DNA of 64,000 nucleotides from Tomocerus qinae. Its lineage: Eukaryota > Arthropoda > Collembola > Entomobryomorpha > Tomoceridae. The notes below the pieces were generated by a model, which ran no database searches, was not told the DNA's origin, and saw only the letters and a program-made list of their open reading frames with translations. Below, piece by piece: positions 1 through 64,000 of the stretch (position 1 is the stretch's first letter; each line of letters starts with the position of its first letter). The translations under genes and the position numbers were made by a program. Location: positions 47,616,001 through 47,680,000 of the forward strand of contig CM034546.1 in assembly GCA_020055645.1 (NCBI GenBank). Direction: 5' to 3'.

Positions 1-931
1 AGGTCATCCCAAGAGTTCTGTCTACCATGGGGTCCCATCTGTAAGACCGGCTCTGGACTAGAAGGACGAAGGACGAACGCTTCTAATGGAGTGTCCACTT
101 GGCCAGGGTTGAATTGACCATTCTCCATCACATTCTCTGCCTGTCCACTTGTGCCGTTGTTGACCCACTTTCCTGCTGCAGTCATAGATACAGTAGGAGG
201 TGCCGCACTCGATAAATTTTGTCCATCATTTTCACCTTCTTCCAAATGTAAAGGTATTGGGCTGTGGATCGCATTCCTCCGTTGGGTAATTCTTGCTGGA
301 CGTCTGTTCCTTGCACGCTGAGCCAATCTATTGTTAAATAACAGAATGGAAACAAAATTATTTATAGCCAAGAGATATAAAGAGACAAATAAAGAGATAT
401 AAAGTAATAACCCCAATATGCAATATATATTATAGTATACCTATTTGTGATAGATCGCTGTGTCAAGCAAGGAGAAATTTTCTTTTTGCTGTACTGGAGT
501 CTGGATCTATGAAACGAAGCCCGTTGTCGTTGGAGAACTTGACGCAATTTGTAGTTAGTTGCAAAGCACCGCATTGTACGATTCTTTTCTCGGGGCATCT
601 TTCTATCTATATAGGGAATAGTCAATAAAAGTTTAAAAATATGAAATGAATAAGCAAACTACCTATAATAGTCTATATACATAAAGTATGCTGCGCTTTT
701 GCGATGTTGAGATATAATATATTTCTAAAACGCTGATGTACTTATACGTAGTACATTTAGTAAAATAAGGATCGACTTTAAACTTAGTATTTAAATACGC
801 AAACTTATTTTATTTAAATAAAATTGAATTTTACATCTTACCTGTCAGATGGTTATGTTTATTTTCAATGTATTTGTTGAAAGGCAATTGTGAACTATCT
901 TTCACTCTCTTTCTTCCTTCAGGTAGAAAGC
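1..931 (-). CDS. Three exons of an unrecognised gene, 3' part outside the window
   Basis: Three open segments on the minus strand join in frame with consensus splice sites: about 931-842 (donor CAG|GTAAGA), 606-441 (acceptor ATATAG, donor AATAG|GTATAC) and 327-1 (acceptor ACAATAG), the last still open at the window edge. The left limit of the first exon (931) is approximate because an in-frame TGA lies just upstream. The predicted chain is basic in the middle (RREKN-, QRARNRR-like stretches around residues 30-110) and becomes low-complexity, rich in G, N, S and P, towards the edge. I see no signal peptide, membrane segment or catalytic motif. The joined reading frame across about 190 codons in AT-rich DNA is the main support. 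I do not recognise the family; a disordered cytoplasmic or nuclear tail of a larger protein fits. Confidence covers the exons, not a function. Confidence 0.55.
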
Positions 932-2101
932 TCTTGCTTATTGTGATGCTTCACGGTGACTGAAGTCGGATGAGTGCGGTATTAAATGACTACAAACTGA
1001 AGAATACAAGTAACGGGCATGAGCCGTCTCTTCTACCTCTGCTCTCTCTTCCTTTTCCTATACATAAGATGCTAAATGCGAATATTTCATATAATAAACA
1101 AATTTACTGTGTAGGGATTCAAGGTGGCAATAGCAATCACAATTTCAGGAGTGCTACTCTATGGTGACTCTTATACTATGCTCAGTAAACCTACAATGAC
1201 TCCTTTACACACAGAAGAACCATACATACCTACTCATAATATTTGCTTACGTTAAGAGCAGGAACTAGAGAATTCCATCGTTTTTATTATCTCCGTGAAA
1301 AGTATACCTACCTGTGTATATTCTCGGAGAGTATCAACGCAAAGATAAAATGTAACTAAATGTCTCGAAAAGGTAGACATAGTAACAAATTCTAATATAC
1401 CTATAATAATGATTGTGATGAGTATATATTCGTAGAAGCTAATGAGATGGGTAATCATATTATTTACTCAGCTTTCTATCTCTCTTGGCTACGGATGCAA
1501 AATGTATACAATTACCGGTAATTATCTCCTAGAAAGTCAGCTATGTAAATGTACTTGGAAATCTCAAATACGAAACATCACCATTTATTAGGTATATTAT
1601 GCTTTAGACATTTACATTCACATTTCTACCTGTAATTAATTGCCCAATGTCTCTTCTCTTGTATATATAATACAATTCTATTTCTTGCATTTTTTCTTTG
1701 TTTGCTAAAAAATAAGTTCTCTTCAGTTGGGCAGTAAATGGTCAAAAACGGCCAAAGAATGTTACAAAATGTAATATTTTGATACGCGAGATTTTAGAAT
1801 CAAGTCTTGATTTCATTTTCATCTCAAGGATATTTCAAAAATGTGAAAGGTTAGAATCGACCCAGGAAAGAGTAGCAAAAGAACGTTACTGCATTTCAAT
1901 CTTACAAGCTATGTAATAAACGCCAACGTGAATCAGAATGAGTTCTCCTATGGCCATAAGCGGAAAAAGCAATTATTGAGGAAACTAGTCAATTAGCAAG
2001 AACATCCTAAATTTCAACACCATGTATGACTTTAGTATTGGGAGATGAAAATGTGAAGTACCTACTAGTTTAGAGGAAATGATTTGAAATTTAATTACCG
2101 A

Positions 2102-2262
2102 TCACTCCGAACTCAGAGCGACTTCCCAAGCCTTCCAGCCCATAGCTACTATGCTGATAAAACACGCCAATAAAGTGATGACAATTTTGTTGCCTCTCTC
2201 GCTCCGGATTTCCAACTTCCTTAGACAATAATAAACCAAATGTGATGACCTACTTATACTTC
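2102..2262 (-). CDS. Possible terminal exon with one membrane segment
   Basis: About 50 codons are open on the minus strand and end in TGA at 2104-2102. They encode a basic stretch followed by a clear hydrophobic run (IVITLLACFISIVAM) and a short tail. This looks like the last exon of a membrane protein, but no partner exon or convincing acceptor could be fixed. The last bases (the GATCACTCCGAACTCAGAG region) recur at 8496-8517 inside a diverged duplicate, where the frame is not conserved. It may be a gene fragment or chance. Low confidence. Confidence 0.2.
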
Positions 2263-2599
2263 CAAAATATCTTTCTCAATTCACTGAGACTCAAAATTAT
2301 TCTTTGCGTACATTGACTAAAATTTATTGGAGTTATGCTTATGCAATAGAAAACCAAAGGAGTTCGAACCACACATTGAGATTTAATACTTGGACATTCA
2401 CCTATACTTATAACCATTTTCCAGTAGCATTATATTATGTAGATATCTACCATATATCAATTAATCCTCATAAATATTTCATTTACATTCAATGGAAATC
2501 CGACAAAAGTGCTTCTCAAAGTAGTAAGTATACATTGCATAAATAATGCATACATTGATTTATACTAAGTAAATATTTTTAGTTATTTCCAGCCACTTA

Positions 2600-3170
2600 C
2601 TTCATATAGCATTAGGTTTTTTTGTCAAAGTACTAGTATTTAATATCCTAACATAGAATACCGTGTTCCACTTGAGCCCTACACTGTAAAGAGGTGCAAA
2701 GTGCAAATGGATCACATCCGCTAGTGTTATATAATGTCTTATAAATGCTGCCAAAAGTTAGAACCGTTAGGTATCTAATTTTCACTTAGACTATAGCACA
2801 GGTACCTACCTAACGTACCAATTAATACTTAGATAGCTAATTATGACGAACAATAAGCAATGAAAGTTTACATTTATAAGGTAATAATACATACATTATT
2901 CACAAAGTAAATATTATGTAATAATTTACAGCAAATTATACATTACATAAAATATTTACATATAGCATTACATTTTTGGTGAAGGCAGTAGTACTATTTA
3001 ATACGTATTCGCATAGAACCTACCCTAGAGGTTTACTAAATCCCTATACAGCTGCAAATGGGCCACATCCGCAAATTCTAATAATGTCTTATAAATGCTA
3101 CCATAAGCTAGAACCGTTAGGTATACGATTTTCGCTTGGACTTACAAACCAGAGCATATACCTATGTATC
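2600..3170. repeat. Diverged direct duplication (about 2600-2815 and 2960-3170)
   Basis: Two neighbouring segments share, in the same order, TATAGCATTA, ACTA-TTTAAT, CATAGAA, GCAAATGG-CACATCCGC, ATAATGTCTTATAAATGCT and GAACCGTTAGGTAT. They are an old tandem duplication of about 210-260 bp with many substitutions and small gaps. No coding potential is shared between the two. Confidence 0.6.
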
Positions 3171-3571
3171 GAGTAATACTTATAGATAGTCTAGACGTAA
3201 AATAAACAACATTGAAAAATGTTACATTTATTTTGGCGATTGTATAATATATGATTTGTTTTAAACCATTCTCAATCCCATGCATTATGAATTAATTGTA
3301 TTTAAGTCTAACCCTTCTCAGGGCAGAATTGGAGCCTCCGATTTTTGCAAATTGAAGTCGAAGAGACTTGGAAAACTATTTATTGTCTTAATTAGCAGCT
3401 CAATTTTCTATCATTTGTTGTTCCGGAGAATTGATATCTATTAATATTTAATTGTATTTTACACGACAAACAAAAATCTGTTATATCAATTGGCCAATCA
3501 AATTGTATTGGCTTGTGTCGGATAATGTAATTACTTCATAGGTATAGGATACGTAACATGAAAATAGACCA

Positions 3572-6001
3572 TTACCAATTGCCAAATGCCATGTTATTCT
3601 CAAAGAGCATATCTAGTAGTTCCCAATACTGTTTAATTTCCTTTGCAACCTCCAAAGTGCGTTTGTATTCATGTATTAAAATATCTCCCGAATTGTCATG
3701 CTTAATCAATGAGAATATCAAAGTATTAGGAAAATAAGAAGCAAACTCTTTTTTCTGATTGTTATCAGAATATATTCCAGTTTTGTCGCCCAGCAGTGTT
3801 AAACGGGTCAGGTTAGGAAACTTTTCTGTTGTGATCTGGAGCAAGGCAAATGGGTCCATATCCTGCTTTGGCCTACGAGGTAGCGAGGAATAAGTAAATT
3901 CATTCACGGCTAATGCAACTTCTGTGACACATGGCATCGAATTCTTTAGGTTCTTGAGGAGCATTGGTTCAATAGGGCCTTCTGCTTCAACTATGTAATG
4001 ATATTCCAACGTTTTCAGTTTTGGGAAAAACTGGCCCCAATCTGTATAAACTGGTAGTGGCCAAGCAGCATTCCCATACGAATCGCACACAGACAACTTC
4101 TGCAATTTCGCCATTATTGGGTAAACCAAATTTTCAACTGAAAAATAAAGATAAGCATTGTAAAATATTTTTAATGTTAATTTAAACGATCTATAAAAGT
4201 GGAAAGTGGATTTACGTATTAGTATTTTACGCAAGACATGTTTATCTTCTTTTTTCAGAACTGAACCATAAATTGGTAGATGGTGAATGCTGAGACTTTT
4301 CAGGCATTTTCTTTGGCTGTGCAGGAATCTTATTAGAGCCAGCGGATGAAGAACCTCGTGTATATCCGTGTAGTCAAAATGGGTGTAGATGCAAAGCATG
4401 GAAAAGGAATGCAATTTGATTTTCCCAAATCGACTTGCACGTTCCAGGTTGGCAATAGCTTGGACATTTTGGACATTCGTGCATTTCTGATTGGTCAAAG
4501 TCATTTCTTTCAGCGTCTTCAGATTTCTCGCGGGAATCATCAATAGAGCGGATATAATACTAGGGACCAGGTTCATCTCAAGTGACTTCAGGTTTTCCGT
4601 GGCAGAAATGATATCAAACAGAATGTGCCTGACTGCCATCTCCATTGCAAAACTACCATCTTCGACAGTACATTTTACCTTTGTCAGATTGCATAATTGC
4701 AAGTCTTTTATATCACCAATCAGTTCGGGATAATCTTTGGGAAAGTAATATTCAAATAATAATCCTTCAATTGACGACTGAACAAACGTTAGTGAGAATT
4801 TTTCAATATTTCTCATGTACATGAAAATCACGCTACGAAAGCCATCCATTACAACCGGGTGTGTCACGTGGAAAACAGCCTCAAAGTTCTTAATACCTGG
4901 GCCATACAAATCCAGCCATTTTAAATACCATGGATTGAATTTTATTGGCATTATCAATTTGAAGGAATCCACAGGAATTCCTTTGTCACTCTCTCCGAAT
5001 TCTCTGAAAAATGCTTCAAAACTACGTAAACGATGATTTTGAGTGTTTTGAAATCTTGAGGATAAGTCATCTACCACTGTAGTCATTTCGGCTTTAAACT
5101 GAGATAGTGAAGCATTTCTCCATTTTGTACACACAAGGCGACAATTTTTCACATCTTCTCCATGGAGATTCCCAATTATATTTTGTATAATCTACACAAA
5201 TTTAAAATATTCAATGATCGTCATTATTCAATTAATTTGTGGTACATAACTAACAACTAACTAACTTTTATTCGAGTTTTTGACTTTGAGGTCCATCAGA
5301 GCCGCCTCAAGGGTGCATCGCTATGATTTCTCCTATAAAGCCACACGCTCGGGTTGGTTGGTCCCTAATTTGGACAGACGATCAGCTCTAAAGGAAATCT
5401 AGATAGAGATGCACCCGTCCAGGTGGGGCGGAGCGGCTCTGGGGGGACTTGCCGATTTTTGGGCCATGACTAAGACCTGTTTTATACTTCTCACTTTCAC
5501 TTCACGTCTAGTGACGTCAAAATGACGTCATTACATTGGAAACCAAATTGGAAACATATTTTTGCTAATTACAAATTAATTGTAGTGACGTCACAAAATG
5601 TGAAAGTGAAGTGATAGTGATAAATATAAAACAGGTCTAACTTAATTTATTTCTTGAAATAAGGTAAAACTTGAAGATCTATCTATGACATTATCATATT
5701 TGGAAAACATCACTAAACACTGTATTTCTAATCACGTTGTTTAGTATAAATACTTGACATTTATAAGAAATAGTCTTATTATTGCCAGTTTCTTCTGAAT
5801 TTCAAATTAAAACGAGCAACTACTTACTAAGGGATTGAATTTACTATTCCAGTCCACATCTTGTTCCTGTGTTAAGCTTGTGCTTCTACTCTCAGGTGCA
5901 GCAAATCCAGGATGAGATGTGAATGGAGTCTGAACATAATCGTTTACCTCTTTGAATGTTGGTGGCAATGAGCTGCCGATTGCGTTCTTTTGGTCGGACA
6001 T
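3572..6001 (-). CDS. F-box protein with leucine-rich tail
   Basis: Exon 1 is 6001-5828 (ATG at 6001; 58 codons; donor TTA|GTAAGTA). Exon 2 starts at 5191 after GTGTAG, both in phase 0. The join creates an F-box: NPL-IIQNIIGNL-(H/G/E/D)-VKNCRLVCTKW, residues about 56-90. F-box proteins bind Skp1 and present substrates to SCF ubiquitin ligases. The rest is an irregular leucine-rich region, as in arthropod F-box/LRR proteins. A 78-nt segment at 4215-4138 (GTAAATCC..TTTTTCAG) is open in frame but looks like an intron: AT-rich, canonical ends, and splicing keeps the frame. The product would be 571 residues spliced or 597 unspliced. The stop is at 3572. The last residues (AFGNW) show no motif. Intron 1 carries two MITE-like insertions (5291-5448, 5474-5637). 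Substrate unknown. The family call is firm; the specific member is not identified. Confidence 0.85.
5291..5448. mobile_element. Palindromic MITE-like element in F-box intron 1
   Basis: The ends form a long imperfect inverted repeat: GTCCATCAGAGCCGCC at the left pairs with GGCGGAGCGGCTCTGG..GGAC at the right, and GGGTGCATC..ATGATTTC pairs with GAAATCTAGATAGAGATGCACCC. GC content is higher than the surroundings. No coding capacity. Target duplication not resolved. Confidence 0.6.
5474..5637. mobile_element. Harbinger-type MITE with TAA target duplication
   Basis: A 164-bp element. Terminal inverted repeats begin GACCTGTTTTATA and continue with CACTTTCACTTCAC; the right arm mirrors them. It is flanked by TAA at 5471-5473 and 5638-5640. 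The centre carries several GTGACGTCA/TGACGTCA boxes, which are also CREB/ATF-like sites by sequence. A TAA duplication is the PIF/Harbinger habit; assignment is by structure only. Confidence 0.65.
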
Positions 6002-6147
6002 TTTTGCCCTATTGAATAATTGAAATTTATCAAAATGCACAATTAATTATTGAAGCAGAACTAACACTTAAGTAATTGTAGCAATTATATGTATTTAAAT
6101 TGACAACAATCGTGATGTAAACCTTTTTGATTTAAGCTAAATATCGG

Positions 6148-6329
6148 GCAGACTGATAGGCTCTATCTTAGGGTGGGGTCATCTGCCCTACATTTCTACA
6201 TGGTAGAGCCATACAGGTGGGGCCATCCGCCATATCCTCAGATTAGGTTAGATTATGATAATTAGGTTATGTTCGTAGGGCGGGGCGGGTGATGCGCCTA
6301 ACCCTAAGATGAAGCGTTTCAGTCTGGCC
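6148..6329. mobile_element. Imperfect palindromic element upstream of the F-box gene
   Basis: GCAGACTGATAGGCTC..ATCTTAGGGT at the left is mirrored by ACCCTAAGATGAAGC..TTCAGTCTGGC at the right, with an inner pair around CTGCCCTACATTTC and GTAGGGCGGGG. GC-rich compared with its neighbours. Probable MITE about 150 bp upstream of the F-box start codon. Confidence 0.5.
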
Positions 6330-6409
6330 GGCTAACCATTTATAATGATTTTTTAATACTGCATGATTCATGACAGACTTAATAAATAAAGGATTAAGAA
6401 TAGTTTTGA

Positions 6410-6687
6410 ATGTTGCATGCAAACGATATTTTATTTAAATACTTGATTTTGTTTCGTACCTTGCTGTGGATGGTTATGATCACTGCTATATGTAACGCTT
6501 TCACGGATAATCCAGAACAATCTCTTATTATTTTATTGTGGCTTAAAGCAATACTTAGCTTCTATCTGCATCTTGTAGCGCTTTACAAAAGACTGAACTG
6601 GGATAAGGTACAAATGGTACAAGATTTGAGAAGAGAAACTACTTCGGGCATGATCATAAGTCTTTCTTTGCATTCATATCTTCTAAG
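6410..6687 (+). CDS. Possible first exon of a small membrane protein
   Basis: An ATG at 6410 opens 92 codons with two hydrophobic stretches (residues about 8-28 and 40-58) and then a basic helix. It ends at a perfect donor AAG|GTAAGT at 6687/6688. I could not find a downstream exon: the next 100 bp contain only short CTAAGGTAAG-like repeats that mimic the donor. Could be a genuine 5' exon or an isolated fragment. Family not recognised. Confidence 0.3.
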
Positions 6688-6770
6688 GTAAGTAAGTCTT
6701 ACTCCTAAGGTAGATTTTACTTCTAACTTCTAAGGTAAGTTTTACATCTAAGGTAAGTCTAACTCCAACA
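6680..6770. repeat. Short tandem CTAAGGTAAG(T) repeats
   Basis: Four degenerate copies of a unit resembling TTCTAAGGTAAGTCTTACTC lie head to tail. Each copy contains a splice-donor-like AAGGTAAGT. They begin at the donor of the preceding exon-like stretch. Confidence 0.5.
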
Positions 6771-7393
6771 ACGGTAGGTATTGTGACATAATCCAAAGAG
6801 AGTGATATTACAAATACACGGATGAGCACGGTCTATATACCATCGTGGAATGCAATCATTCATTCTACCCGGAAGAGCCATCTACGATTGCTGAAATTAG
6901 CTTACCTACCTGCGTTACAAGTAAGAGCCCAATCACCATACTTAAGAGATACGTACTTATTAATGCACACTTATCTATTTCTGTCGTCTGAGAGTGTAAC
7001 TTGTAACTTTATTGTAACTTTCAAGTGTAATCACTTTAATATCTGAAAACTCCGTTATGACACTAAATGACTATTTAGATCTGTAATCATTTTGGGGTGC
7101 AATATATAGCCATTCAAGGTAGATATGTACTGGATGCAATACTTTGAGTCTTGAACCTGATATGAAGGCGAAGTATAATAATATGCAAACACTTGTACGT
7201 ACTGCTCTGTTCGAACTTACGCGTTTGGGATCATAATCTACCTAAATATATAATATCCATTTTCGCTAAATTAAACCTAAAACAACAAGTAAATTGACTT
7301 ACCAAATGCTTTCTCCCTGTGATTTGTATAGTATTATAGTTTTATGTCTTAATTTCATTCCTTCGTTATAATATACTAGACCCCTTGTACTCC
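6771..7393. other. No recognisable feature
   Basis: AT-rich, several short open frames without splice context or recognisable domains. I see no gene, RNA or structured repeat here. Confidence 0.5.
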
Positions 7394-7573
7394 CAAGCAC
7401 GTATCCAGAGGGGGGGCCGGGGGGGCCCGGGCCCCCCTAAGTATCCAGAAAAAGACAATTTTTTTGTCAAAATAGGTTAAAAATCCAAAAAATTTATATA
7501 ATTTGAATATGCCTTAATTTTATCAATATATTTTGGTGGCCCCCCCTAGGTCAAATTCCTGGATACGTGCTTG
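7394..7573. mobile_element. hAT-like MITE, 180 bp, 8-bp target duplication
   Basis: Ends are CAAGCACGTATCCAG and its mirror CTGGATACGTGCTTG. It is flanked by the direct repeat TGTACTCC at 7386-7393 and 7574-7581. A run of G/C at the left (GGGGGGGCCGGGGGGGCCC) is partly mirrored at the right. An 8-bp duplication is the hAT pattern. A related, less perfect copy is at about 29496-29652. Confidence 0.8.
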
Positions 7574-8344
7574 TGTACTCCTATTGAATTTTCAATGATT
7601 TGAGCGTCAATATTATTTGGTTTAATTTCGAAATATTGAGTATAATATTATCCCAATGTGTAGTTCATTGCAAACATTTATTTTATCCCGCTTTTCAGTA
7701 GTTTCGAAATATTAGACCACTTTGTATTAGAATCACCCTAATTAGTTCTCTAGGTTCTTGAACTTACCCTACAACCCTGTCACACATAGTTGCATACATA
7801 CAAATAGAAATGTAGGCAGGTATACTAAATTTATTGCTCTATTACGATTATATATAGAAATTACCAAATGAGAAATATTTTACAAATAATTTCCTCCTTT
7901 AACTCATTCGCTTAGGTTATTAGTTATTAGGCTTAGGTAATACTTAGGCTGAAGATGAATTCATCCTACACGGCATCAGCCAGGAAGATATGAATAGAGA
8001 AAACTACCACTGCCTACATTAATCCGTTCTTTTCTGTAGCATCAAATTCTTTTTAGTACCAAAATGGTCCTCAGAAAAATATTTATTTTCAAAAAGTCAA
8101 AGAAAATCATAGAAATGAAATTATTTTATGATTTGAATAATATGACAATGATAATTCGAGAGATTGATTTAATCCCATGAAAATTTAAGGAATTGGAAAA
8201 ATAGATTACAATTTTAGCAACCATAGGTCATAAGTAGAGACACATAGGAGAATACTTTTGTATCATTTTATGTCATTCCTTCAGATTAGCATAATATATA
8301 TGCAATAAAATCCTGAATCAGAATAATATTCGAGTCGTACTAGC

Positions 8345-8530
8345 TAATAGCTGAAAAGGTAATTATGGTGGGAAATAGTCAATTAACAAGCGCATCCTGA
8401 ATACGGTTTTAGCTAGCCTGTAGCCATGTATAGTCTGTGTAGTATGAAATCTAATACTAATTTAAAGGAAGTGGTATGTTTAATTATATTTATTGATCAC
8501 TCCGAACTCAGAGTGAATTTCCGGACCACT
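8345..8530. repeat. Diverged copy of the segment at about 1955-2125
   Basis: Shared blocks in order: TAGTCAATTA(A/G)CAAG, CATCCT(A/G)AAT, CATGTATA/CATGTATG, TTTA(A/G)AGGAA and GATCACTCCGAACTCAGAG. The same strand in both places, about 6.4 kb apart. Function unknown; possibly an old dispersed repeat or duplicated gene fragment. Confidence 0.45.
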
Positions 8531-10108
8531 CAACTCACGGATCTCAGAGCAGTACACGCTGAAAAACTGATGCAATATAGCACTTAACTGACTACCAATG
8601 GCATATTTTTGCTTCTATTCTGATAATTTAGGTTTCATTTTAGCTATATACCTACTTTCTTAGCTAACAGTGAAGATGTACTAAATCCACGACCAAGCTT
8701 TATGTTATCTGTAATAATGTGACTTTTTAAATGCACAATAATTTATCCAATTCACATTAACCCAATGTTATTCATTTGCAAAACACAAATATTAAATTTC
8801 TACCACGTTATAGAAGTTTTGAGAGCTGAGGTGTCTAATCAACACATTTAAAACATTTATGCTACCTCCAGCTACATCTCTCAAGTAATTTTGTACTTGA
8901 ATATCAGATATCAACAACTGCAACAAGATTAAATCATCTTTGAAAATGACATTTAAATAGTATGAAAAATAGTTTCTATACGTAGTTCAATATACTATGT
9001 TAATTTGGAGTTAAATTACGTTTAACGACATTAATATTTGCTAAGAAATAATACTTAATTGGACCAGGTTTTGCATATTATTATGCACAGTTGAAATTAT
9101 ATTTAGCCTATCATGTCACAGTAGTCATTGGATAATGTGGAACCGGAGTCTATTTATGGGTAAATAGTACAATCGGATATAGATATAGAGCTTCGGTTAA
9201 CGAAGCTTTGAATGTAGTACTAAATCCGGATACCCTATTCTGAATATACGTCTGAATCCGTAAGTCTCAAGTCGGAAAACCAAATCGGAATTTGTTAGGC
9301 ATAGACAGGCAAGACGCCTCTATCTATTTGTACATATTATATTGATTATATTGAACTTTAATTAATTTTTTTGTATTGAAGTCGAATTCTTTCATTTGGA
9401 AAGGTCTCATTTTCACTAATTATTTTTTGAAAAGATTATAATAGTGTTCTTCAGTGATTAGTCTTAGTCTTAGTGATTTCTATAAATTAGTATAGCTGAT
9501 TAAAATGTTTTGCATTTCATTATATTTTAATAAGGATTATATTTAATTTGTGATTGAAATAATTTACAATAATCGTCACTAAACAATATTTCTGTAGTAT
9601 CTACAGCCGCTGCTAATAATATAAGTTATGGTGAGCTAGCATCAGGTATATAGGCATACTTGGAATGGAAATAGTAATAAATAATGCTAATCAATAGTAA
9701 GCAGGTTCAAGTAACCTAAAGCTTGAAAATACATTATGTGCTATTTAATGTTCGTCCTTTGACCTGAAACGAGGTGGTAAGGTGTATAGGTAGATAAATT
9801 AAAAATGTCAATAGGAAGTGACCAATACAATTCCCCCGTTTCCCAGCTCTCACTTATATCTGCCTGCTCTACAAGAAATACACTTCTTTAAACGGTCAAA
9901 ACAACTGGTGTTTGATATCGGAAAAACAAAAGGCGTTTCCACTTTCTTCGGCAAATTATTATTTGAAACCAAAAATAAAATTACACAGCCCTATATTTGT
10001 CGAATCTTCTGCATAAATTTTGGTTTATTAGCATTAAACCTTTAACCAAGTTGTAGTTAATCACTGGCATAAACTTATTAGTAATTGAACCTGATATACT
10101 CTCTTATC
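8531..10108. other. No recognisable feature
   Basis: AT-rich intergenic sequence. Short open frames (for example around 9818-10045) lack splice context and recognisable composition. Nothing supported. Confidence 0.5.
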
Positions 10109-10380
10109 ATGGACATAAAACTACTGCACATTTGCCTTAAACTGGCAATTTTAATTACTATTAGTGAGAGACATTCAGCTTCTATTCTCAAAACATAAAA
10201 TACAAGTTGAAAAAAAATCTCCCAATTCAATAACATTTTATATAAACGCTGAAATGTTTTACAATTTGATTGTATTGGAAATTGATAAGTTTACAATTGT
10301 AATAACCTGTTTCACTCTAAGAAGACATTTTTCAAACCCTGTTTTGATTCTGAATAATACGAGGAATGTCGGTGTAAGTA
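10109..10380 (+). pseudogene. Possible N-terminal receptor fragment
   Basis: An ATG at 10109 opens a short signal-peptide-like segment (residues 1-19, hydrophobic) that stops at TAA after 29 codons. A second frame starting at the same place continues for about 70 codons (MFYNLIVLEID.. region) to a GTAAGT at 10375. The pair looks like the start of a secreted or membrane protein, such as another ionotropic receptor, broken by a one-base shift. It lies 0.5 kb before a real one and in the same orientation. Weak. Confidence 0.2.
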
Positions 10381-10835
10381 AACACAAGTATCACGGAAGT
10401 TAGAACATGAAAACTTCCAACAACAACTTTGAAAACAGGTCGTTGGACTAGATTTGAGTATTAAAATTAGCCGGTATACGACTGAATTTACCAACAAATT
10501 GTTAACTCTATTCCGTTCTTCATTTAAGTAACAACAAAATTCTTAAATCCAGACTAAAAATTTTAATTGAAACTAAACCCGACTTTAAGAAGCTTTATAA
10601 GCTTCATTATTTTGTTCATTACAATAAAAGTAATTAAAATACATAACCTTATATAAGATTTGGTAAATCTTTAACAAATTTATAATATCAAATTGTCTTT
10701 AAAACAAACACTAAATTGTAAGTTAATAGTTGTAAAATATACTAATTTGGATCAATTTTTCAAACACTTATTTCTGAGCCCAAAATAAGGAAACTGTTTC
10801 TCACAATACAATTATAACCACTTTGCTCAACAAAT

Positions 10836-13191
10836 ATGGCACCATATTGTGTTTATATTCTACTGATTGTTGAATTATCCTTAGGATTGGAAATAATAGA
10901 TGTGGCAAATTTTGAAAAGGAATGCTACATCAATGTGTTATACCAACCATCTCATGTTAACCAAATACAAGAAACATCCCTGAATATGCAACTTCAAAAA
11001 ATGGATATTCCATACTCAATTACAAACCAACGACCTAATCGTAGAGACATTAAGAACATTTATCGTGAATCTATCAGCCTGAAACTGCAGAGCCGTTTGG
11101 TGTGTATAACCGACATAGTATTTGGTGTTAGTGCGGATGCTTTGAACGTCTATTTTGTCTATTATTTTGATTATATCAATAATTATTTTTCAATTGGAGA
11201 GTTTACTAAGCAACGGTTGCCTTCACGGTGGTTCAACTACGTAGAACATTCTTCTATCTACATGCTTGTTCAAAAAGAAGTTTTGCATTTATTTAAATCA
11301 AACGTGGGTAAATTATTTTTCGATACACCGAAAAAAAGGGATAAACGTATTTTTAATAGCCTAATTGGTATTAGACCTTGGTTTATCTTCTCTTGGTCGG
11401 AGGCAGATAAAGATTTGTTTTTTTTTGTGCCCAGATAACAGTATAGATAAGAACTGGTACATGGGTAGTGCGTTTGCTTATAGTATGGTGCCTCTGTGTT
11501 CAGGAATAAATTGCTATGGGAAGCAACTGCGGCAAATGGCGATAGAAAACTTTATTACAAGTAGTAAAGTTGCAAAAACTGTATGGTCTTTAATACGCGA
11601 TAGAAACAATGCCCTAAATCATGAAGGCTATAGTGGGCCACCTCTTCGTGATGCTTATTTCACAAAAGCAAATTTCAATCTAAAATATGGAATTTCAGTT
11701 GTAATTACTTCAATTATATTTCATAATTTCCCAAATGCCACAATAGGGTTCCAGCACATATCCAAATCTTCGCGACAAGATATTGTATCTGTGGAAATTT
11801 ATTTCCAACAGCAAAATCTCGACTTTCGGTTACACGGAGATCCTTATAGCTTTGTCATTTCAACAACTGAAGATTCTTTCAATTTTATTTCTTGTGTTAT
11901 TTTAGAAGACGAAAGTCTTTCCTTCTATGGCTACATTCGACCTTATCAACTTCATGCTTATGTTGGCATAATCATTTCTGTTTTTGTTGTTATCATCTTC
12001 CTCCATGGAGTATCATTCTACAAAGGAGATAATAGCGACCCGTTCTTCCTTATCTGCTATGCATATCTGTTGGAAGTCAGTTATTCTCTGTCACCACAAG
12101 CTGATAAAAAAGCGTGGATCAAATTAGTTATCGGCCCGTTCCTACTTATGTTCGTTGTATTAACAAATGCCTACAAAGGAATCGTCACTACAGATTTGGT
12201 TGAGCCACGTCCCGTCAAGAGAATTGAATCTGTGGAACATTTGACAAACCTATCTGAAATTTCTACTTTTGGTGCTTTGATGTACACAGATGAGTTTTCA
12301 CCTTTCAAAGTATCAAAAAATTTACAATTTGAACTTTTAAAACGGTATTACGACAAATACAACAAAAATATGAAGCATTTTAAATTTGATGAGCACAACA
12401 AAAGTACAGTTCTAGAAGCCTTGCAAATCTACAATTTGGAAGATCCGATGTCAAAGAATCTCTTTCATTCTTTAATACCGAATTTATACAAAGTGATAAT
12501 TGCATATCATAGTTTGTATGTTGGGAGCGATCCTTTTCAAAACATTATGCACCCTCAAATGGTAACTAAAATTGCCGATTCACTTAAATTCTATCCTGGA
12601 TTTCCGTACATTACTCCTTATGAGTGGATTTCGCAATGCAATAACTCTGCAATGATTCTTCAAAAGTCTACTATGCATCGATTTCTTAATGATTCACATT
12701 GGAATCCTAAAAGTGGCGGAGTTAAACCTCTCAAAACTTTATATCATGGAATGGAAAAAGACTCTATTATTCCAGTATCATTTTATATGTTAATCAAAAC
12801 CTATGAAATACCTCTACTCACTCCACGTGTAAGAAGAAATTTATTTGTTGTTAGTCAATCTGGGCTCTTTGATATCTGGTTTGAGAACTTTAAATCATAT
12901 AATTATACAAGATGTCGTACATGCTGGCTCAGAAATCCACCTAGGCCTTTAACCTTTGACAATTCCAATATCGCCACAATATTTGCAATTGCTGCGTCCG
13001 TTTTTATCGCTTCTTTAATAGCCTTTCTTTCAGAAATCATAGTTTCCTTTAAAAGTACATTAGAGAAATTTATTATTGACATTTGGAAAGCTGCAAGAAT
13101 CACCAAAAATAGAATCATAGCAGGAATATATTTAATATTAAACATCATCTTTGGTACTCGTTCTTCTGCACTCTACAGTAATAATTCATAA
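10836..13191 (+). pseudogene. Ionotropic-receptor-like gene (IR), one frameshift at a T9 run
   Basis: A single-exon gene of about 780 codons. ATG at 10836 starts a signal peptide (residues 1-17). A divergent extracellular ligand-binding region follows. The membrane core is typical of IR/iGluR: M1 at about 11956-12010 (VGIIISVFVVIIFLHG), a re-entrant pore segment at about 12040-12085, M2/M3 at about 12130-12175 (IGPFLLMFVVLTNAY, then KGIVTTDL), the second ligand-binding lobe, and the last helix at about 12970-13050. IRs are glutamate-receptor relatives used as chemosensory cation channels. The frame shifts at 11418-11426 (nine T): codons before it end at a TAA at 11436, and the frame one base later continues to 13191. 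One extra T explains it. It may be a null allele, a length polymorphism or a read error. AATAAA follows at 13264. No close IR subfamily recognised. Confidence 0.75.
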
Positions 13192-13523
13192 TCGTGAACA
13201 CGGTAAATAACATCTTGAGGTGTTTTAATTATTGCCATTTAAGAATCATCTCTAATAGTATCGCAATAAAAATAAAAAACAGACAAAAGCTTCGAGTTCG
13301 AGAACCGTTTTGGACTTGTTGATTGAGAATTTTGAAAACTTAGTTTTGCCATCCATATTTTATTGTGACTGAAATTGATGATAATATGGCTTAAATTGTA
13401 CTTTTGCTTATTAAAATTGACTTTCATTTCCTGAGCTTTTCAATAATTTTAGCGCTAGCAAAGTCGTATATTTCAAAATATAATACAACATCAATTCGCA
13501 TTACGTAGCTTTGTCATTTTCAG

Positions 13524-13618
13524 AATATAGAACTATAACATTCTGGTTGTTGCCGATCGTAGTGGTGTCCCTTACTCTCATTCTATTATTCAACAAATTG
13601 CTTTGGTGCACGTCGTGA
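13524..13618 (+). CDS. Possible terminal exon with one membrane segment
   Basis: After TTTGTCATTTTCAG a 31-codon frame runs to TGA at 13616-13618 and is almost wholly hydrophobic (TFWLLPIVVVSLTLILLF). It resembles a last membrane-spanning exon downstream of the IR gene, which has its own stop. No partner exon found. Weak. Confidence 0.2.
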
Positions 13619-14463
13619 TTTAGAGTAGTTTTTAATTTTAGATATAACAGATATATTTCATGGTCGTGATAAAATATACACTACAGTGACATGAGAGGCA
13701 CATGAAACAATTCTCTATCGAGTAAACTACAAAAACTTGTAGCATCATAAATGTGGAAAGTCCAATCATATCATAATCTAGATATAAAAGTTTCAACGTT
13801 GTGTTATCTCCGTCATGTATAAAATTGTAAAAAGGTTAACTTAAAAGCTGTGACAAATAAATGTGACATAATAACAAATTGGGTATTTTGGCAAATTATT
13901 TACATGATTTCAATGAAAGAGTAATACTGCAAAATATTATACGAATTACCTTTTGATAGAAATTGTTCATGGTATTGTCATAGCTGACATCAATAATGTG
14001 TATTCAAGTATTCGTGCGGGGTAAGCCTAGTGTTGAATAAGAAATCATAAGCAAACACAAACGGCACGATATCGTTAGATACAACTTCAGGGAATAGTAT
14101 AATCTTTCGAAATGTTTTAACATGTAATAAGCATTGCTACAATATTTTGTAGAAATACATTGATGTCTGTCTATCTGAGTCTCCTTTGAAATGTATTTGG
14201 AATAAAATAGAATATCCAATAAGAGTACCTACATTAAGTATTGTACTCATATTCAATATTCACATATTAAAGATGGGTAAAATGCTTTGATTGCTTTACC
14301 TAGCCGAACACCCTTCCAATACAACTAACTCTCTATACTTCCAACTTAAAGGAAATTGTAGTTAAAATATCTCTCCGTCATGCGTCAGTCAGAAATCCAA
14401 TAAAAAAGGGCACACATCCCAATTTCCCCATTTAATTTACTATGAAGTAAGTAGGTACATTGA
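13619..14463. other. No recognisable feature
   Basis: AT-rich intergenic sequence between the IR gene and the 3' end of receptor copy A. No open frame with splice context, no tRNA-like structure seen. Confidence 0.5.
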
Positions 14464-16044
14464 TTAAATTTGTATGTAACAATCTCCTGCAATTTGAATG
14501 GCAATATCATCCAAAGATCGTCCTTGTGACAACTGAGCATAAAAAACCAAAAATTTACAATTTAGTAAAACCTCAGCGTTTATAAACATTTAAATTCTTG
14601 TAATAACTAATATAAGTACAAACCTTGCCCTCGAGAAATTCTGCCCCTTTGGAGACTGCATTATTAAAAATAATTTTCATTGACGAAAATGATGGACGCA
14701 TCTCAGGATTCAAGTGCCAACAACGCACCATAATATCATATCTAAAATAATTGATTGACATTTAAATAATTTATGCAAAGCAGATAACATCAGACGCAAA
14801 CGTCTTTTGACTTCGATTAATATTTAAATAGCTAAATCATTCACATTTCGTCAGAGGCTAATTTTGGCTTAAAATTTCTGAGTCCGTTTTCCAGCTCTTG
14901 TACAAATTCCATGGTGGGAGCCATTCCGGGATAGGGAATATCGCCCAAAGAAAATATTTCCCACAAAGTGATTCCATAAGCCCACACGTCCGACTTGGTT
15001 GAAAATGTATTTGTCTGTAGACTTTCAATTGCCAGCCAACGCCAGGGCAAAGGGTCTTTTGCCGTTTTGATATATTCTGTGTAATTATAAGTACGTCGAC
15101 TCAGACCAAAATCCGTCACTTTTGCATTTCCCTCTGATGTTAGCAGAATGTTCCTCGTAGCCAAATCAGAATGGATAACCTGTATTTAGTGTTATATATT
15201 TATTTTCAAATATAATTTATGGGCTTTTTTTTAAATAATACTCCAACATTTTTTTGTCCAAGGTATTCCATAGCACTGGCAATCTGTTCTGACCACATCA
15301 ATAAACTTTTGGAGTTGCACAGCGACTGCTTAAATTCGTCTGCAGTTTGCTTCCTATTTCAAAAAGGAAATGATATCATTAGGGTGCCATTTTAAATAAA
15401 ATTATGTGAAAAACCTTTATGTGAAAAACAGAATTGTAAAAAATTAATTCGGTACCAGTTAATTATTATTGGTGTTCTTGTTTTACTTGCATCGGCACAA
15501 TCTTCTACCTTAGGATTTAAGATTGGATTATTTGAAAACGAAGTCTTGTTTTTCCTTAGAAATGATTCCAAAGACCCAAATTCACAAAATTCTATAGCCA
15601 CATAGAGGATTCCTATAAATTTTCAAATTTAAAAAACGGTTTAATGGCATAAAATGAGGGAAAATTGAGTGTACCATAGTATAACATTACGGGCATTTCT
15701 TATTATAGGTACCTGAAGTTATTTCGTCTCGGTATACTCCCAAAAGGGTGACTAAATGTTCATGTGGTCCAATATACATCAGTATTTTTGCTTCAGAGAC
15801 GAGAGCTTTCAAGGGTCCAGTGCCACGGTCACTTCGGACGGTTTTAAATGCAGCTGTTTTATCTACACCGTGTAACAGTCCTTTGAACACTTCTCCAAAT
15901 TCCCCTTTTCCAAGTATACAATGTTTATCTAGAAAAACATGACAACATTTAATAATGTATTTAGTTTATTGGCCGCTAAAATTGTTTCTATTATAAACAT
16001 AATATTAGAGGAAGCATTCGTAACATATAATCTTTATATTATAA

Positions 16045-16110
16045 TCAGCACATGTGGCTTGCGTGGTAGAGTGTCAATCTCTATGGCGAGTGGTCACAGC
16101 TTCGATGCTT
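16045..16110 (+). repeat. tRNA-like (SINE-head-like) segment in copy A intron 2
   Basis: GTGGCTTGCGTGGTAGAGTG resembles a polymerase III A box and, 35 bp on, GCTTCGATGC resembles a B box. A tRNA-derived SINE 5' end fits. No full cloverleaf could be drawn, so it is not called a tRNA gene. Confidence 0.35.
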
Positions 16111-16319
16111 GGCGATATTGGTGTTTGGATACGGTTTTTTCCACCGCTGATGTATTTAGCAGTTACGGCTGTTACTAATTATGCATCATGCAATGGTTTT
16201 CCCGCTTCTGTAACTCCGAATGGAGAAATATCTTAACATTTCTTCGTACTACTTCACGTAACATTTAAAAGAAAGTGAGATATGTTCAACTGGTGTAATT
16301 GGTTTCTAACGAAACAAAC

Positions 16320-17365
16320 CAGTGGTGTATGAGTTTTTTTTTTTTTTTATAATCGCAGAATCGATAAAATTTACGTGTATATCTATCTATATATGTACGG
16401 TTGGTAGGGTGTTCCGAAAATCAAAATGCGCATGCTCAGTTTCTCTAAACCACCGAACAATGCATAGGGGCATGTACCAACCTATCTATGTCTCTATGTA
16501 TGTGTGGTAGGAGATCCTAGGGAACCTGCATATATTACGTAACGCAAAACCCCCTCCCCAATGTTTAACGCAAATCGCAAGTGCTGACTGTAACACTTTT
16601 GGGTACCTACTCCCCCAACAACTGCACACATAATAGATGCAGGTTCATTAAAAGCTAAATGCGCATACTCATGCATTTCCTCTAAACCAACGTAATGAGT
16701 TGTTTCATAAATCATTATAACATGAAAATAACAATACTAGAAAGTAGAAATTTACTTAAGTTGATTATTGGTGATTGAGTGGAATTGATTAGCAAAGGGG
16801 ACATTTTGTAAACATGGGTTTTTCAAAATACAGGGAATTCCATAAATAAAGCTCAAGTACAGGTGATTGGGAAGTATCTATGACTACTATTTACTAATTT
16901 CGAGGTATTGTGAATTTGAAATTAAAACCTTAATATCTCTAAATTGGAGATGAATATGAATAAACGCAGAATACCACACCTCAACCAGGTTTTTCTGCGA
17001 TTTGGGAGTCCAATTTTGTCATCCTAAGACCAGTATTCTCGGAAAAGTTTTAAGTTTGCCAAAAAAAGTTAACGGCTAATTTGATAGTCGAACTCACCAG
17101 ATGACTCGACTGCTACCATATATCGACAAACTTATTTAGCATTTTTTAATAGACCTGGTGTTATTGTGTTACTTTTACTGTTCCCAAGATTTCTTTCTAC
17201 CAGTTTGAACACCTTTTATGTAGAATTGAATAACAGTTTTGATTAACATAATAACTTAAGGGAAATACCGATTATTTTTTTGGAATTGTTTTTATTGTTG
17301 TGATGGGTGGCCTACTGAAATTCTCTTGAGAGCTAGGTTTGCCCCGCTTAGCTTGGTTCACTAGT
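16320..17365 (+). repeat. Dispersed repeat, copy 1 (partner at 51055-52017)
   Basis: Shares long blocks with 51055-52017 in the same orientation: ATAATCGCAGA, CTAGGGAACCTGCATATATT, GCAAAACCCCCTCCC, CAACACTTTTGGGTA-like, and the 3' part GTGATGGGTGGCCT with GCTAGGTTTGCCCC. It sits inside intron 2 of receptor copy A, which explains most of that intron's excess length. No coding domain recognised. It may be a non-autonomous element of about 1 kb. Confidence 0.6.
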
Positions 17366-20195
17366 ATTTTACATTTTCCTTGTGAATTAAGTGAATTTTA
17401 TTTAATATCCCAATCTTGACTAAGCAAATGAACAAAGCATGAAATAGCTAGCTCACCAATCAAGAAAGAGTTCTTTTTGATTTCATAATTTGGGTCAAAC
17501 AAAAAATTCAGTGGATCATCCTTCGTCTCTTCATCTTCGTTTATTTTCCTTCCGTTTAGTAGATTAATAATTTCTCTCAATTCCCGCTGTCTTCTCATCT
17601 AGAACAAATAGAATAAATTTAATATTAATAGTTTAAGTGTTCAATATAGATAGTATATAGTAGTATTTTGTAATATGGCTGACACAATTTTTTATTTCTA
17701 CTAGATTTCTTAATTGTAAAACTAATCTTAAAAATTCATCAACATTATAATGAGAACCTAATGACATGCATTTCAACCTTCCCTATACGTATTTGTATGT
17801 CTATAAATGTAAAAACGGGAATAAAACTGAATAAATAAAGATGATTTAATAATGTTTTACCTTTTCTCGGGTTAAATAGATGATAATGAGTACGGAGATT
17901 AGCAAAAGTGATGCAACAACGATGAAATAGTGTATTTGGTTAGAACTATGAAGTTCAGGACATATAACATCTAATTCTAGTCCATGCAAACTATTCCTTT
18001 GGTGTTGTACATCCTTTTCTTTGTTGAAAATACAGGTCATGCTGTCCACATCCAAGCGGTCAGAAAAATCTCGCCAGTGGTTTTGAAATCCCAAACAGTC
18101 ATAGCATGGAAAAGGATTACTTGCTAAGGAAAAGTTGGTTGTAGGGTTATTTCTCAAAGCACGAAGGAAGGACAAGGATGTTAATTGATTGCCTGAAAAA
18201 TTAACTAAATTTAAATGCCGAGAAATAGTTGAAGCGTAGTGATCTGTCAATTTTGTGATGTTATTTCTAGAAAGATCAAGTTCTAGTTTCCAATCTTTAG
18301 GATTCAATCTCGTGGGGGTTAAATGATCCAGTAGTCTGTCAATATTATTAATTTGAGGGAGTCCGAATTTTGACATATTGAGACTACTGTTAGAACAGTC
18401 AATCAAAATTGTAGCATCAATATGACCTTCCCAACATTCACAACCGACAGGACATTCAGGACGTATCTGGCACCTAAAATCTTTACAGGTAAATTCATTT
18501 ACCTCAATTTTGTAGGTGTTAGAACTAAAGTTTTTCAGATAATATACTGTTTGGCAATCACAATTCAGTGGGATGTAGGTATTTAAATTTATTTTCACGT
18601 GTCGTTGGGAAACATCAACCAGATGGACCAACGCATCAGTCATATCAATATGTTCAATACGATTTCTCAACAGGTTCACTGTAATATTTTTTTGTGTAAA
18701 TGAAAAGTCTTTCGCTGACAGATGAGTGAATTCATTTCCTTCTAAATTAAGGTGTGTCAAACATTTTAAAGAGATTCGCCAATCATCATAAGTTGAACTA
18801 ATTTTGTTATTTTTTAGAATGAGCTCTTGCAGTTATTTTTGAATGGAGATAGTTGGATTCCTGTATTTAGAGAAAGATTGTTATACGATAGATCTAACCA
18901 TGTAAGATTTGGGAGAAATGAAAATGCTTTATCTTCCATTGAATTTATTCGATTCCTTGATAGATCAATTTTGATTCGTTGTTCTGACTTCCCTGAAAAA
19001 TCAGATATTTTGTTCCCGCGCAGTTTAAGGTCCACAATTTGTTCAAAGTTAGGATAATGCAATTCAGCCATGTCATTTCTACTCACATCAAGAATTCTAA
19101 GCTTGGGAAATTCGGAGAAATAATTTTTTGGAAATGTTTTAATCTTATTTTTGGACAAATGCAATTCAGTAAGATTTGAAACATTTTTTAATTTTGGAAA
19201 TTCTACCAAACCTAAAGCTTCGAGGCGTAGCATCCAGAGATTCGGCAAGTTTCGCAGCTCTAGTATTGGGACATTGGTTATGGTAAGCAATGGCGTAGTT
19301 GGGAAAAGAAAAGAACTAACAACTATTAACTGTTCCAATTTAATCAAGTTTGCTAATTGAGGAAATTCCTTGATGGCGACATTCATTAATGAAAGTTCCT
19401 TCAGTTCAATTAGATTTGCGAATGCAGTTGGTTCGAGATTGATCAAAGGGTTACTATCTAAATTAAGAACCTGAAGATTCTTAAGATTAGAAAGCGATTC
19501 AAATTTCAAAGAAGATATGATGTTATCTCCCAGATTAAGGATAGTTAGCGAGTCTGGGAAAACTGCGTTCCCAATAGCACTCACTCCATTATACGTGATA
19601 GATATGTCGGTCAGATTCCGGTTAGTTGCAAATGCATCACTTGGAATATTTTCAAGTTCATTGTTTAGAAGAATTAACCTTTCGAGTTTGTCAAAGTTGG
19701 ACAAATTAGGAAACTTCAATGACCTAGTGCCGTGAATACCCAAAGTCTTTAAATTTGATCCATCTATGTTTAGCTTCTGGAAGAACGCAAAGAAATCGTC
19801 GCTGATCATTTCCACATTACAAGATTCAAACCGCAATACTGTTATACGAAAACCATCTTTGTTTAAGTGAACACCTTCAAATATCTCCCAACTAAATTTT
19901 ACTGATTCATCATAGCAGTCTACAATTAACTGTGCTTGTTGCTGTTTATTTAGCAATGGCCGAATGTACAGTTTTACATTATTAGGGCAATGGACTTTCC
20001 ACCCATATTCAACTCCACTGCAACGGCAATTTCCTGAAAAATTCACGAAATCACAGTCAAAGCTAATCCCAACGCACAAATTAACTGTTGTGATAATAAT
20101 CACAAAAAACAACAATAACAGTTTCATCATTTTAAATTGAAAGAAATTGCACAGCCTTTTTGTTATAATAATGCCCACCACAAGACCACCCTTTA

Positions 20196-20204
20196 CTTTT
20201 ATAA
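20196..20204 (-). promoter_or_regulatory. TATA box of receptor copy A
   Basis: TTATAAAAG on the minus strand, 66 bp before the ATG at 20130. The same box occurs at the same distance in copies B, C and E. It supports the ATG at the signal peptide as the start and argues for a 5' UTR of about 35-45 nt. Confidence 0.6.
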
Positions 20205-20209
20205 CGCCT

Positions 20210-21850
20210 TCATGAATTAATATTTTCTTTCTTTATGGAAAAATAATATCCTACGTTATCAATTCGAGCTAAAGATAATAAGAGCACCCGAGTAAAAACA
20301 CAACAAAATTTTAATGAGAAATGGAAAAAAATAAGTAGATCTGATATAATGTCAATTTGAGGTGGTTTCTGATTGGTTGGACTGTACTGTAACATACATA
20401 ACCTAATTATGTCCGTACAAAATATAAATTTTAAATAGTACTTAAATGTATAGAAGACGTAGTTAAATGTCTATTTTTTCATAGTAAATTTATATTATAA
20501 CTCTTACAAGTCGATGAGGAGGCATTTAATTGCCTATACATTTATTTTTATTCTTCCTGTTATAAAGGCTTATAGTCAGTTTACGATTTTCTTGGTTCTA
20601 TGCGCATGGTTTTCCTGGTGGGACATTTTAGGTGCAGGGAAATAACAAATAAGGATAATTATATTTGCTCTTTTAACATAAATTCGTGTATCAATAGTAT
20701 CAATACTACATAATTTTTTTTGACCATTAGGTAGTTGTCGGTTGTAGATTCATTGGATATAGTTACATTAAAGAAATGTTATTACAGAATGTATGCTTAC
20801 AGGAACGATTCCAGGAATTGGGTAAAGAGGAAGACTCAATAAATAATTATTACAGAATCTCGAAAATGTTATTAAAATAGCATGGCACTATTTGTTTACT
20901 ACACGCATCTTAACAACATGTATAATAAATGCAAGGTTTTTGAATAGGTTGGTAGGTATTATGTTTCTGGGGCACCAAAAGTTTACCTTTGTTCCCGATG
21001 ACCAACTTAAGCTTATTAACACGCAGTTCAATAGATAATAATTCATCACAAAATTATTCAATATCACGTTGGGCTATTACAGAAAGAGATCTCTGAGCTG
21101 CTTTCAGTTTAACATTATTTTAATTATCTTTTAATTAAGCGTTAATATGAAATGGTGTAGAAGGAAATTACAAGCAGATGTATTTAAACCAAATATTTTG
21201 CAAATGAAAATTGAATGAAACTTTTTACAGTTTGCTTGAAGTTGGTTAAGAAGCTAATTTAAATTATGCTTACGATATATAAGCATTTCCTTATTTATTT
21301 AATCCCTCGAATAACTAATATTGTAATGTATTTTACCCAATACAATGTAAAATGTTTTAATGAGATTTTGACGTAAGTACGTTTACATTCCTGTTCCCGT
21401 CATAAAGTAATACTTGCATACAAGATAACATTTAATTATACCATTCAAAGCGAAAGCGAAACTAAAAATAATCTACCAATATACCAAACAAAGATAAAGG
21501 CCCTAACTTACTTTTGAAATAAGGAATAATTTACTTAAATATTTTCTTCATGAAATAATAAAATTGTATATTGGGAATTAATAAATATATTATGACAAAA
21601 TCCTCAATTTATTTTGTGGCTAACTAATTTTTGAATTCATAATACAGTAGAACCACTTTTTAATTTAGTGATATTTACAAGCTAACGTATTTTACCATTT
21701 TTAATATAACATTATAGGTAAGCATAATCAAATTAATAAAAATTAACATAAAGTACTTATTATTTGGTCTATTTAGTAAGTATAATGGTTAAACTAAAAT
21801 AATAGGAACATAATAATTAAATTTATTACTAAGTATATTCTAGAATATTG
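20210..21850. repeat. 5' flanking unit shared by receptor copies (copy A)
   Basis: The sequence upstream of copy A recurs upstream of C (36440-42300, with insertions) and E (57690-59480). Landmarks are TTCGAGCTAAAGATAATA, GATGAGGAGGCATTTA, the block at 20608, TGTATGCTTACAGGAACGAT, TTATTCAATATCACGTTGGG, GAAGTTGGTTAAGAAGCT and GATATATAAGCATTTCCTTA. The array was therefore made by duplications including at least 1.7 kb of 5' flank. No open reading frame is conserved in it. Confidence 0.75.
20608..20643. promoter_or_regulatory. Conserved upstream block, copy A
   Basis: Core GTTTTCCTGGTGGGACATTT then TAGGTGCAGGGAAAT, 478 bp before the ATG. The ends are an imperfect inverted repeat (TTTCCTG..CAGGGAAA). 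Six copies in the window, all in this orientation. It may be an enhancer-like site, a small RNA or simply the best-preserved part of the duplicated unit. Confidence 0.45.
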
Positions 21851-22056
21851 TAAGAGTTTAATTCTATTGCATAATAATAAACAAGTTCAAGTATGTAACT
21901 TCATAATAATCTATTTAGTTTCAATTCAAACTGAATATTATGTGCAATTTGTAACGAGCCATTCTACCAGCTCCTATCCTACTCTAACACATGTACTCTA
22001 TCCTCCTTTCCATCCCAACAACTCCCACCTAAGTAACTTTACCTGGAACTGGGAAT

Positions 22057-22232
22057 CAGGGCCGCAGCGAGGGGGGGGGCCAGGAGGCCCGGGCCCCCCC
22101 CGAAATCGAAGAAAAGGAAGGAATTTTTGCCTTAAAACCCAAAAATTTTTCGCGCTTCGCGCGAATATAGTACATTTTTTCAATTATTATTTGTCGGGCC
22201 CCTCCCGAAATTTTTTTCTGGCTGCGGCCCTG
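22057..22232. mobile_element. hAT-like MITE, 176 bp, 8-bp target duplication
   Basis: Ends CAGGGCCGCAGC and GCTGCGGCCCTG are perfect mirrors. The direct repeat CTGGGAAT flanks it at 22049-22056 and 22233-22240. Inside are a G9 run and CGCGCTTCGCGCG. Open frames across it on both strands (Pro/Gly-rich) are products of its GC-rich content, not genes. Confidence 0.85.
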
Positions 22233-22736
22233 CTGGGAATCAACTCCTCAGTTCTCGTCGGGAAGTCCAGCTATCAGCAACTACTAGTCTCTTACCTTTC
22301 CTATCTTATTCGGCAAACCTATTCTTCCTACAGTTAACTTACTTGCTAGTAAATATTCAGTCTAATACTATTTCAACATACACTTGAGTACATTCTACAT
22401 TTATTATAAACACTCATGACTCATACACACATTCACATCAGTTATTACATCATTCCATGATTTATACAACTTCCTATCTTAGTAGATTCATCTAACATTG
22501 GTGCAGTAACCAGAAGTGGCGTTTAGTATTGCATATATTACTTACATAGCTTCGTCAAGAGTAAGGGCAGGCCTAACAAAACGGCTCTTGGCCTTGGCCA
22601 TTACAAATTATGTAATGTGTATTCATAACTTTGTTATTTTGTTGAATTAATCATACTGTTTTTTGTAATTTAAAACTTATTACTGTGTCGTTATCGGCCA
22701 ACCTAAAATAAATTCAGTAGACCTAATAAAGTCAAT

Positions 22737-22753
22737 ATATATATATATATATG
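22737..22753. repeat. (TA)n microsatellite
   Basis: A simple dinucleotide run of about eight units. Confidence 0.9.
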
Positions 22754-22879
22754 ATGAAAATGCTTATAAAAAGCAAACATAATACTATTAACGTCCTAGG
22801 TATGGTATTATTTTCCTATTTAATGTATTGAATAGGGTGGTATAGTCCACGTTCACAATTTGTCTTGTTATAATTGAAT

Positions 22880-22913
22880 GGTTTTCCTGGTGGGCATCTA
22901 GGTGCGGGGAAAT
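22880..22913. promoter_or_regulatory. Conserved upstream block, orphan copy
   Basis: GTTTTCCTGGTGGGCATCTA then GGTGCGGGGAAAT: the same block with four differences, but with no receptor gene immediately to its left. It sits between the 5' flank of A and the 3' end of B, so it may mark a lost copy. The surrounding sequence does not continue as the normal flank. Confidence 0.4.
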
Positions 22914-23028
22914 GTAGATAGTGATATTGAGAGGTCTTTCTAGCGTCTTAATTAATAATACTCATACTACAATATTTTAATGTTTCTTTGTCCTATACTC
23001 AATACTATTATATAAATCTTTTAAAATG

Positions 23029-23090
23029 AGTGACGCAAGCGAATGGTTAAGGCGGTGCGGCCTAGAGTACAGGGTGTCAAATGTCTATTT
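23029..23090 (+). repeat. tRNA-like D-arm fragment
   Basis: GAATGGTTAAGGCGGTGCGG resembles the D-arm region (polymerase III A box) of type II tRNAs, but no anticodon arm or B box follows. Reported as a tRNA-derived fragment only. Confidence 0.25.
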
Positions 23091-23239
23091 AGACCCCCTA
23101 TACCGGAAGAGCTGGAAGTAGTACAGAAAAGCTGTTAAAATTGATGGAAAGGCCATACAAAGTTACATTAGTGTGTAAGCACCTTTTTTACTAATGTATA
23201 AATAACGATATCTGAAATTGAAGTAAGTAGGTACAGTGA

Positions 23240-26200
23240 TTAAATTGTTGTGTAACAATCTCCTGCTAATTGAATGGCAATATCATCCAAAGATACTTCT
23301 TGTGATAACTGAGCAGAGAATTACCAAAAAATAATGATTTAGTAAAACCTCAGTATTTATAAGCATTTAAATTCTTGTAAAAACGAAATTATAATTACAA
23401 ACCTTTCCCTCCAGACATTCTGCCCCGTTGGAGAATGCATAATTAAAAGTAATTTTCATCGAGGAAAATGATGGACGCATCTCAGGATGCAAATGCCAAC
23501 AACGCACCATAATATCATATCTAAAATAATAGATTGTCATTTAACATTTAAATAACTTATGACAAGCGGGTATAATCAGACACTTTTAATTTTAATATTT
23601 ATTTATTTTAATATTTAAATAACTAAATCAATCACATTTCCTCAGAGGCCAATTTGGGCTTAAAATTTCTGAGTCCGTTTTCCAACTCTTGGGCAAATTC
23701 CATAGTGTGAGCCATTCCGGGGTAGGGAATATCGCCCAAAGAAAATATTTCCCACAAAGTGATTCCATAAGCCCACATGTCTGACTTGGTTGAAAAAGTA
23801 TTTGTCTGTAGACTTTCAATTGCCAGCCAACGCCAGGGCAAAGGGTCTTTTGCAGTTTTGATATATTCTGTGTAATTATAAGTACGTCGACTCAGACCAA
23901 AATCCGTCACTTTGGCATTTCCCTCTGATGTTAGCAGAACGTTCCTCGTAGCCAAATCGGAATGGATAACCTGCATAATAGTATAACTTACATATTATTT
24001 CATGCAGATATATAATTTATACGGTTTGTTTTATTTTATAATTAATAATCCAACATTTTTTTGTCCAAGGTATTCCATAGCAATGGCAATCTGTTCTGAC
24101 CACATCAATAAACTTTTGATGCTGCACAGCGACTGCTTAAATTCGTCTGCAGTTTGCTTCCTATTTCAAAAAGCAAATAATATCTTTCAGGGTACCATTC
24201 GTAAAAAAAGTTTGTTTAAAGATTTATGGTAATTGTAAAATTTTCATTCTGTACCAGGTAATTACTATTGGTGTGCTTGGTTTACTTGCATCAGCATAAT
24301 CTTCTACCTTTGGATTTAAGATAGGATTGTTTGAAAACGACGTCTTGTTTTTCCTTAGAAATGATTCCAAAGATCCAAATTCACAAAATTCTATAGCCAC
24401 GTAGAGGATTCCTATAAATTGTCAAATGTGCACAATAAATTCAACAAAATAAGTTCAATTTTTTCCATCCTGAAACTTCGTTGAGATTTTTTTCAGTTGA
24501 AATAAATTAATTTTCAAATAAAATATTTTGGTGGCAGTAAATGAGTGAAAATAGAGTGTACCATGGTATAACTTTATGGGAATTTCTTATTATAGGTACC
24601 TGAAGCTATTTCGTCTCGGTATACCCCTAAAAGCGTGACCAAATGTTCATGTGGTCCAATATACATCAGTATTTTTACTTCAGAGACGAGAGCTTTCAAC
24701 GGTCCTGTGCCACGGTCACTTCGGACGGTTTTAAATGCAACTGTTTTATCTACACCGTGTAACAGTCCTTTGAACACTTCTCCAAATTCTCCTTTTCCAA
24801 GTATAGAATGTTTATCTGAATAAATATGACAACATTTAATAATTTACTTAGTTTATTTGCTGGTAAAACTGTTCATAAATACTTAAGGCTATCTCGACGA
24901 TGCGCAGAACAGCGATACCACTTTCCCCGTATGGAATAAAAAGTTTTAATATTTTTTAAAAATATGTACCACATATTTTTTGAGAGCTTATTGTGGCATT
25001 TTTTTCCAAAAAGTCCCCCAGTTTTTCAAAACTAAATAGTTTTTGGAGTGGGAGAAACACATGTGAATTTGATAAACCCGTCTCGTTCTCTGTTGTATGA
25101 AACATTAAAAGAAATAGGGCCACAATAAGCCCTCCAGAATTTTATGCTTTATTTTTTGAGGTACTACATTTTGAAATCCGTTGCCCCAAATTTTGATTTT
25201 CCGTTTTTCCTACACCCGTCCTCACGGTACCACTAGATTGTGCCATTTTTTACTACGAGGAGTAAGGCGCCAATCTAAAATTAGGCCACATTCTACCGCT
25301 TGGGTTTGTTTATTACCAAACACCCTGTAGTAAAATTACACATTTCTGCTCGTCGCTAAGCAACCGTATCATCGAGGTAGCCTTAATATAAAAGGAAGTG
25401 TATGTACTATGAACGCCAGAACGCCACTTTTCTTTTCTGAATATTATATCCCCAAAATAAAAAGATTGAAAGATAAGAAGACAATGAAAGCCCTCGCTCG
25501 ACTGGGCTCACCGAGGTATATGCGTACCTATTGAAAGAGTGCACAGTGGGTCTACTCTATAAAAAAGTGGACATAACAACGGCGCAGAGTAATAAGTAAT
25601 GAGTAGATGAGTAGGGACTATGCGATGGTTGAAGAGCATGAATTGTAGATTGGCATGCATTGTAGAGTGGCACACAAAAAAATAAAGCACAAAACACTCA
25701 AAATTTAAACAATTAAATTTATTTTTAAATCAATATTTTTAAAAATTATAAAGAGAATTTTTTCTAAAAACGAAAACTCACACAAAAACATTTTCGCAAA
25801 AAAGTCAAATGATGTCGTATAAATGCGAATTGTTTGGACCAATTCACACATAAAATGATGTTTTCGTATCAATGGGAATTGTTTAGACCAATTCGCACAA
25901 TTTTAAGTTACCCATAATTTATTTTTTGTAGGAGTTTGCCGAAACAATTCGTATTTTTGCGAAATTATCATTTTTTGTACGAATTTCGCTTTATAATTTT
26001 TTTAAAATATTGATTTAAAAATAGTTGGTTAATTTTTGAGTGTTTTGTGCTTTATTTATTTGTGTGCCACTTTATATTGTTTAATTCATGCACTTCAACG
26101 TTCAACCGTCTCCTAGTCCCTACTCATTGCTCATTACACTGCGCCGTTGTGTCCACTTTTTTATAGAGTAGACCCACTGTGCACTCTTTCAATAGGTACG

Positions 26201-29041
26201 CATATACCTCGGTGAGCCCAGTCGAGCGAGGGCTTTCATTGTCTTTTTATCTTTCAATCTTTTTGCTTGCGAGGTCTATTCAGAAAAGAAAAGTGGCGTT
26301 CATAGTTACAAATAATATTTTGCATTTTCCTTGTGCACTAAGTGCATTTTACTGATTACAAATATCTTAAACTTGTTTTAAGCAAATGAACAAAGCATGA
26401 AATAACCAGCTCACCAATCAAGAAAGAATTCTTTTTGATTTCATAGTTTGGGTCGAACAAAAAATTCAATGGATCATCCTTCGTTTCTTCATCTTTGTTA
26501 ATTTTCCTTCCGTTTAGTAGATTAATAATTTCCTTCAATTCACGTTGTCTTCTCATCTAAAACAGATAAAATAAATTTAAATCTTAAGTTTATAAAATTC
26601 ATTAACATTTTAATGAGAACCTTCCATATTATATGTGTATGCCTATTTTAAATATAAAAACGGGAATAAAACTAAAATAAGGAAGATTAAGATTTAATAT
26701 TGTGTTTTACCCTTTCTCGTGTTAAATAAATGATAATGAGCACGGATATCAGCAGGAGTGACACAACAATGACGAAATAGTGTATTTGGTTAGAAATAGC
26801 AAGTTTAGGACATATAACTCCTAATTCGAGTGCATGTAAACTATTCTGTTTGTGTTTTACATCGCTTTCATTGCTGAAAATACAAGTCATGTTGTCCACA
26901 TCCAAGCGGTCAGAAAAATCTCGCCAGTGCTTTTGAAATCCCAAACAGTCATAGCATGGAAAAGGATTATTTGCTAAGGAAAAGTTGGTTGTAGGGTTAT
27001 TTTTTAAAGCACGAAGGAAGGACAAGGATGTTAATTGATTGCCTGAAAGATCAACTATATTTAAATGCCGAGAAATTGTTGAAGCGTAGCGATCGGTCAA
27101 TTCTGTGATATTATTTGCAGAAAGATCAAGGACCAGTTTCCAATCTTTACGATTCAATCTCGTTGGGGTTAAATGATCCAGTAGACTGTCAATGTTATTA
27201 ATTTGAGGAAGTCCAAATTTAGACATATTGAGACTTCTGTTGGAACAGTCAATCAAAATTGTAGAATCTGCTGGACGTTGCCAACATTCACAACCGAAAG
27301 GACATTGAAGATGTATCTGGCACCGGAAATCTGTATCTTTAATTGCAGTCAGAAATGAACTCTGAAATGAATTCCTCGGTTTTGCACAGATGAGATCATT
27401 TCGTATAATTTTGTAGGTGTTAGAACGAAAATTTTTCAGATATATTGTTTGGCAATCACAATTCAGGCGAACGTGTAATAGATGTATTTTCACATTACGT
27501 TGGGAATCATTAACGAGATGAACCAATGCATCAGTCATATCAATATGCCTAATAGAATTTCCTGACAGGATCACTGTAATATTTTTTTGTGTAAACGAAA
27601 AGTCTTTCGCTGAAAGATGAGTCAATCTATTGTATTCTAAATAAAGATCAGTCAAATATTTTAAAGAGATTCGCCAGTCGTCATAAATTGAACTAATTTC
27701 GTTATTTTTTAGGAAGAGATTCTGCAGTTTTAAGTTATTTTTGAAAGGGGATTGGTTAGTGCCAATGTTTGGAACGTTAGACTGTTGGAATCCTTTATTT
27801 AAAGAAATTTTGTTATTCGAAAGATCTAGCCATGTAAGATTTGGGAGTAATACAAATGTTTTATCTTCGATTGAATTTATTCGATTAGTTGATAGATCAA
27901 TTTTGACCAGTTCTTCCGACTTTCCGGAAAAATGAGTTATTCTGTTGCCACTCAAGTTAAGGTCTACAATATTTTCAAGGCTAGGGGAATCCAATTCAGC
28001 TATTTCATTTTCACTCACATCAAGAATTCTAAGCTTGGGAAACTCAGCGAAAGTTTTTGGAAAAATTTTAATTTTATTCCTTGACAAATTCAATTCAGTG
28101 AGATTTGAAAGATTTTTTAATTTTGGATATTCTGCCAAGTCTAAATTTTTGAGGTGTACTTTCCAGAGATTTGGCAAATTTGTCAGTTCTATTGTGAACG
28201 ATGTGTCTGTGAAAGAATCCTCTTGATGGTCAACTATTAACTGTTCCAATTTAATCAAGTTTGCTAATTGAGGAAATTCATTAATGTCTACGTTGTTTAA
28301 TGAAAGTTCCTTCAGTTCAATTAGATTTGTGAATGCATTTGGATCGAGATTGGTCAAAGGGTTACTATCTAAATTGAGAACCTGAAGATTCTTAAGATTA
28401 GCAAGCGATTCAAATTTCAAAGAAGATATGATGTTATCTCCTAGATTAAGGCTAGTTAGCGTGTCTGGGAAAAGAGCGTTTCCAATCGCACTCACTTTAT
28501 TATTCTGGAAAGATATTTCCGTCAGATTTTGATTATTTGCAAATACATCTCTTGGAATAGTTTCAAGCCCATTGTAGTTAAGAAAAAGTGATTCGAGTCT
28601 CTTTAAATTTGTCAAATTTGGAAACTTCAATAACTTGGTACCATGAATACCCAATTTCTTTAAATTTGATCCATCTATGTTTAGCTTCTGGAAAAACGCA
28701 AGGAAACTGTCGCTGATTAGTTCCAGATTACAATATTGAAACCACAATACTGTTATACGAAAACCGTTTAGATCAACACCTTCAACTATGTCCCAGCTAA
28801 ATTTTACTGCTTCATTGTGACAGTGTACAAATAACTCTGCTTGTTGCTGTTCTTGTTGCAATGGCCGAATGTGCAGTTTAACATTATTAGGGCATTGAAT
28901 TTTCCACCCATATTCAACTCCATTTCCATTGCAACGGCAATTTCCCGAATCATTCACGAAATCACAGTCAAAGTTAATCCCAACGCACAAATTAACTGTT
29001 GTGATAATAATCGCCAACAACAACAATATCAGTTTCAACAT
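23240..29041 (-). CDS. Receptor copy B: intact Toll-type LRR receptor tyrosine kinase
   Basis: Exons: 29041-26711, 26556-26415, 24815-24600, 24411-24255, 24160-24055, 23970-23636, 23520-23403, 23308-23240; lengths sum to 1158 codons, no internal stop. Start is the ATG at 29041; the longer frame upstream begins with TTG and is not used. Residues 1-20 signal peptide; cysteine N-flank; about 15 LRRs; C-flank LNCDCQ; N-flank CPFGCECW and ILIDCSN; two LRRs; C-flank FPCYDC; membrane helix about 755-773; juxtamembrane with DPNYEI. Kinase: loop GKGEFGEV 831-838, Lys853 in VAFK, SEVKIL helix C, HSDLATRN at 987-994 (Ser where Arg is normal; Asp989 kept), DFG 1007-1009, tyrosines 1015, 1017, 1020, AIES in place of APES, DMWAYGITLWE, RCWHLNPEMRPSF. 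The C-tail is only 22 residues. Predicted type I membrane receptor phosphorylating tyrosine. Intron 2 holds two transposons. The exon 5 donor (AAT|GTTGGA) is weak but conserved. Confidence 0.88.
24887..25382. mobile_element. piggyBac-like MITE with TTAA target duplication
   Basis: Ends GGCTATCTCGACGATG and, mirrored at the right, GGCTACCTCGATGATAC. TTAA lies on both sides (24883-24886, 25383-25386). About 496 bp, no coding capacity. It is inserted in intron 2 of receptor copy B. Confidence 0.75.
25410..26306. mobile_element. Foldback element, about 0.9 kb, almost entirely inverted repeat
   Basis: The left arm begins CTATGAACGCC and the right arm ends GGCGTTCATAG. Long mirrored blocks follow: CACTTTTCTTTTCTGAATA, CTCGCTCGACTGGGCTCACC, GAGGTATATGCGTACCTATT, GCACAGTGGGTCTACTCTAT, and an inner AT-rich part with GCGAATTGTTT and its mirror. 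Each arm is about 430 bp with a very short loop near 25855. A transcript of the host intron would fold into a long hairpin. It lies in intron 2 of receptor copy B. Confidence 0.8.
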
Positions 29042-29107
29042 TTTAAATTGAAAGAAATTGCACAGTCTTTCCCGTAATAATAATGCCCACCACAAGACAA
29101 CACTTGA

Positions 29108-29117
29108 CTTTTATATA
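29108..29117 (-). promoter_or_regulatory. TATA box of receptor copy B
   Basis: TATATAAAAG on the minus strand, 67 bp before the ATG at 29041, aligned with the boxes of A, C and E. Confidence 0.65.
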
Positions 29118-29495
29118 GCGTCTTCATCTATTAATAATTTCTGTCTTTATGGAAAACTAATATCCTTTATCGTACGTTAAACGTTATTGATTCGAGCTAA
29201 TATAATATGAAAATCCGAGTAACAACTGCAACATAAATGATTAATCTAAGAAAATAAATAGTCGTGATATAATGTCAATTTGAAGTGGTTTCAGATAAGT
29301 TGAATGATGACAAAACCTATTTACGTCCGTACAAAATATAAACTATAAATAATACATACTTAAATGCATAGAACAAAATAATTTAATGTCTACTTCCATA
29401 TTGTAGATGTGTATGGTAATAGTTGATAGTATTAACGCATACTAGCCGATGAGGATGTATTTAATTATACATTTATTATTACATGGTGCTTGCTG

Positions 29496-29652
29496 TTCAA
29501 GCAAGGATCCAGTAAGGGGGGCAAAGCGGCCTCCCCCCCTAAATCTAAGAAAAAGAAAAGATTTTTTTCCAAAATTGGCCAAAAATTTCAAAAACTTTTC
29601 CCGCTTCGCCCGAATAATATGTCACTTGTCATTTTAACATCATTTTTGGATA
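29496..29652. mobile_element. hAT-like MITE, relative of 7394-7573
   Basis: AGCAAGGATCCAGTAAGGGG at the left and TTTTTGGATACGTGCCTG at the right resemble the ends of the element at 7394. An imperfect CTGTTC direct repeat flanks it. It interrupts the 5' flanking unit of copy B; the uninterrupted site is readable at about 20555 and 58010. Confidence 0.6.
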
Positions 29653-29706
29653 CGTGCCTGTTCCTGCTATAACGGCTTATTTGCGATTTTCTTGGTGGTA
29701 ATGTAT

Positions 29707-29748
29707 TGTTTTCCTGGTGGTGGTGGGACATTTTAGGTGCAGGGAAAT
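29707..29748. promoter_or_regulatory. Conserved upstream block, copy B
   Basis: TTTTCCTGGTGGTGGTGGGA then CATTTTAGGTGCAGGGAAAT: the shared block with a GTG expansion (two extra triplets). It lies 666 bp before the ATG including the 157-bp MITE, so about 500 bp without it. Confidence 0.45.
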
Positions 29749-29791
29749 AAGATAATTAAATGTATGCTTCAACATAAATTACTACACTAGA

Positions 29792-30480
29792 ATTAAGCCC
29801 GTCCTACGGACGGGGAATAAAATACAATACTTATCGAATTAACAATTGGTATCAAATCCAACATCTGAACAACACAGTGACATTTTTCCACAGAATATGT
29901 TTGAATTCCTTTCATCAGCGTCTTATCTTTATAATAATATCACAAATTTTATATCTACATGACATAATTATAAATAACCCCGTCATTTTAAAGCACCCCG
30001 TAATTTTAAATTACCCCGTCATTTACATTATACGGTAATTTTACGCTACTCCGTGGTCCGTGATTTTACATTACTACCCCATCATTTTAAATAGACGTCA
30101 TTTTAAATAACTGTCATTTGAAATAATCCCATCATTTTAAACAATCTCTTTATTTTAAATATCTCCGTCATTTTCACATTATCATATTAATAGCCCGGTC
30201 ATTGTACATTACATCGTCATTTTAAACAACCTCATTTTAAATAACCTTGTTACATTAATTAACCCTGTTATTTTAACTTCGGTTTATCCATCATGTTGTT
30301 TCAATTTAGCCAACATTTAATCATAATCGTTATTTTAGTCCAAATTACTACTTTAATTAGCCTTGTTATTCTAATTACCTATCACTATTTTTGATCGTCC
30401 ATGTTATTTCTATATATCTTCTGTCTACCCCATTACTTTAATTAACGACGTCATTTTAATTACCACCTATGTGTAATTTG
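29792..30480. repeat. Degenerate minisatellite, unit about CCGTCATTTTAAATNAC
   Basis: After a small hairpin (GTCCTACGGAC at about 29799) a unit of 16-20 bp with core CCCCGTCATTTTAAA recurs about 20 times with drift (CCCGTAATTTTAAA, CCCATCATTTTAAA, CCGTCATTTTCAC, CTGTTATTTTAAC). It fills the place where the 3' exons of receptor copy C should be. No coding potential. Confidence 0.7.
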
Positions 30481-30795
30481 TATTTGAACCAATTTTTTTT
30501 ATTTTAGTCATGTCAAGTCATGAATGATTTGACAGAAATAAAAAATCTATTTGTTTTTCAGTTCATGTTTACTGAAACTACTGATCATTTCTCGGAACCC
30601 TATGAACGGAGCACTAAAGTCCGAGCCCGGCGGCATAGGCATAGGCATTGCAAATGAGGCACTCTGTTCTTAGGTACTTTATGCACGTAAAGTTTTCTAA
30701 TAATTTACTAAATTTTTGAAAACAAAAAAATGAAAAACCAAACTCTAGAACCTAAAGCCTTAATATTAACCTATTAATATTAAGCCTATTAACCT

Positions 30796-33700
30796 TTTGA
30801 TGTTGCACAGCGACTGCTTAAATTCATCTGTAGTTTGCTTCCTATTTCAAAAAGGAAATTATATCATTTATAGTGCCATTCGTAATAAAACTTTGTTAAA
30901 AACGTTATGAGAATTGTAAAAATTTAATTCGATACCAGTTAGTTATTATTGGGGTTCTTGTTTTACTTGCATCAGCACAATCTTCTACCTTCGGATTTAA
31001 GTTTGGATTGTCTGAAAACGAAGTCTTGTTTTTCCTAAGAAATGATTCCAAAGACCTAAATTCACAAAATTCTATAGCCACGTAGAGGATTCCTACAAAT
31101 TGTCAAATTTTGGATACAATCAATTCAACAACAACAATCTACAAAAGAAGTTTAATTGCGTTGTGAAACTTCTTTGAGATTTATATACTTAGTAATTTTC
31201 AACTAAAACATATTAATGGCAGTAAATGACTGAAAATTGAGTGTACCATAGTATAACTTTACGGGCATGTCCTATTATAGGTACCTGAAGTTATTTCGTC
31301 TCGGTATACTCCTAAGAGCGCGACCAAATGTTCATGTGGTCCAATATACATCAGTATTTTTGCTTCAGAGACGAGGGCTTTCAAGGGTCCAGTGCCACGG
31401 TCACTTCGGACGGTTTTAAATGCAGCTGTTTTATCTACACCGTGTAACAGTCCTTTGAACACTTCTCCAAATTCCCCTTTTCCAAGTATAGAATGTTTAT
31501 CTAGAAAAATACGACAACATTAAATAATTTACTGAGTTTATTTGCCGCCAAAACAGTTTAGATGTAACTAATAATATTTTACATTTTCCTTGTTTTCCTT
31601 AGCATTTTATTGATTATCTTCAACTTTTTTAAGCAAATAAACAAAGCATGAAATAACTAGCTCACCAATCAAGAAAGAATAATTTTTGATTTCATAATTT
31701 GGGTCGAACAAAAAATTCAGTGGATCATCCTTCGTTTCTTCATCTTCGTTAATTTTCCTTCCGTTTAGTAGATTAATAATTTCTCTCAACTCACGCTGTC
31801 TTCTCATCTAAACCAGATAAAATAAATTTAATATCAACGTTATAGTTCAAATGTTCAATACAGATTGAGATAGTATAGCAATATTTAGTAAGGGGTATTA
31901 AGAAATTGTAAAATTCATAAACATTATAATGAGAACCTTCTATATATGTGTATGTGTATTATAAATGTAAAAACGGGAGTAAAACTAAATAAATAATAAA
32001 GATTAAAATTTAATACTACGCTTTACCTTTTCTCGTGTTAAATAAATGATAATGAGCACGGATATCAACAAGAGTGATGCAACAATGACGAAATAGTGTA
32101 TTTGGTTAGAACTAGAAAGTTCAGGACATATAACACTTAATTCGAGTGCATGTAAACTATTGCGTTGGTGTTGTACACCCTTTTCTTTGTTGAAAACACA
32201 AGTCATGTTGTCCACATCCAAGCGGTCAGAAAATTCTCGCCAGTGGTTTTGAAATCCCAAGCAGTCATAGCATGGAAAAGGATTATTTGCTAAGGAAAAG
32301 TTGGTTGTAGGGTTATTTCTCAAAGCATGAAGGAAGGACAAAGATGTTAATTGATTGCCTGAAAGATCAACTATATTTAAATGCCGAGAAATGGTTGAAG
32401 CGTAGCGATCTGGCAATTCTGTGATATTATTTCCAGAAAGATCAAGGACCAGTTTCCAATCTTTACGATTCAACCTCGTGGGGGTTAAATGATCCAGTAG
32501 ACTGTCGATTTTATTAATTCGTGGTAGAACAAATTTAGAAATGTTGAGACTTCTTCTGTTAGAACAGTCAATCAATATTGTAGAATCCACTGGACGTTGC
32601 CAACATTCACAACCGACAGGACATTCAGGACGTATCTGGCATCTGAAATCTTTATCTTCAACATGGGTCAGATGTAATCCTTTTAAATTGCTCGGATTTT
32701 TACAGGTGAAGGCAACTTTATTTGCACTAATTCTGTAGGTGTTAGAGCTAAAGTTTTTCAGATATATTGTTTGGCAATCACAATTCATTGATCCGTAACC
32801 CCATTTGTCTAAATTTATTTGCACGTGCCGTTGGGAACCATTAACTAGATGAATTAATGCATCAGTCATATCAATATGTCCAATCGGATTTTTCATTAGG
32901 TTCACTGTAATATTTTTTTGTGTAAATGAAAAGTCTTTCGCTGACAGATGAGTAAATTGATTTACTTCTAAATTAAGGTTTGTCAGATATTTTAAAGAGA
33001 TTCGCCAATCATCATAAATTGAACTAATTTTGTTAAATTGTAGAAGGAGCTCTTGCAGTTGTAAGTTATTGTTGAAGGGAGATAGTTGGAATCCTGTATT
33101 TAGAGAAATGTTGTTATGCGATAGATCTAACCATGTAAGATTTGGGAGAAATGAAAATGCTTTATCTTCGATTGAATTTATTCCATTACTGGATAGATCA
33201 ATTTTGATCCCTTGTTCTGACTTTCCAGAAAAATGAGATATTTTGTTGCCGCGCAGGTTAAGGTGCACAATTTGTTCAAAGTTAGGATAATCCAATTCAG
33301 TCAAGTCATTGTAACTCACATCAAGAATTCTAAGTTTGGGAAACTCAGCAGAATAATTTTTTGGTAATGTTTTAATCTTATTTCCCGACAAATTAGATTT
33401 GAAAGATTTTTTAATTTTGGAAATTCTACCAAGCCTAAATTATTGAGCTGTAGTTTCTCGAGCTTTGTCAAGTTTCTAAGTTCGAGTATGTCAGGCAATG
33501 GCCTATTGGGCTTAGAATACATCCAAGGACGTGTAACTAGTAACTGTTCCAATTTAATCAAGTTAGCTAATTGAGGAAATTCCTTAATGCCGACCTCCAT
33601 TAATGAAAGCTCCTTCATTTCAATTAGATTTGTGAATGCATTTGTTTCGAGATTGGTCAAAGGGTTACGATCTAAATTAAGAAACTGAAGATTCTTAAGA

Positions 33701-34339
33701 TTAGCAAGCGATTCAAATTTCAAAGAAGATATGTTGTTACGTCCAAGTTTAAGGCTAGTTAGCCCGTCTGGGAAAAGAGCATTTCCAATAGCACCGAATG
33801 GATTATTCTGGAAAGATATTTCAGTCAGATTCCGGTTATTTGCAAATGCATCACTTGGAATATTTTCAAGTCCGTTTGCGTTAAGAAAAAGTGACTCGAG
33901 CCTCTTTAAATTGGTCAAATTTGGAAACTCCAATAACTGAGTGCCATCAATACTCAAAGTCTTTAAATTTGATCCATCTATGTTAAGCTTCTTTCTGAAA
34001 GAACTCAAATAAATCGTCGCTGCGTAGTTCCACATCACAATTTTGAAACCCCAATCTGGTTATGGAAAAACCATCTTTATTTAGATCAAAAGCCTCACCT
34101 ATGTCCGACCAAAATTTTACTGTTTCACCATAACAGTTTACAAATAACTCTGCTTGTTGCTGTTTGTTGCATGGCACAATTATCATGTCAATATTATTAT
34201 TATTTTTAAGGCATCGTATTACCCAACTATATTCACCTGGGCTGCAACTGCAATTTCTTGGAACATCACAGTCAAAGTTAGTCCCAACGCACAAATTAAC
34301 TGTCGTGAGAATAATCACGAAAAACAACAAAATCAACAT
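30796..34339 (-). pseudogene. Receptor copy C: two frameshifts and missing kinase C-lobe
   Basis: ATG at 34339 with signal peptide. Exon 1 runs to 32027 with donor AAAAG|GTAAAG. The LRR frame is broken twice: a 4-bp duplication (TTCT) near 33990-33994 shifts from the frame ending 33983 to the one ending 33316, and a 10-bp deletion near 33392-33393 (CAATTCAGTG absent compared with E at 56641-56660) shifts back. The last third (33391-32027) is open through both cysteine clusters and the membrane helix. Exons 2 (31807-31666), 3 (31500-31285) and 4 (31092-30936) are open. Exon 5 starts at 30841 but ends abruptly near 30796; exons 6-8 (HSD, DFG, C-lobe) are absent and the sequence passes into the minisatellite at 29792-30480. 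A functional kinase is not possible. Confidence 0.88.
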
Positions 34340-34404
34340 TTTAAATTGAAAGAAATTGCACGGCCTTTCTGTTGTAATAACGCCCACTACAAGACCTCAC
34401 TTTA

Positions 34405-34413
34405 CTTTTATAA
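34405..34413 (-). promoter_or_regulatory. TATA box of receptor copy C
   Basis: TTATAAAAG, 67 bp before the ATG at 34339. Intact although the gene is broken. Confidence 0.55.
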
Positions 34414-34667
34414 CGAATTCATCTACCATAATTTCCTTTCTTTATGGAAAAATAATATCGTAACTTATTAATACGAGCTAAGTATAATATGAACACTCGA
34501 GTTAAAACTGCAACAATATTAATATTTAATGAGAAAAATGTAAGAAAATAAGTAGACGTGAAATAATGTCAATGTGAGGTGATTTCTGATTCGTTGGATT
34601 ATAACAAACAAAAAATAATTACGACTGAACAAAATATAAATTATAAAATAAATAAGTACTTAAATGC

Positions 34668-35411
34668 GGTCTTATGTAAATTAGTCTTAGTAAACTGGTC
34701 TTTTGGGCATAAATAAACTGGTACTCCCTCAAAACAAGCTGGTTATCCCTAATGCAAACTAATTTATGCAATCATTTTCTTATCTCATTATCTTTACTCG
34801 TACGGAATACAACATAAAACTTTCGAAGCCATCACTTCAATCTTCTCCAGAACTAAGTGTTGGATACTAAAGCTGTAACATTCGTAAAATCCCAAAAAGA
34901 TAGAGATAAGCTAGTGCAAAAAGGCTTCGTATATTATACATTTACATCAAACACGAAAGACGGGAGGAGTATTCGGAAGTGTGAAAACAGGAAAAATTGC
35001 CATGGCAGGTTGACGTACAGTAATACAATAGTTGTAGGTGCCAAGAATGTCCAAATTAAAAGCACTCTTGGTACCTACAACACAATACCTATCAAACGCT
35101 ATTGCTATGCATTTACATACCTGGCTCTTCAAAAAAGAAAAATGAGCCAAAAGAAAAAAATCGTCTGGTATAATTCACTTACAGTTAATTCAATTTTACT
35201 TGACTGTCAATTACTATTTTGTTTTTGACGCATATAAAAGGACTACAAACATGTAACAGTTTATATCACATTTGAATTATTTTGCATACAGTCATAAGAC
35301 CATTTGGTTTTAAGACCAGTTTACTTTTTCCTTAAGACCAGTTGGTTTAGCGGGAAGACCAGTTTACCTATGCTCAAAGACAAGTCTGCAAAGACCATTT
35401 TACGTGAAACC
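34668..35411 (+). mobile_element. Mutator-like (MULE) remnant with FLYWCH-type zinc finger, 9-bp target duplication
   Basis: A 744-bp insertion flanked by CTTAAATGC at 34659-34667 and 35412-35420; the empty site is seen in copy B (ACTTAAATGCATAG at about 29360). The ends GGTCTTATGTAAATTAGTC and, mirrored, GGTTTCACGTAAAATGGTC are imperfect inverted repeats, followed by several AAACTGGTCTT repeats in both arms. The open frame at 34857-35228 (first codon TTG) has the FLYWCH pattern: VKSQKDRDKLVQKGFVYY, then RKCENRKNCHGRL with the two cysteines. FLYWCH fingers are the DNA-binding part of many arthropod MULEs. The DDE transposase is missing, so this is a deleted copy. Confidence 0.75.
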
Positions 35412-35491
35412 CTTAAATGCATAGTAATTACATGTCTACTTTCCTAAAGTAGATTTCTATTATAACTCACACAAGTGGATGAGGAGGCATT

Positions 35492-36161
35492 TCGCTGGTG
35501 GAAATTATGTTTTCTTCCCAGTATCCAAAATGTTTCCAAAATCCTTCCCGGTTGAGTTACTTCTTCCCAAATGTTTTGTAATACGTATTGGAACCAATAA
35601 TAGTTACCCAATGAAGTGGTATTCGCGCGAAAATTTTTGGCCTAATTTGGAACAATAAAATAATTCATTCTTTTCTCAAATTTTAGGGCCGCTATTGCTA
35701 TTTCCCCAGCCTCCCCAGGATTGCATTTCGGTTAGGGTTAACATTTTATATAGAAATTTTAAGCTATATCAATTCGCGCGCAGCGCAAAAATTTTTGGTC
35801 TTTTTTGAAGGAAAATAAGTCTAAATAATATATTATGGTCTCCTCCCTTTTTTCCTATTCTTCCCTCTGCATCTTTGACTTAACTTTGTTTTCTTCCTTG
35901 TTTATTTCTCATTTTTTTGTTTCTTCTTTTTTCTGGCTCCGCTCATTTTCTCTTCATTAAAATAGATAAATAATGTTAGCATTGAAAGGTTTCTTTTCCT
36001 CGTTTTTCTAATTTTTCTAGCTTTTTCTCCTTTCTCTCTTTTTTCCCCTTACCTTCTTTTTCTTCCCTTCCCTCTCCTTCTTTCACATTTCTCTATTTTT
36101 TTCATCCCAGGACACTGATTCGACAAAAAGGATACCAGGATTCTGCACAATTTCCACCAGA
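35492..36161. mobile_element. hAT-like non-autonomous element, 8-bp target duplication
   Basis: A 670-bp insertion in the 5' flank of copy C. GAGGCATT repeats at 35484-35491 and 36162-36169; the empty site GAGGAGGCATTTAATT is seen upstream of A and E. Terminal repeats TCGCTGGTGGAAATTATG and, mirrored, TCTGGTGGAAATTGTG. The interior has a long pyrimidine-rich strand (35820-36110) and no open frame. Confidence 0.75.
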
Positions 36162-36285
36162 GAGGCATTAAATTATATATATTTACATTATATATATACA
36201 TACATTATTAATTATACATTTATTTTGGTTCTTACTGTTATAAAGGCTTAAAGTCAGTTAGTGATTTTATTGGTTCTATGCGTAT

Positions 36286-36321
36286 GGTTTTCCTGGTGGG
36301 ACATTTTAGGTACAGGGAAAT
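36286..36321. promoter_or_regulatory. Conserved upstream block, copy C (first)
   Basis: One difference (TAGGTACAGGG) from the consensus. It is 1947 bp before the ATG, but about 516 bp once the two insertions with their target duplications are subtracted, matching A, B and E. Confidence 0.45.
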
Positions 36322-36540
36322 GAAGATAATTAATAATTACATGCTCTAACATATATTACTGTATCAATACATAAAAATTGATTTGTACAAGAGGCAGTTG
36401 TAGGTTGTAGATTCAATGGATATAATTACATTTATAGTTATACATTTATTAATTCGAGCTAAAGATAATAAGAGCACCCGAGTAAAAACTGCAACAAAAT
36501 TGTAGTGAAAAATGTAAGAAAATAAGTAACCGTGATATAA

Positions 36541-36912
36541 TAAGGGGTTTCAAAGCACGAAAAATAAGTTACTTTTTCCGCTCAAGTTTCTCTTTTGCTC
36601 AATTCACTCACAAAACATTTGCATTGCGCATGCGCAAATACTCAATTGCGGGCTTACTTATTACTTATAAAAAAGGAACAAAAATCATCCTTATTTCACT
36701 CACTATTTGTACTCATTCTCATTCCGCCCCATTTCCCCATGTAATTTCCATTATTTGAAAATTTGCGCGCGACTGATTATCTCGATTTAGTGAGACTTTT
36801 GACAAAAATTTAAAAAAAAAGTGGTACATTCAACCAACGAGCAATAAAATTGACTTTTTACTTAATTGGTTTGAGTAGAAGAAGTACTTATTTTCCGTGC
36901 TTTGAAACCCAC
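36541..36912. mobile_element. Harbinger-like MITE with TAA target duplication
   Basis: Terminal repeats GGGTTTCAAAGCACG and mirrored CGTGCTTTGAAACCC, continued by AAAAATAAGT/ACTTATTTTC. TAA on both sides (36538-36540, 36913-36915); the empty site GATATAATGTCAATTTG is present upstream of A. 372 bp, no gene. Confidence 0.75.
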
Positions 36913-37144
36913 TAATGTCAATTTGAGGTGGTTTCTGATTGGTTGGACTATAACAAACATAATCTACTTATGTCCGTACAAAATATAAATATCATAAATA
37001 GTACTTATTAAGTACTATTTATAATTTGCACTATTATAGTTTTTATAATAAGTACTTAAATGCATAGAAGAAGTAATTAAATATCTACTTTCCTGTAGTA
37101 AATTTATAACTCTTACTAGTCGAGATGAGGAGGCATTTACTTAG

Positions 37145-38020
37145 GGCAAACTTTTAGAGGGCTGTAAAAATAATTATTTTGGCGGTAAAAAAATTTTATT
37201 AGGTAGTTTTTTAACACAGTAATTTTAATCAAATGGGGCAGTAGAACCAATAATTAAGGCAGTAACAAAATAATATTATTTAGTCAAATGGAGGATTAAT
37301 TCAATTATAGGTCACTTCAAGGATTAATTCAATGTAAATTCAATGTCAGTATTAAAGGAAAAGTAATGAAAGTATCAGTGTGATCAAAACTTTGGGTTTC
37401 ACGAGTGCTTTAGATACGCCTGGAGGTCGTCTTCGTTTACTTGCAATCGAAATCTGCTTAACACTGAGTGGAAGAAAATATGAATACCTAATACCTTGTT
37501 TATTCTTGCAATGGCAATGATGTGTTTACATGTATAACTTTTTTTAAAATACGGACATGTGTAAAGTGAATATTTATAATTGTCAGAGGTGTGAATATAA
37601 CATGCCACATGGAGATTTCAGATGACAAAAACCTTGAAAAGTTTTCCATTTTTACAGCGATTAGGATTAATGTAAGCGCTGATTACGTATGAAAACATTT
37701 TTTCTGTCGGTTATTGCGAACAAAAAGGCAGGTTCTCCGTTGCAGTTTAGTTTATAGGTAGCATCATGGACAAGCTTAGGTAGCCTTTTACTAGACATAA
37801 ACACCTATCACAGTCCAAACTTTTCAGAAATCTATTCCAATAAAGCACATAAAAAGCAATTTTCTATCACTCCGTTTATAAATGGTTCAATAGCCTGTTG
37901 CATTTGTTTTTAATGTTTTTTCTAATAAAAGTTTACTGCCGATTAAAAAACTGCTTAAAAATTTCTTTTTACCGCCTAAATAATTTTTTTTGCAGCTTCG
38001 TAAATTGCTACCCAATTATT
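37145..38020 (-). mobile_element. MULE remnant with SWIM-type zinc finger
   Basis: Long imperfect inverted repeats bound it: GGCTGTAAAAATAATTATTT then TGGCGGTAAAAAAATTTTAT at the left, mirrored by AATAATTTTTTTTGCAGC and CTTTTTACCGCC at the right, continuing into AGTTTTTTAA. The minus-strand frame at 37608-37399 encodes SLYTCPYFKKSYTCKHIIAI, the CxnCxH half of a SWIM finger, which lies C-terminal to the transposase in MULEs. The transposase itself is gone. Target duplication not resolved. Confidence 0.65.
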
Positions 38021-38092
38021 TATAGATTTTTTTGGTTCTCCCTTTTATAAAGGCTTACAGTCAATTTACGATTTTCTTGGTTCTATGCGTAT

Positions 38093-38128
38093 GGTTTTCC
38101 TGGTGGGACACTTTAGGTGCAGGGAAAT
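38093..38128. promoter_or_regulatory. Conserved upstream block, copy C (second)
   Basis: One difference (GACACTTTAGG) from the consensus; part of the duplicated flank. It has no start codon at the usual distance to its left. Confidence 0.4.
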
Positions 38129-38269
38129 GAAGATAATTAAATCTACTATAACATAAATTAGTGTATCAATACATAAAAATTGTTTTGAACAAGAGGCAGC
38201 TAGTTGTATGTTGTAGATTCATCATGACTAAAGTATAAAGATAAACTGGCGCATGCGTATTGAATAATT

Positions 38270-38422
38270 AATGTTTTTAATAATGTACCCCAAAGCAGTT
38301 TACCCGATGTCCACCACACGCAACGTGCATTTGTCTGATGCCTTCCGAAGTTATCTGACAAAGGCACTTTGATTACAGTGGACTTCGGGTCAACTGCTTT
38401 GGGGCACATTATTAAAAACATT
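38270..38422. mobile_element. Near-perfect hairpin MITE, 153 bp
   Basis: AATGTTTTTAATAATGT-CCCCAAAGCAGTT at the left is mirrored by AACTGCTTTGGGG-ACATTATTAAAAACATT at the right, with a further pair around GATGTCCACC and GTGGACTTC. A short loop of about 60 bp contains CAAAGGCACTTTG. No gene. Confidence 0.75.
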
Positions 38423-39240
38423 TGTATGTACGTATGTTTGTATGTGTCTATATGTATTTATGAGAATAGGGCAAGCCATGTAACGTTTCAAAACAGAATG
38501 GTCTCTTGCTTAATTTATGCATACACGCTTGCGCGTTTTAAAGGCAAAGTATGATAAAATTATTAAATTTAAATACACCGTTGTGTGACGTGGTAGTAGA
38601 AATTTCTTATTTCAATTAAGTATACCGTTTGTTGTACTTATTAATTTTCACTCGCATCTTGAAGTTTTGTTGTGCTATTAGGGACCTTGCAAATTGCGTA
38701 CAGATTCCAAAAATATGTACTGAAAACCACGTGAGAATACAATCTACTGAATTCTCCAAAAATGAGGTTGAAAACGCAGCTCTACAAACTATACTGATCC
38801 AAGGTTAAAAGAAGGTAGTTAATCATTAATTGTAGTCATAGAAACCATACTTCAGCCTCAGAAAACCAAACTCTGGCCTATGCCTTTCGATTAATTGGGC
38901 AAGTAGTCATAGGAACCGTTGGAGCTCTCTCGCCTCACTCAGTACAATCCAATGCACTCAACTAGGTCCCCATGAGTACAAAAGCATTCGACTTTTGTAT
39001 TCTGGATTCCGGCCGTCGGGTGAAACGTTGAGTATTTTGAATGAGTACAATACAAAATACTGAGAATGCAAGGTCCCTATTGTGACAAGAAAGTTTTGGA
39101 CTCATTGACTTTTGGGATTCTATATATAATATGATAGAATTTGTTGATACATTTAACAATTATTTTATTTTATTATTCCAAGAACAGCATTTTTGAAAGC
39201 TAACTAAACATTCTTCACATTAATACTACAATAAAACATT
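38423..39240. other. No recognisable gene
   Basis: Intergenic. It contains a diverged inverted pair around 38690 (GGGACCTTGCAA) and 39065 (TGCAAGGTCCCTA), so 38690-39080 may be another inverted-repeat element of about 390 bp. Nothing else supported. Confidence 0.4.
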
Positions 39241-39257
39241 TATTTGACCGTTTTAAC

Positions 39258-39725
39258 GGCTCTTTGCCAAATAAGGCAGACTTGACCATTTGTTTGTCCA
39301 TTGCCGATGAGGCAGACTTTACCATTTGTTGGTCCATTGTCGATAAGGCAGACTTGCCCATTTGCTGGTCCATTGCCAATAAAGCAGACTTGACTACCTG
39401 TTGGTTCATTGCTAATACGGCAGACTTGACCATTTGTTGGTCCACTGCTAATAAGGCAGACTTGACCATTTGTTGGTCCACTGCTAATAAGGCAGACTTG
39501 ACCATTTGTTGGTTCATTGCCAATAAGACAGACTTCACCTTTTACGGGTCCATTGTCAATAAGGCAAACTTGACCTTTTACTGGTCCATTGCCAATAAGG
39601 CAGACTTAACCTTTTACTGTGGTTCATTGCCCATAGGGGCCACTTGGCCATTAGCTTCTCTATTGACGAAATCCCCGACTTGACAATCAGCTGATCCTTT
39701 GTGACTCAAGGCAGACTTGACCACT
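39258..39725. repeat. 36-bp minisatellite open on both strands
   Basis: Eleven or so units of about 36 bp around AATAAGGCAGACTTGACCAT then TTGTTGGTCCATTGCT. Because the unit is 12 codons, frames stay open on both strands (minus: repeated KSALLAMDQQMV; plus: repeated KADLTICWSIAN). No start context or splice site points to a gene. The units drift in sequence but not in length. Confidence 0.8.
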
Positions 39726-40056
39726 TCCTGGTCCTTTGTCGTTTGTTCAGAGTACCGTAGATCCTTAGCCAAGTGATCATGGTGGGTGACCGAAGTAAGT
39801 TTCCAATGTCCACATTTCAATTTAATAACAAAAGTTGGTTGAAGTAAGACAGTGGTTGTCCGTCCAAGTACCTATCACAATCACTCTTACTTCAACCCAA
39901 AACGTTGATTCGGTCTTAGTAAGAAGTTTTAGAATTATTTTTGACTCTCTTTCAATGTTAAACACTGGCCCACTAAAGTAGAAACCGCGATAAGGTCAAT
40001 TGGAATTAATATAAAACATCTTTGCATCTGAATTACATTCTACTTAAATCGGAATA

Positions 40057-40302
40057 CGTTAAAAAATCTCCCGTACTAGAAAATCTCCCCTATTAAAAAT
40101 CTCCCCTTTAGACATTCTTTCTATTAGAAAATCTCCCCGTTAAACAATCTCCCTATTGGAAAATCTCCCCTATTAAAAAATCTCCCCTATTAAAAAATCT
40201 CCCCTATTAAAAAATCTCCCCTATTAAAAAATCTCCCCGTTAAACAATCTCCCTATTAGAAAATCTCCCCGTTAGACAATCTCCCTATTAGAAAATCTCC
40301 CG
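40057..40302. repeat. 17-18-bp minisatellite, unit AAAATCTCCCCTATTA
   Basis: About 14 tandem units. Two subtypes alternate: CTATTAAAAAATCTCCC and GTTAAACAATCTCCC. No coding potential. Confidence 0.85.
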
Positions 40303-40795
40303 GTATGAGAAATAAGGAGAAACGGCAGAACGAAAATCGAAACTATAAAACTTAGTAATTTGAGACGTGGAGCGTGGAGGTGAATCGGACATGGGAATGA
40401 TGAGACTGTAAGATTCCAATAATGTAATGGAAAACTGCACACTGTTTACCTGTACTTGAAGTAAACTGTTTGTTAATCCGGAATACACACTAGCTTTATT
40501 TCTAACAGGGCCTGGGCCCTGTGACCGCCTAGTTGTATATAATTACATTTAAAACAGTAGTACAGAATGTATGCCTACAGGAACGATTCCATAGGAATTG
40601 GGTAAAGAGGAAGGCGTAACAAATAATTAATACAGAATCAAGGAAATTTTATTAAAATAGCATGGCATTATTTGTTTACTACACGCATTTTAATAACTTA
40701 CATAATAAACGGAAGTTTTTTGCATAGTTTGGTAGGTATTGTGTTTGTGGGACACCAAAAGTTTATTTTTGTTCCCGATGCCCAACTTAAGCGTA

Positions 40796-41735
40796 GGGGA
40801 GAGTGCATTCGATTGTCCCACTGCCATTATCTGAAGTAATCCTTGATTATATGAACTGAGATTTTTTATAGAGATACAAGCTTCTCAAAGAGAAACTGTC
40901 ATGAGAAATTTTTAAAATACGTTGGAAAATGGGGCTTCAAAAAATAGTTTTCAATCTTCAAAGTACATTTTTCATACTCAGCGAAATTTTTATTTAAAGC
41001 CTCTGTGACTAAAATTGAAAAGCAATAATTTTTTGACGAAAAGTACTAACATCCAGGATTGACATTTGAAACTAGTTTTAAATTTTTGCTTTTACTCCTT
41101 CCAAGGAAATTTGATCATTAATAAAACGTGCAAGTGCTTTCGGTTGTCCGACTAGTACATGCTGCCGGTTGACCGCGTTGCAGCTTATGGTTAAAAAGCA
41201 TTAAAACCAAATTATTAGTTAATATTAGTTAATTATGGTTTGGTTACAGATAATTTGTTTACTTTATTTTAATTGCAGCCATTTCGCAAGGTATTTTCAG
41301 TTGCATTTCTAACAGCATCTTATTTTATGTTTTCTTCTATGATTTAGAAGGTACAATCTTTTTTATCTTTTTTTAAACCGTAAGAAAGTTGTGAAATCCA
41401 TGAAATTTTATATCTATGATCTTAAGCACAAACCCAGGAGTAAGTTAAGTTAAAGTTTGGTTTGGTTTTATTGTTTGTTGGCCATTAATTTTAACTCTCG
41501 GACAACCGGCAGCACCTTTTCGGACAACTGAAAGCACTAGGTCGGTTGTCCAAAAAAAAGTGTTTTAAAATAAAATTAATTTTCATTTGCATTATTGAGA
41601 GATATTTGATTGATGAAATTTTTACCTTAGTACCCAAAAACCTTACAAATGAAATGTGTGCAACAATATTATTTGAAATGGTATAGGATAATTACAAAAA
41701 TAATCAAAGTAAAAACACTGTCACCTACTAACACG
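40796..41735. mobile_element. Insertion of about 0.94 kb in the distal 5' flank unit
   Basis: The flank unit breaks after ACTTAAGC (copy A equivalent at about 21013) and resumes at ACTAACACGCAAATGAATAG. The inserted DNA carries several CGGTTGTCC / GGACAACCG motifs (41141, 41161, 41501, 41521, 41544) and starts GTAGGGGAGAGTGCATTCG. Ends and target duplication are not clean. No open frame of note. Confidence 0.5.
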
Positions 41736-42349
41736 CAAATGAATAGATTGAATAGATAATAATGCTTCACAAAATTATTCAATATCACGTTGGGCTGTCA
41801 CAGAAGGAGATCACTGAGATTCTCTTAGTTTAACATTGTTTCAATTATCTGTTAAATAAGCGTTAATATGAAATGGGGGGAATGAAATTACATAGGCAGA
41901 CGTATTTGAACCACATATATTGCATATAAAGGTTGAATGACACTTTTCACAGTCTGCTTGAAGTTGGTTAAGAAGCTGAAATAAAATTAGGTCACGATAT
42001 AAGCATTTCATTATTTATTTAATGCCATGGATAACTAATAATATTGTAATGTATTTTTCCCAATATAATGCAAAATTATTTTCTTGAGACTTTGACTTAA
42101 GTACTTATGCATTCCTGTTAACGTCCTAAAGTGATACTTGCATAGAGGATCTATCTAAAAGCGAAACTAAAACTAATTGGTCCATATACAAATCAGAGTT
42201 AGAGCCTTCAACCTACTTTTGAAATAAGGAATAATTTTATTAACTATTTCCTTGTATATAATATAACAAAATTGCAAATTGGGATTTAATAAATATATTT
42301 TTTGCATTGCATTTGTTACAGCTAAATATATACGACATTTGTTAACAAA

Positions 42350-42905
42350 TTATTTAAGGCCTATTACAATATTTACGATAATTCAACATATATTAAGAAG
42401 ATAACCTACTCCGCAATTTTGGGTACCTTATATGTAATCGATAATTGATACATCCAAGGAAAACCACTCCCAACAGTTTTTATAACAATAAGTATAGGAA
42501 CAATATTGACTGTACAGTCATAGTGATGTGCCTATGAGGTTGGCCCAATCGGAGGATTTGGAAATGAAATTTCAGGTTTTTCATTTTTGGATCCAAATTG
42601 GACGATTTGGATCCACACATGAAAAAACTGAATTTTCATTTCCCAAACACCCAATTGAGCCAACCTTCTATGTAACTACAGTACTACAGTCACAGTAATT
42701 GCTAAAATAATCTTCCTAGTAAAGGTATATCCTTCGACGTGACCATGAAGGCGATAAATTATATTCCTTATCTCTACACCTTCATTCTCCATCTTCCTTG
42801 TTCCAAAGAAGGTTGATCTTATTAATGCACTGGTATCTTTGTAAAAGTGCATAAGCACCTTTTTCACTAATATATAAATTACTACATCTGAAATTGAAGT
42901 AAGAA
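42350..42905. repeat. 3' flank of receptor D, paralogous to 52900-53430
   Basis: Shared with the 3' flank of copy E: CAACATATATTAA, CCTACTCCGCAATT, ACCACTCCCAACA, GAGGTTGGCCCAATCGGAGG, and a palindromic insert (GATTTGGAAATGAAATTTCA with its mirror TGAATTTTCATTTCCCA). Copies A to C lack this flank. Confidence 0.65.
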
Positions 42906-42911
42906 CACTGA

Positions 42912-43436
<525 letters not shown>

Positions 43437-43463
43437 CTATTTCAAAAAGCAAATAATATATAT

Positions 43464-43640
43464 GCTGCAAGAGGATAGGCTATTTCCTGCACCAAACGAA
43501 AATTGGAGATAGGCTTATTCCTGTACCAAACAAAAAATGGATTTTAGCTTTTTCCTGTGCCAAACAAAAAATGGATTTAGGCTTTTTCCTGTACCAATCT
43601 GAAAGTGGTTACAGGCTTATTCTATCCTTAAGGGACGATA
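43464..43640. repeat. Inverted-repeat arm 1 with internal 38-bp repeats
   Basis: Starts GCTGCAAGAGGATAGGCTAT and ends CCTTAAGGGACGATAT. Inside, four units of about 38-40 bp each carry CCTGTACCAAACAAAAAATG or TTTCCTGCACCAAACG. An inverted copy is at 50755-50935 and a shorter direct copy at 52756-52882. It lies in intron 4 of receptor remnant D. Confidence 0.75.
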
Positions 43641-43949
43641 TGTCTATGCAAAACATGATTTATAATTATTTGTCCACGAAGGGATAATTGTGAAGCAAAC
43701 TTAAGCACAAAAAAGATCCTCAGGTTATTGTAAAACTTAAAAAAATATTCGAAAGTTAACCAAAATGACTCTGAGTGGATTTATATCAATGCTAACAAAC
43801 TATAAAATCTTAGAATATTCGGGATACTTTTCTTAGTACTGATTATTTGGCTTATTTAATTGTTTGATTTAATCTAGTACAAGTACTAATAGCCATTATT
43901 TATTTTTACCATTAAAGTCAGAATTAATTTTTAAGGTATAGCATCAATA

Positions 43950-44066
43950 ACAGTTGTGTTGACAAAAAAGATAATTGCTGTTGACAAAAAATAAAACGGT
44001 GTTGACAAAAGGTGTTTTCGGTTTTTTTTTGCCCTGTTGACATTTTAGTGTTGACAAATTGGGGGT
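43950..44066. repeat. Irregular GTTGACAAA repeats
   Basis: GTTGACAAA or GTTGACATT recurs six or seven times at 20-30 bp spacing just before the retrotransposon. It is inside the insertion in intron 4 of remnant D and belongs to no gene I can see. Confidence 0.5.
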
Positions 44067-44195
44067 AGGTCCTTTTAGGGTACCATTTGTAATAAAAGTT
44101 AGAGCGCGCGGGAGGTTTGAACGTAAACACATGTTGAGTTTGGATCCTGAATTTTACAAAATTTTAAGCTAATTTTATCTATCTACCCTCACTCA

Positions 44196-44885
44196 ATGCA
44201 CAGTTTAACTAGTGTCGCAGCTACATTTGAGAACCCTCCGTTGAAAAAAATAAAAAGTGCTAGTATGTCAGGCTCATCTAAGGAAGGAGGAGACTCCGAA
44301 ATAAAAACACTTTTGATGGCTATGGAAGGCCGGCTCACTTCGAAGATTGACAATCTAGAAACCACTTTCGCAACCAACTTACAACAAACAATCTCGGAAA
44401 GTAAAAGAGCACTAACCAAAGTTCAACAGACCCTAAAAGAAAACAATGTCGTTATCCAGGGGGCCCCAGAAGAGGAGAAGGAGACATTGGAAAAATTGTG
44501 TTCAATATTCGACGACGTGGCCAATACGTTGGAGATCAAAGGTATTTTGGTGGACAAGATTTTTCGTATGGGGAAGCCGCGCCCAGGGATCAATAGGCCC
44601 ATTCTGGTGAAACTAGTGCGTTTTATCGACAAGCAAAGAATGATGTGGAACAGAGGAAAGTTAAGGGATCGGGGCATTTTCATCAATGATGACCTTTCAG
44701 TAGAAGAAAGAAAACAGCAAGGGGAACTCCGGAAAAAGGCTGCGGATATCAAAAAAATACGTCCAGGCATCGCATTTAGAATCTCGGGTTCAACACTAGT
44801 AATCAGGGAAAACGGGGTGGTCACAGATGTCTTTGAAACGAAGGAGGATGGTTCCATCTCTAAAAAGCGACCGCGAACTTCGTGA
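44196..44885 (+). CDS. LINE ORF1 protein (coiled coil plus RNA-binding-like domain)
   Basis: 229 codons from ATG at 44196, intact. Residues about 30-80 form heptads (MEGRLTSKIDNLETTFATNL) suggesting a coiled coil; residues 85-215 (NNVVIQGAPEEEKETL.. FRMGKPRPGINRPILVKL.. ) have the layout of the RNA-binding and C-terminal domain found in ORF1 proteins of many LINEs. The role is nucleic-acid chaperone in the retrotransposition particle. Basic tail (KKRPRTS). No CCHC knuckle seen. Confidence 0.7.
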   Translation: MHSLTSVAATFENPPLKKIKSASMSGSSKEGGDSEIKTLLMAMEGRLTSKIDNLETTFATNLQQTISESKRALTKVQQTLKENNVVIQGAPEEEKETLEKLCSIFDDVANTLEIKGILVDKIFRMGKPRPGINRPILVKLVRFIDKQRMMWNRGKLRDRGIFINDDLSVEERKQQGELRKKAADIKKIRPGIAFRISGSTLVIRENGVVTDVFETKEDGSISKKRPRTS

Positions 44886-44939
44886 GGATTCGGGCCCAGG
44901 AATAGTCAAACACGTTCAAATCTTGTAATAATTAAATTT

Positions 44940-45875
44940 AACTTTATTACGTGGAATATGGAAGGTATGAAAAAATTAAACTCTTTAAATAGTGATGAAA
45001 AATGGGAGCTAATGCAAACATCTGCGATAGGATTATGTGGAACTTGGGACGTAGTCCCCTCTAAATTACCTAGCTATTTAAGTCATTTTAATTGTATTAG
45101 TCAGCCGGCAACAAGAGAACATAACAAAGGTAGAGCTATAGGAGGTATCTCGCTATTACTAAATAAAAATTTGACTAAATTAATAGAAATAATTGACATT
45201 GATCAATCTTGAATCTTATGTAAAGTGGAGTGTTTAGCCTCAAAAAAAATTTTATTATTGGGAATTGTATACTTACATCAAGATGATTGTCACAATAATA
45301 ATTTAATTAAATTAAGTAATTTAATAGAGAATGTCTATTTGTGTCATTCTCTTCCAGTAATCATCGGTGGAGACTTTAACGGCCGTGTCGGTTTGTATGA
45401 CATCTCAGTGGACGAGTTACATTGCAAAGTTGGTAATCATACTAGATTATCCTGTGATCGGATGGTAAATTTTTATGGGAGCAACCTTATTCAGTTCATT
45501 GAGGACCACAGCTTGGTAATTGCCAATGGGAGATCAAAAAGTGATTCAAAAGGGGAGTTCACTTTTATTAATAAAAATGGCAAAAGTGTCATTGAATATA
45601 TGTTATTAAATTATAAAGCGTGTGAATCGTTTGTAGATTTTAAGGTATTAAATTTCATTGAGTCATGTCATTTTCCTATAAAACTCCAGCTAGGGGACAT
45701 ACAAAATTCATGCATTTGGGGGGAGAGCACTCTGAGTTGGAAACCGGAATCAGCTGATCAGTATCGAAATATTGTGATGGAAAAAGATATATCGAATTAC
45801 CAAGAATTAAAAAACGCAATTCAGGACGCTGCAAAAAAATCAAAAATGGTGAAAAAGAAGAAAATTAGTACCTGA
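44940..45875 (+). pseudogene. LINE apurinic-type endonuclease domain, broken
   Basis: An EEP-fold endonuclease that nicks target DNA. Visible motifs: ITWNMEGM at the start, GGDFNGRVG in the middle, GEFTFINKNGKSVIEYML near the end. The frame carries TGA at 45210-45212. It also needs a one-base shift at about 45862-45870, where TGA at 45873 ends this frame and the RT frame takes over (PWFDVECRK). Several catalytic positions differ from family usage: CGTWD where ETW is normal, IEY for IDY, SCHFP for SDH. Not functional as it stands. Confidence 0.75.
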
Positions 45876-45891
45876 TGCACCATGGTTTGAC

Positions 45892-48060
45892 GTGGAATGC
45901 AGAAAATTACTCTGGAAATGTCGTGCATTGAATATAATTGCAAAAAAGCGGAGTTGGGCTCCAGAAGCGAGAGTGAATTATTATAATGCAAAGGCCGAAT
46001 ACACTAAAACACGAAAGTTAAAACAAAAAGACTTCTGGGATAAGAAAAGGAAAGAATTGAAAAATGCTAAGAAGCCACAGTTCTGGAAAGCCGTGAACAT
46101 GTTCAGAAAAGTGTCAACAATTCAGAATAACATTAAGGAAGAGAAATGGATCGATTATTATAAAAATGTGCTGCCGAGTAGGTCAACGGAAAGTACACTA
46201 TTCTATGATGCAAGACATGAAATTCAAACCTCAGAATTCAGGCTGGAAGAGTTAACAGTGGCCATAAGAAATCTCCCAACCAAAAAAGCGGCGGGACCAG
46301 ACCAAATAGCATATGAATTCATCAAGTGCTTACCAGAGGATTGTGTGGTGAAAATTTTGGATATTTTTACTAATATTCTAGACTCGGAAGATCCTCCTAA
46401 GGACTGGGCGGAGTCAATCACCGTTATGCTGTTCAAGAAGGGAGACCCAGAAGATCCGGCCAATTATCGCCCAATAGCCCTTATGAACTGTATAGCCAAA
46501 CTCTTCTCACAAATAATATGTACCAGATTACAGAAATGGTCAGAAATTACAGGTGTTCTCCCTGAAGCGCAAGGTGGCTTTAGGAAAGCCAGGGGTTGCG
46601 AAGATCAAATCTTTACCTTGAACAGTGCAGTACAGATTGAGACTAGAAATTCGAAAAAGGTCTATGCACTCTTCATAGATTTTGCCCGTGCTTTTCCCAG
46701 CATTAGTCACAAGATACTATGGCCTCGTCTTTTTCACCTGGGCATCTCCGGAAAAATCATCAGAATTTTGGAGAAAATTTATTCACAAGCGTCGACACAG
46801 ATCCGATTGCCAGAAAAAGTAACTTCACCGATAGACATCACGGAGGGCCTGATGCAGGGGTGCTGCCTCTCGCCCCTCAGCCTGTATATTCACGACATTG
46901 AGGAGGAACTACAGAGAAAAGGGTGGAGAGGGGTGCCGATTAACGACAAATTCATGCTGCATATTCTACTTTATGCCGACGACACAATTGTAGTGGCCGA
47001 TAACAGATTAAGCCTGCAGAGGAAAATTAGGACACTTGAAATATACTTCCGTAAATTAGAACTCAAAGTAAACATCACCAAAACTAAAGTGGTCGTATTT
47101 AGAAGAGGGGGACCTTTGGAAAAGCGTCTAAATTTTGCCTATAATGGAAAACCTCTGGAAATAGTCAACGAATATGTATACTTGGGGGTGCCCTTCTCGT
47201 CATCAGGGAAATTTGCCAAGGCAGTTGCTTACTTCAAAAAGAAAGCTGCTATTGCTCAAAATGGGGTGTGCTCCGTCTTTGCTAAGGGAAGGCTTGCATC
47301 GTTAGACTCCAAAGTTCGGCTTTTCGACTCAGTTGCTCTCTCTACATTGCTGTATTGCTGTCACATTTGGGGTTTGGAATATGTGGAGAAAATAGAAACA
47401 TGTCAGACAAAATTTATACGTAAGGTATTGGGAGTAAAAGTCACTGTGCCTAAATGCGTGGTAAGATTAGAAACAAGCAGAACTAAGCTATGGGTGTTGA
47501 TCGCAAAGCGATTGCTTTGCTTCCTACAAAAATTATTTACAATGGATGATAATAGGTACGCTAAAAAATGCTTCGTGGTACTTAATAAATTGGCGAATAC
47601 TGATGCTGGTGATAATTACAACTGGGTAAGCCAATGTAAAACGTTCACTGAGAAAATCGGCCTAGGAGATATTTGGGAGGATGACACGGGTAAACTTATA
47701 GCTAATGATTATGTGGAAATATGTAGTACACTAGTAAATAAAAGTAAGGAGGAGGATCTAATATCATTAGCAGGTTATGACAATTACAAATATTTTGAAC
47801 ATTATGATATTGTGAGACTTAATAGCCCGGAATCCCATAAACTGTCCTTTTGGGATGGCAGGCTATTGAGTCAGTTGAGGCTGAATTGTGACATGTTGTC
47901 ATATAAGAGTAAAATATTTATGTTTAAAGATTGTTTAGTTTGTGACTTATGTAATTTACAGCGACCAAATACCTTCTTCCATTTGCTGACTGAGTGTTGT
48001 GCACACAATAGAAAGGAAATTCAGAGTCTGATACCTAAAGATGTTCATTGTATGTATTAA
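45892..48060 (+). CDS. LINE reverse transcriptase with C-terminal zinc finger
   Basis: 722 codons uninterrupted in their own frame. RT blocks: KKAAGPDQIAYEFIK, ANYRPIALMNCIAKL, FIDFARAFPSISH (catalytic Asp in FIDF at about 46680), LMQGCCLSPLSL, and LLYADDTIVVA (catalytic YADD at 46972-46983). The tail has a CDLC..H..C finger (CDLCNLQRPNTFFHLLTEC) at about 47945-48000, common in LINE ORF2 ends. The upstream endonuclease is out of frame, so no complete ORF2 protein is made. A-run and LTR absent. Confidence 0.85.
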   Translation: MECRKLLWKCRALNIIAKKRSWAPEARVNYYNAKAEYTKTRKLKQKDFWDKKRKELKNAKKPQFWKAVNMFRKVSTIQNNIKEEKWIDYYKNVLPSRSTESTLFYDARHEIQTSEFRLEELTVAIRNLPTKKAAGPDQIAYEFIKCLPEDCVVKILDIFTNILDSEDPPKDWAESITVMLFKKGDPEDPANYRPIALMNCIAKLFSQIICTRLQKWSEITGVLPEAQGGFRKARGCEDQIFTLNSAVQIETRNSKKVYALFIDFARAFPSISHKILWPRLFHLGISGKIIRILEKIYSQASTQIRLPEKVTSPIDITEGLMQGCCLSPLSLYIHDIEEELQRKGWRGVPINDKFMLHILLYADDTIVVADNRLSLQRKIRTLEIYFRKLELKVNITKTKVVVFRRGGPLEKRLNFAYNGKPLEIVNEYVYLGVPFSSSGKFAKAVAYFKKKAAIAQNGVCSVFAKGRLASLDSKVRLFDSVALSTLLYCCHIWGLEYVEKIETCQTKFIRKVLGVKVTVPKCVVRLETSRTKLWVLIAKRLLCFLQKLFTMDDNRYAKKCFVVLNKLANTDAGDNYNWVSQCKTFTEKIGLGDIWEDDTGKLIANDYVEICSTLVNKSKEEDLISLAGYDNYKYFEHYDIVRLNSPESHKLSFWDGRLLSQLRLNCDMLSYKSKIFMFKDCLVCDLCNLQRPNTFFHLLTECCAHNRKEIQSLIPKDVHCMY

Positions 48061-48549
48061 CTATTTGATAGTAGTAAGATAGAAAATATAAAAATGTTAT
48101 TGGCTTATGTTAAGACTGCTCTCAATAGGATAAATTTTATTAATATCTTAGACCAAAATGAAACGTAATTAATTTTGACAAGCTCCAAATATTTGTTTAA
48201 ATTAATTAATGCAGTAACAATTTGTGATGCATAAGATATTGTGTAGGGGGATGGGTGCTTAAGGCTGTATGTGCGGAGTGTAATAGCTTAACCAAAAGGT
48301 TGGTTAAGTTCTGATTCACCGGACGCCAAGTGGCGGAGGTATTCGGGTAGTAGAGGGATAGGTTCCCTTGAAGGGATCAGTTGGTCGGCATATAGTTAGT
48401 GTACTTATTTCTACAATATCTTTATAATTATAAATTGTAATTTTTCTTTATATTCTATGGGCCAAGGCTCGTCGAGAATAAAATCAATATTCATTCATTC
48501 ATTGTAATAAAAGTTTGTTAAAAGCCTTATTAGAGTTTAATTTAATTTG

Positions 48550-48888
48550 GTACCGGTTCTTGTTTTACTAGCATCTGCACAATCTTCTACCTTCGGATTT
48601 AAGATTGGATTGTCTGAAAATGAAGTCTCTATTCTATCTAGTCTCTGTTTTTCCTTAGAAATGATTCCAAGGACCCAAATTCACAAAATTCTATAGCCAC
48701 ATAGAGGATTTCTATAAATTTTCAAATTAAAAAAAATGGTTTAATGGCATAGGAAATGAGTGAAAATTGAGTGTACCATGGTATAACATTACGGGCATGT
48801 CTTATTATAGGTACCTGTAGTTATTTCGTCTCGGTATACTCCTAAGAGGGTGACTAAATGTTCATGTGGTCCAATAAACATCAGTATT
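48550..48888 (-). pseudogene. Receptor copy D, 5' part: exon 4 and partial exon 3
   Basis: Exon 4 starts at 48711 (acceptor TTTATAG, then AAATCC instead of GAATCC). It carries an insertion of about 17 bp near 48630 and a deletion near its donor (48555). Exon 3 runs from 48814 to about 48888, where sequence homology stops in the middle of helix C. The glycine-loop half of exon 3, exon 2 and the LRR exon are missing. It continues 42912-43436 across the retrotransposon. Confidence 0.8.
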
Positions 48889-50754
48889 AACACTACATAA
48901 TTACTATCGACTTACTAATTAATTAACTAACTAAATACTAATAACTAAATATATTACTTGACTAACTTAAAATAAACTACACAAAATTACTTACGACTTG
49001 TGGACAGTTCAACTACACGTAAAAGGTAAGTATGGGGCGACCCGATCCGATTGACGAGCAATCTCTAAATACGGCCGTTCAAGTATCGAATGATACTGCA
49101 GGCGACATCAAAATCCTCTGAGTTGTCGAAAGCAACTTACTGGATTGCAACTGAATCCCGACTAAAGGAGCTTGACGGCTTTCTATACTTACCTTCGAGA
49201 TCCTATGTCTTTTGACCCCGAACAATTAGATGCAAGTTCCTCATTAATATTTAATTTTGAGGGATTAAAGCAGCAAAAATTATATATGGGCTCTTATGGC
49301 CAAATGCTGCTTGTATCTGATTGACCCTTAATTTTCCTAAATAATATTTTAGGAAAATTAAGTGAAAGGACTTTTTAGGAGTAACGGGACTATTTACAAA
49401 AGACAATAGGGATTAATTAGGTAGCTACTATTTTTTAGTTATATAAATCTTACTATAGCTTGGTAGGTGCATGCACAATTCTAACGGTACTTTATGCATG
49501 TAAACACATAAACGAACTAGCTCTGGGTGCTGCTCTAAGCGCATTAGCATAGACGGCTCGAGATTATACAAAATAAGTACAACCACACCCTTATACGTTT
49601 ATAAAGCATTAAACTCGTTGACTTATTAATCTTATTTAATATTTATACGTGACACAGCTAAGTTCATAGGAAAATATTAATATGTTTATTTGACCAATTT
49701 CGATTGATGAGTTTCAGTGTAGTTTCTCATTGTGAAAAAGAACCTTGGAATTATAATTCATTTCCTTGCTATAAGTTCATAATATTCCATATTGTTCCTT
49801 GATAGCACGAAATATCTTATAAAATAATATCAATAATCCACCTAGCTAACTGGGTGGCCTATACGATTCCTTCAGAGCTCACTGCTTTGCCAGCCAAGAA
49901 CAAAAGACAAATTAATGGAATTAAAAATGAGCTGGAAAAAATAGATGAATAAAACGTTAGTAGATTTGTATGGTTTACATAGTGTCTCAAATCTTCAAAG
50001 CAATATTCTCATACAGCGGCGAGTACCTACTCTTATATTCCTTTATTCTATGTATATGGGTCAGATGAACAACGTATCCTCAAAATTGCATACTCACATT
50101 AAACATTAAATAGTATTTTAGTATCTGGGAATGGAATGGTAATGTTACATAAGAGCTCTACTTAACACAATTCACTTCCAGTGAGTTTACTTAAAATGAC
50201 CATATCTAAGAAAATTCCCTAGAAACATTTCATTTCCAGTGAGTACATAGGACTAACCATCTGGTCAGTTCATCTCACTCTACTTGTCGATACCGTAATC
50301 CACATTGTAGTACACACATAAAACAAATTGACGTAGAACAAGAAGACGATTGCTCCAACTTTAGCTTATTATTAAGTCGAATAATGAAAAAGACAATGGG
50401 GTATGTGTGGTCTGGGACTCTGACACGAATTGCGTTTGGTGTGCAGTTTGGGGTGCAGAATGCAAAATGAAATGTATATGGATTGGAGTCTGTGAACTCT
50501 GCTCAACATTTTCTCTCTCTTCGAATATCAGTAACAATGGGCTACCGGTTCAGTTGTTCTGGTTATATATATTTGCCAAAAGTGAATCTTTGTGCGCATC
50601 CCACTCAGTATGAAAAGTATTTAGTATTACTCAGTATTTATAGAAATAAATCAAAGGTCATTTTACATATAATAAAATATAACAAGCGTATTATTTTTTG
50701 CATTGCATTTGTTACAGCTAAAAATATGCGACATCTGTTAACAAGTAAGGCATA
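48889..50754. other. No recognisable gene
   Basis: Starts where receptor D homology ends. A somewhat GC-richer stretch at 49030-49240 (GGGGCGACCCGATCC onward) could be a transposon end but shows no repeats or open frame that I can place. 50690-50740 repeats the flank sequence at 42296-42350 (TTTTTTGCATTGCATTTGTT). The open frames at 50407-50776 have no splice context. Confidence 0.4.
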
Positions 50755-50935
50755 TCGTCCCTTAAAGATAGAATAAGCCTGTATCCACTTTCAGATTGGT
50801 ACAGGAAAAAGCCTAAATCCATTTTTTGTTTGGCGCAGGAATAAGCCTAAATCCATTTTTTGTTTGGTACAGGAATAAGCCTATCTCCAATTTTCGTTTG
50901 GTGCAGGAAACAGCCTCTATCCTCTTGCAGCATTA
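50755..50935. repeat. Inverted-repeat arm 2 (mirror of 43464-43640)
   Basis: Begins ATATCGTCCCTTAA and ends CCTCTTGCAGC, the reverse of arm 1, with the same internal units. Arms 1 and 2 together enclose 43641-50754, including the LINE and exons 3-4 of remnant D. Confidence 0.75.
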
Positions 50936-51054
50936 CGTAAAGTTGTCGGGGCACAGTAAGAATAAACAAGTTGACTAAATGAAGTATTTATTATTTTTAT
51001 TGATACTCGAAATATATGCTAGAATGTACACAAGATTTGTAAAATTTTATCTAA

Positions 51055-51089
51055 TCTCTATATATAATCGCAGACTTGATAAATTTACC

Positions 51090-51128
<39 letters not shown>

Positions 51129-52017
51129 GTGTGGTAGGGAGAACCTAGGGAACCTGCATATATTACGTAAAGCAAAACCCCCTCCCACATGTGTAACGCA
51201 AGTTCTGACTGCAACACTTTTGGGTATCCCCTCCTCCCATCAACTGCACACGGAATATTTGCAGGCTCCTTAAAAGCAAAAAAGTAAAATGCGCAAGCCC
51301 AATTAATCTAAACCAACGAAATGAGTCGTTTCATATTATTGTTATAACATCTAAATAATAATAGTTTACATAAGAAGGTTGAATGGTGAGTGGGGATCGA
51401 ATGGAAATGATTAGCGAAAGGGAACATTTCGTAATGATCGTAATGTGCGTATTAAATAGCATTTCAAAACTTCTAACCCAAATTGGTTCTGCTATAATAT
51501 CGAAAAACTTATTCAACATTTTTTAATAGAGCTAGGTTTACTTTTTACTACTCTCTTAATTCTTTTGTGCCATTTGGGATATCTTTTTGTAGAATTAAAT
51601 AACAGCACTGGGTAATTAACTATTCTTTAAAAATATTTATTCGTAAGTTGTACTCATGGGATTTGAACGTTTTTCCAAAATCCTAGAGGGAATCTTATTT
51701 TTTCGATTTTAAAAGTTTTGGTAACTTTAAGGGAGTTTTTTCGGAAATAGTCTTTCATTGTTCCCTGTATTTGATGCTACTATCTACAGTTATTATTTTG
51801 GTGTAGGAAATTCCTTTTTATCAGGAAGTTGGGGCTGCAGCTAATTTTTCCAACCACTGTAGAAAATAAAGGTGTATTAATTTAAATGTACTTTGTATTT
51901 ACAAAGTTAACAACCTAGTGGGATGTTTTCGAAATTGTTTTTATTACTGTGATGGGTGGCCTGCTGAATTTCTCTTGAGTGCTAGATTTGCCCCCTTAGC
52001 TGGGTTCACTATTATAT
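51055..52017 (+). repeat. Dispersed repeat, copy 2 (partner at 16320-17365)
   Basis: Same orientation and order of blocks as copy 1, with a (TA)n run at 51094-51124 where copy 1 has ATATCTATCTATATATG. The 3' end GATGGGTGGCCTGCTGAA with GCTAGATTTGCCCCCTTAG matches copy 1. No gene. Confidence 0.6.
51094..51125. repeat. (AT)n microsatellite
   Basis: A pure AT dinucleotide run of about 15 units inside the dispersed repeat. Confidence 0.95.
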
Positions 52018-52755
52018 AATAAACCAAAAACAAAACTTTTAATGACACGAATTCGAATTTTGATTATGGATAAATAAAACTGAACTGGCTGGAAGGAAGA
52101 ATAAAATTTCAATATTTTCGCCGCCAATATTAACTATGCATCAATACGCCCCTATAACTTTACAAGCAAAGCACAGTAGTGTCTACTTTCATAATCAGTT
52201 TGTGACAAAAGGGTAATGTGAGACTGAACGAAGTTTACCGCTAAAAAAATTCATGTAATTTTTAAACATGGTTCCCTAATGCCGACAAATACAATGTTCC
52301 AATGACTTACGGCATTTAGCCTTAAAAATTTTTTCAAAAAATAAAATGTTGATTAAAGCGTCCCACCTCTGAGTTTGACGAAGTCAAAATTTGGAGAAAA
52401 CCACTTTTAAGGTAACGAATCTCAGCCACCGATAAATTTCTGTCAAAACTGTTTTCAGCGAAAGAATCTTAAGGTCCACATGTACTTGCGAAATAAAAAT
52501 CAGTCTCCCGAACGTTGAAGAACAAAGATAAAAAGCTCTTTTTAATTTCTTATGGAAAATCCCATATAAACCGTTTTTAGGCTACATTCACTGGTAGTTT
52601 TATGCAACTTGGGGTATCTGAAATCGCATACCATTTTAAAACCCGGGGTTTTAGACATTTCTTTGTCTTTTAAAAAGAAAACAACTCATCTAATCACAGA
52701 ACCATTTATGAGACTTTTGTCACAAATTGAACAAAGGAAGTGTACACCGTGCAAA
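52018..52755. other. No recognisable feature
   Basis: Unique-looking sequence between the dispersed repeat and inverted-repeat arm 3. No open frame with support on either strand. Confidence 0.45.
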
Positions 52756-52882
52756 GCTGCAAGAGGATAAAGGCTATTTCCTGCACCAAACGTTCCAAAG
52801 TGGATTTAGGCTTTTTCCTCAAAAAATGGGTATACCAATCTGAAAGTGGATAGAGGCTTTTTCCATCCTTAAGGGACGATAT
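52756..52882. repeat. Inverted-repeat arm 3, shortened copy
   Basis: GCTGCAAGAGGATAAAGGCT to CCTTAAGGGACGATAT, same orientation as 43464-43640 but with two internal units missing. A solo arm with no mirror partner to its right in this window. Confidence 0.7.
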
Positions 52883-53432
52883 TGTTATTACATTATTAAC
52901 GATAATCCAACATATATTAAAAAGATTAACCTACTCCGCAATTATGGTTACCTTATATGTAGTAGATATTTGATACATCCATAAGGAAAACCACTCCCAA
53001 CAATTGTTATAACACTGGATATAAGCACAAGATTAACTATACAGTCATTTTGTTATGCCAATGAGGTTGGCCCAATCGGAGGATTTGGAAATGAAATTTC
53101 AGAATGGATCCAAATTGGACGATTTGGATCCACACATGAAAAAACTGAATTTTCATTTCCCACCCAATTAATTGGGCCAATCTTCTACGTAAATACAGTA
53201 CTACAGTCACACTACTAATGCAAAATACTCTAGTATAGGTATATCCTACGTTTCTAAGACGTAATCATGAAGGCGATAAAGCATATTCCTTATCTCTAAA
53301 CCTTCATTCTCGATCCTCATTGTTGCAACGAAGGTTGATCTTGTTAATACGCTGGTATTTTCTAAAAGTGTGTAAGCATCTTTTTCACTAATATTTAAAT
53401 TACAATATCTGAAATTGAAGTAAGAACACTGA

Positions 53433-56400
53433 TTAAATTTGTGTGTAACAATCTAATGCAATTTGCAGGGCAATATCATCCAAACATAGTCCTTGTGACA
53501 ACTGAGAACAGAATCACCAAAAATTTATGATTTAGTAAAACCTCTGCGTTTGTAAACATTTAAAGTCTTGTAAAAACGAAATTATAAGTACAAACCTTGC
53601 CCTCAAGACATTCTGCCCCGTTGGAGAATGCATAATGAAAAATAATTTTCAATGACGAAAATGATGGACGCATCTCAGGATGCAAATGCCAACAACGCAC
53701 CATAATATCATATCTAAAACAATAGATTGACATTTAAATAATTTATGTAAAGCAAGTATAATCAGATCATACGTCTTTTGATTTCGATTAATATCTAAAT
53801 AGCTAAATTAATCACATTTTGTCAGAGGCCAATTTGGGCTTAAAATTTTTGAGTCCGTTTTCCAGCTCTTGGATAAATTCCAAGGTGGGAGCCATTCCAG
53901 GGTAGGGAATATCGCCCAAAGAAAATATTTCCCACAAAGTGATTCCATAAGCCCACACGTCCGACTTGGTTGAAAAAGTATTTGACTGAAGACTTTCAAT
54001 TGCCAGCCAACGCCAGGGTAAAGGGTCTTTTGCCGTTTTGATATATTCTGTGTAATTATAAGTACGTCGACTCAGACCAAAATCCGACACTTTTGCATTG
54101 CCTTCTGACGTTAGCAGAACGTTCCTCGTAGCCAAATCGGAATGGATAACCTGTATAATAGTATTATTTACATATTATATTATTTCAAATGTAATTTATA
54201 GGCTTTTTATTGTTTAATTAATAATCCAACATTTTTTTGTCCTAGGTATTCCATAGCAATGGCAATCTGTTCTGACCACATCAATAAACTTTTGATGTTG
54301 CACAGCGACTGCTTAAATTCGTCTGCAGTTTGCTTCCTGTTTCAAAAAGGAAATGATATCATTTATTGTGCCATTCTTAATAAAAGTTTGTCAAAAGGTT
54401 TATGAGAATTGTAAAAATTTAATTCGGTACCAGTTAATTACTATTGGGGTTCTTGTTTTACTTGCATCAGCATAATCTTCTACCTTCGGATTTAAAATTG
54501 GATTGTTAGAAAACGACGTCTTGTTTTTCCTTAGAAATGATTCCAAAGATCCAAATTCACAAAATTCTATAGCGACGTAGAGGATTCCTAGAAAGTGTCA
54601 AATGTGTAGGTACAATGAATTCAACAAAAGAAGTTCAATTGCATTCTGAAACTTCTTTGAGATTTATTTCAGTTGAAATAAAGTAATTTTATACTGAAAT
54701 ATTTCAGTGGCAGTAAATGAGTGAAAATTGCGTGTACAATAGTATAACTTTATGGACATGTCCTATTATAGGTACCTGAAGTTATTTCGTCTCGGTATAC
54801 TCCTAAAAGCGTGACCAAATGTTCATGTGGTCCAATATACATCAGTATTTTTGCTTCAGAGACGAGGGCTTTCAAGGGTCCAGTGCCACGGTCACTTCGG
54901 ACGGTTTTAAATGCAGCTGTTTTATCTAAACCGTGTAACAGTCCTTTGAACACTTCTCCAAATTCCCCTTTTCCAAGTATAGACTGTTTATCTAGAAAAA
55001 TATGACAACATTTAATAATTTACTTAGTTTATTTGCCGCTAAAACTGTTTATAAATACTTAATATGAAATGAGTATGAATGAAACAAAAATTTTCCATTT
55101 TCGTGGTGAATTAAGTGCAATTTATAGATTGCAAATATCTTAAACTTGTTTTAAGCAAATGAACAAAGCATGAAATAACTAGCTCACCAATCAAGAAAGA
55201 ATTCTTTTTGATTTCATAATTTGGGTCGAACAAAAAATTCAGTGGATCATCCTTCGTTTCTTCATCTTCGTTAATTTTTCTTCCGTTTAGTAGATTAATA
55301 ATTTCTCTCAATTCACGCTGTCTTCTCATCTAAAACAGTTAAAATAAATTTAAATCTTAAGTTTGTAAAATTCATTAACATTTTAATGAGAACCTTCCAT
55401 ATAATATGTCGTGTATTCCTATTATTAATATAAAAACGGGAATAAAACTAAATAATTAATAAAGATTAAAATTTAATACTACGTTTTACCTTTTCCCGTG
55501 TTAAATAAATGATAATGAGCACGGATATCAACAAGAGTGATGCAACAATGACGAAATAGTGTATTTGGTTAGAACTAGCAAGTTCAGGACATATAACTCC
55601 TAATTCGAGTGCATGTAAACTATTCCGTTGGTGTTGTACATCCTTTTCTTTGCTGAAAATACAAGTCATGTTGTCCACATCCAAGCGGTCAGAAAATTCT
55701 CGCCAGTGGTTTTGAAATCCCAAGCAGTCATAGCATGGAAAAGGATTATTTGCTAAGGAAAAAGTGGTTGTAGGGTTATTTTTTAAAGCACGAAGGAAGG
55801 ACAAGGATGTTAATTGATTGCCTGAAAGATCAACTAAATTTAAATGCCGAGAAATTGTTGAAGCGTAGCGATCTGTTAATTCTGTGATATTATTTCCAGA
55901 AAGATCAAGTTCCAGTTTCCAATCTTTACGATTCAATCTCGTGGGGGTTAAATGATCCAGTAGACTGTCAATGTTATCAATTTGAGGAAGTCCAAATTTA
56001 GACATGTTGAGACTTCTGTTAGAACAGTCAATCAAAATTGTAGAATCCACCGGACGTTGCCAGCATTCACAATTGAAAGGACATTCAGGATGTATTTGGC
56101 ACCTGAAATCTTTATCTTTAACTTCGGTCAGAATTGATCCTTTTAAATTGCTCGGATTTTCACAGGTAGGATTACCCAATGCAATTTTGTAGGTGTTAGA
56201 AGTAAAGTTTTTTAGATATATTGATTGGCAATCACAATTCAGAAGAATGTTTAATAAAAGTATATTCACATCACGTTGGGAATCATTAACGAGATAAACC
56301 AATGCATCAGTCATATCAATATTCCTAATAGGATTTTCCAACAGGTTCACTGTAATATGTTTTTGTGTAAATGAAAAGTCTTTCGCAGACAGATGAGTGA

Positions 56401-57610
56401 ATTCATTTCCTTTTAAATCAAGGTTTGTCAAATGTTTTAAAGAGATTCGCCAATCATCATAAATTGAACTAATTTTGTTAAATTGTAGAAGGAGCTCTTG
56501 CAGTTGTAAGTTATTTTTGAAGGGAGATTGTTGAATTCTTGTAAATAGAGAAAGATTGTTATACGATAGATCTAACCGTTCTAGTTTGGGAAACTCAGCA
56601 AAATAATTTTTTGGAAATGTTTTAATCTTATTTGCCGACAAATTCAATTCAGTGAGATTTGAAAGATTTTTTAAATTTGGAAATTCTACCAAGTCTAGTC
56701 TAATGAGGTATAGTTTCCCCAGATTTGGCATGTTTCTCAAATCGAGTATATTTGGCAATGGCTTAGAGTGGAAATGCCGTAAATGGCGTACAACTTTTAA
56801 CTGTTTTATTTTAATCAAGTTTGCTAATTGAGGAAATTCCTTGATGGCGACGTTCAGTAATGAAAGTTCCTTCAGTTCAATTAGATTTGTGAATGCATTT
56901 GGTTCGAGATTGGTCAAAGGGTTATTATCTAAATTAAGAACCTGAAGATTCTTAAGATTAGCAAGCGATTCAAATGTCAACGACGATATTTTGTTATTTT
57001 TAAGATTAAGGCTGATTAGAGTGTCTGGGAAAGGAGCGTTTCCAATAGCACTCACTCCATTATACATGATAGATACTTCGGTCAGATTCCGGTTATTTGC
57101 AAATGCATCACTTGGAATATTTTCAAGTTTATTGTCTAAAAGAGATAATCTTTCGAGTCTCTCAAAATTGGAAAAATTAGGAAACTTCATTAACTTAGTG
57201 CCTTGAATACCCAAAGTCTTTAAATTTAATTCATCTACGTTTAGCTTCTGGAAGAACGCAAAGCTACCGTCGCTGATTATTTCCAAATTACAAGAATCAA
57301 ACTTCAATTGTGTTATGCGAAAACCATCTTTGTTTAGATCAACACCTTCAAATATTTTCCAGCTAAATCTTACTGATCCATAGCAGTCTACAACTACATG
57401 TGCTTGTTGCTGTTCGTTTGGCAATGGGAAAATGAGCATATTAGCATCAGTTGTAGGACAATTAATTTTCCGCAAATTAAAATGACCAATAAATTCAGTA
57501 CAACGGCAATTTTCTGAACTATTCACGAAATCACATTCAGAGTAAATCCCAACGCACAAATCAATTGTCGTGATAATAATCACAAAAAACAACAAAATCA
57601 ATTTCAACAT
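53433..57610 (-). CDS. Receptor copy E: intact Toll-type LRR receptor tyrosine kinase, short LRR array
   Basis: Exons: 57610-55490, 55329-55188, 54991-54776, 54587-54431, 54336-54231, 54150-53816, 53713-53596, 53501-53433; together 1088 codons, all open, with exons 2-8 exactly the same lengths as in A and B. Start ATG at 57610 in front of the signal peptide. The domain order is as in copy B. Compared with B, about 70 residues (three LRRs) are missing in frame near 56580: FPKL is followed directly by ERLDLSYNNLS. The N-terminal 100 residues differ much more from B than does the kinase. Kinase marks: [38 protein letters not shown]. All introns are short (intron 2 about 0.2 kb), which makes this the cleanest copy. 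The ligand is unknown. The architecture call is firm. Confidence 0.9.
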
Positions 57611-57675
57611 TTTGAATTGGAAGAAAGTGCAGCATCTTTCTATTATAATAATGCCCACCACAAGACCACACTTTA

Positions 57676-57685
57676 CTTTTATATA
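57676..57685 (-). promoter_or_regulatory. TATA box of receptor copy E
   Basis: TATATAAAAG, 66 bp before the ATG at 57610, same spacing as in A, B and C. Confidence 0.65.
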
Positions 57686-58064
57686 GCGTCTTCATCTATT
57701 AATAATTTCTTTTTCATAGAAAAAGATTATTAATTCGATCTAACCCAAGTAGCAACTGCAACAAAATTGTAGTGAATAATATAAGAAAATAATAAGTACA
57801 CATGATATAATATCAATTTGAGGGGATTCTGATTGGTTGGACAATAACAAACAAAACCTAATTATGTCAGTACAAAGTATACATTAAAAATAATTTTTAA
57901 TGCATAGAATAAGTAATTTAATGTCTACTTTCCCATAGTAAATTTATATTACTCTTACTAGTCGATCATCAGGAGGCATTTAATTATACATTTATTACAT
58001 GGTGCTTCCTGTTATAAAGGCTTATATTCAGTTTGCGATTTTGTTGGTTCTATTCTATGAGTAT

Positions 58065-58100
58065 GGTTTTCCTGGTGGGACATTTTAGGTGCAGGGAAAT
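58065..58100. promoter_or_regulatory. Conserved upstream block, copy E
   Basis: GTTTTCCTGGTGGGACATTT then TAGGTGCAGGGAAAT, identical to copy A, 455 bp before the ATG. Confidence 0.45.
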
Positions 58101-58736
58101 AAGGATAATTAAATGTGCTCTAACATAAATTAGTGTATCAATACATAAAAATTGATTTGAATAAGAGACAGTTGGTTGTAGACTCATTTGATATAATTCC
58201 GTTTAAAAATATTATTACAGAATGTATGCTTACAGGAACGATTCCAGGAATTGGATAAAGACGAAAGCGCAACAAATAATTATTATAGAACCACGAAAAT
58301 GTTTTTAAAATAGCATAGCACTATTTGTTTACCACACGCATCTAAACAACATGCATAATAAATGTAGGTTTTTTGCATAGGTAGGTAGGCACAATGTTTC
58401 TGGACAATAAGATTACCTTTATTCCCGACGTAAGCTTACAAACACATGAAGTTCATTAGATAATAATTCATCAAAAAATTATTCAATATCACGTTTGGTT
58501 GTTACAGAAAGAGATGAGGGGTCACTACTCTGCTTTCAGTTTAACAGTGTGTCAATCATCTGTAAACTAAGTGTTAATATGGAATGGTGGAGAATGAAAT
58601 TACAGGCAAACGTATTTAAACCAAATAAGATACTTTTCGCAGTTTTTGCAGTTGGTTAAGAAGCTGATATAAAATTTGGTCACGATATATAAGCATTTCC
58701 TTATTTTTCTAATGCCTCATATAACTAATATATGTA

Positions 58737-58986
58737 CTGTCTAGCTTTATATAAATCCGAATGATGACCTCTAGTAACCCCATCGTTAACAAATATTTTT
58801 TGAGTACTATACTTCACACCAAATAACAGGAAACATACATCCTTCAGCGTCACATTTGACTGTAACCACAACAACATTATTTATTAAACCGAAATAAAAC
58901 AAATATTGATGAAAATATATTTGTTATGTGCGGAGCTAAATGGGATTACTACAGGTCACCATTCGGATTTTTATAAAGCTAGACAG
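58737..58986. mobile_element. mariner-like MITE with TA target duplication
   Basis: Ends CTGTCTAGCTTTATATAAAT and, mirrored, CTGTCTAGCTTTATAAAAAT, then CCGAATG.TGACCT in both. TA at 58735-58736 and 58987-58988. 250 bp, no gene. The empty site is visible in copy A near 21330. Confidence 0.75.
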
Positions 58987-59546
58987 TAATAATGCAAAAT
59001 GTTTTAATGAGATTTTGACGTAAGTACTTATACATTCCCGATCCTGTCACAAAGTGATAAATATTTGCATAGAGCCGGAAGCGAAACTAAAAATAATCTA
59101 TCCATACCAACCAGAGTTAGAGGCACTTACTTTTGAAATAAGAAATAATTTACGCAAATATTTTCCTCGTTAAACAACAAAATTGTTCGTTAGGAATTAA
59201 AAAAGAACTTGTTAGTTAACAAAAAATTATCAGAATTAACAAAAACCTCAATTTATTTTGTGCTAATAAATTTTTGAAAATTCGTAATACAATGGAACAA
59301 CTTTTTAATTTAGTGATATTTATAAATTAACATATTTTGCTATTTTTGCATTATAACGTTTTGGGTAATCATAATTAAATTAATAAAAATCAACATAAAT
59401 TACTTGGTATTACTGCGTCTATTTGATAAGTATACGACATAAACTAAAATAATAGGAACATAATAATTACTGCAAACGTTAACGAAATAAACGGTCAACT
59501 AAATGTAAATTTACAAATCTGCGACGACGGGAATATTAAAGAAGCT

Positions 59547-62503
59547 TTAAAATAGAGCCCCCTTGTCAGTGAACACAATTTTTAAATTACCAGTTAGCAA
59601 TTTATCCACAAAGTCTTCGCTGACGGCATCTGGTATTTCAAGGGCATGAGTAGGGGAAGATTTATCCGTTTCCTTGGTTTCCCTCGCTTTATCCATTTCC
59701 ATGATATCTGGAGATTCCATTACTTTCTTAGAGTTTGTCGATTTCGCTGTTTCCTCCTCAGTTTATTCTGCATTCTGACCGTCTTCCTCTTCTTCAGAAT
59801 GAATTTCTCCTTCTTCTAATTCCGATGTTTCGTAGATATTATTTTGTTGTGCAAACTGATCTTCTTTTTCCAATGGTACATGTGTCTTGCCTAAAGGAAT
59901 GTCGCTTTCTTTCAAATTCATTTCAATTCTATCTCGAGATTCTTTCCCATTTTCGGAAGCCGTTGAATCATTTATCACATTTTCAGAACGTGGCTTCTGC
60001 AATAAATTAAGAAAACATTTTCCTTAAGATTTTAAAGCACCGTTTAAAATATACCCTGGTAATAATTTTTTACTAACTATAGAAGGTAAAATTAATAGAG
60101 CCTCATCAGTGAGCCTCTACTCCTACAGTTACTAAAAAAATTTCGTTAGTTTACATTACAAATCTCGGAGGGATCTAATATTTTCCCTTGGACAGTAGCT
60201 TTTCTTCTTTAATGCCTTTGTCTTTCTAAGTGATTTTCTATGAGCGCAATATTTTCTGACCTTGGTATTTGTCTTAGAAACGGCAGAAGTCTCCAATTCC
60301 TTTACTTTTTTTGTTAAAGATGTCCAACTGAGTCTGCTGTTTTTCTTATGCGGAACAAACTTCGATTTATATTTTGCATCTTTGCACGAGACTAAATCAC
60401 TTTGTTTAGCATCACCAACAGTTGTGCTGACATCATCAGTTTCCAAAATGACACAATCATCATCGCTGTGGTTGACTTGCGTCTCTTCTATTTTTCGTTT
60501 TTGGGATTTTCTGTTTTTTCAAAACAATTTTAGCATATTGGGACTAAGACCAAGGTGGATTGAATGTTTCCATGGCTACGCCCTCAGGGGTTAAAGTAAC
60601 GACGTGCTCCAGAAAACTGGTTTCCGCCGACCAGTTTTTCCAACCATTTTCCTCCCATATTTCAATTCGGAAAACTGGTTGGGGAAATCAGTTTTCTGGA
60701 GTATGTCGTCCCCTTACCCTTGAAGGCGTAGCCATGGAAACATTTAAATCACCTTGAATAAGACAAAAATAATGAGCATGGTATGTTGCATATAAAAACA
60801 TACTTGCGGGTTGACTTCTTTTCTTCGTCGAACGATTCAGTGTTTTGGCCACATTTTTGTTTGATAAACTAAAAAGTACAAAAAGTAGTTAATATAATAT
60901 CATCAACCAAAAAAAATAATGGAATTTAATTGGGAGAAATAGTTAAATTGATATCAGAAATAATACACCAGCAAAACGAGAAAATATCTAACCTTAATTA
61001 CACTTATAATGAGATCGGCTTCCTTATAACAGTTGTTTTCATATAATGCAATAACATCTGGGGAAAGGGAAATGCTATCTTCATCGCCAGTACCATTAAC
61101 CCATGTACGGGTTAAAAATGCAATTTCCTTTTGAAATTGATCCTAAAAAGAAAATCCAAACACTTTAAAAAATTATAAAGGTAAGGACAAATGGTGGATT
61201 TATACCAACTAAAAGGCATAGGAGTTTGTTTACCAAATTAGCTAATTAAGATGAATTTAATTGATTGAAATCAAATATTTATATTAACTACAAGGCAGTG
61301 AATAGTGGATGTATAACCGTTAAAATATTTCAATCTGAAATACTTGACAATAAATTAATAATAAAAGCAAAATAACAGATTTTAATTGATTAAAATATAT
61401 AATATTAAATGAATTACGTTGTCAATTTCTTCCATAATGTCAGCTACCACTAAAATGGCCTTTATATCCACGAATGCCTTAAAATAAGAATCATTCGTTT
61501 CCCAAGGGATAATTGCTGGTTGGATGCTCTCAACAGCCGTAATTATATGAATAACAACAAAAGCTATCAGCCGAGATGACAGTTTCCATTCTGGGGACTC
61601 ACAAAAGTGAAATCCTATCTGAAAAGTATAAATATTTTCTAAAAACTATGTACATGAATGAAAATTGTAACAATAAAGCATACTTACTAGCATTGCTTCA
61701 ACTAGAAAGTCAGCAATTTTTTCGACGATTTGGCAACCAAACTTTTCGTACATAAAAAATGCTTCTTTCACAGCATTGACAAATGTATCCTTATCAGCTT
61801 TTAAAAACAGACTGAAAACTGTATTTTTGAATAAGTCCATGTGTTTTGCAATAGCAAGATTAGTATCAGAATCATCCGTCCCGAAATATTTCCATCGAAG
61901 CTTTCTAATGCATTTTTGATCCATGTTAAACCAATCTGGCCACCATTTACATCGGTGTTGGTAAAATTTAGCTAAATAGTTCTCCTTAGCTTGCGGTGCT
62001 AAAACATAAATGTAATTTAATTAATTCTAAAAAATAATTTTAATTGCTCTAGTGCTCAGAATTATCAGATGGTAGGTTTTAAGGAACTCCATCTCTGCAT
62101 ATGCCTACAAAATACTTAAAATGCACACAACTTAGAAAATAGCACAAAAGTGAGTATATAGAATTTTCAATAAATAATTTACTTTCGGAAATTTCATTTT
62201 GATCGATCAATTGAGAATCTAGTTGGACATCTTCTGGTAAAATTTGAACAGTTTCCTCACTAGTGTTAGGATTACTTTCATAATCTTCTAAATTAATGGT
62301 TGCATTTGGATCAAACTCTGGAAAAGAATGTTGAATAGGTCCACTTAAGTTTGCTAATTCCGGACTCAACTGTCCCGCTTCATTGACTCCGGCTTCTGGT
62401 ACATTCTCAAATTGGTTGTCACTTGGATCTACTGATTCTGTTAATGGGCAATCTTGCCAAATCCAATCATCAAGGCTAGCTGGAAAGTAACTTTTTGGCC
62501 GTA
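59547..62503 (-). CDS. Unrecognised seven-exon gene with in-frame stop in its last exon
   Basis: Minus-strand exons: 62503-62183, 61998-61688, 61618-61418, 61142-60993, 60868-60804, 60510-60156, 59996-59547. The first six join in phase with GT..AG sites; the 5' end lies beyond 62503 and was not found. Exons 2-3 encode a compact helical region (WKYFGTDDSDTNLAIAKH.., PEWKLSSRLIAFVVIHII..). Exon 6 is basic and holds DDDCVILETDD, which fits a SUMO-interacting motif. The exon 6 frame ends at 60156. Joining to the acidic last exon needs a weak phase-0 donor inside exon 6 (AAG|GTCAGA, about 60261), so the last link is uncertain. The last exon is open from 59996 to TAA at 59763-59765, then open in the same frame for 71 more codons to TAA at 59547. 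The charge pattern suggests a nuclear protein; no function assigned. Confidence 0.55.
60550..60756. mobile_element. Palindromic MITE in an intron of the preceding gene
   Basis: CAAGGTGGATTGAATGTTTC then CATGGCTACGCC at the left, mirrored by GGCGTAGCCATGG with AAACATTTAAATCACCTTG at the right, and inner pairs around CTCCAGAAAACTGG / CAGTTTTCTGGAG. About 207 bp. The open frame across it is an accident of the palindrome. Confidence 0.7.
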
Positions 62504-62960
62504 CTGGAAAAAACGATTTATTGACAGTAGTATGCTAAATGAAAGCTAAACAATATTATCAATCAGAACAATAATCATAATTGAGGAGCCGTATAAAAGA
62601 ACCTGGTATATCATAATGACCTCAAATAACAAATAAAAAATAAATTATTTACTATAGCCACAATTTTAAAAATATATGCAGGGTGTCTAAAATGAAACAT
62701 ACCAGTACTCACATATCAGCGAATAATCACTAGTTGTTTTTCAAAAAACAACTGCTAAATGTTTATCCTCATCAATTGTAACTCCAATAAATACATTGTT
62801 CATTTTAAATTGTGCGCTACCAAACAATGAATGCAGCAAATTGTCTATGGCTTTTACGAACGATACCTTTTGCGGATTAGTTTAAATCTAAAAAACTTAT
62901 ACTACATATTGATAAAAAATCTTACATTTATTTTCTGAAAAATTTAAAGACAAAAGTGCA
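62504..62960. other. Divergent intergenic region
   Basis: Lies between the minus-strand gene and the plus-strand transposase-like gene, so it should hold both promoters or a missing 5' exon. A minus-strand frame (about 62893-62740) is open for 45 codons around LLHSLFGSAQFKMNNVF and then stops. I could not connect it to 62503 with a convincing donor. Confidence 0.35.
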
Positions 62961-64000
62961 ATGAGTTCTCTATTGTGTTCCAGCGTCCTGATTAATCGTA
63001 ATTGTCAGAGTAAGCGCAAATTAAATATCGTAAGTTGGAAAAACATTAGGGCAAAAGTACGCAGAAATCATGGCCTTCAGTACGTTGCCACAAACAGTCA
63101 ACTTAAACCTGCCATTGAACCACCGGTAGAAGTAAGTTTAACTTTATAAACCAAAAATTTCACTCCTTTGTAAAAATTAAAATTTTATTATAGAAGTTAT
63201 AGCTAATATTTTTCTTGATTTATTTCAGAATAGGCTGTGCAATCTAACTTGCAGGAAACCTGGATGTGGGCAACTGGTTGACAGATTTTTCACCATTTTT
63301 AACGAGTTCTGGTCTTATGGCTCCTATGATATTCAAACGTCTATTTTAACCCGGTTAGTCAAGAAAGTTATGGTATCTCAAAGAAAGGTTGACGCAAGTC
63401 AAAGCAGAAGATGTTCATCGTACAAGTACTATTTACCCACTGAGGAAGGCATCGAGTTACAAGTTTGCCAACGTACATTTTTACGAGTGTTTGCGATTAA
63501 CAGAAGCCGTTTAGAACTGCTACAATCAAAAATATCGTCGGGGGGTTGATGTTTTTTGACGACCGTGGTAGGCACGATAACAGGCCCTTAAGATTATCAG
63601 CAAACATTAAAGACTCAATGGCGTCTCATATTGATATGTTTCCAACTTATTTAAGTCACTACCAAAGACAGGTAAGCATAATCTTTCGGGTTTATTAAAA
63701 GTAAAATTAAAATGTAATTCCATTTTCCCTTCTTAATACAGCATGGCGATCCCGTAAGAAAATATTTGAGCCGTGATCTGACCCTAGCAAAAATGTTTGA
63801 GCTGTATATGGCTGGCTATGGAGTAGAAGCTGAACCGTGGTTTTGGGCCTACAAGCAAATTATTCGTGAGAAAGGACTGCAGATAGGTAGCCCGAAAACT
63901 GACACGTGCTCAAAATGCGACGAGTTGAAAATTAACATTGATTCGTTGTTACGGCAAGGCAATCAAGAGGAGCTTGAGCAACTGTATCTGGAACGAACAG
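62961..64000 (+). pseudogene. Transposase-like gene, 5' part, frameshifted at a G6 run, runs off the window
   Basis: Exons: 62961-63131 (ATG 62961; donor GAA|GTAAGT), 63229-63671 (acceptor TTTATTTCAG; donor CAG|GTAAGC), 63743 to the edge (acceptor AATACAG). The chain has SWKNIRAKVRRNHG, a cysteine pair block (CNLTCRKPGCGQ), CQRTFLRVFAINRSRLELL, FDDRGRHDNRP, and KTDTCSKCDELK. This order of blocks is that of a large arthropod family of uncharacterised, transposase-derived proteins with an RNase H-like C-terminal part, which would lie beyond the edge. The frame breaks at 63540-63545 (six G): one more G would continue it. It could be a dead transposon gene, a domesticated gene with a null allele, or a homopolymer read error. 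The catalytic part is not visible here. Confidence 0.65.

Follow-up and report, generated by a model that had tools for sequence, protein, structure and literature searches.

Predicted receptors joining a Toll-type ectodomain to a PVR-like tyrosine kinase in Tomocerus qinae

The window, which is the whole 64,000-nucleotide stretch analysed here, contains minus-strand genes in which a Toll-type leucine-rich repeat (LRR) ectodomain precedes the exons of a receptor tyrosine kinase (RTK) (Table 1). Copies B and E give open spliced proteins of 1157 and 1087 aa, respectively, that share the order signal peptide, LRRs, LRRCT, LRRNT, LRR, second cysteine cluster, transmembrane segment (TM) and tyrosine kinase, with the kinase part spread over seven exons. 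The ectodomain/kinase join is phase 0, as a sequence-only reading of this DNA had described, and neither spliced frame has an internal stop. The motifs that it listed also lie where it placed them on the minus strand, except that the kinase motif RCWHLNP holds for copy A only and reads RCWHLHP in B and E. All 14 introns of B and E have GT-AG ends, which is partly a condition of the models because the boundaries were set by eye and motif from the reading frames; one exon has an unusual donor, AAT/GTTGGA. Both proteins have two strongly hydrophobic segments, one N-terminal and one just before the join. The general features of an RTK are present: a signal peptide, a single TM and a kinase with catalytic residues, the HRD arginine being replaced.

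Three further copies in the window are broken or incomplete. Frame breaks split the ectodomains of both A and C, and the kinase exons of C that would follow part of exon 5 were not found at the locus. The kinase of copy A has a dN/dS of 0.10-0.12 against B and E (three exons).

Table 1. Toll-RTK gene copies and remnants in the window
Feature	Span	Strand	Exons or pieces	Basis
Copy A, ectodomain	17861..20130	minus	20130-18916, 18832-17861; frame break	
Copy A, kinase exons 2-8	14464..17598	minus		
Copy B, 8 exons		minus	29041-26711, 26556-26415, 24815-24600, 24411-24255, 24160-24055, 23970-23636, 23520-23403, 23308-23240	
Copy B, exon 1: Toll-type ectodomain and TM, 777 aa	26711..29041	minus		open frame; in-frame splicing; Pfam
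Copy B, kinase exons 2-8	23240..26556	minus		in-frame splicing; PF07714 4.4e-74
Copy C, ectodomain	32027..34336	minus	34336-33992, 34002-33322, 33205-32027	
Copy C, kinase exons 2-4 and part of 5	30787..31807	minus		
Copy D, kinase-only remnant	42915..48887	minus	48887-48540 and 43435-42915, flanking a LINE	
Copy E, 8 exons		minus	57610-55490, 55329-55188, 54991-54776, 54587-54431, 54336-54231, 54150-53816, 53713-53596, 53501-53433	
Copy E, exon 1: signal peptide to TM, 707 aa	55490..57610	minus		open frame; Toll-type by profile
Copy E, exons 2-8: juxtamembrane and tyrosine kinase, 380 aa	53433..55329	minus		in-frame splicing; PF07714 2.9e-73

Profile searches uphold both the Toll-type ectodomain and the RTK-type cytoplasmic part of the earlier reading. 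The two best PDB matches to an ectodomain profile are Tolls (9.5e-65 and 9.7e-60), about 14 orders of magnitude ahead of the next molecule, LRIG1 (5.8e-46). These entries, 7b1b and 4lxr, which we take to be Aedes Toll5A and Drosophila Toll, each align in one colinear stretch (profile positions 28-637 and 32-636 of 809), and copy E by itself aligns to Toll across the non-LRR cysteine blocks. The profile search and the cysteines reveal an LRRCT-LRRNT cluster. The HMM check that had been proposed for B and E recovers PF07714 and LRR-type families, while the Pfam LRRCT model is weak and below the cut-off in E (0.041) and has no match in B.

These genes might instead be Trk-like or other ordinary LRR-RTKs whose LRRs merely resemble those of Toll, given that LRRs are generic, that LGR4/5, LRIG1 and TLR3 also match the ectodomain, and that such receptors exist (Trk, and ApLRRTK of Aplysia; PMC4200351). 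We consider this extremely improbable in view of the lead of the two Tolls and the alignment of E through the cysteine blocks. Toll is outranked by no LRR-RTK in the PDB search, in agreement with the Toll assignment of the earlier reading. Only LRR-type families match the B and E ectodomains at E<=0.1 in Pfam, with no Ig domain found, and Trk is missing from the best 60 of 823 PDB kinase matches. The closest non-kinase relative in the genome (L019) is a multi-exon Toll with a TIR domain on another chromosome, and its second cluster has the same C-x2-C form as the Toll-RTK ectodomains.

The arthropod Tolls (7b1b, 4lxr and L019) share with the Toll-RTKs their ectodomain sequence, the order LRRCT-LRRNT-LRR-second cysteine cluster and the TM, and differ from them on the cytoplasmic side. 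TIR/MyD88 signalling is the usual output of Toll receptors. In Pfam, the cytoplasmic part of the Toll-RTKs has a tyrosine kinase in place of TIR, and none of the seven exons with TIR matches genome-wide lies on chromosome CM034546.1. The gene structures differ as well: the Toll-RTK ectodomain is one exon, whereas that of L019 is divided among five pieces, suggesting at least four introns.

As judged against the PDB alone, the predicted kinase is closest to the PVR subgroup (PDGFR/VEGFR/KIT). Among the best 60 of 823 matches, PDGFRa (1.9e-61) is followed by VEGFR, PDGFRb and KIT; an EGFR chain ranks first (2.5e-72) because the scores of its two kinase copies add up. Copies B and E retain the G-loop, the lysine, the alphaC glutamate, the catalytic aspartate, the asparagine and DFG, and the activation loop is tyrosine-rich (RRTYNYTEY). 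The HRD arginine is missing from every one of the 26 copies in which this column is present (24 read HSD, L012 reads HFD and L023 HTD), so full kinase activity is not certain, and L016 also lacks the first glycine of the G-loop.

The same architecture is spread along chromosome CM034546.1, where 27 places encode a Toll ectodomain, 23 of them outside the window. At all 18 further loci that were read, a juxtamembrane exon follows the Toll ectodomain on the same strand, which indicates that the pairing is not due to chance, and at 16 of them (the exceptions being L011 and L018) the catalytic exon also lies within the stretch read. In a kinase-exon search, each of the best 17 matches, E itself among them, lies within 12 kb downstream of a Toll ectodomain, and so do 21 of the first 95 on this chromosome. 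Two other origins for the signal were considered and rejected: chance LRR similarity, and an assembly artefact in view of the 18 further loci.

Each locus could in principle hold two adjoining genes, a kinase-less Toll-like LRR receptor that stops soon after its TM and a separate kinase, with no fusion transcript. Exon 1 does stay open beyond the donor, with a stop 3 to at least 30 codons further on. This arrangement is nevertheless very unlikely, because 21 of the 22 Toll-type copies read retain a GT donor following the TM and a phase-0 AG precedes the juxtamembrane (first kinase) exon in 22 of 22, whereas the read-through tail differs between groups and is alike solely among close copies. 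The pairing also recurs from 31.5 to 70.3 Mb of the chromosome. Finally, no hydrophobic segment is encoded by the kinase exons of B and E themselves, and the Ig-type relatives have a TM exon before this same juxtamembrane exon.

The trees of the two parts agree to a large extent. In the kinase tree, 19 Toll-type kinases form one clade with support 93/93, a value of 93 falling short of the starred level. The ectodomain tree has a poorly supported root (63/79) and two long outgroup branches. It shares its main groups with the kinase tree, but the inner branching is not the same, L001 grouping with L003 in one tree and with L004/L015 in the other. Most ectodomains are just 49-56% identical to that of E. 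When ectodomain exons were tested for a full-length open frame, 11 of 22 passed and 11 failed, L001 failing despite a 710-aa frame. Values of dN/dS are 0.27-0.62 in 55 ectodomain pairs and 0.09-0.21 in six kinase pairs, many dS values being near 1, and they indicate that both parts are under purifying selection.

If the architecture is real, the products may still be decoys or weak kinases that bind the ligands of Toll and dampen its signalling, with no signal of their own. The absence of the HRD arginine and the many broken copies would fit such a role, as would the fast ectodomain N-termini, where pN/pS in the first window is 0.66-1.25 (four pairs) and is the highest of all windows in three of the four. 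We regard it as unlikely, since an idle kinase is hard to reconcile with the low kinase dN/dS. The loss of the arginine is shared with Ig-type and plexin-type members, so that it is a family trait and not decay of the Toll branch.

The PVR-like RTK family to which these kinases belong is far larger than its Toll branch, with at least 182 kinase-exon matches. Five sampled relatives (L021, L023-L026) have Ig-type ectodomains, two of them confirmed by Pfam, whereas the Toll-RTKs have Toll LRRs. The kinase domain and the juxtamembrane exon are common to the Toll-RTKs, to PVR/PDGFR/VEGFR/KIT-class RTKs and to this Ig-type family, and the phase is also the same in L023-L026. In the Ig-type RTKs read, the Ig domain is interrupted by an intron.

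Taken together, the sequences make it very likely that these genes encode chimeric single-pass Toll-RTKs, in which a Toll-type LRR ectodomain carries its own TM and is spliced in phase 0 to PVR-like juxtamembrane and kinase exons and which derive from Toll and PVR-like parts. The earlier suggestion that a kinase was exchanged for TIR stands as to these two parts and is revised in direction, the Toll exon probably having joined the large RTK family. The single-exon Toll ectodomain and TM probably displaced an Ig ectodomain of that family. We suggest that this occurred once, when an intronless Toll ectodomain and TM, possibly cDNA-derived, came to lie 5' of the kinase exons belonging to a single Ig-type member. 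The resulting gene would then have spread by tandem duplication and to further sites along this chromosome.

LRR-RTKs are already known as a kind of receptor, and no description of a Toll ectodomain on an RTK kinase was found in the open-access literature searched. ApLRRTK of Aplysia is similar in that an LRR ectodomain replaces Ig on the kinase of a related family (FGFR), with one TM. According to PMC4200351, that mollusc gene has eight or nine LRRs, a GCC2_GCC3 region and an FGFR-class kinase, whereas Pfam finds no GCC2_GCC3 region in B or E; the word Toll occurs nowhere in that text. Trk likewise combines an LRR ectodomain with a tyrosine kinase, and its ligand class could be analogous, but its ectodomain contains Ig domains beside the LRRs and its kinase is of the Trk family (PMC5591008), whereas Pfam finds no Ig domain in the ectodomains of B and E and no Trk kinase is among the best 60 of 823 PDB matches. 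Drosophila has no full-length Trk (PMC5591008). Met and Met-LP (PMC6374515) offer a precedent for the ectodomain of another receptor class on an RTK kinase, theirs being plexin-type. A candidate plexin-RTK chimera also occurs in the T. qinae genome, and the Met/Met-LP precedent bears on it.

Spaetzle-family ligands are encoded in the genome (11 exon matches), whereas a search for bacterial Mur ligases, a trait of mealybugs, gave no match. The Toll ectodomains might be bound and paired by a Spaetzle-like dimeric cystine-knot ligand or by some other surface ligand, in which case the paired kinases would phosphorylate each other at the activation loop and recruit SH2 adaptors. Toll-type recognition would in this way feed phosphotyrosine rather than MyD88/NF-kB signalling, a step that we put forward tentatively, with odds somewhat against it. 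A broader proposal is more speculative still: one PVR-like juxtamembrane/kinase cassette may be a chassis that captured Ig, Toll and plexin ectodomains, with the Toll branch as diversified Spaetzle-type phosphotyrosine receptors and a convergent arthropod counterpart of Trk. If the Toll-RTKs are what they seem, then a multigene family couples Toll recognition directly to phosphotyrosine signalling, receptor modules have been swapped inside one genome, and whether Toll ligands act as RTK ligands becomes a directly testable question.

Four Toll-type ectodomains (copies A, B, C and E) and five sets of kinase exons (A to E) lie on the minus strand of the window. Splicing predicts a protein of 1157 amino acids from copy B and one of 1087 from copy E, both with no internal stops. 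Their frames stay open through the phase 0 join between ectodomain and kinase exons, as the sequence-only reading had proposed. All 14 introns of the two copies are GT-AG, which is partly a condition of the models because exon boundaries were set from reading frames and motifs. The ectodomains of copies A and C are broken, and the final kinase exons are missing from C. Copy D is a kinase remnant into which a LINE has inserted, with frames of the non-LTR retrotransposon type that include a reverse transcriptase (RVT_1, 8.2e-30). Intron 2 measures 1.6 kb in copy B versus 0.2 kb in E; an inverted repeat within it in B has arms of 119 bases that are 98% complementary.

Features in and beyond the window, with coordinates (window numbering unless a contig is named)
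Feature	Position	Strand	Remarks
Window	C1:47,616,001-47,680,000		
Open frame	3572-5191	-	539 codons; match to F-box marginal (7.7e-4; 19.7 bits, cut-off 20.5)
Two overlapping frames	10818-13191	+	ionotropic receptor-like by eye; not confirmed by Pfam (best Ctr, 0.058)
Inverted repeat	25459-26264		
Tandem array	39234-39651		36-base unit; + strand open
Retrotransposon frames	44151-48060	+	inserted in copy D
L019 (Toll)	C2:14.66 Mb		
L020 (Toll-like)	C2:14698000-14705000		
L027 and L022 (plexin-type)	C1:59958000-59971600		
Plexin	C3:23.58 Mb		

The ectodomains of B and E belong to LRR families in Pfam (LRR_8, 5.1e-42 in B and 3.8e-30 in E), and LRRCT reaches 0.041 at best, in E alone of the two. 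Against the PDB, the E ectodomain on its own matches 7b1b best (2.4e-34) via its internal LRRCT-LRRNT block. A profile of 809 positions built from 11 open ectodomains ranks 7b1b first (9.5e-65) and 4lxr second (9.7e-60), each aligned as one colinear stretch from about position 30 to 637, ahead of LRIG1 as the next match (5.8e-46). These entries are described in the PDB as 'Toll-like receptor' and 'Protein toll', and we take them to be Aedes Toll5A and Drosophila Toll. The assignment of the ectodomain to the Toll type is thereby borne out, and the same is true of the RTK-type kinase, which is PK_Tyr_Ser-Thr in Pfam (4.4e-74 in B, 2.9e-73 in E). Searched together with the juxtamembrane segment, it matches PDGFRa (1.9e-61) and then VEGFR1/2, PDGFRb, KIT, CSF1R and FLT3; the top PDB row (2.5e-72) is an EGFR chain with two kinase copies whose scores were summed. 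The G-loop, ATP-site lysine, alphaC Glu, catalytic Asp, Asn and DFG are all kept in B and E. The HRD arginine is missing from all 26 copies having that column: the start of the catalytic exon reads HSD in 24, HFD in the Toll-type locus L012 and HTD in the Ig-type relative L023. In another Toll-type locus, L016, the G-loop reads LEKGEFG.

Searching the genome (334 Mb in 115 contigs) with the E ectodomain returned 102 exon matches. Strong matches on C1, the 140 Mb contig that holds the window, form 27 places (four in the window, 23 elsewhere on the contig), and two places on C2 are the Toll-like genes L019 and L020. Eighteen loci (L001-L018) take in 19 of the 23; the remaining four are mostly fragments. 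A juxtamembrane exon lies downstream on the same strand in all 18, and the catalytic exon is also within the fetched stretch in 16 (the exceptions are L011 and L018). Within 12 kb of five of the 27 places (two belong to L018), the kinase-exon search lists no match. Conversely, a Toll ectodomain lies upstream of every one of the 17 top-ranked kinase-exon matches, among them E's own, and of 21 of the first 95 rows on C1, a count confined to that contig and those rows. Across 22 copies (the 18 loci plus A, B, C and E), the ectodomain exon ends, after the membrane helix, at a GT in 21, and a phase 0 AG precedes the juxtamembrane exon in every one; the sole donor exception, L018, also carries stops in its ectodomain. 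If the frame is continued beyond the donor, it adds between 3 and at least 30 residues, and only close copies resemble one another in this tail. The conservation of these splice signals, although ectodomains other than that of B are only 49-56% identical to E, argues that the junction between Toll and kinase exons is in use.

An open frame (ATG to membrane helix, at least 660 codons, no stops) is found in 11 of the 22 ectodomain exons; L001 failed this test though its frame spans 710 amino acids. Both halves are under constraint: ectodomain dN/dS is 0.27-0.62 (55 pairs, many with dS near 1), and dN/dS over three kinase exons is 0.09-0.21 (six pairs, from the four copies meeting a no-gap rule). 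In the first 100-residue ectodomain window, the fastest in three of the four pairs examined, pN/pS is 0.66-1.25; these values describe the window without testing for positive selection. The kinase tree (26 rows) unites 19 Toll-type copies in one clade (93/93), separate from Ig-type and plexin-type rows. By inspection, it has its main groups in common with the ectodomain tree (23 rows): the window array; L012 with L010, L013, L014 and L017; and L001, L003, L004, L005, L007, L009, L015 and L016. Inner branching is unlike between the trees (for example, in the partner of L001), and the ectodomain root, with two long outgroup branches, is weakly supported (63/79). The simplest reading is that a single fusion, then duplication, accounts for the family.

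Among relatives without a kinase, the best match to the ectodomain is L019, a Toll with the same CPxGCEC block and C-x2-C second cluster and a similar membrane helix (best piece 1.0e-35, 52%). Its TIR exon came from an independent search (2.2e-12; Pfam on that exon, 8.5e-15), one in which the whole genome gave only seven matches, none on C1. The L019 ectodomain is in five pieces, and we read the four gaps as introns, whereas that of the chimeras is a single exon. This difference suggests that their Toll part is a cDNA-derived piece; the alternative is intron loss. Nearby, L020 is another multi-exon gene of Toll-like type; its tail is short and basic, and by eye the fetched stretch shows no TIR.

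The catalytic-exon search gave at least 182 matches, nearly all on C1 among the rows listed, and by sequence the chimeras' kinase is one branch of a very large PVR-like RTK expansion. Five sampled relatives (L021 and L023-L026) have, by eye, Ig-type exons and a membrane helix before the same juxtamembrane exon; Pfam finds Ig_3 in both tested (L023, 6.6e-11; L026, 1.3e-12), and the same phase 0 AG precedes that exon in L023-L026. Exon shuffling had been proposed in which a kinase replaced TIR. The predicted join itself stands, but since the kinase family is vast and its sampled relatives are Ig-type with the same juxtamembrane exon, the Toll ectodomain and membrane helix most likely displaced an Ig ectodomain instead.

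A candidate plexin-RTK chimera is predicted at L027 and L022, where a plexin-type part (Sema, 1.9e-8 in one exon; PSI, 1e-5; TIG, 6.8e-9; a membrane helix exon) ends in a phase 1 donor and is followed by phase 1 exons for a juxtamembrane segment and kinase that belong to this RTK family. The membrane helix exon is 79% identical to a plexin on C3, the contig that holds all 11 plexin cytoplasmic matches. Met and Met-LP are reported missing from Ecdysozoa (PMC6374515).

Our searches of open-access papers returned no description of a Toll-ectodomain RTK, and 'Toll' is absent from the main text of a holozoan tyrosine kinome paper (PMC8662651). Full-length Trk is reported missing in Drosophila (PMC5591008). 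The nearest known system is ApLRRTK of Aplysia (PMC4200351), an FGFR-class kinase bearing LRRs in place of Ig domains. LRR-RTKs are a known kind; the novelty lies in pairing a genuine Toll ectodomain with a PVR-like kinase, and in the many copies of this pairing. Dimeric Spaetzle is a ligand of Toll ectodomains, and Spaetzle-family ligands give 11 exon matches in this genome with no obvious expansion. A ligand that pairs the Toll ectodomains of these receptors would bring their kinases together for trans-phosphorylation.
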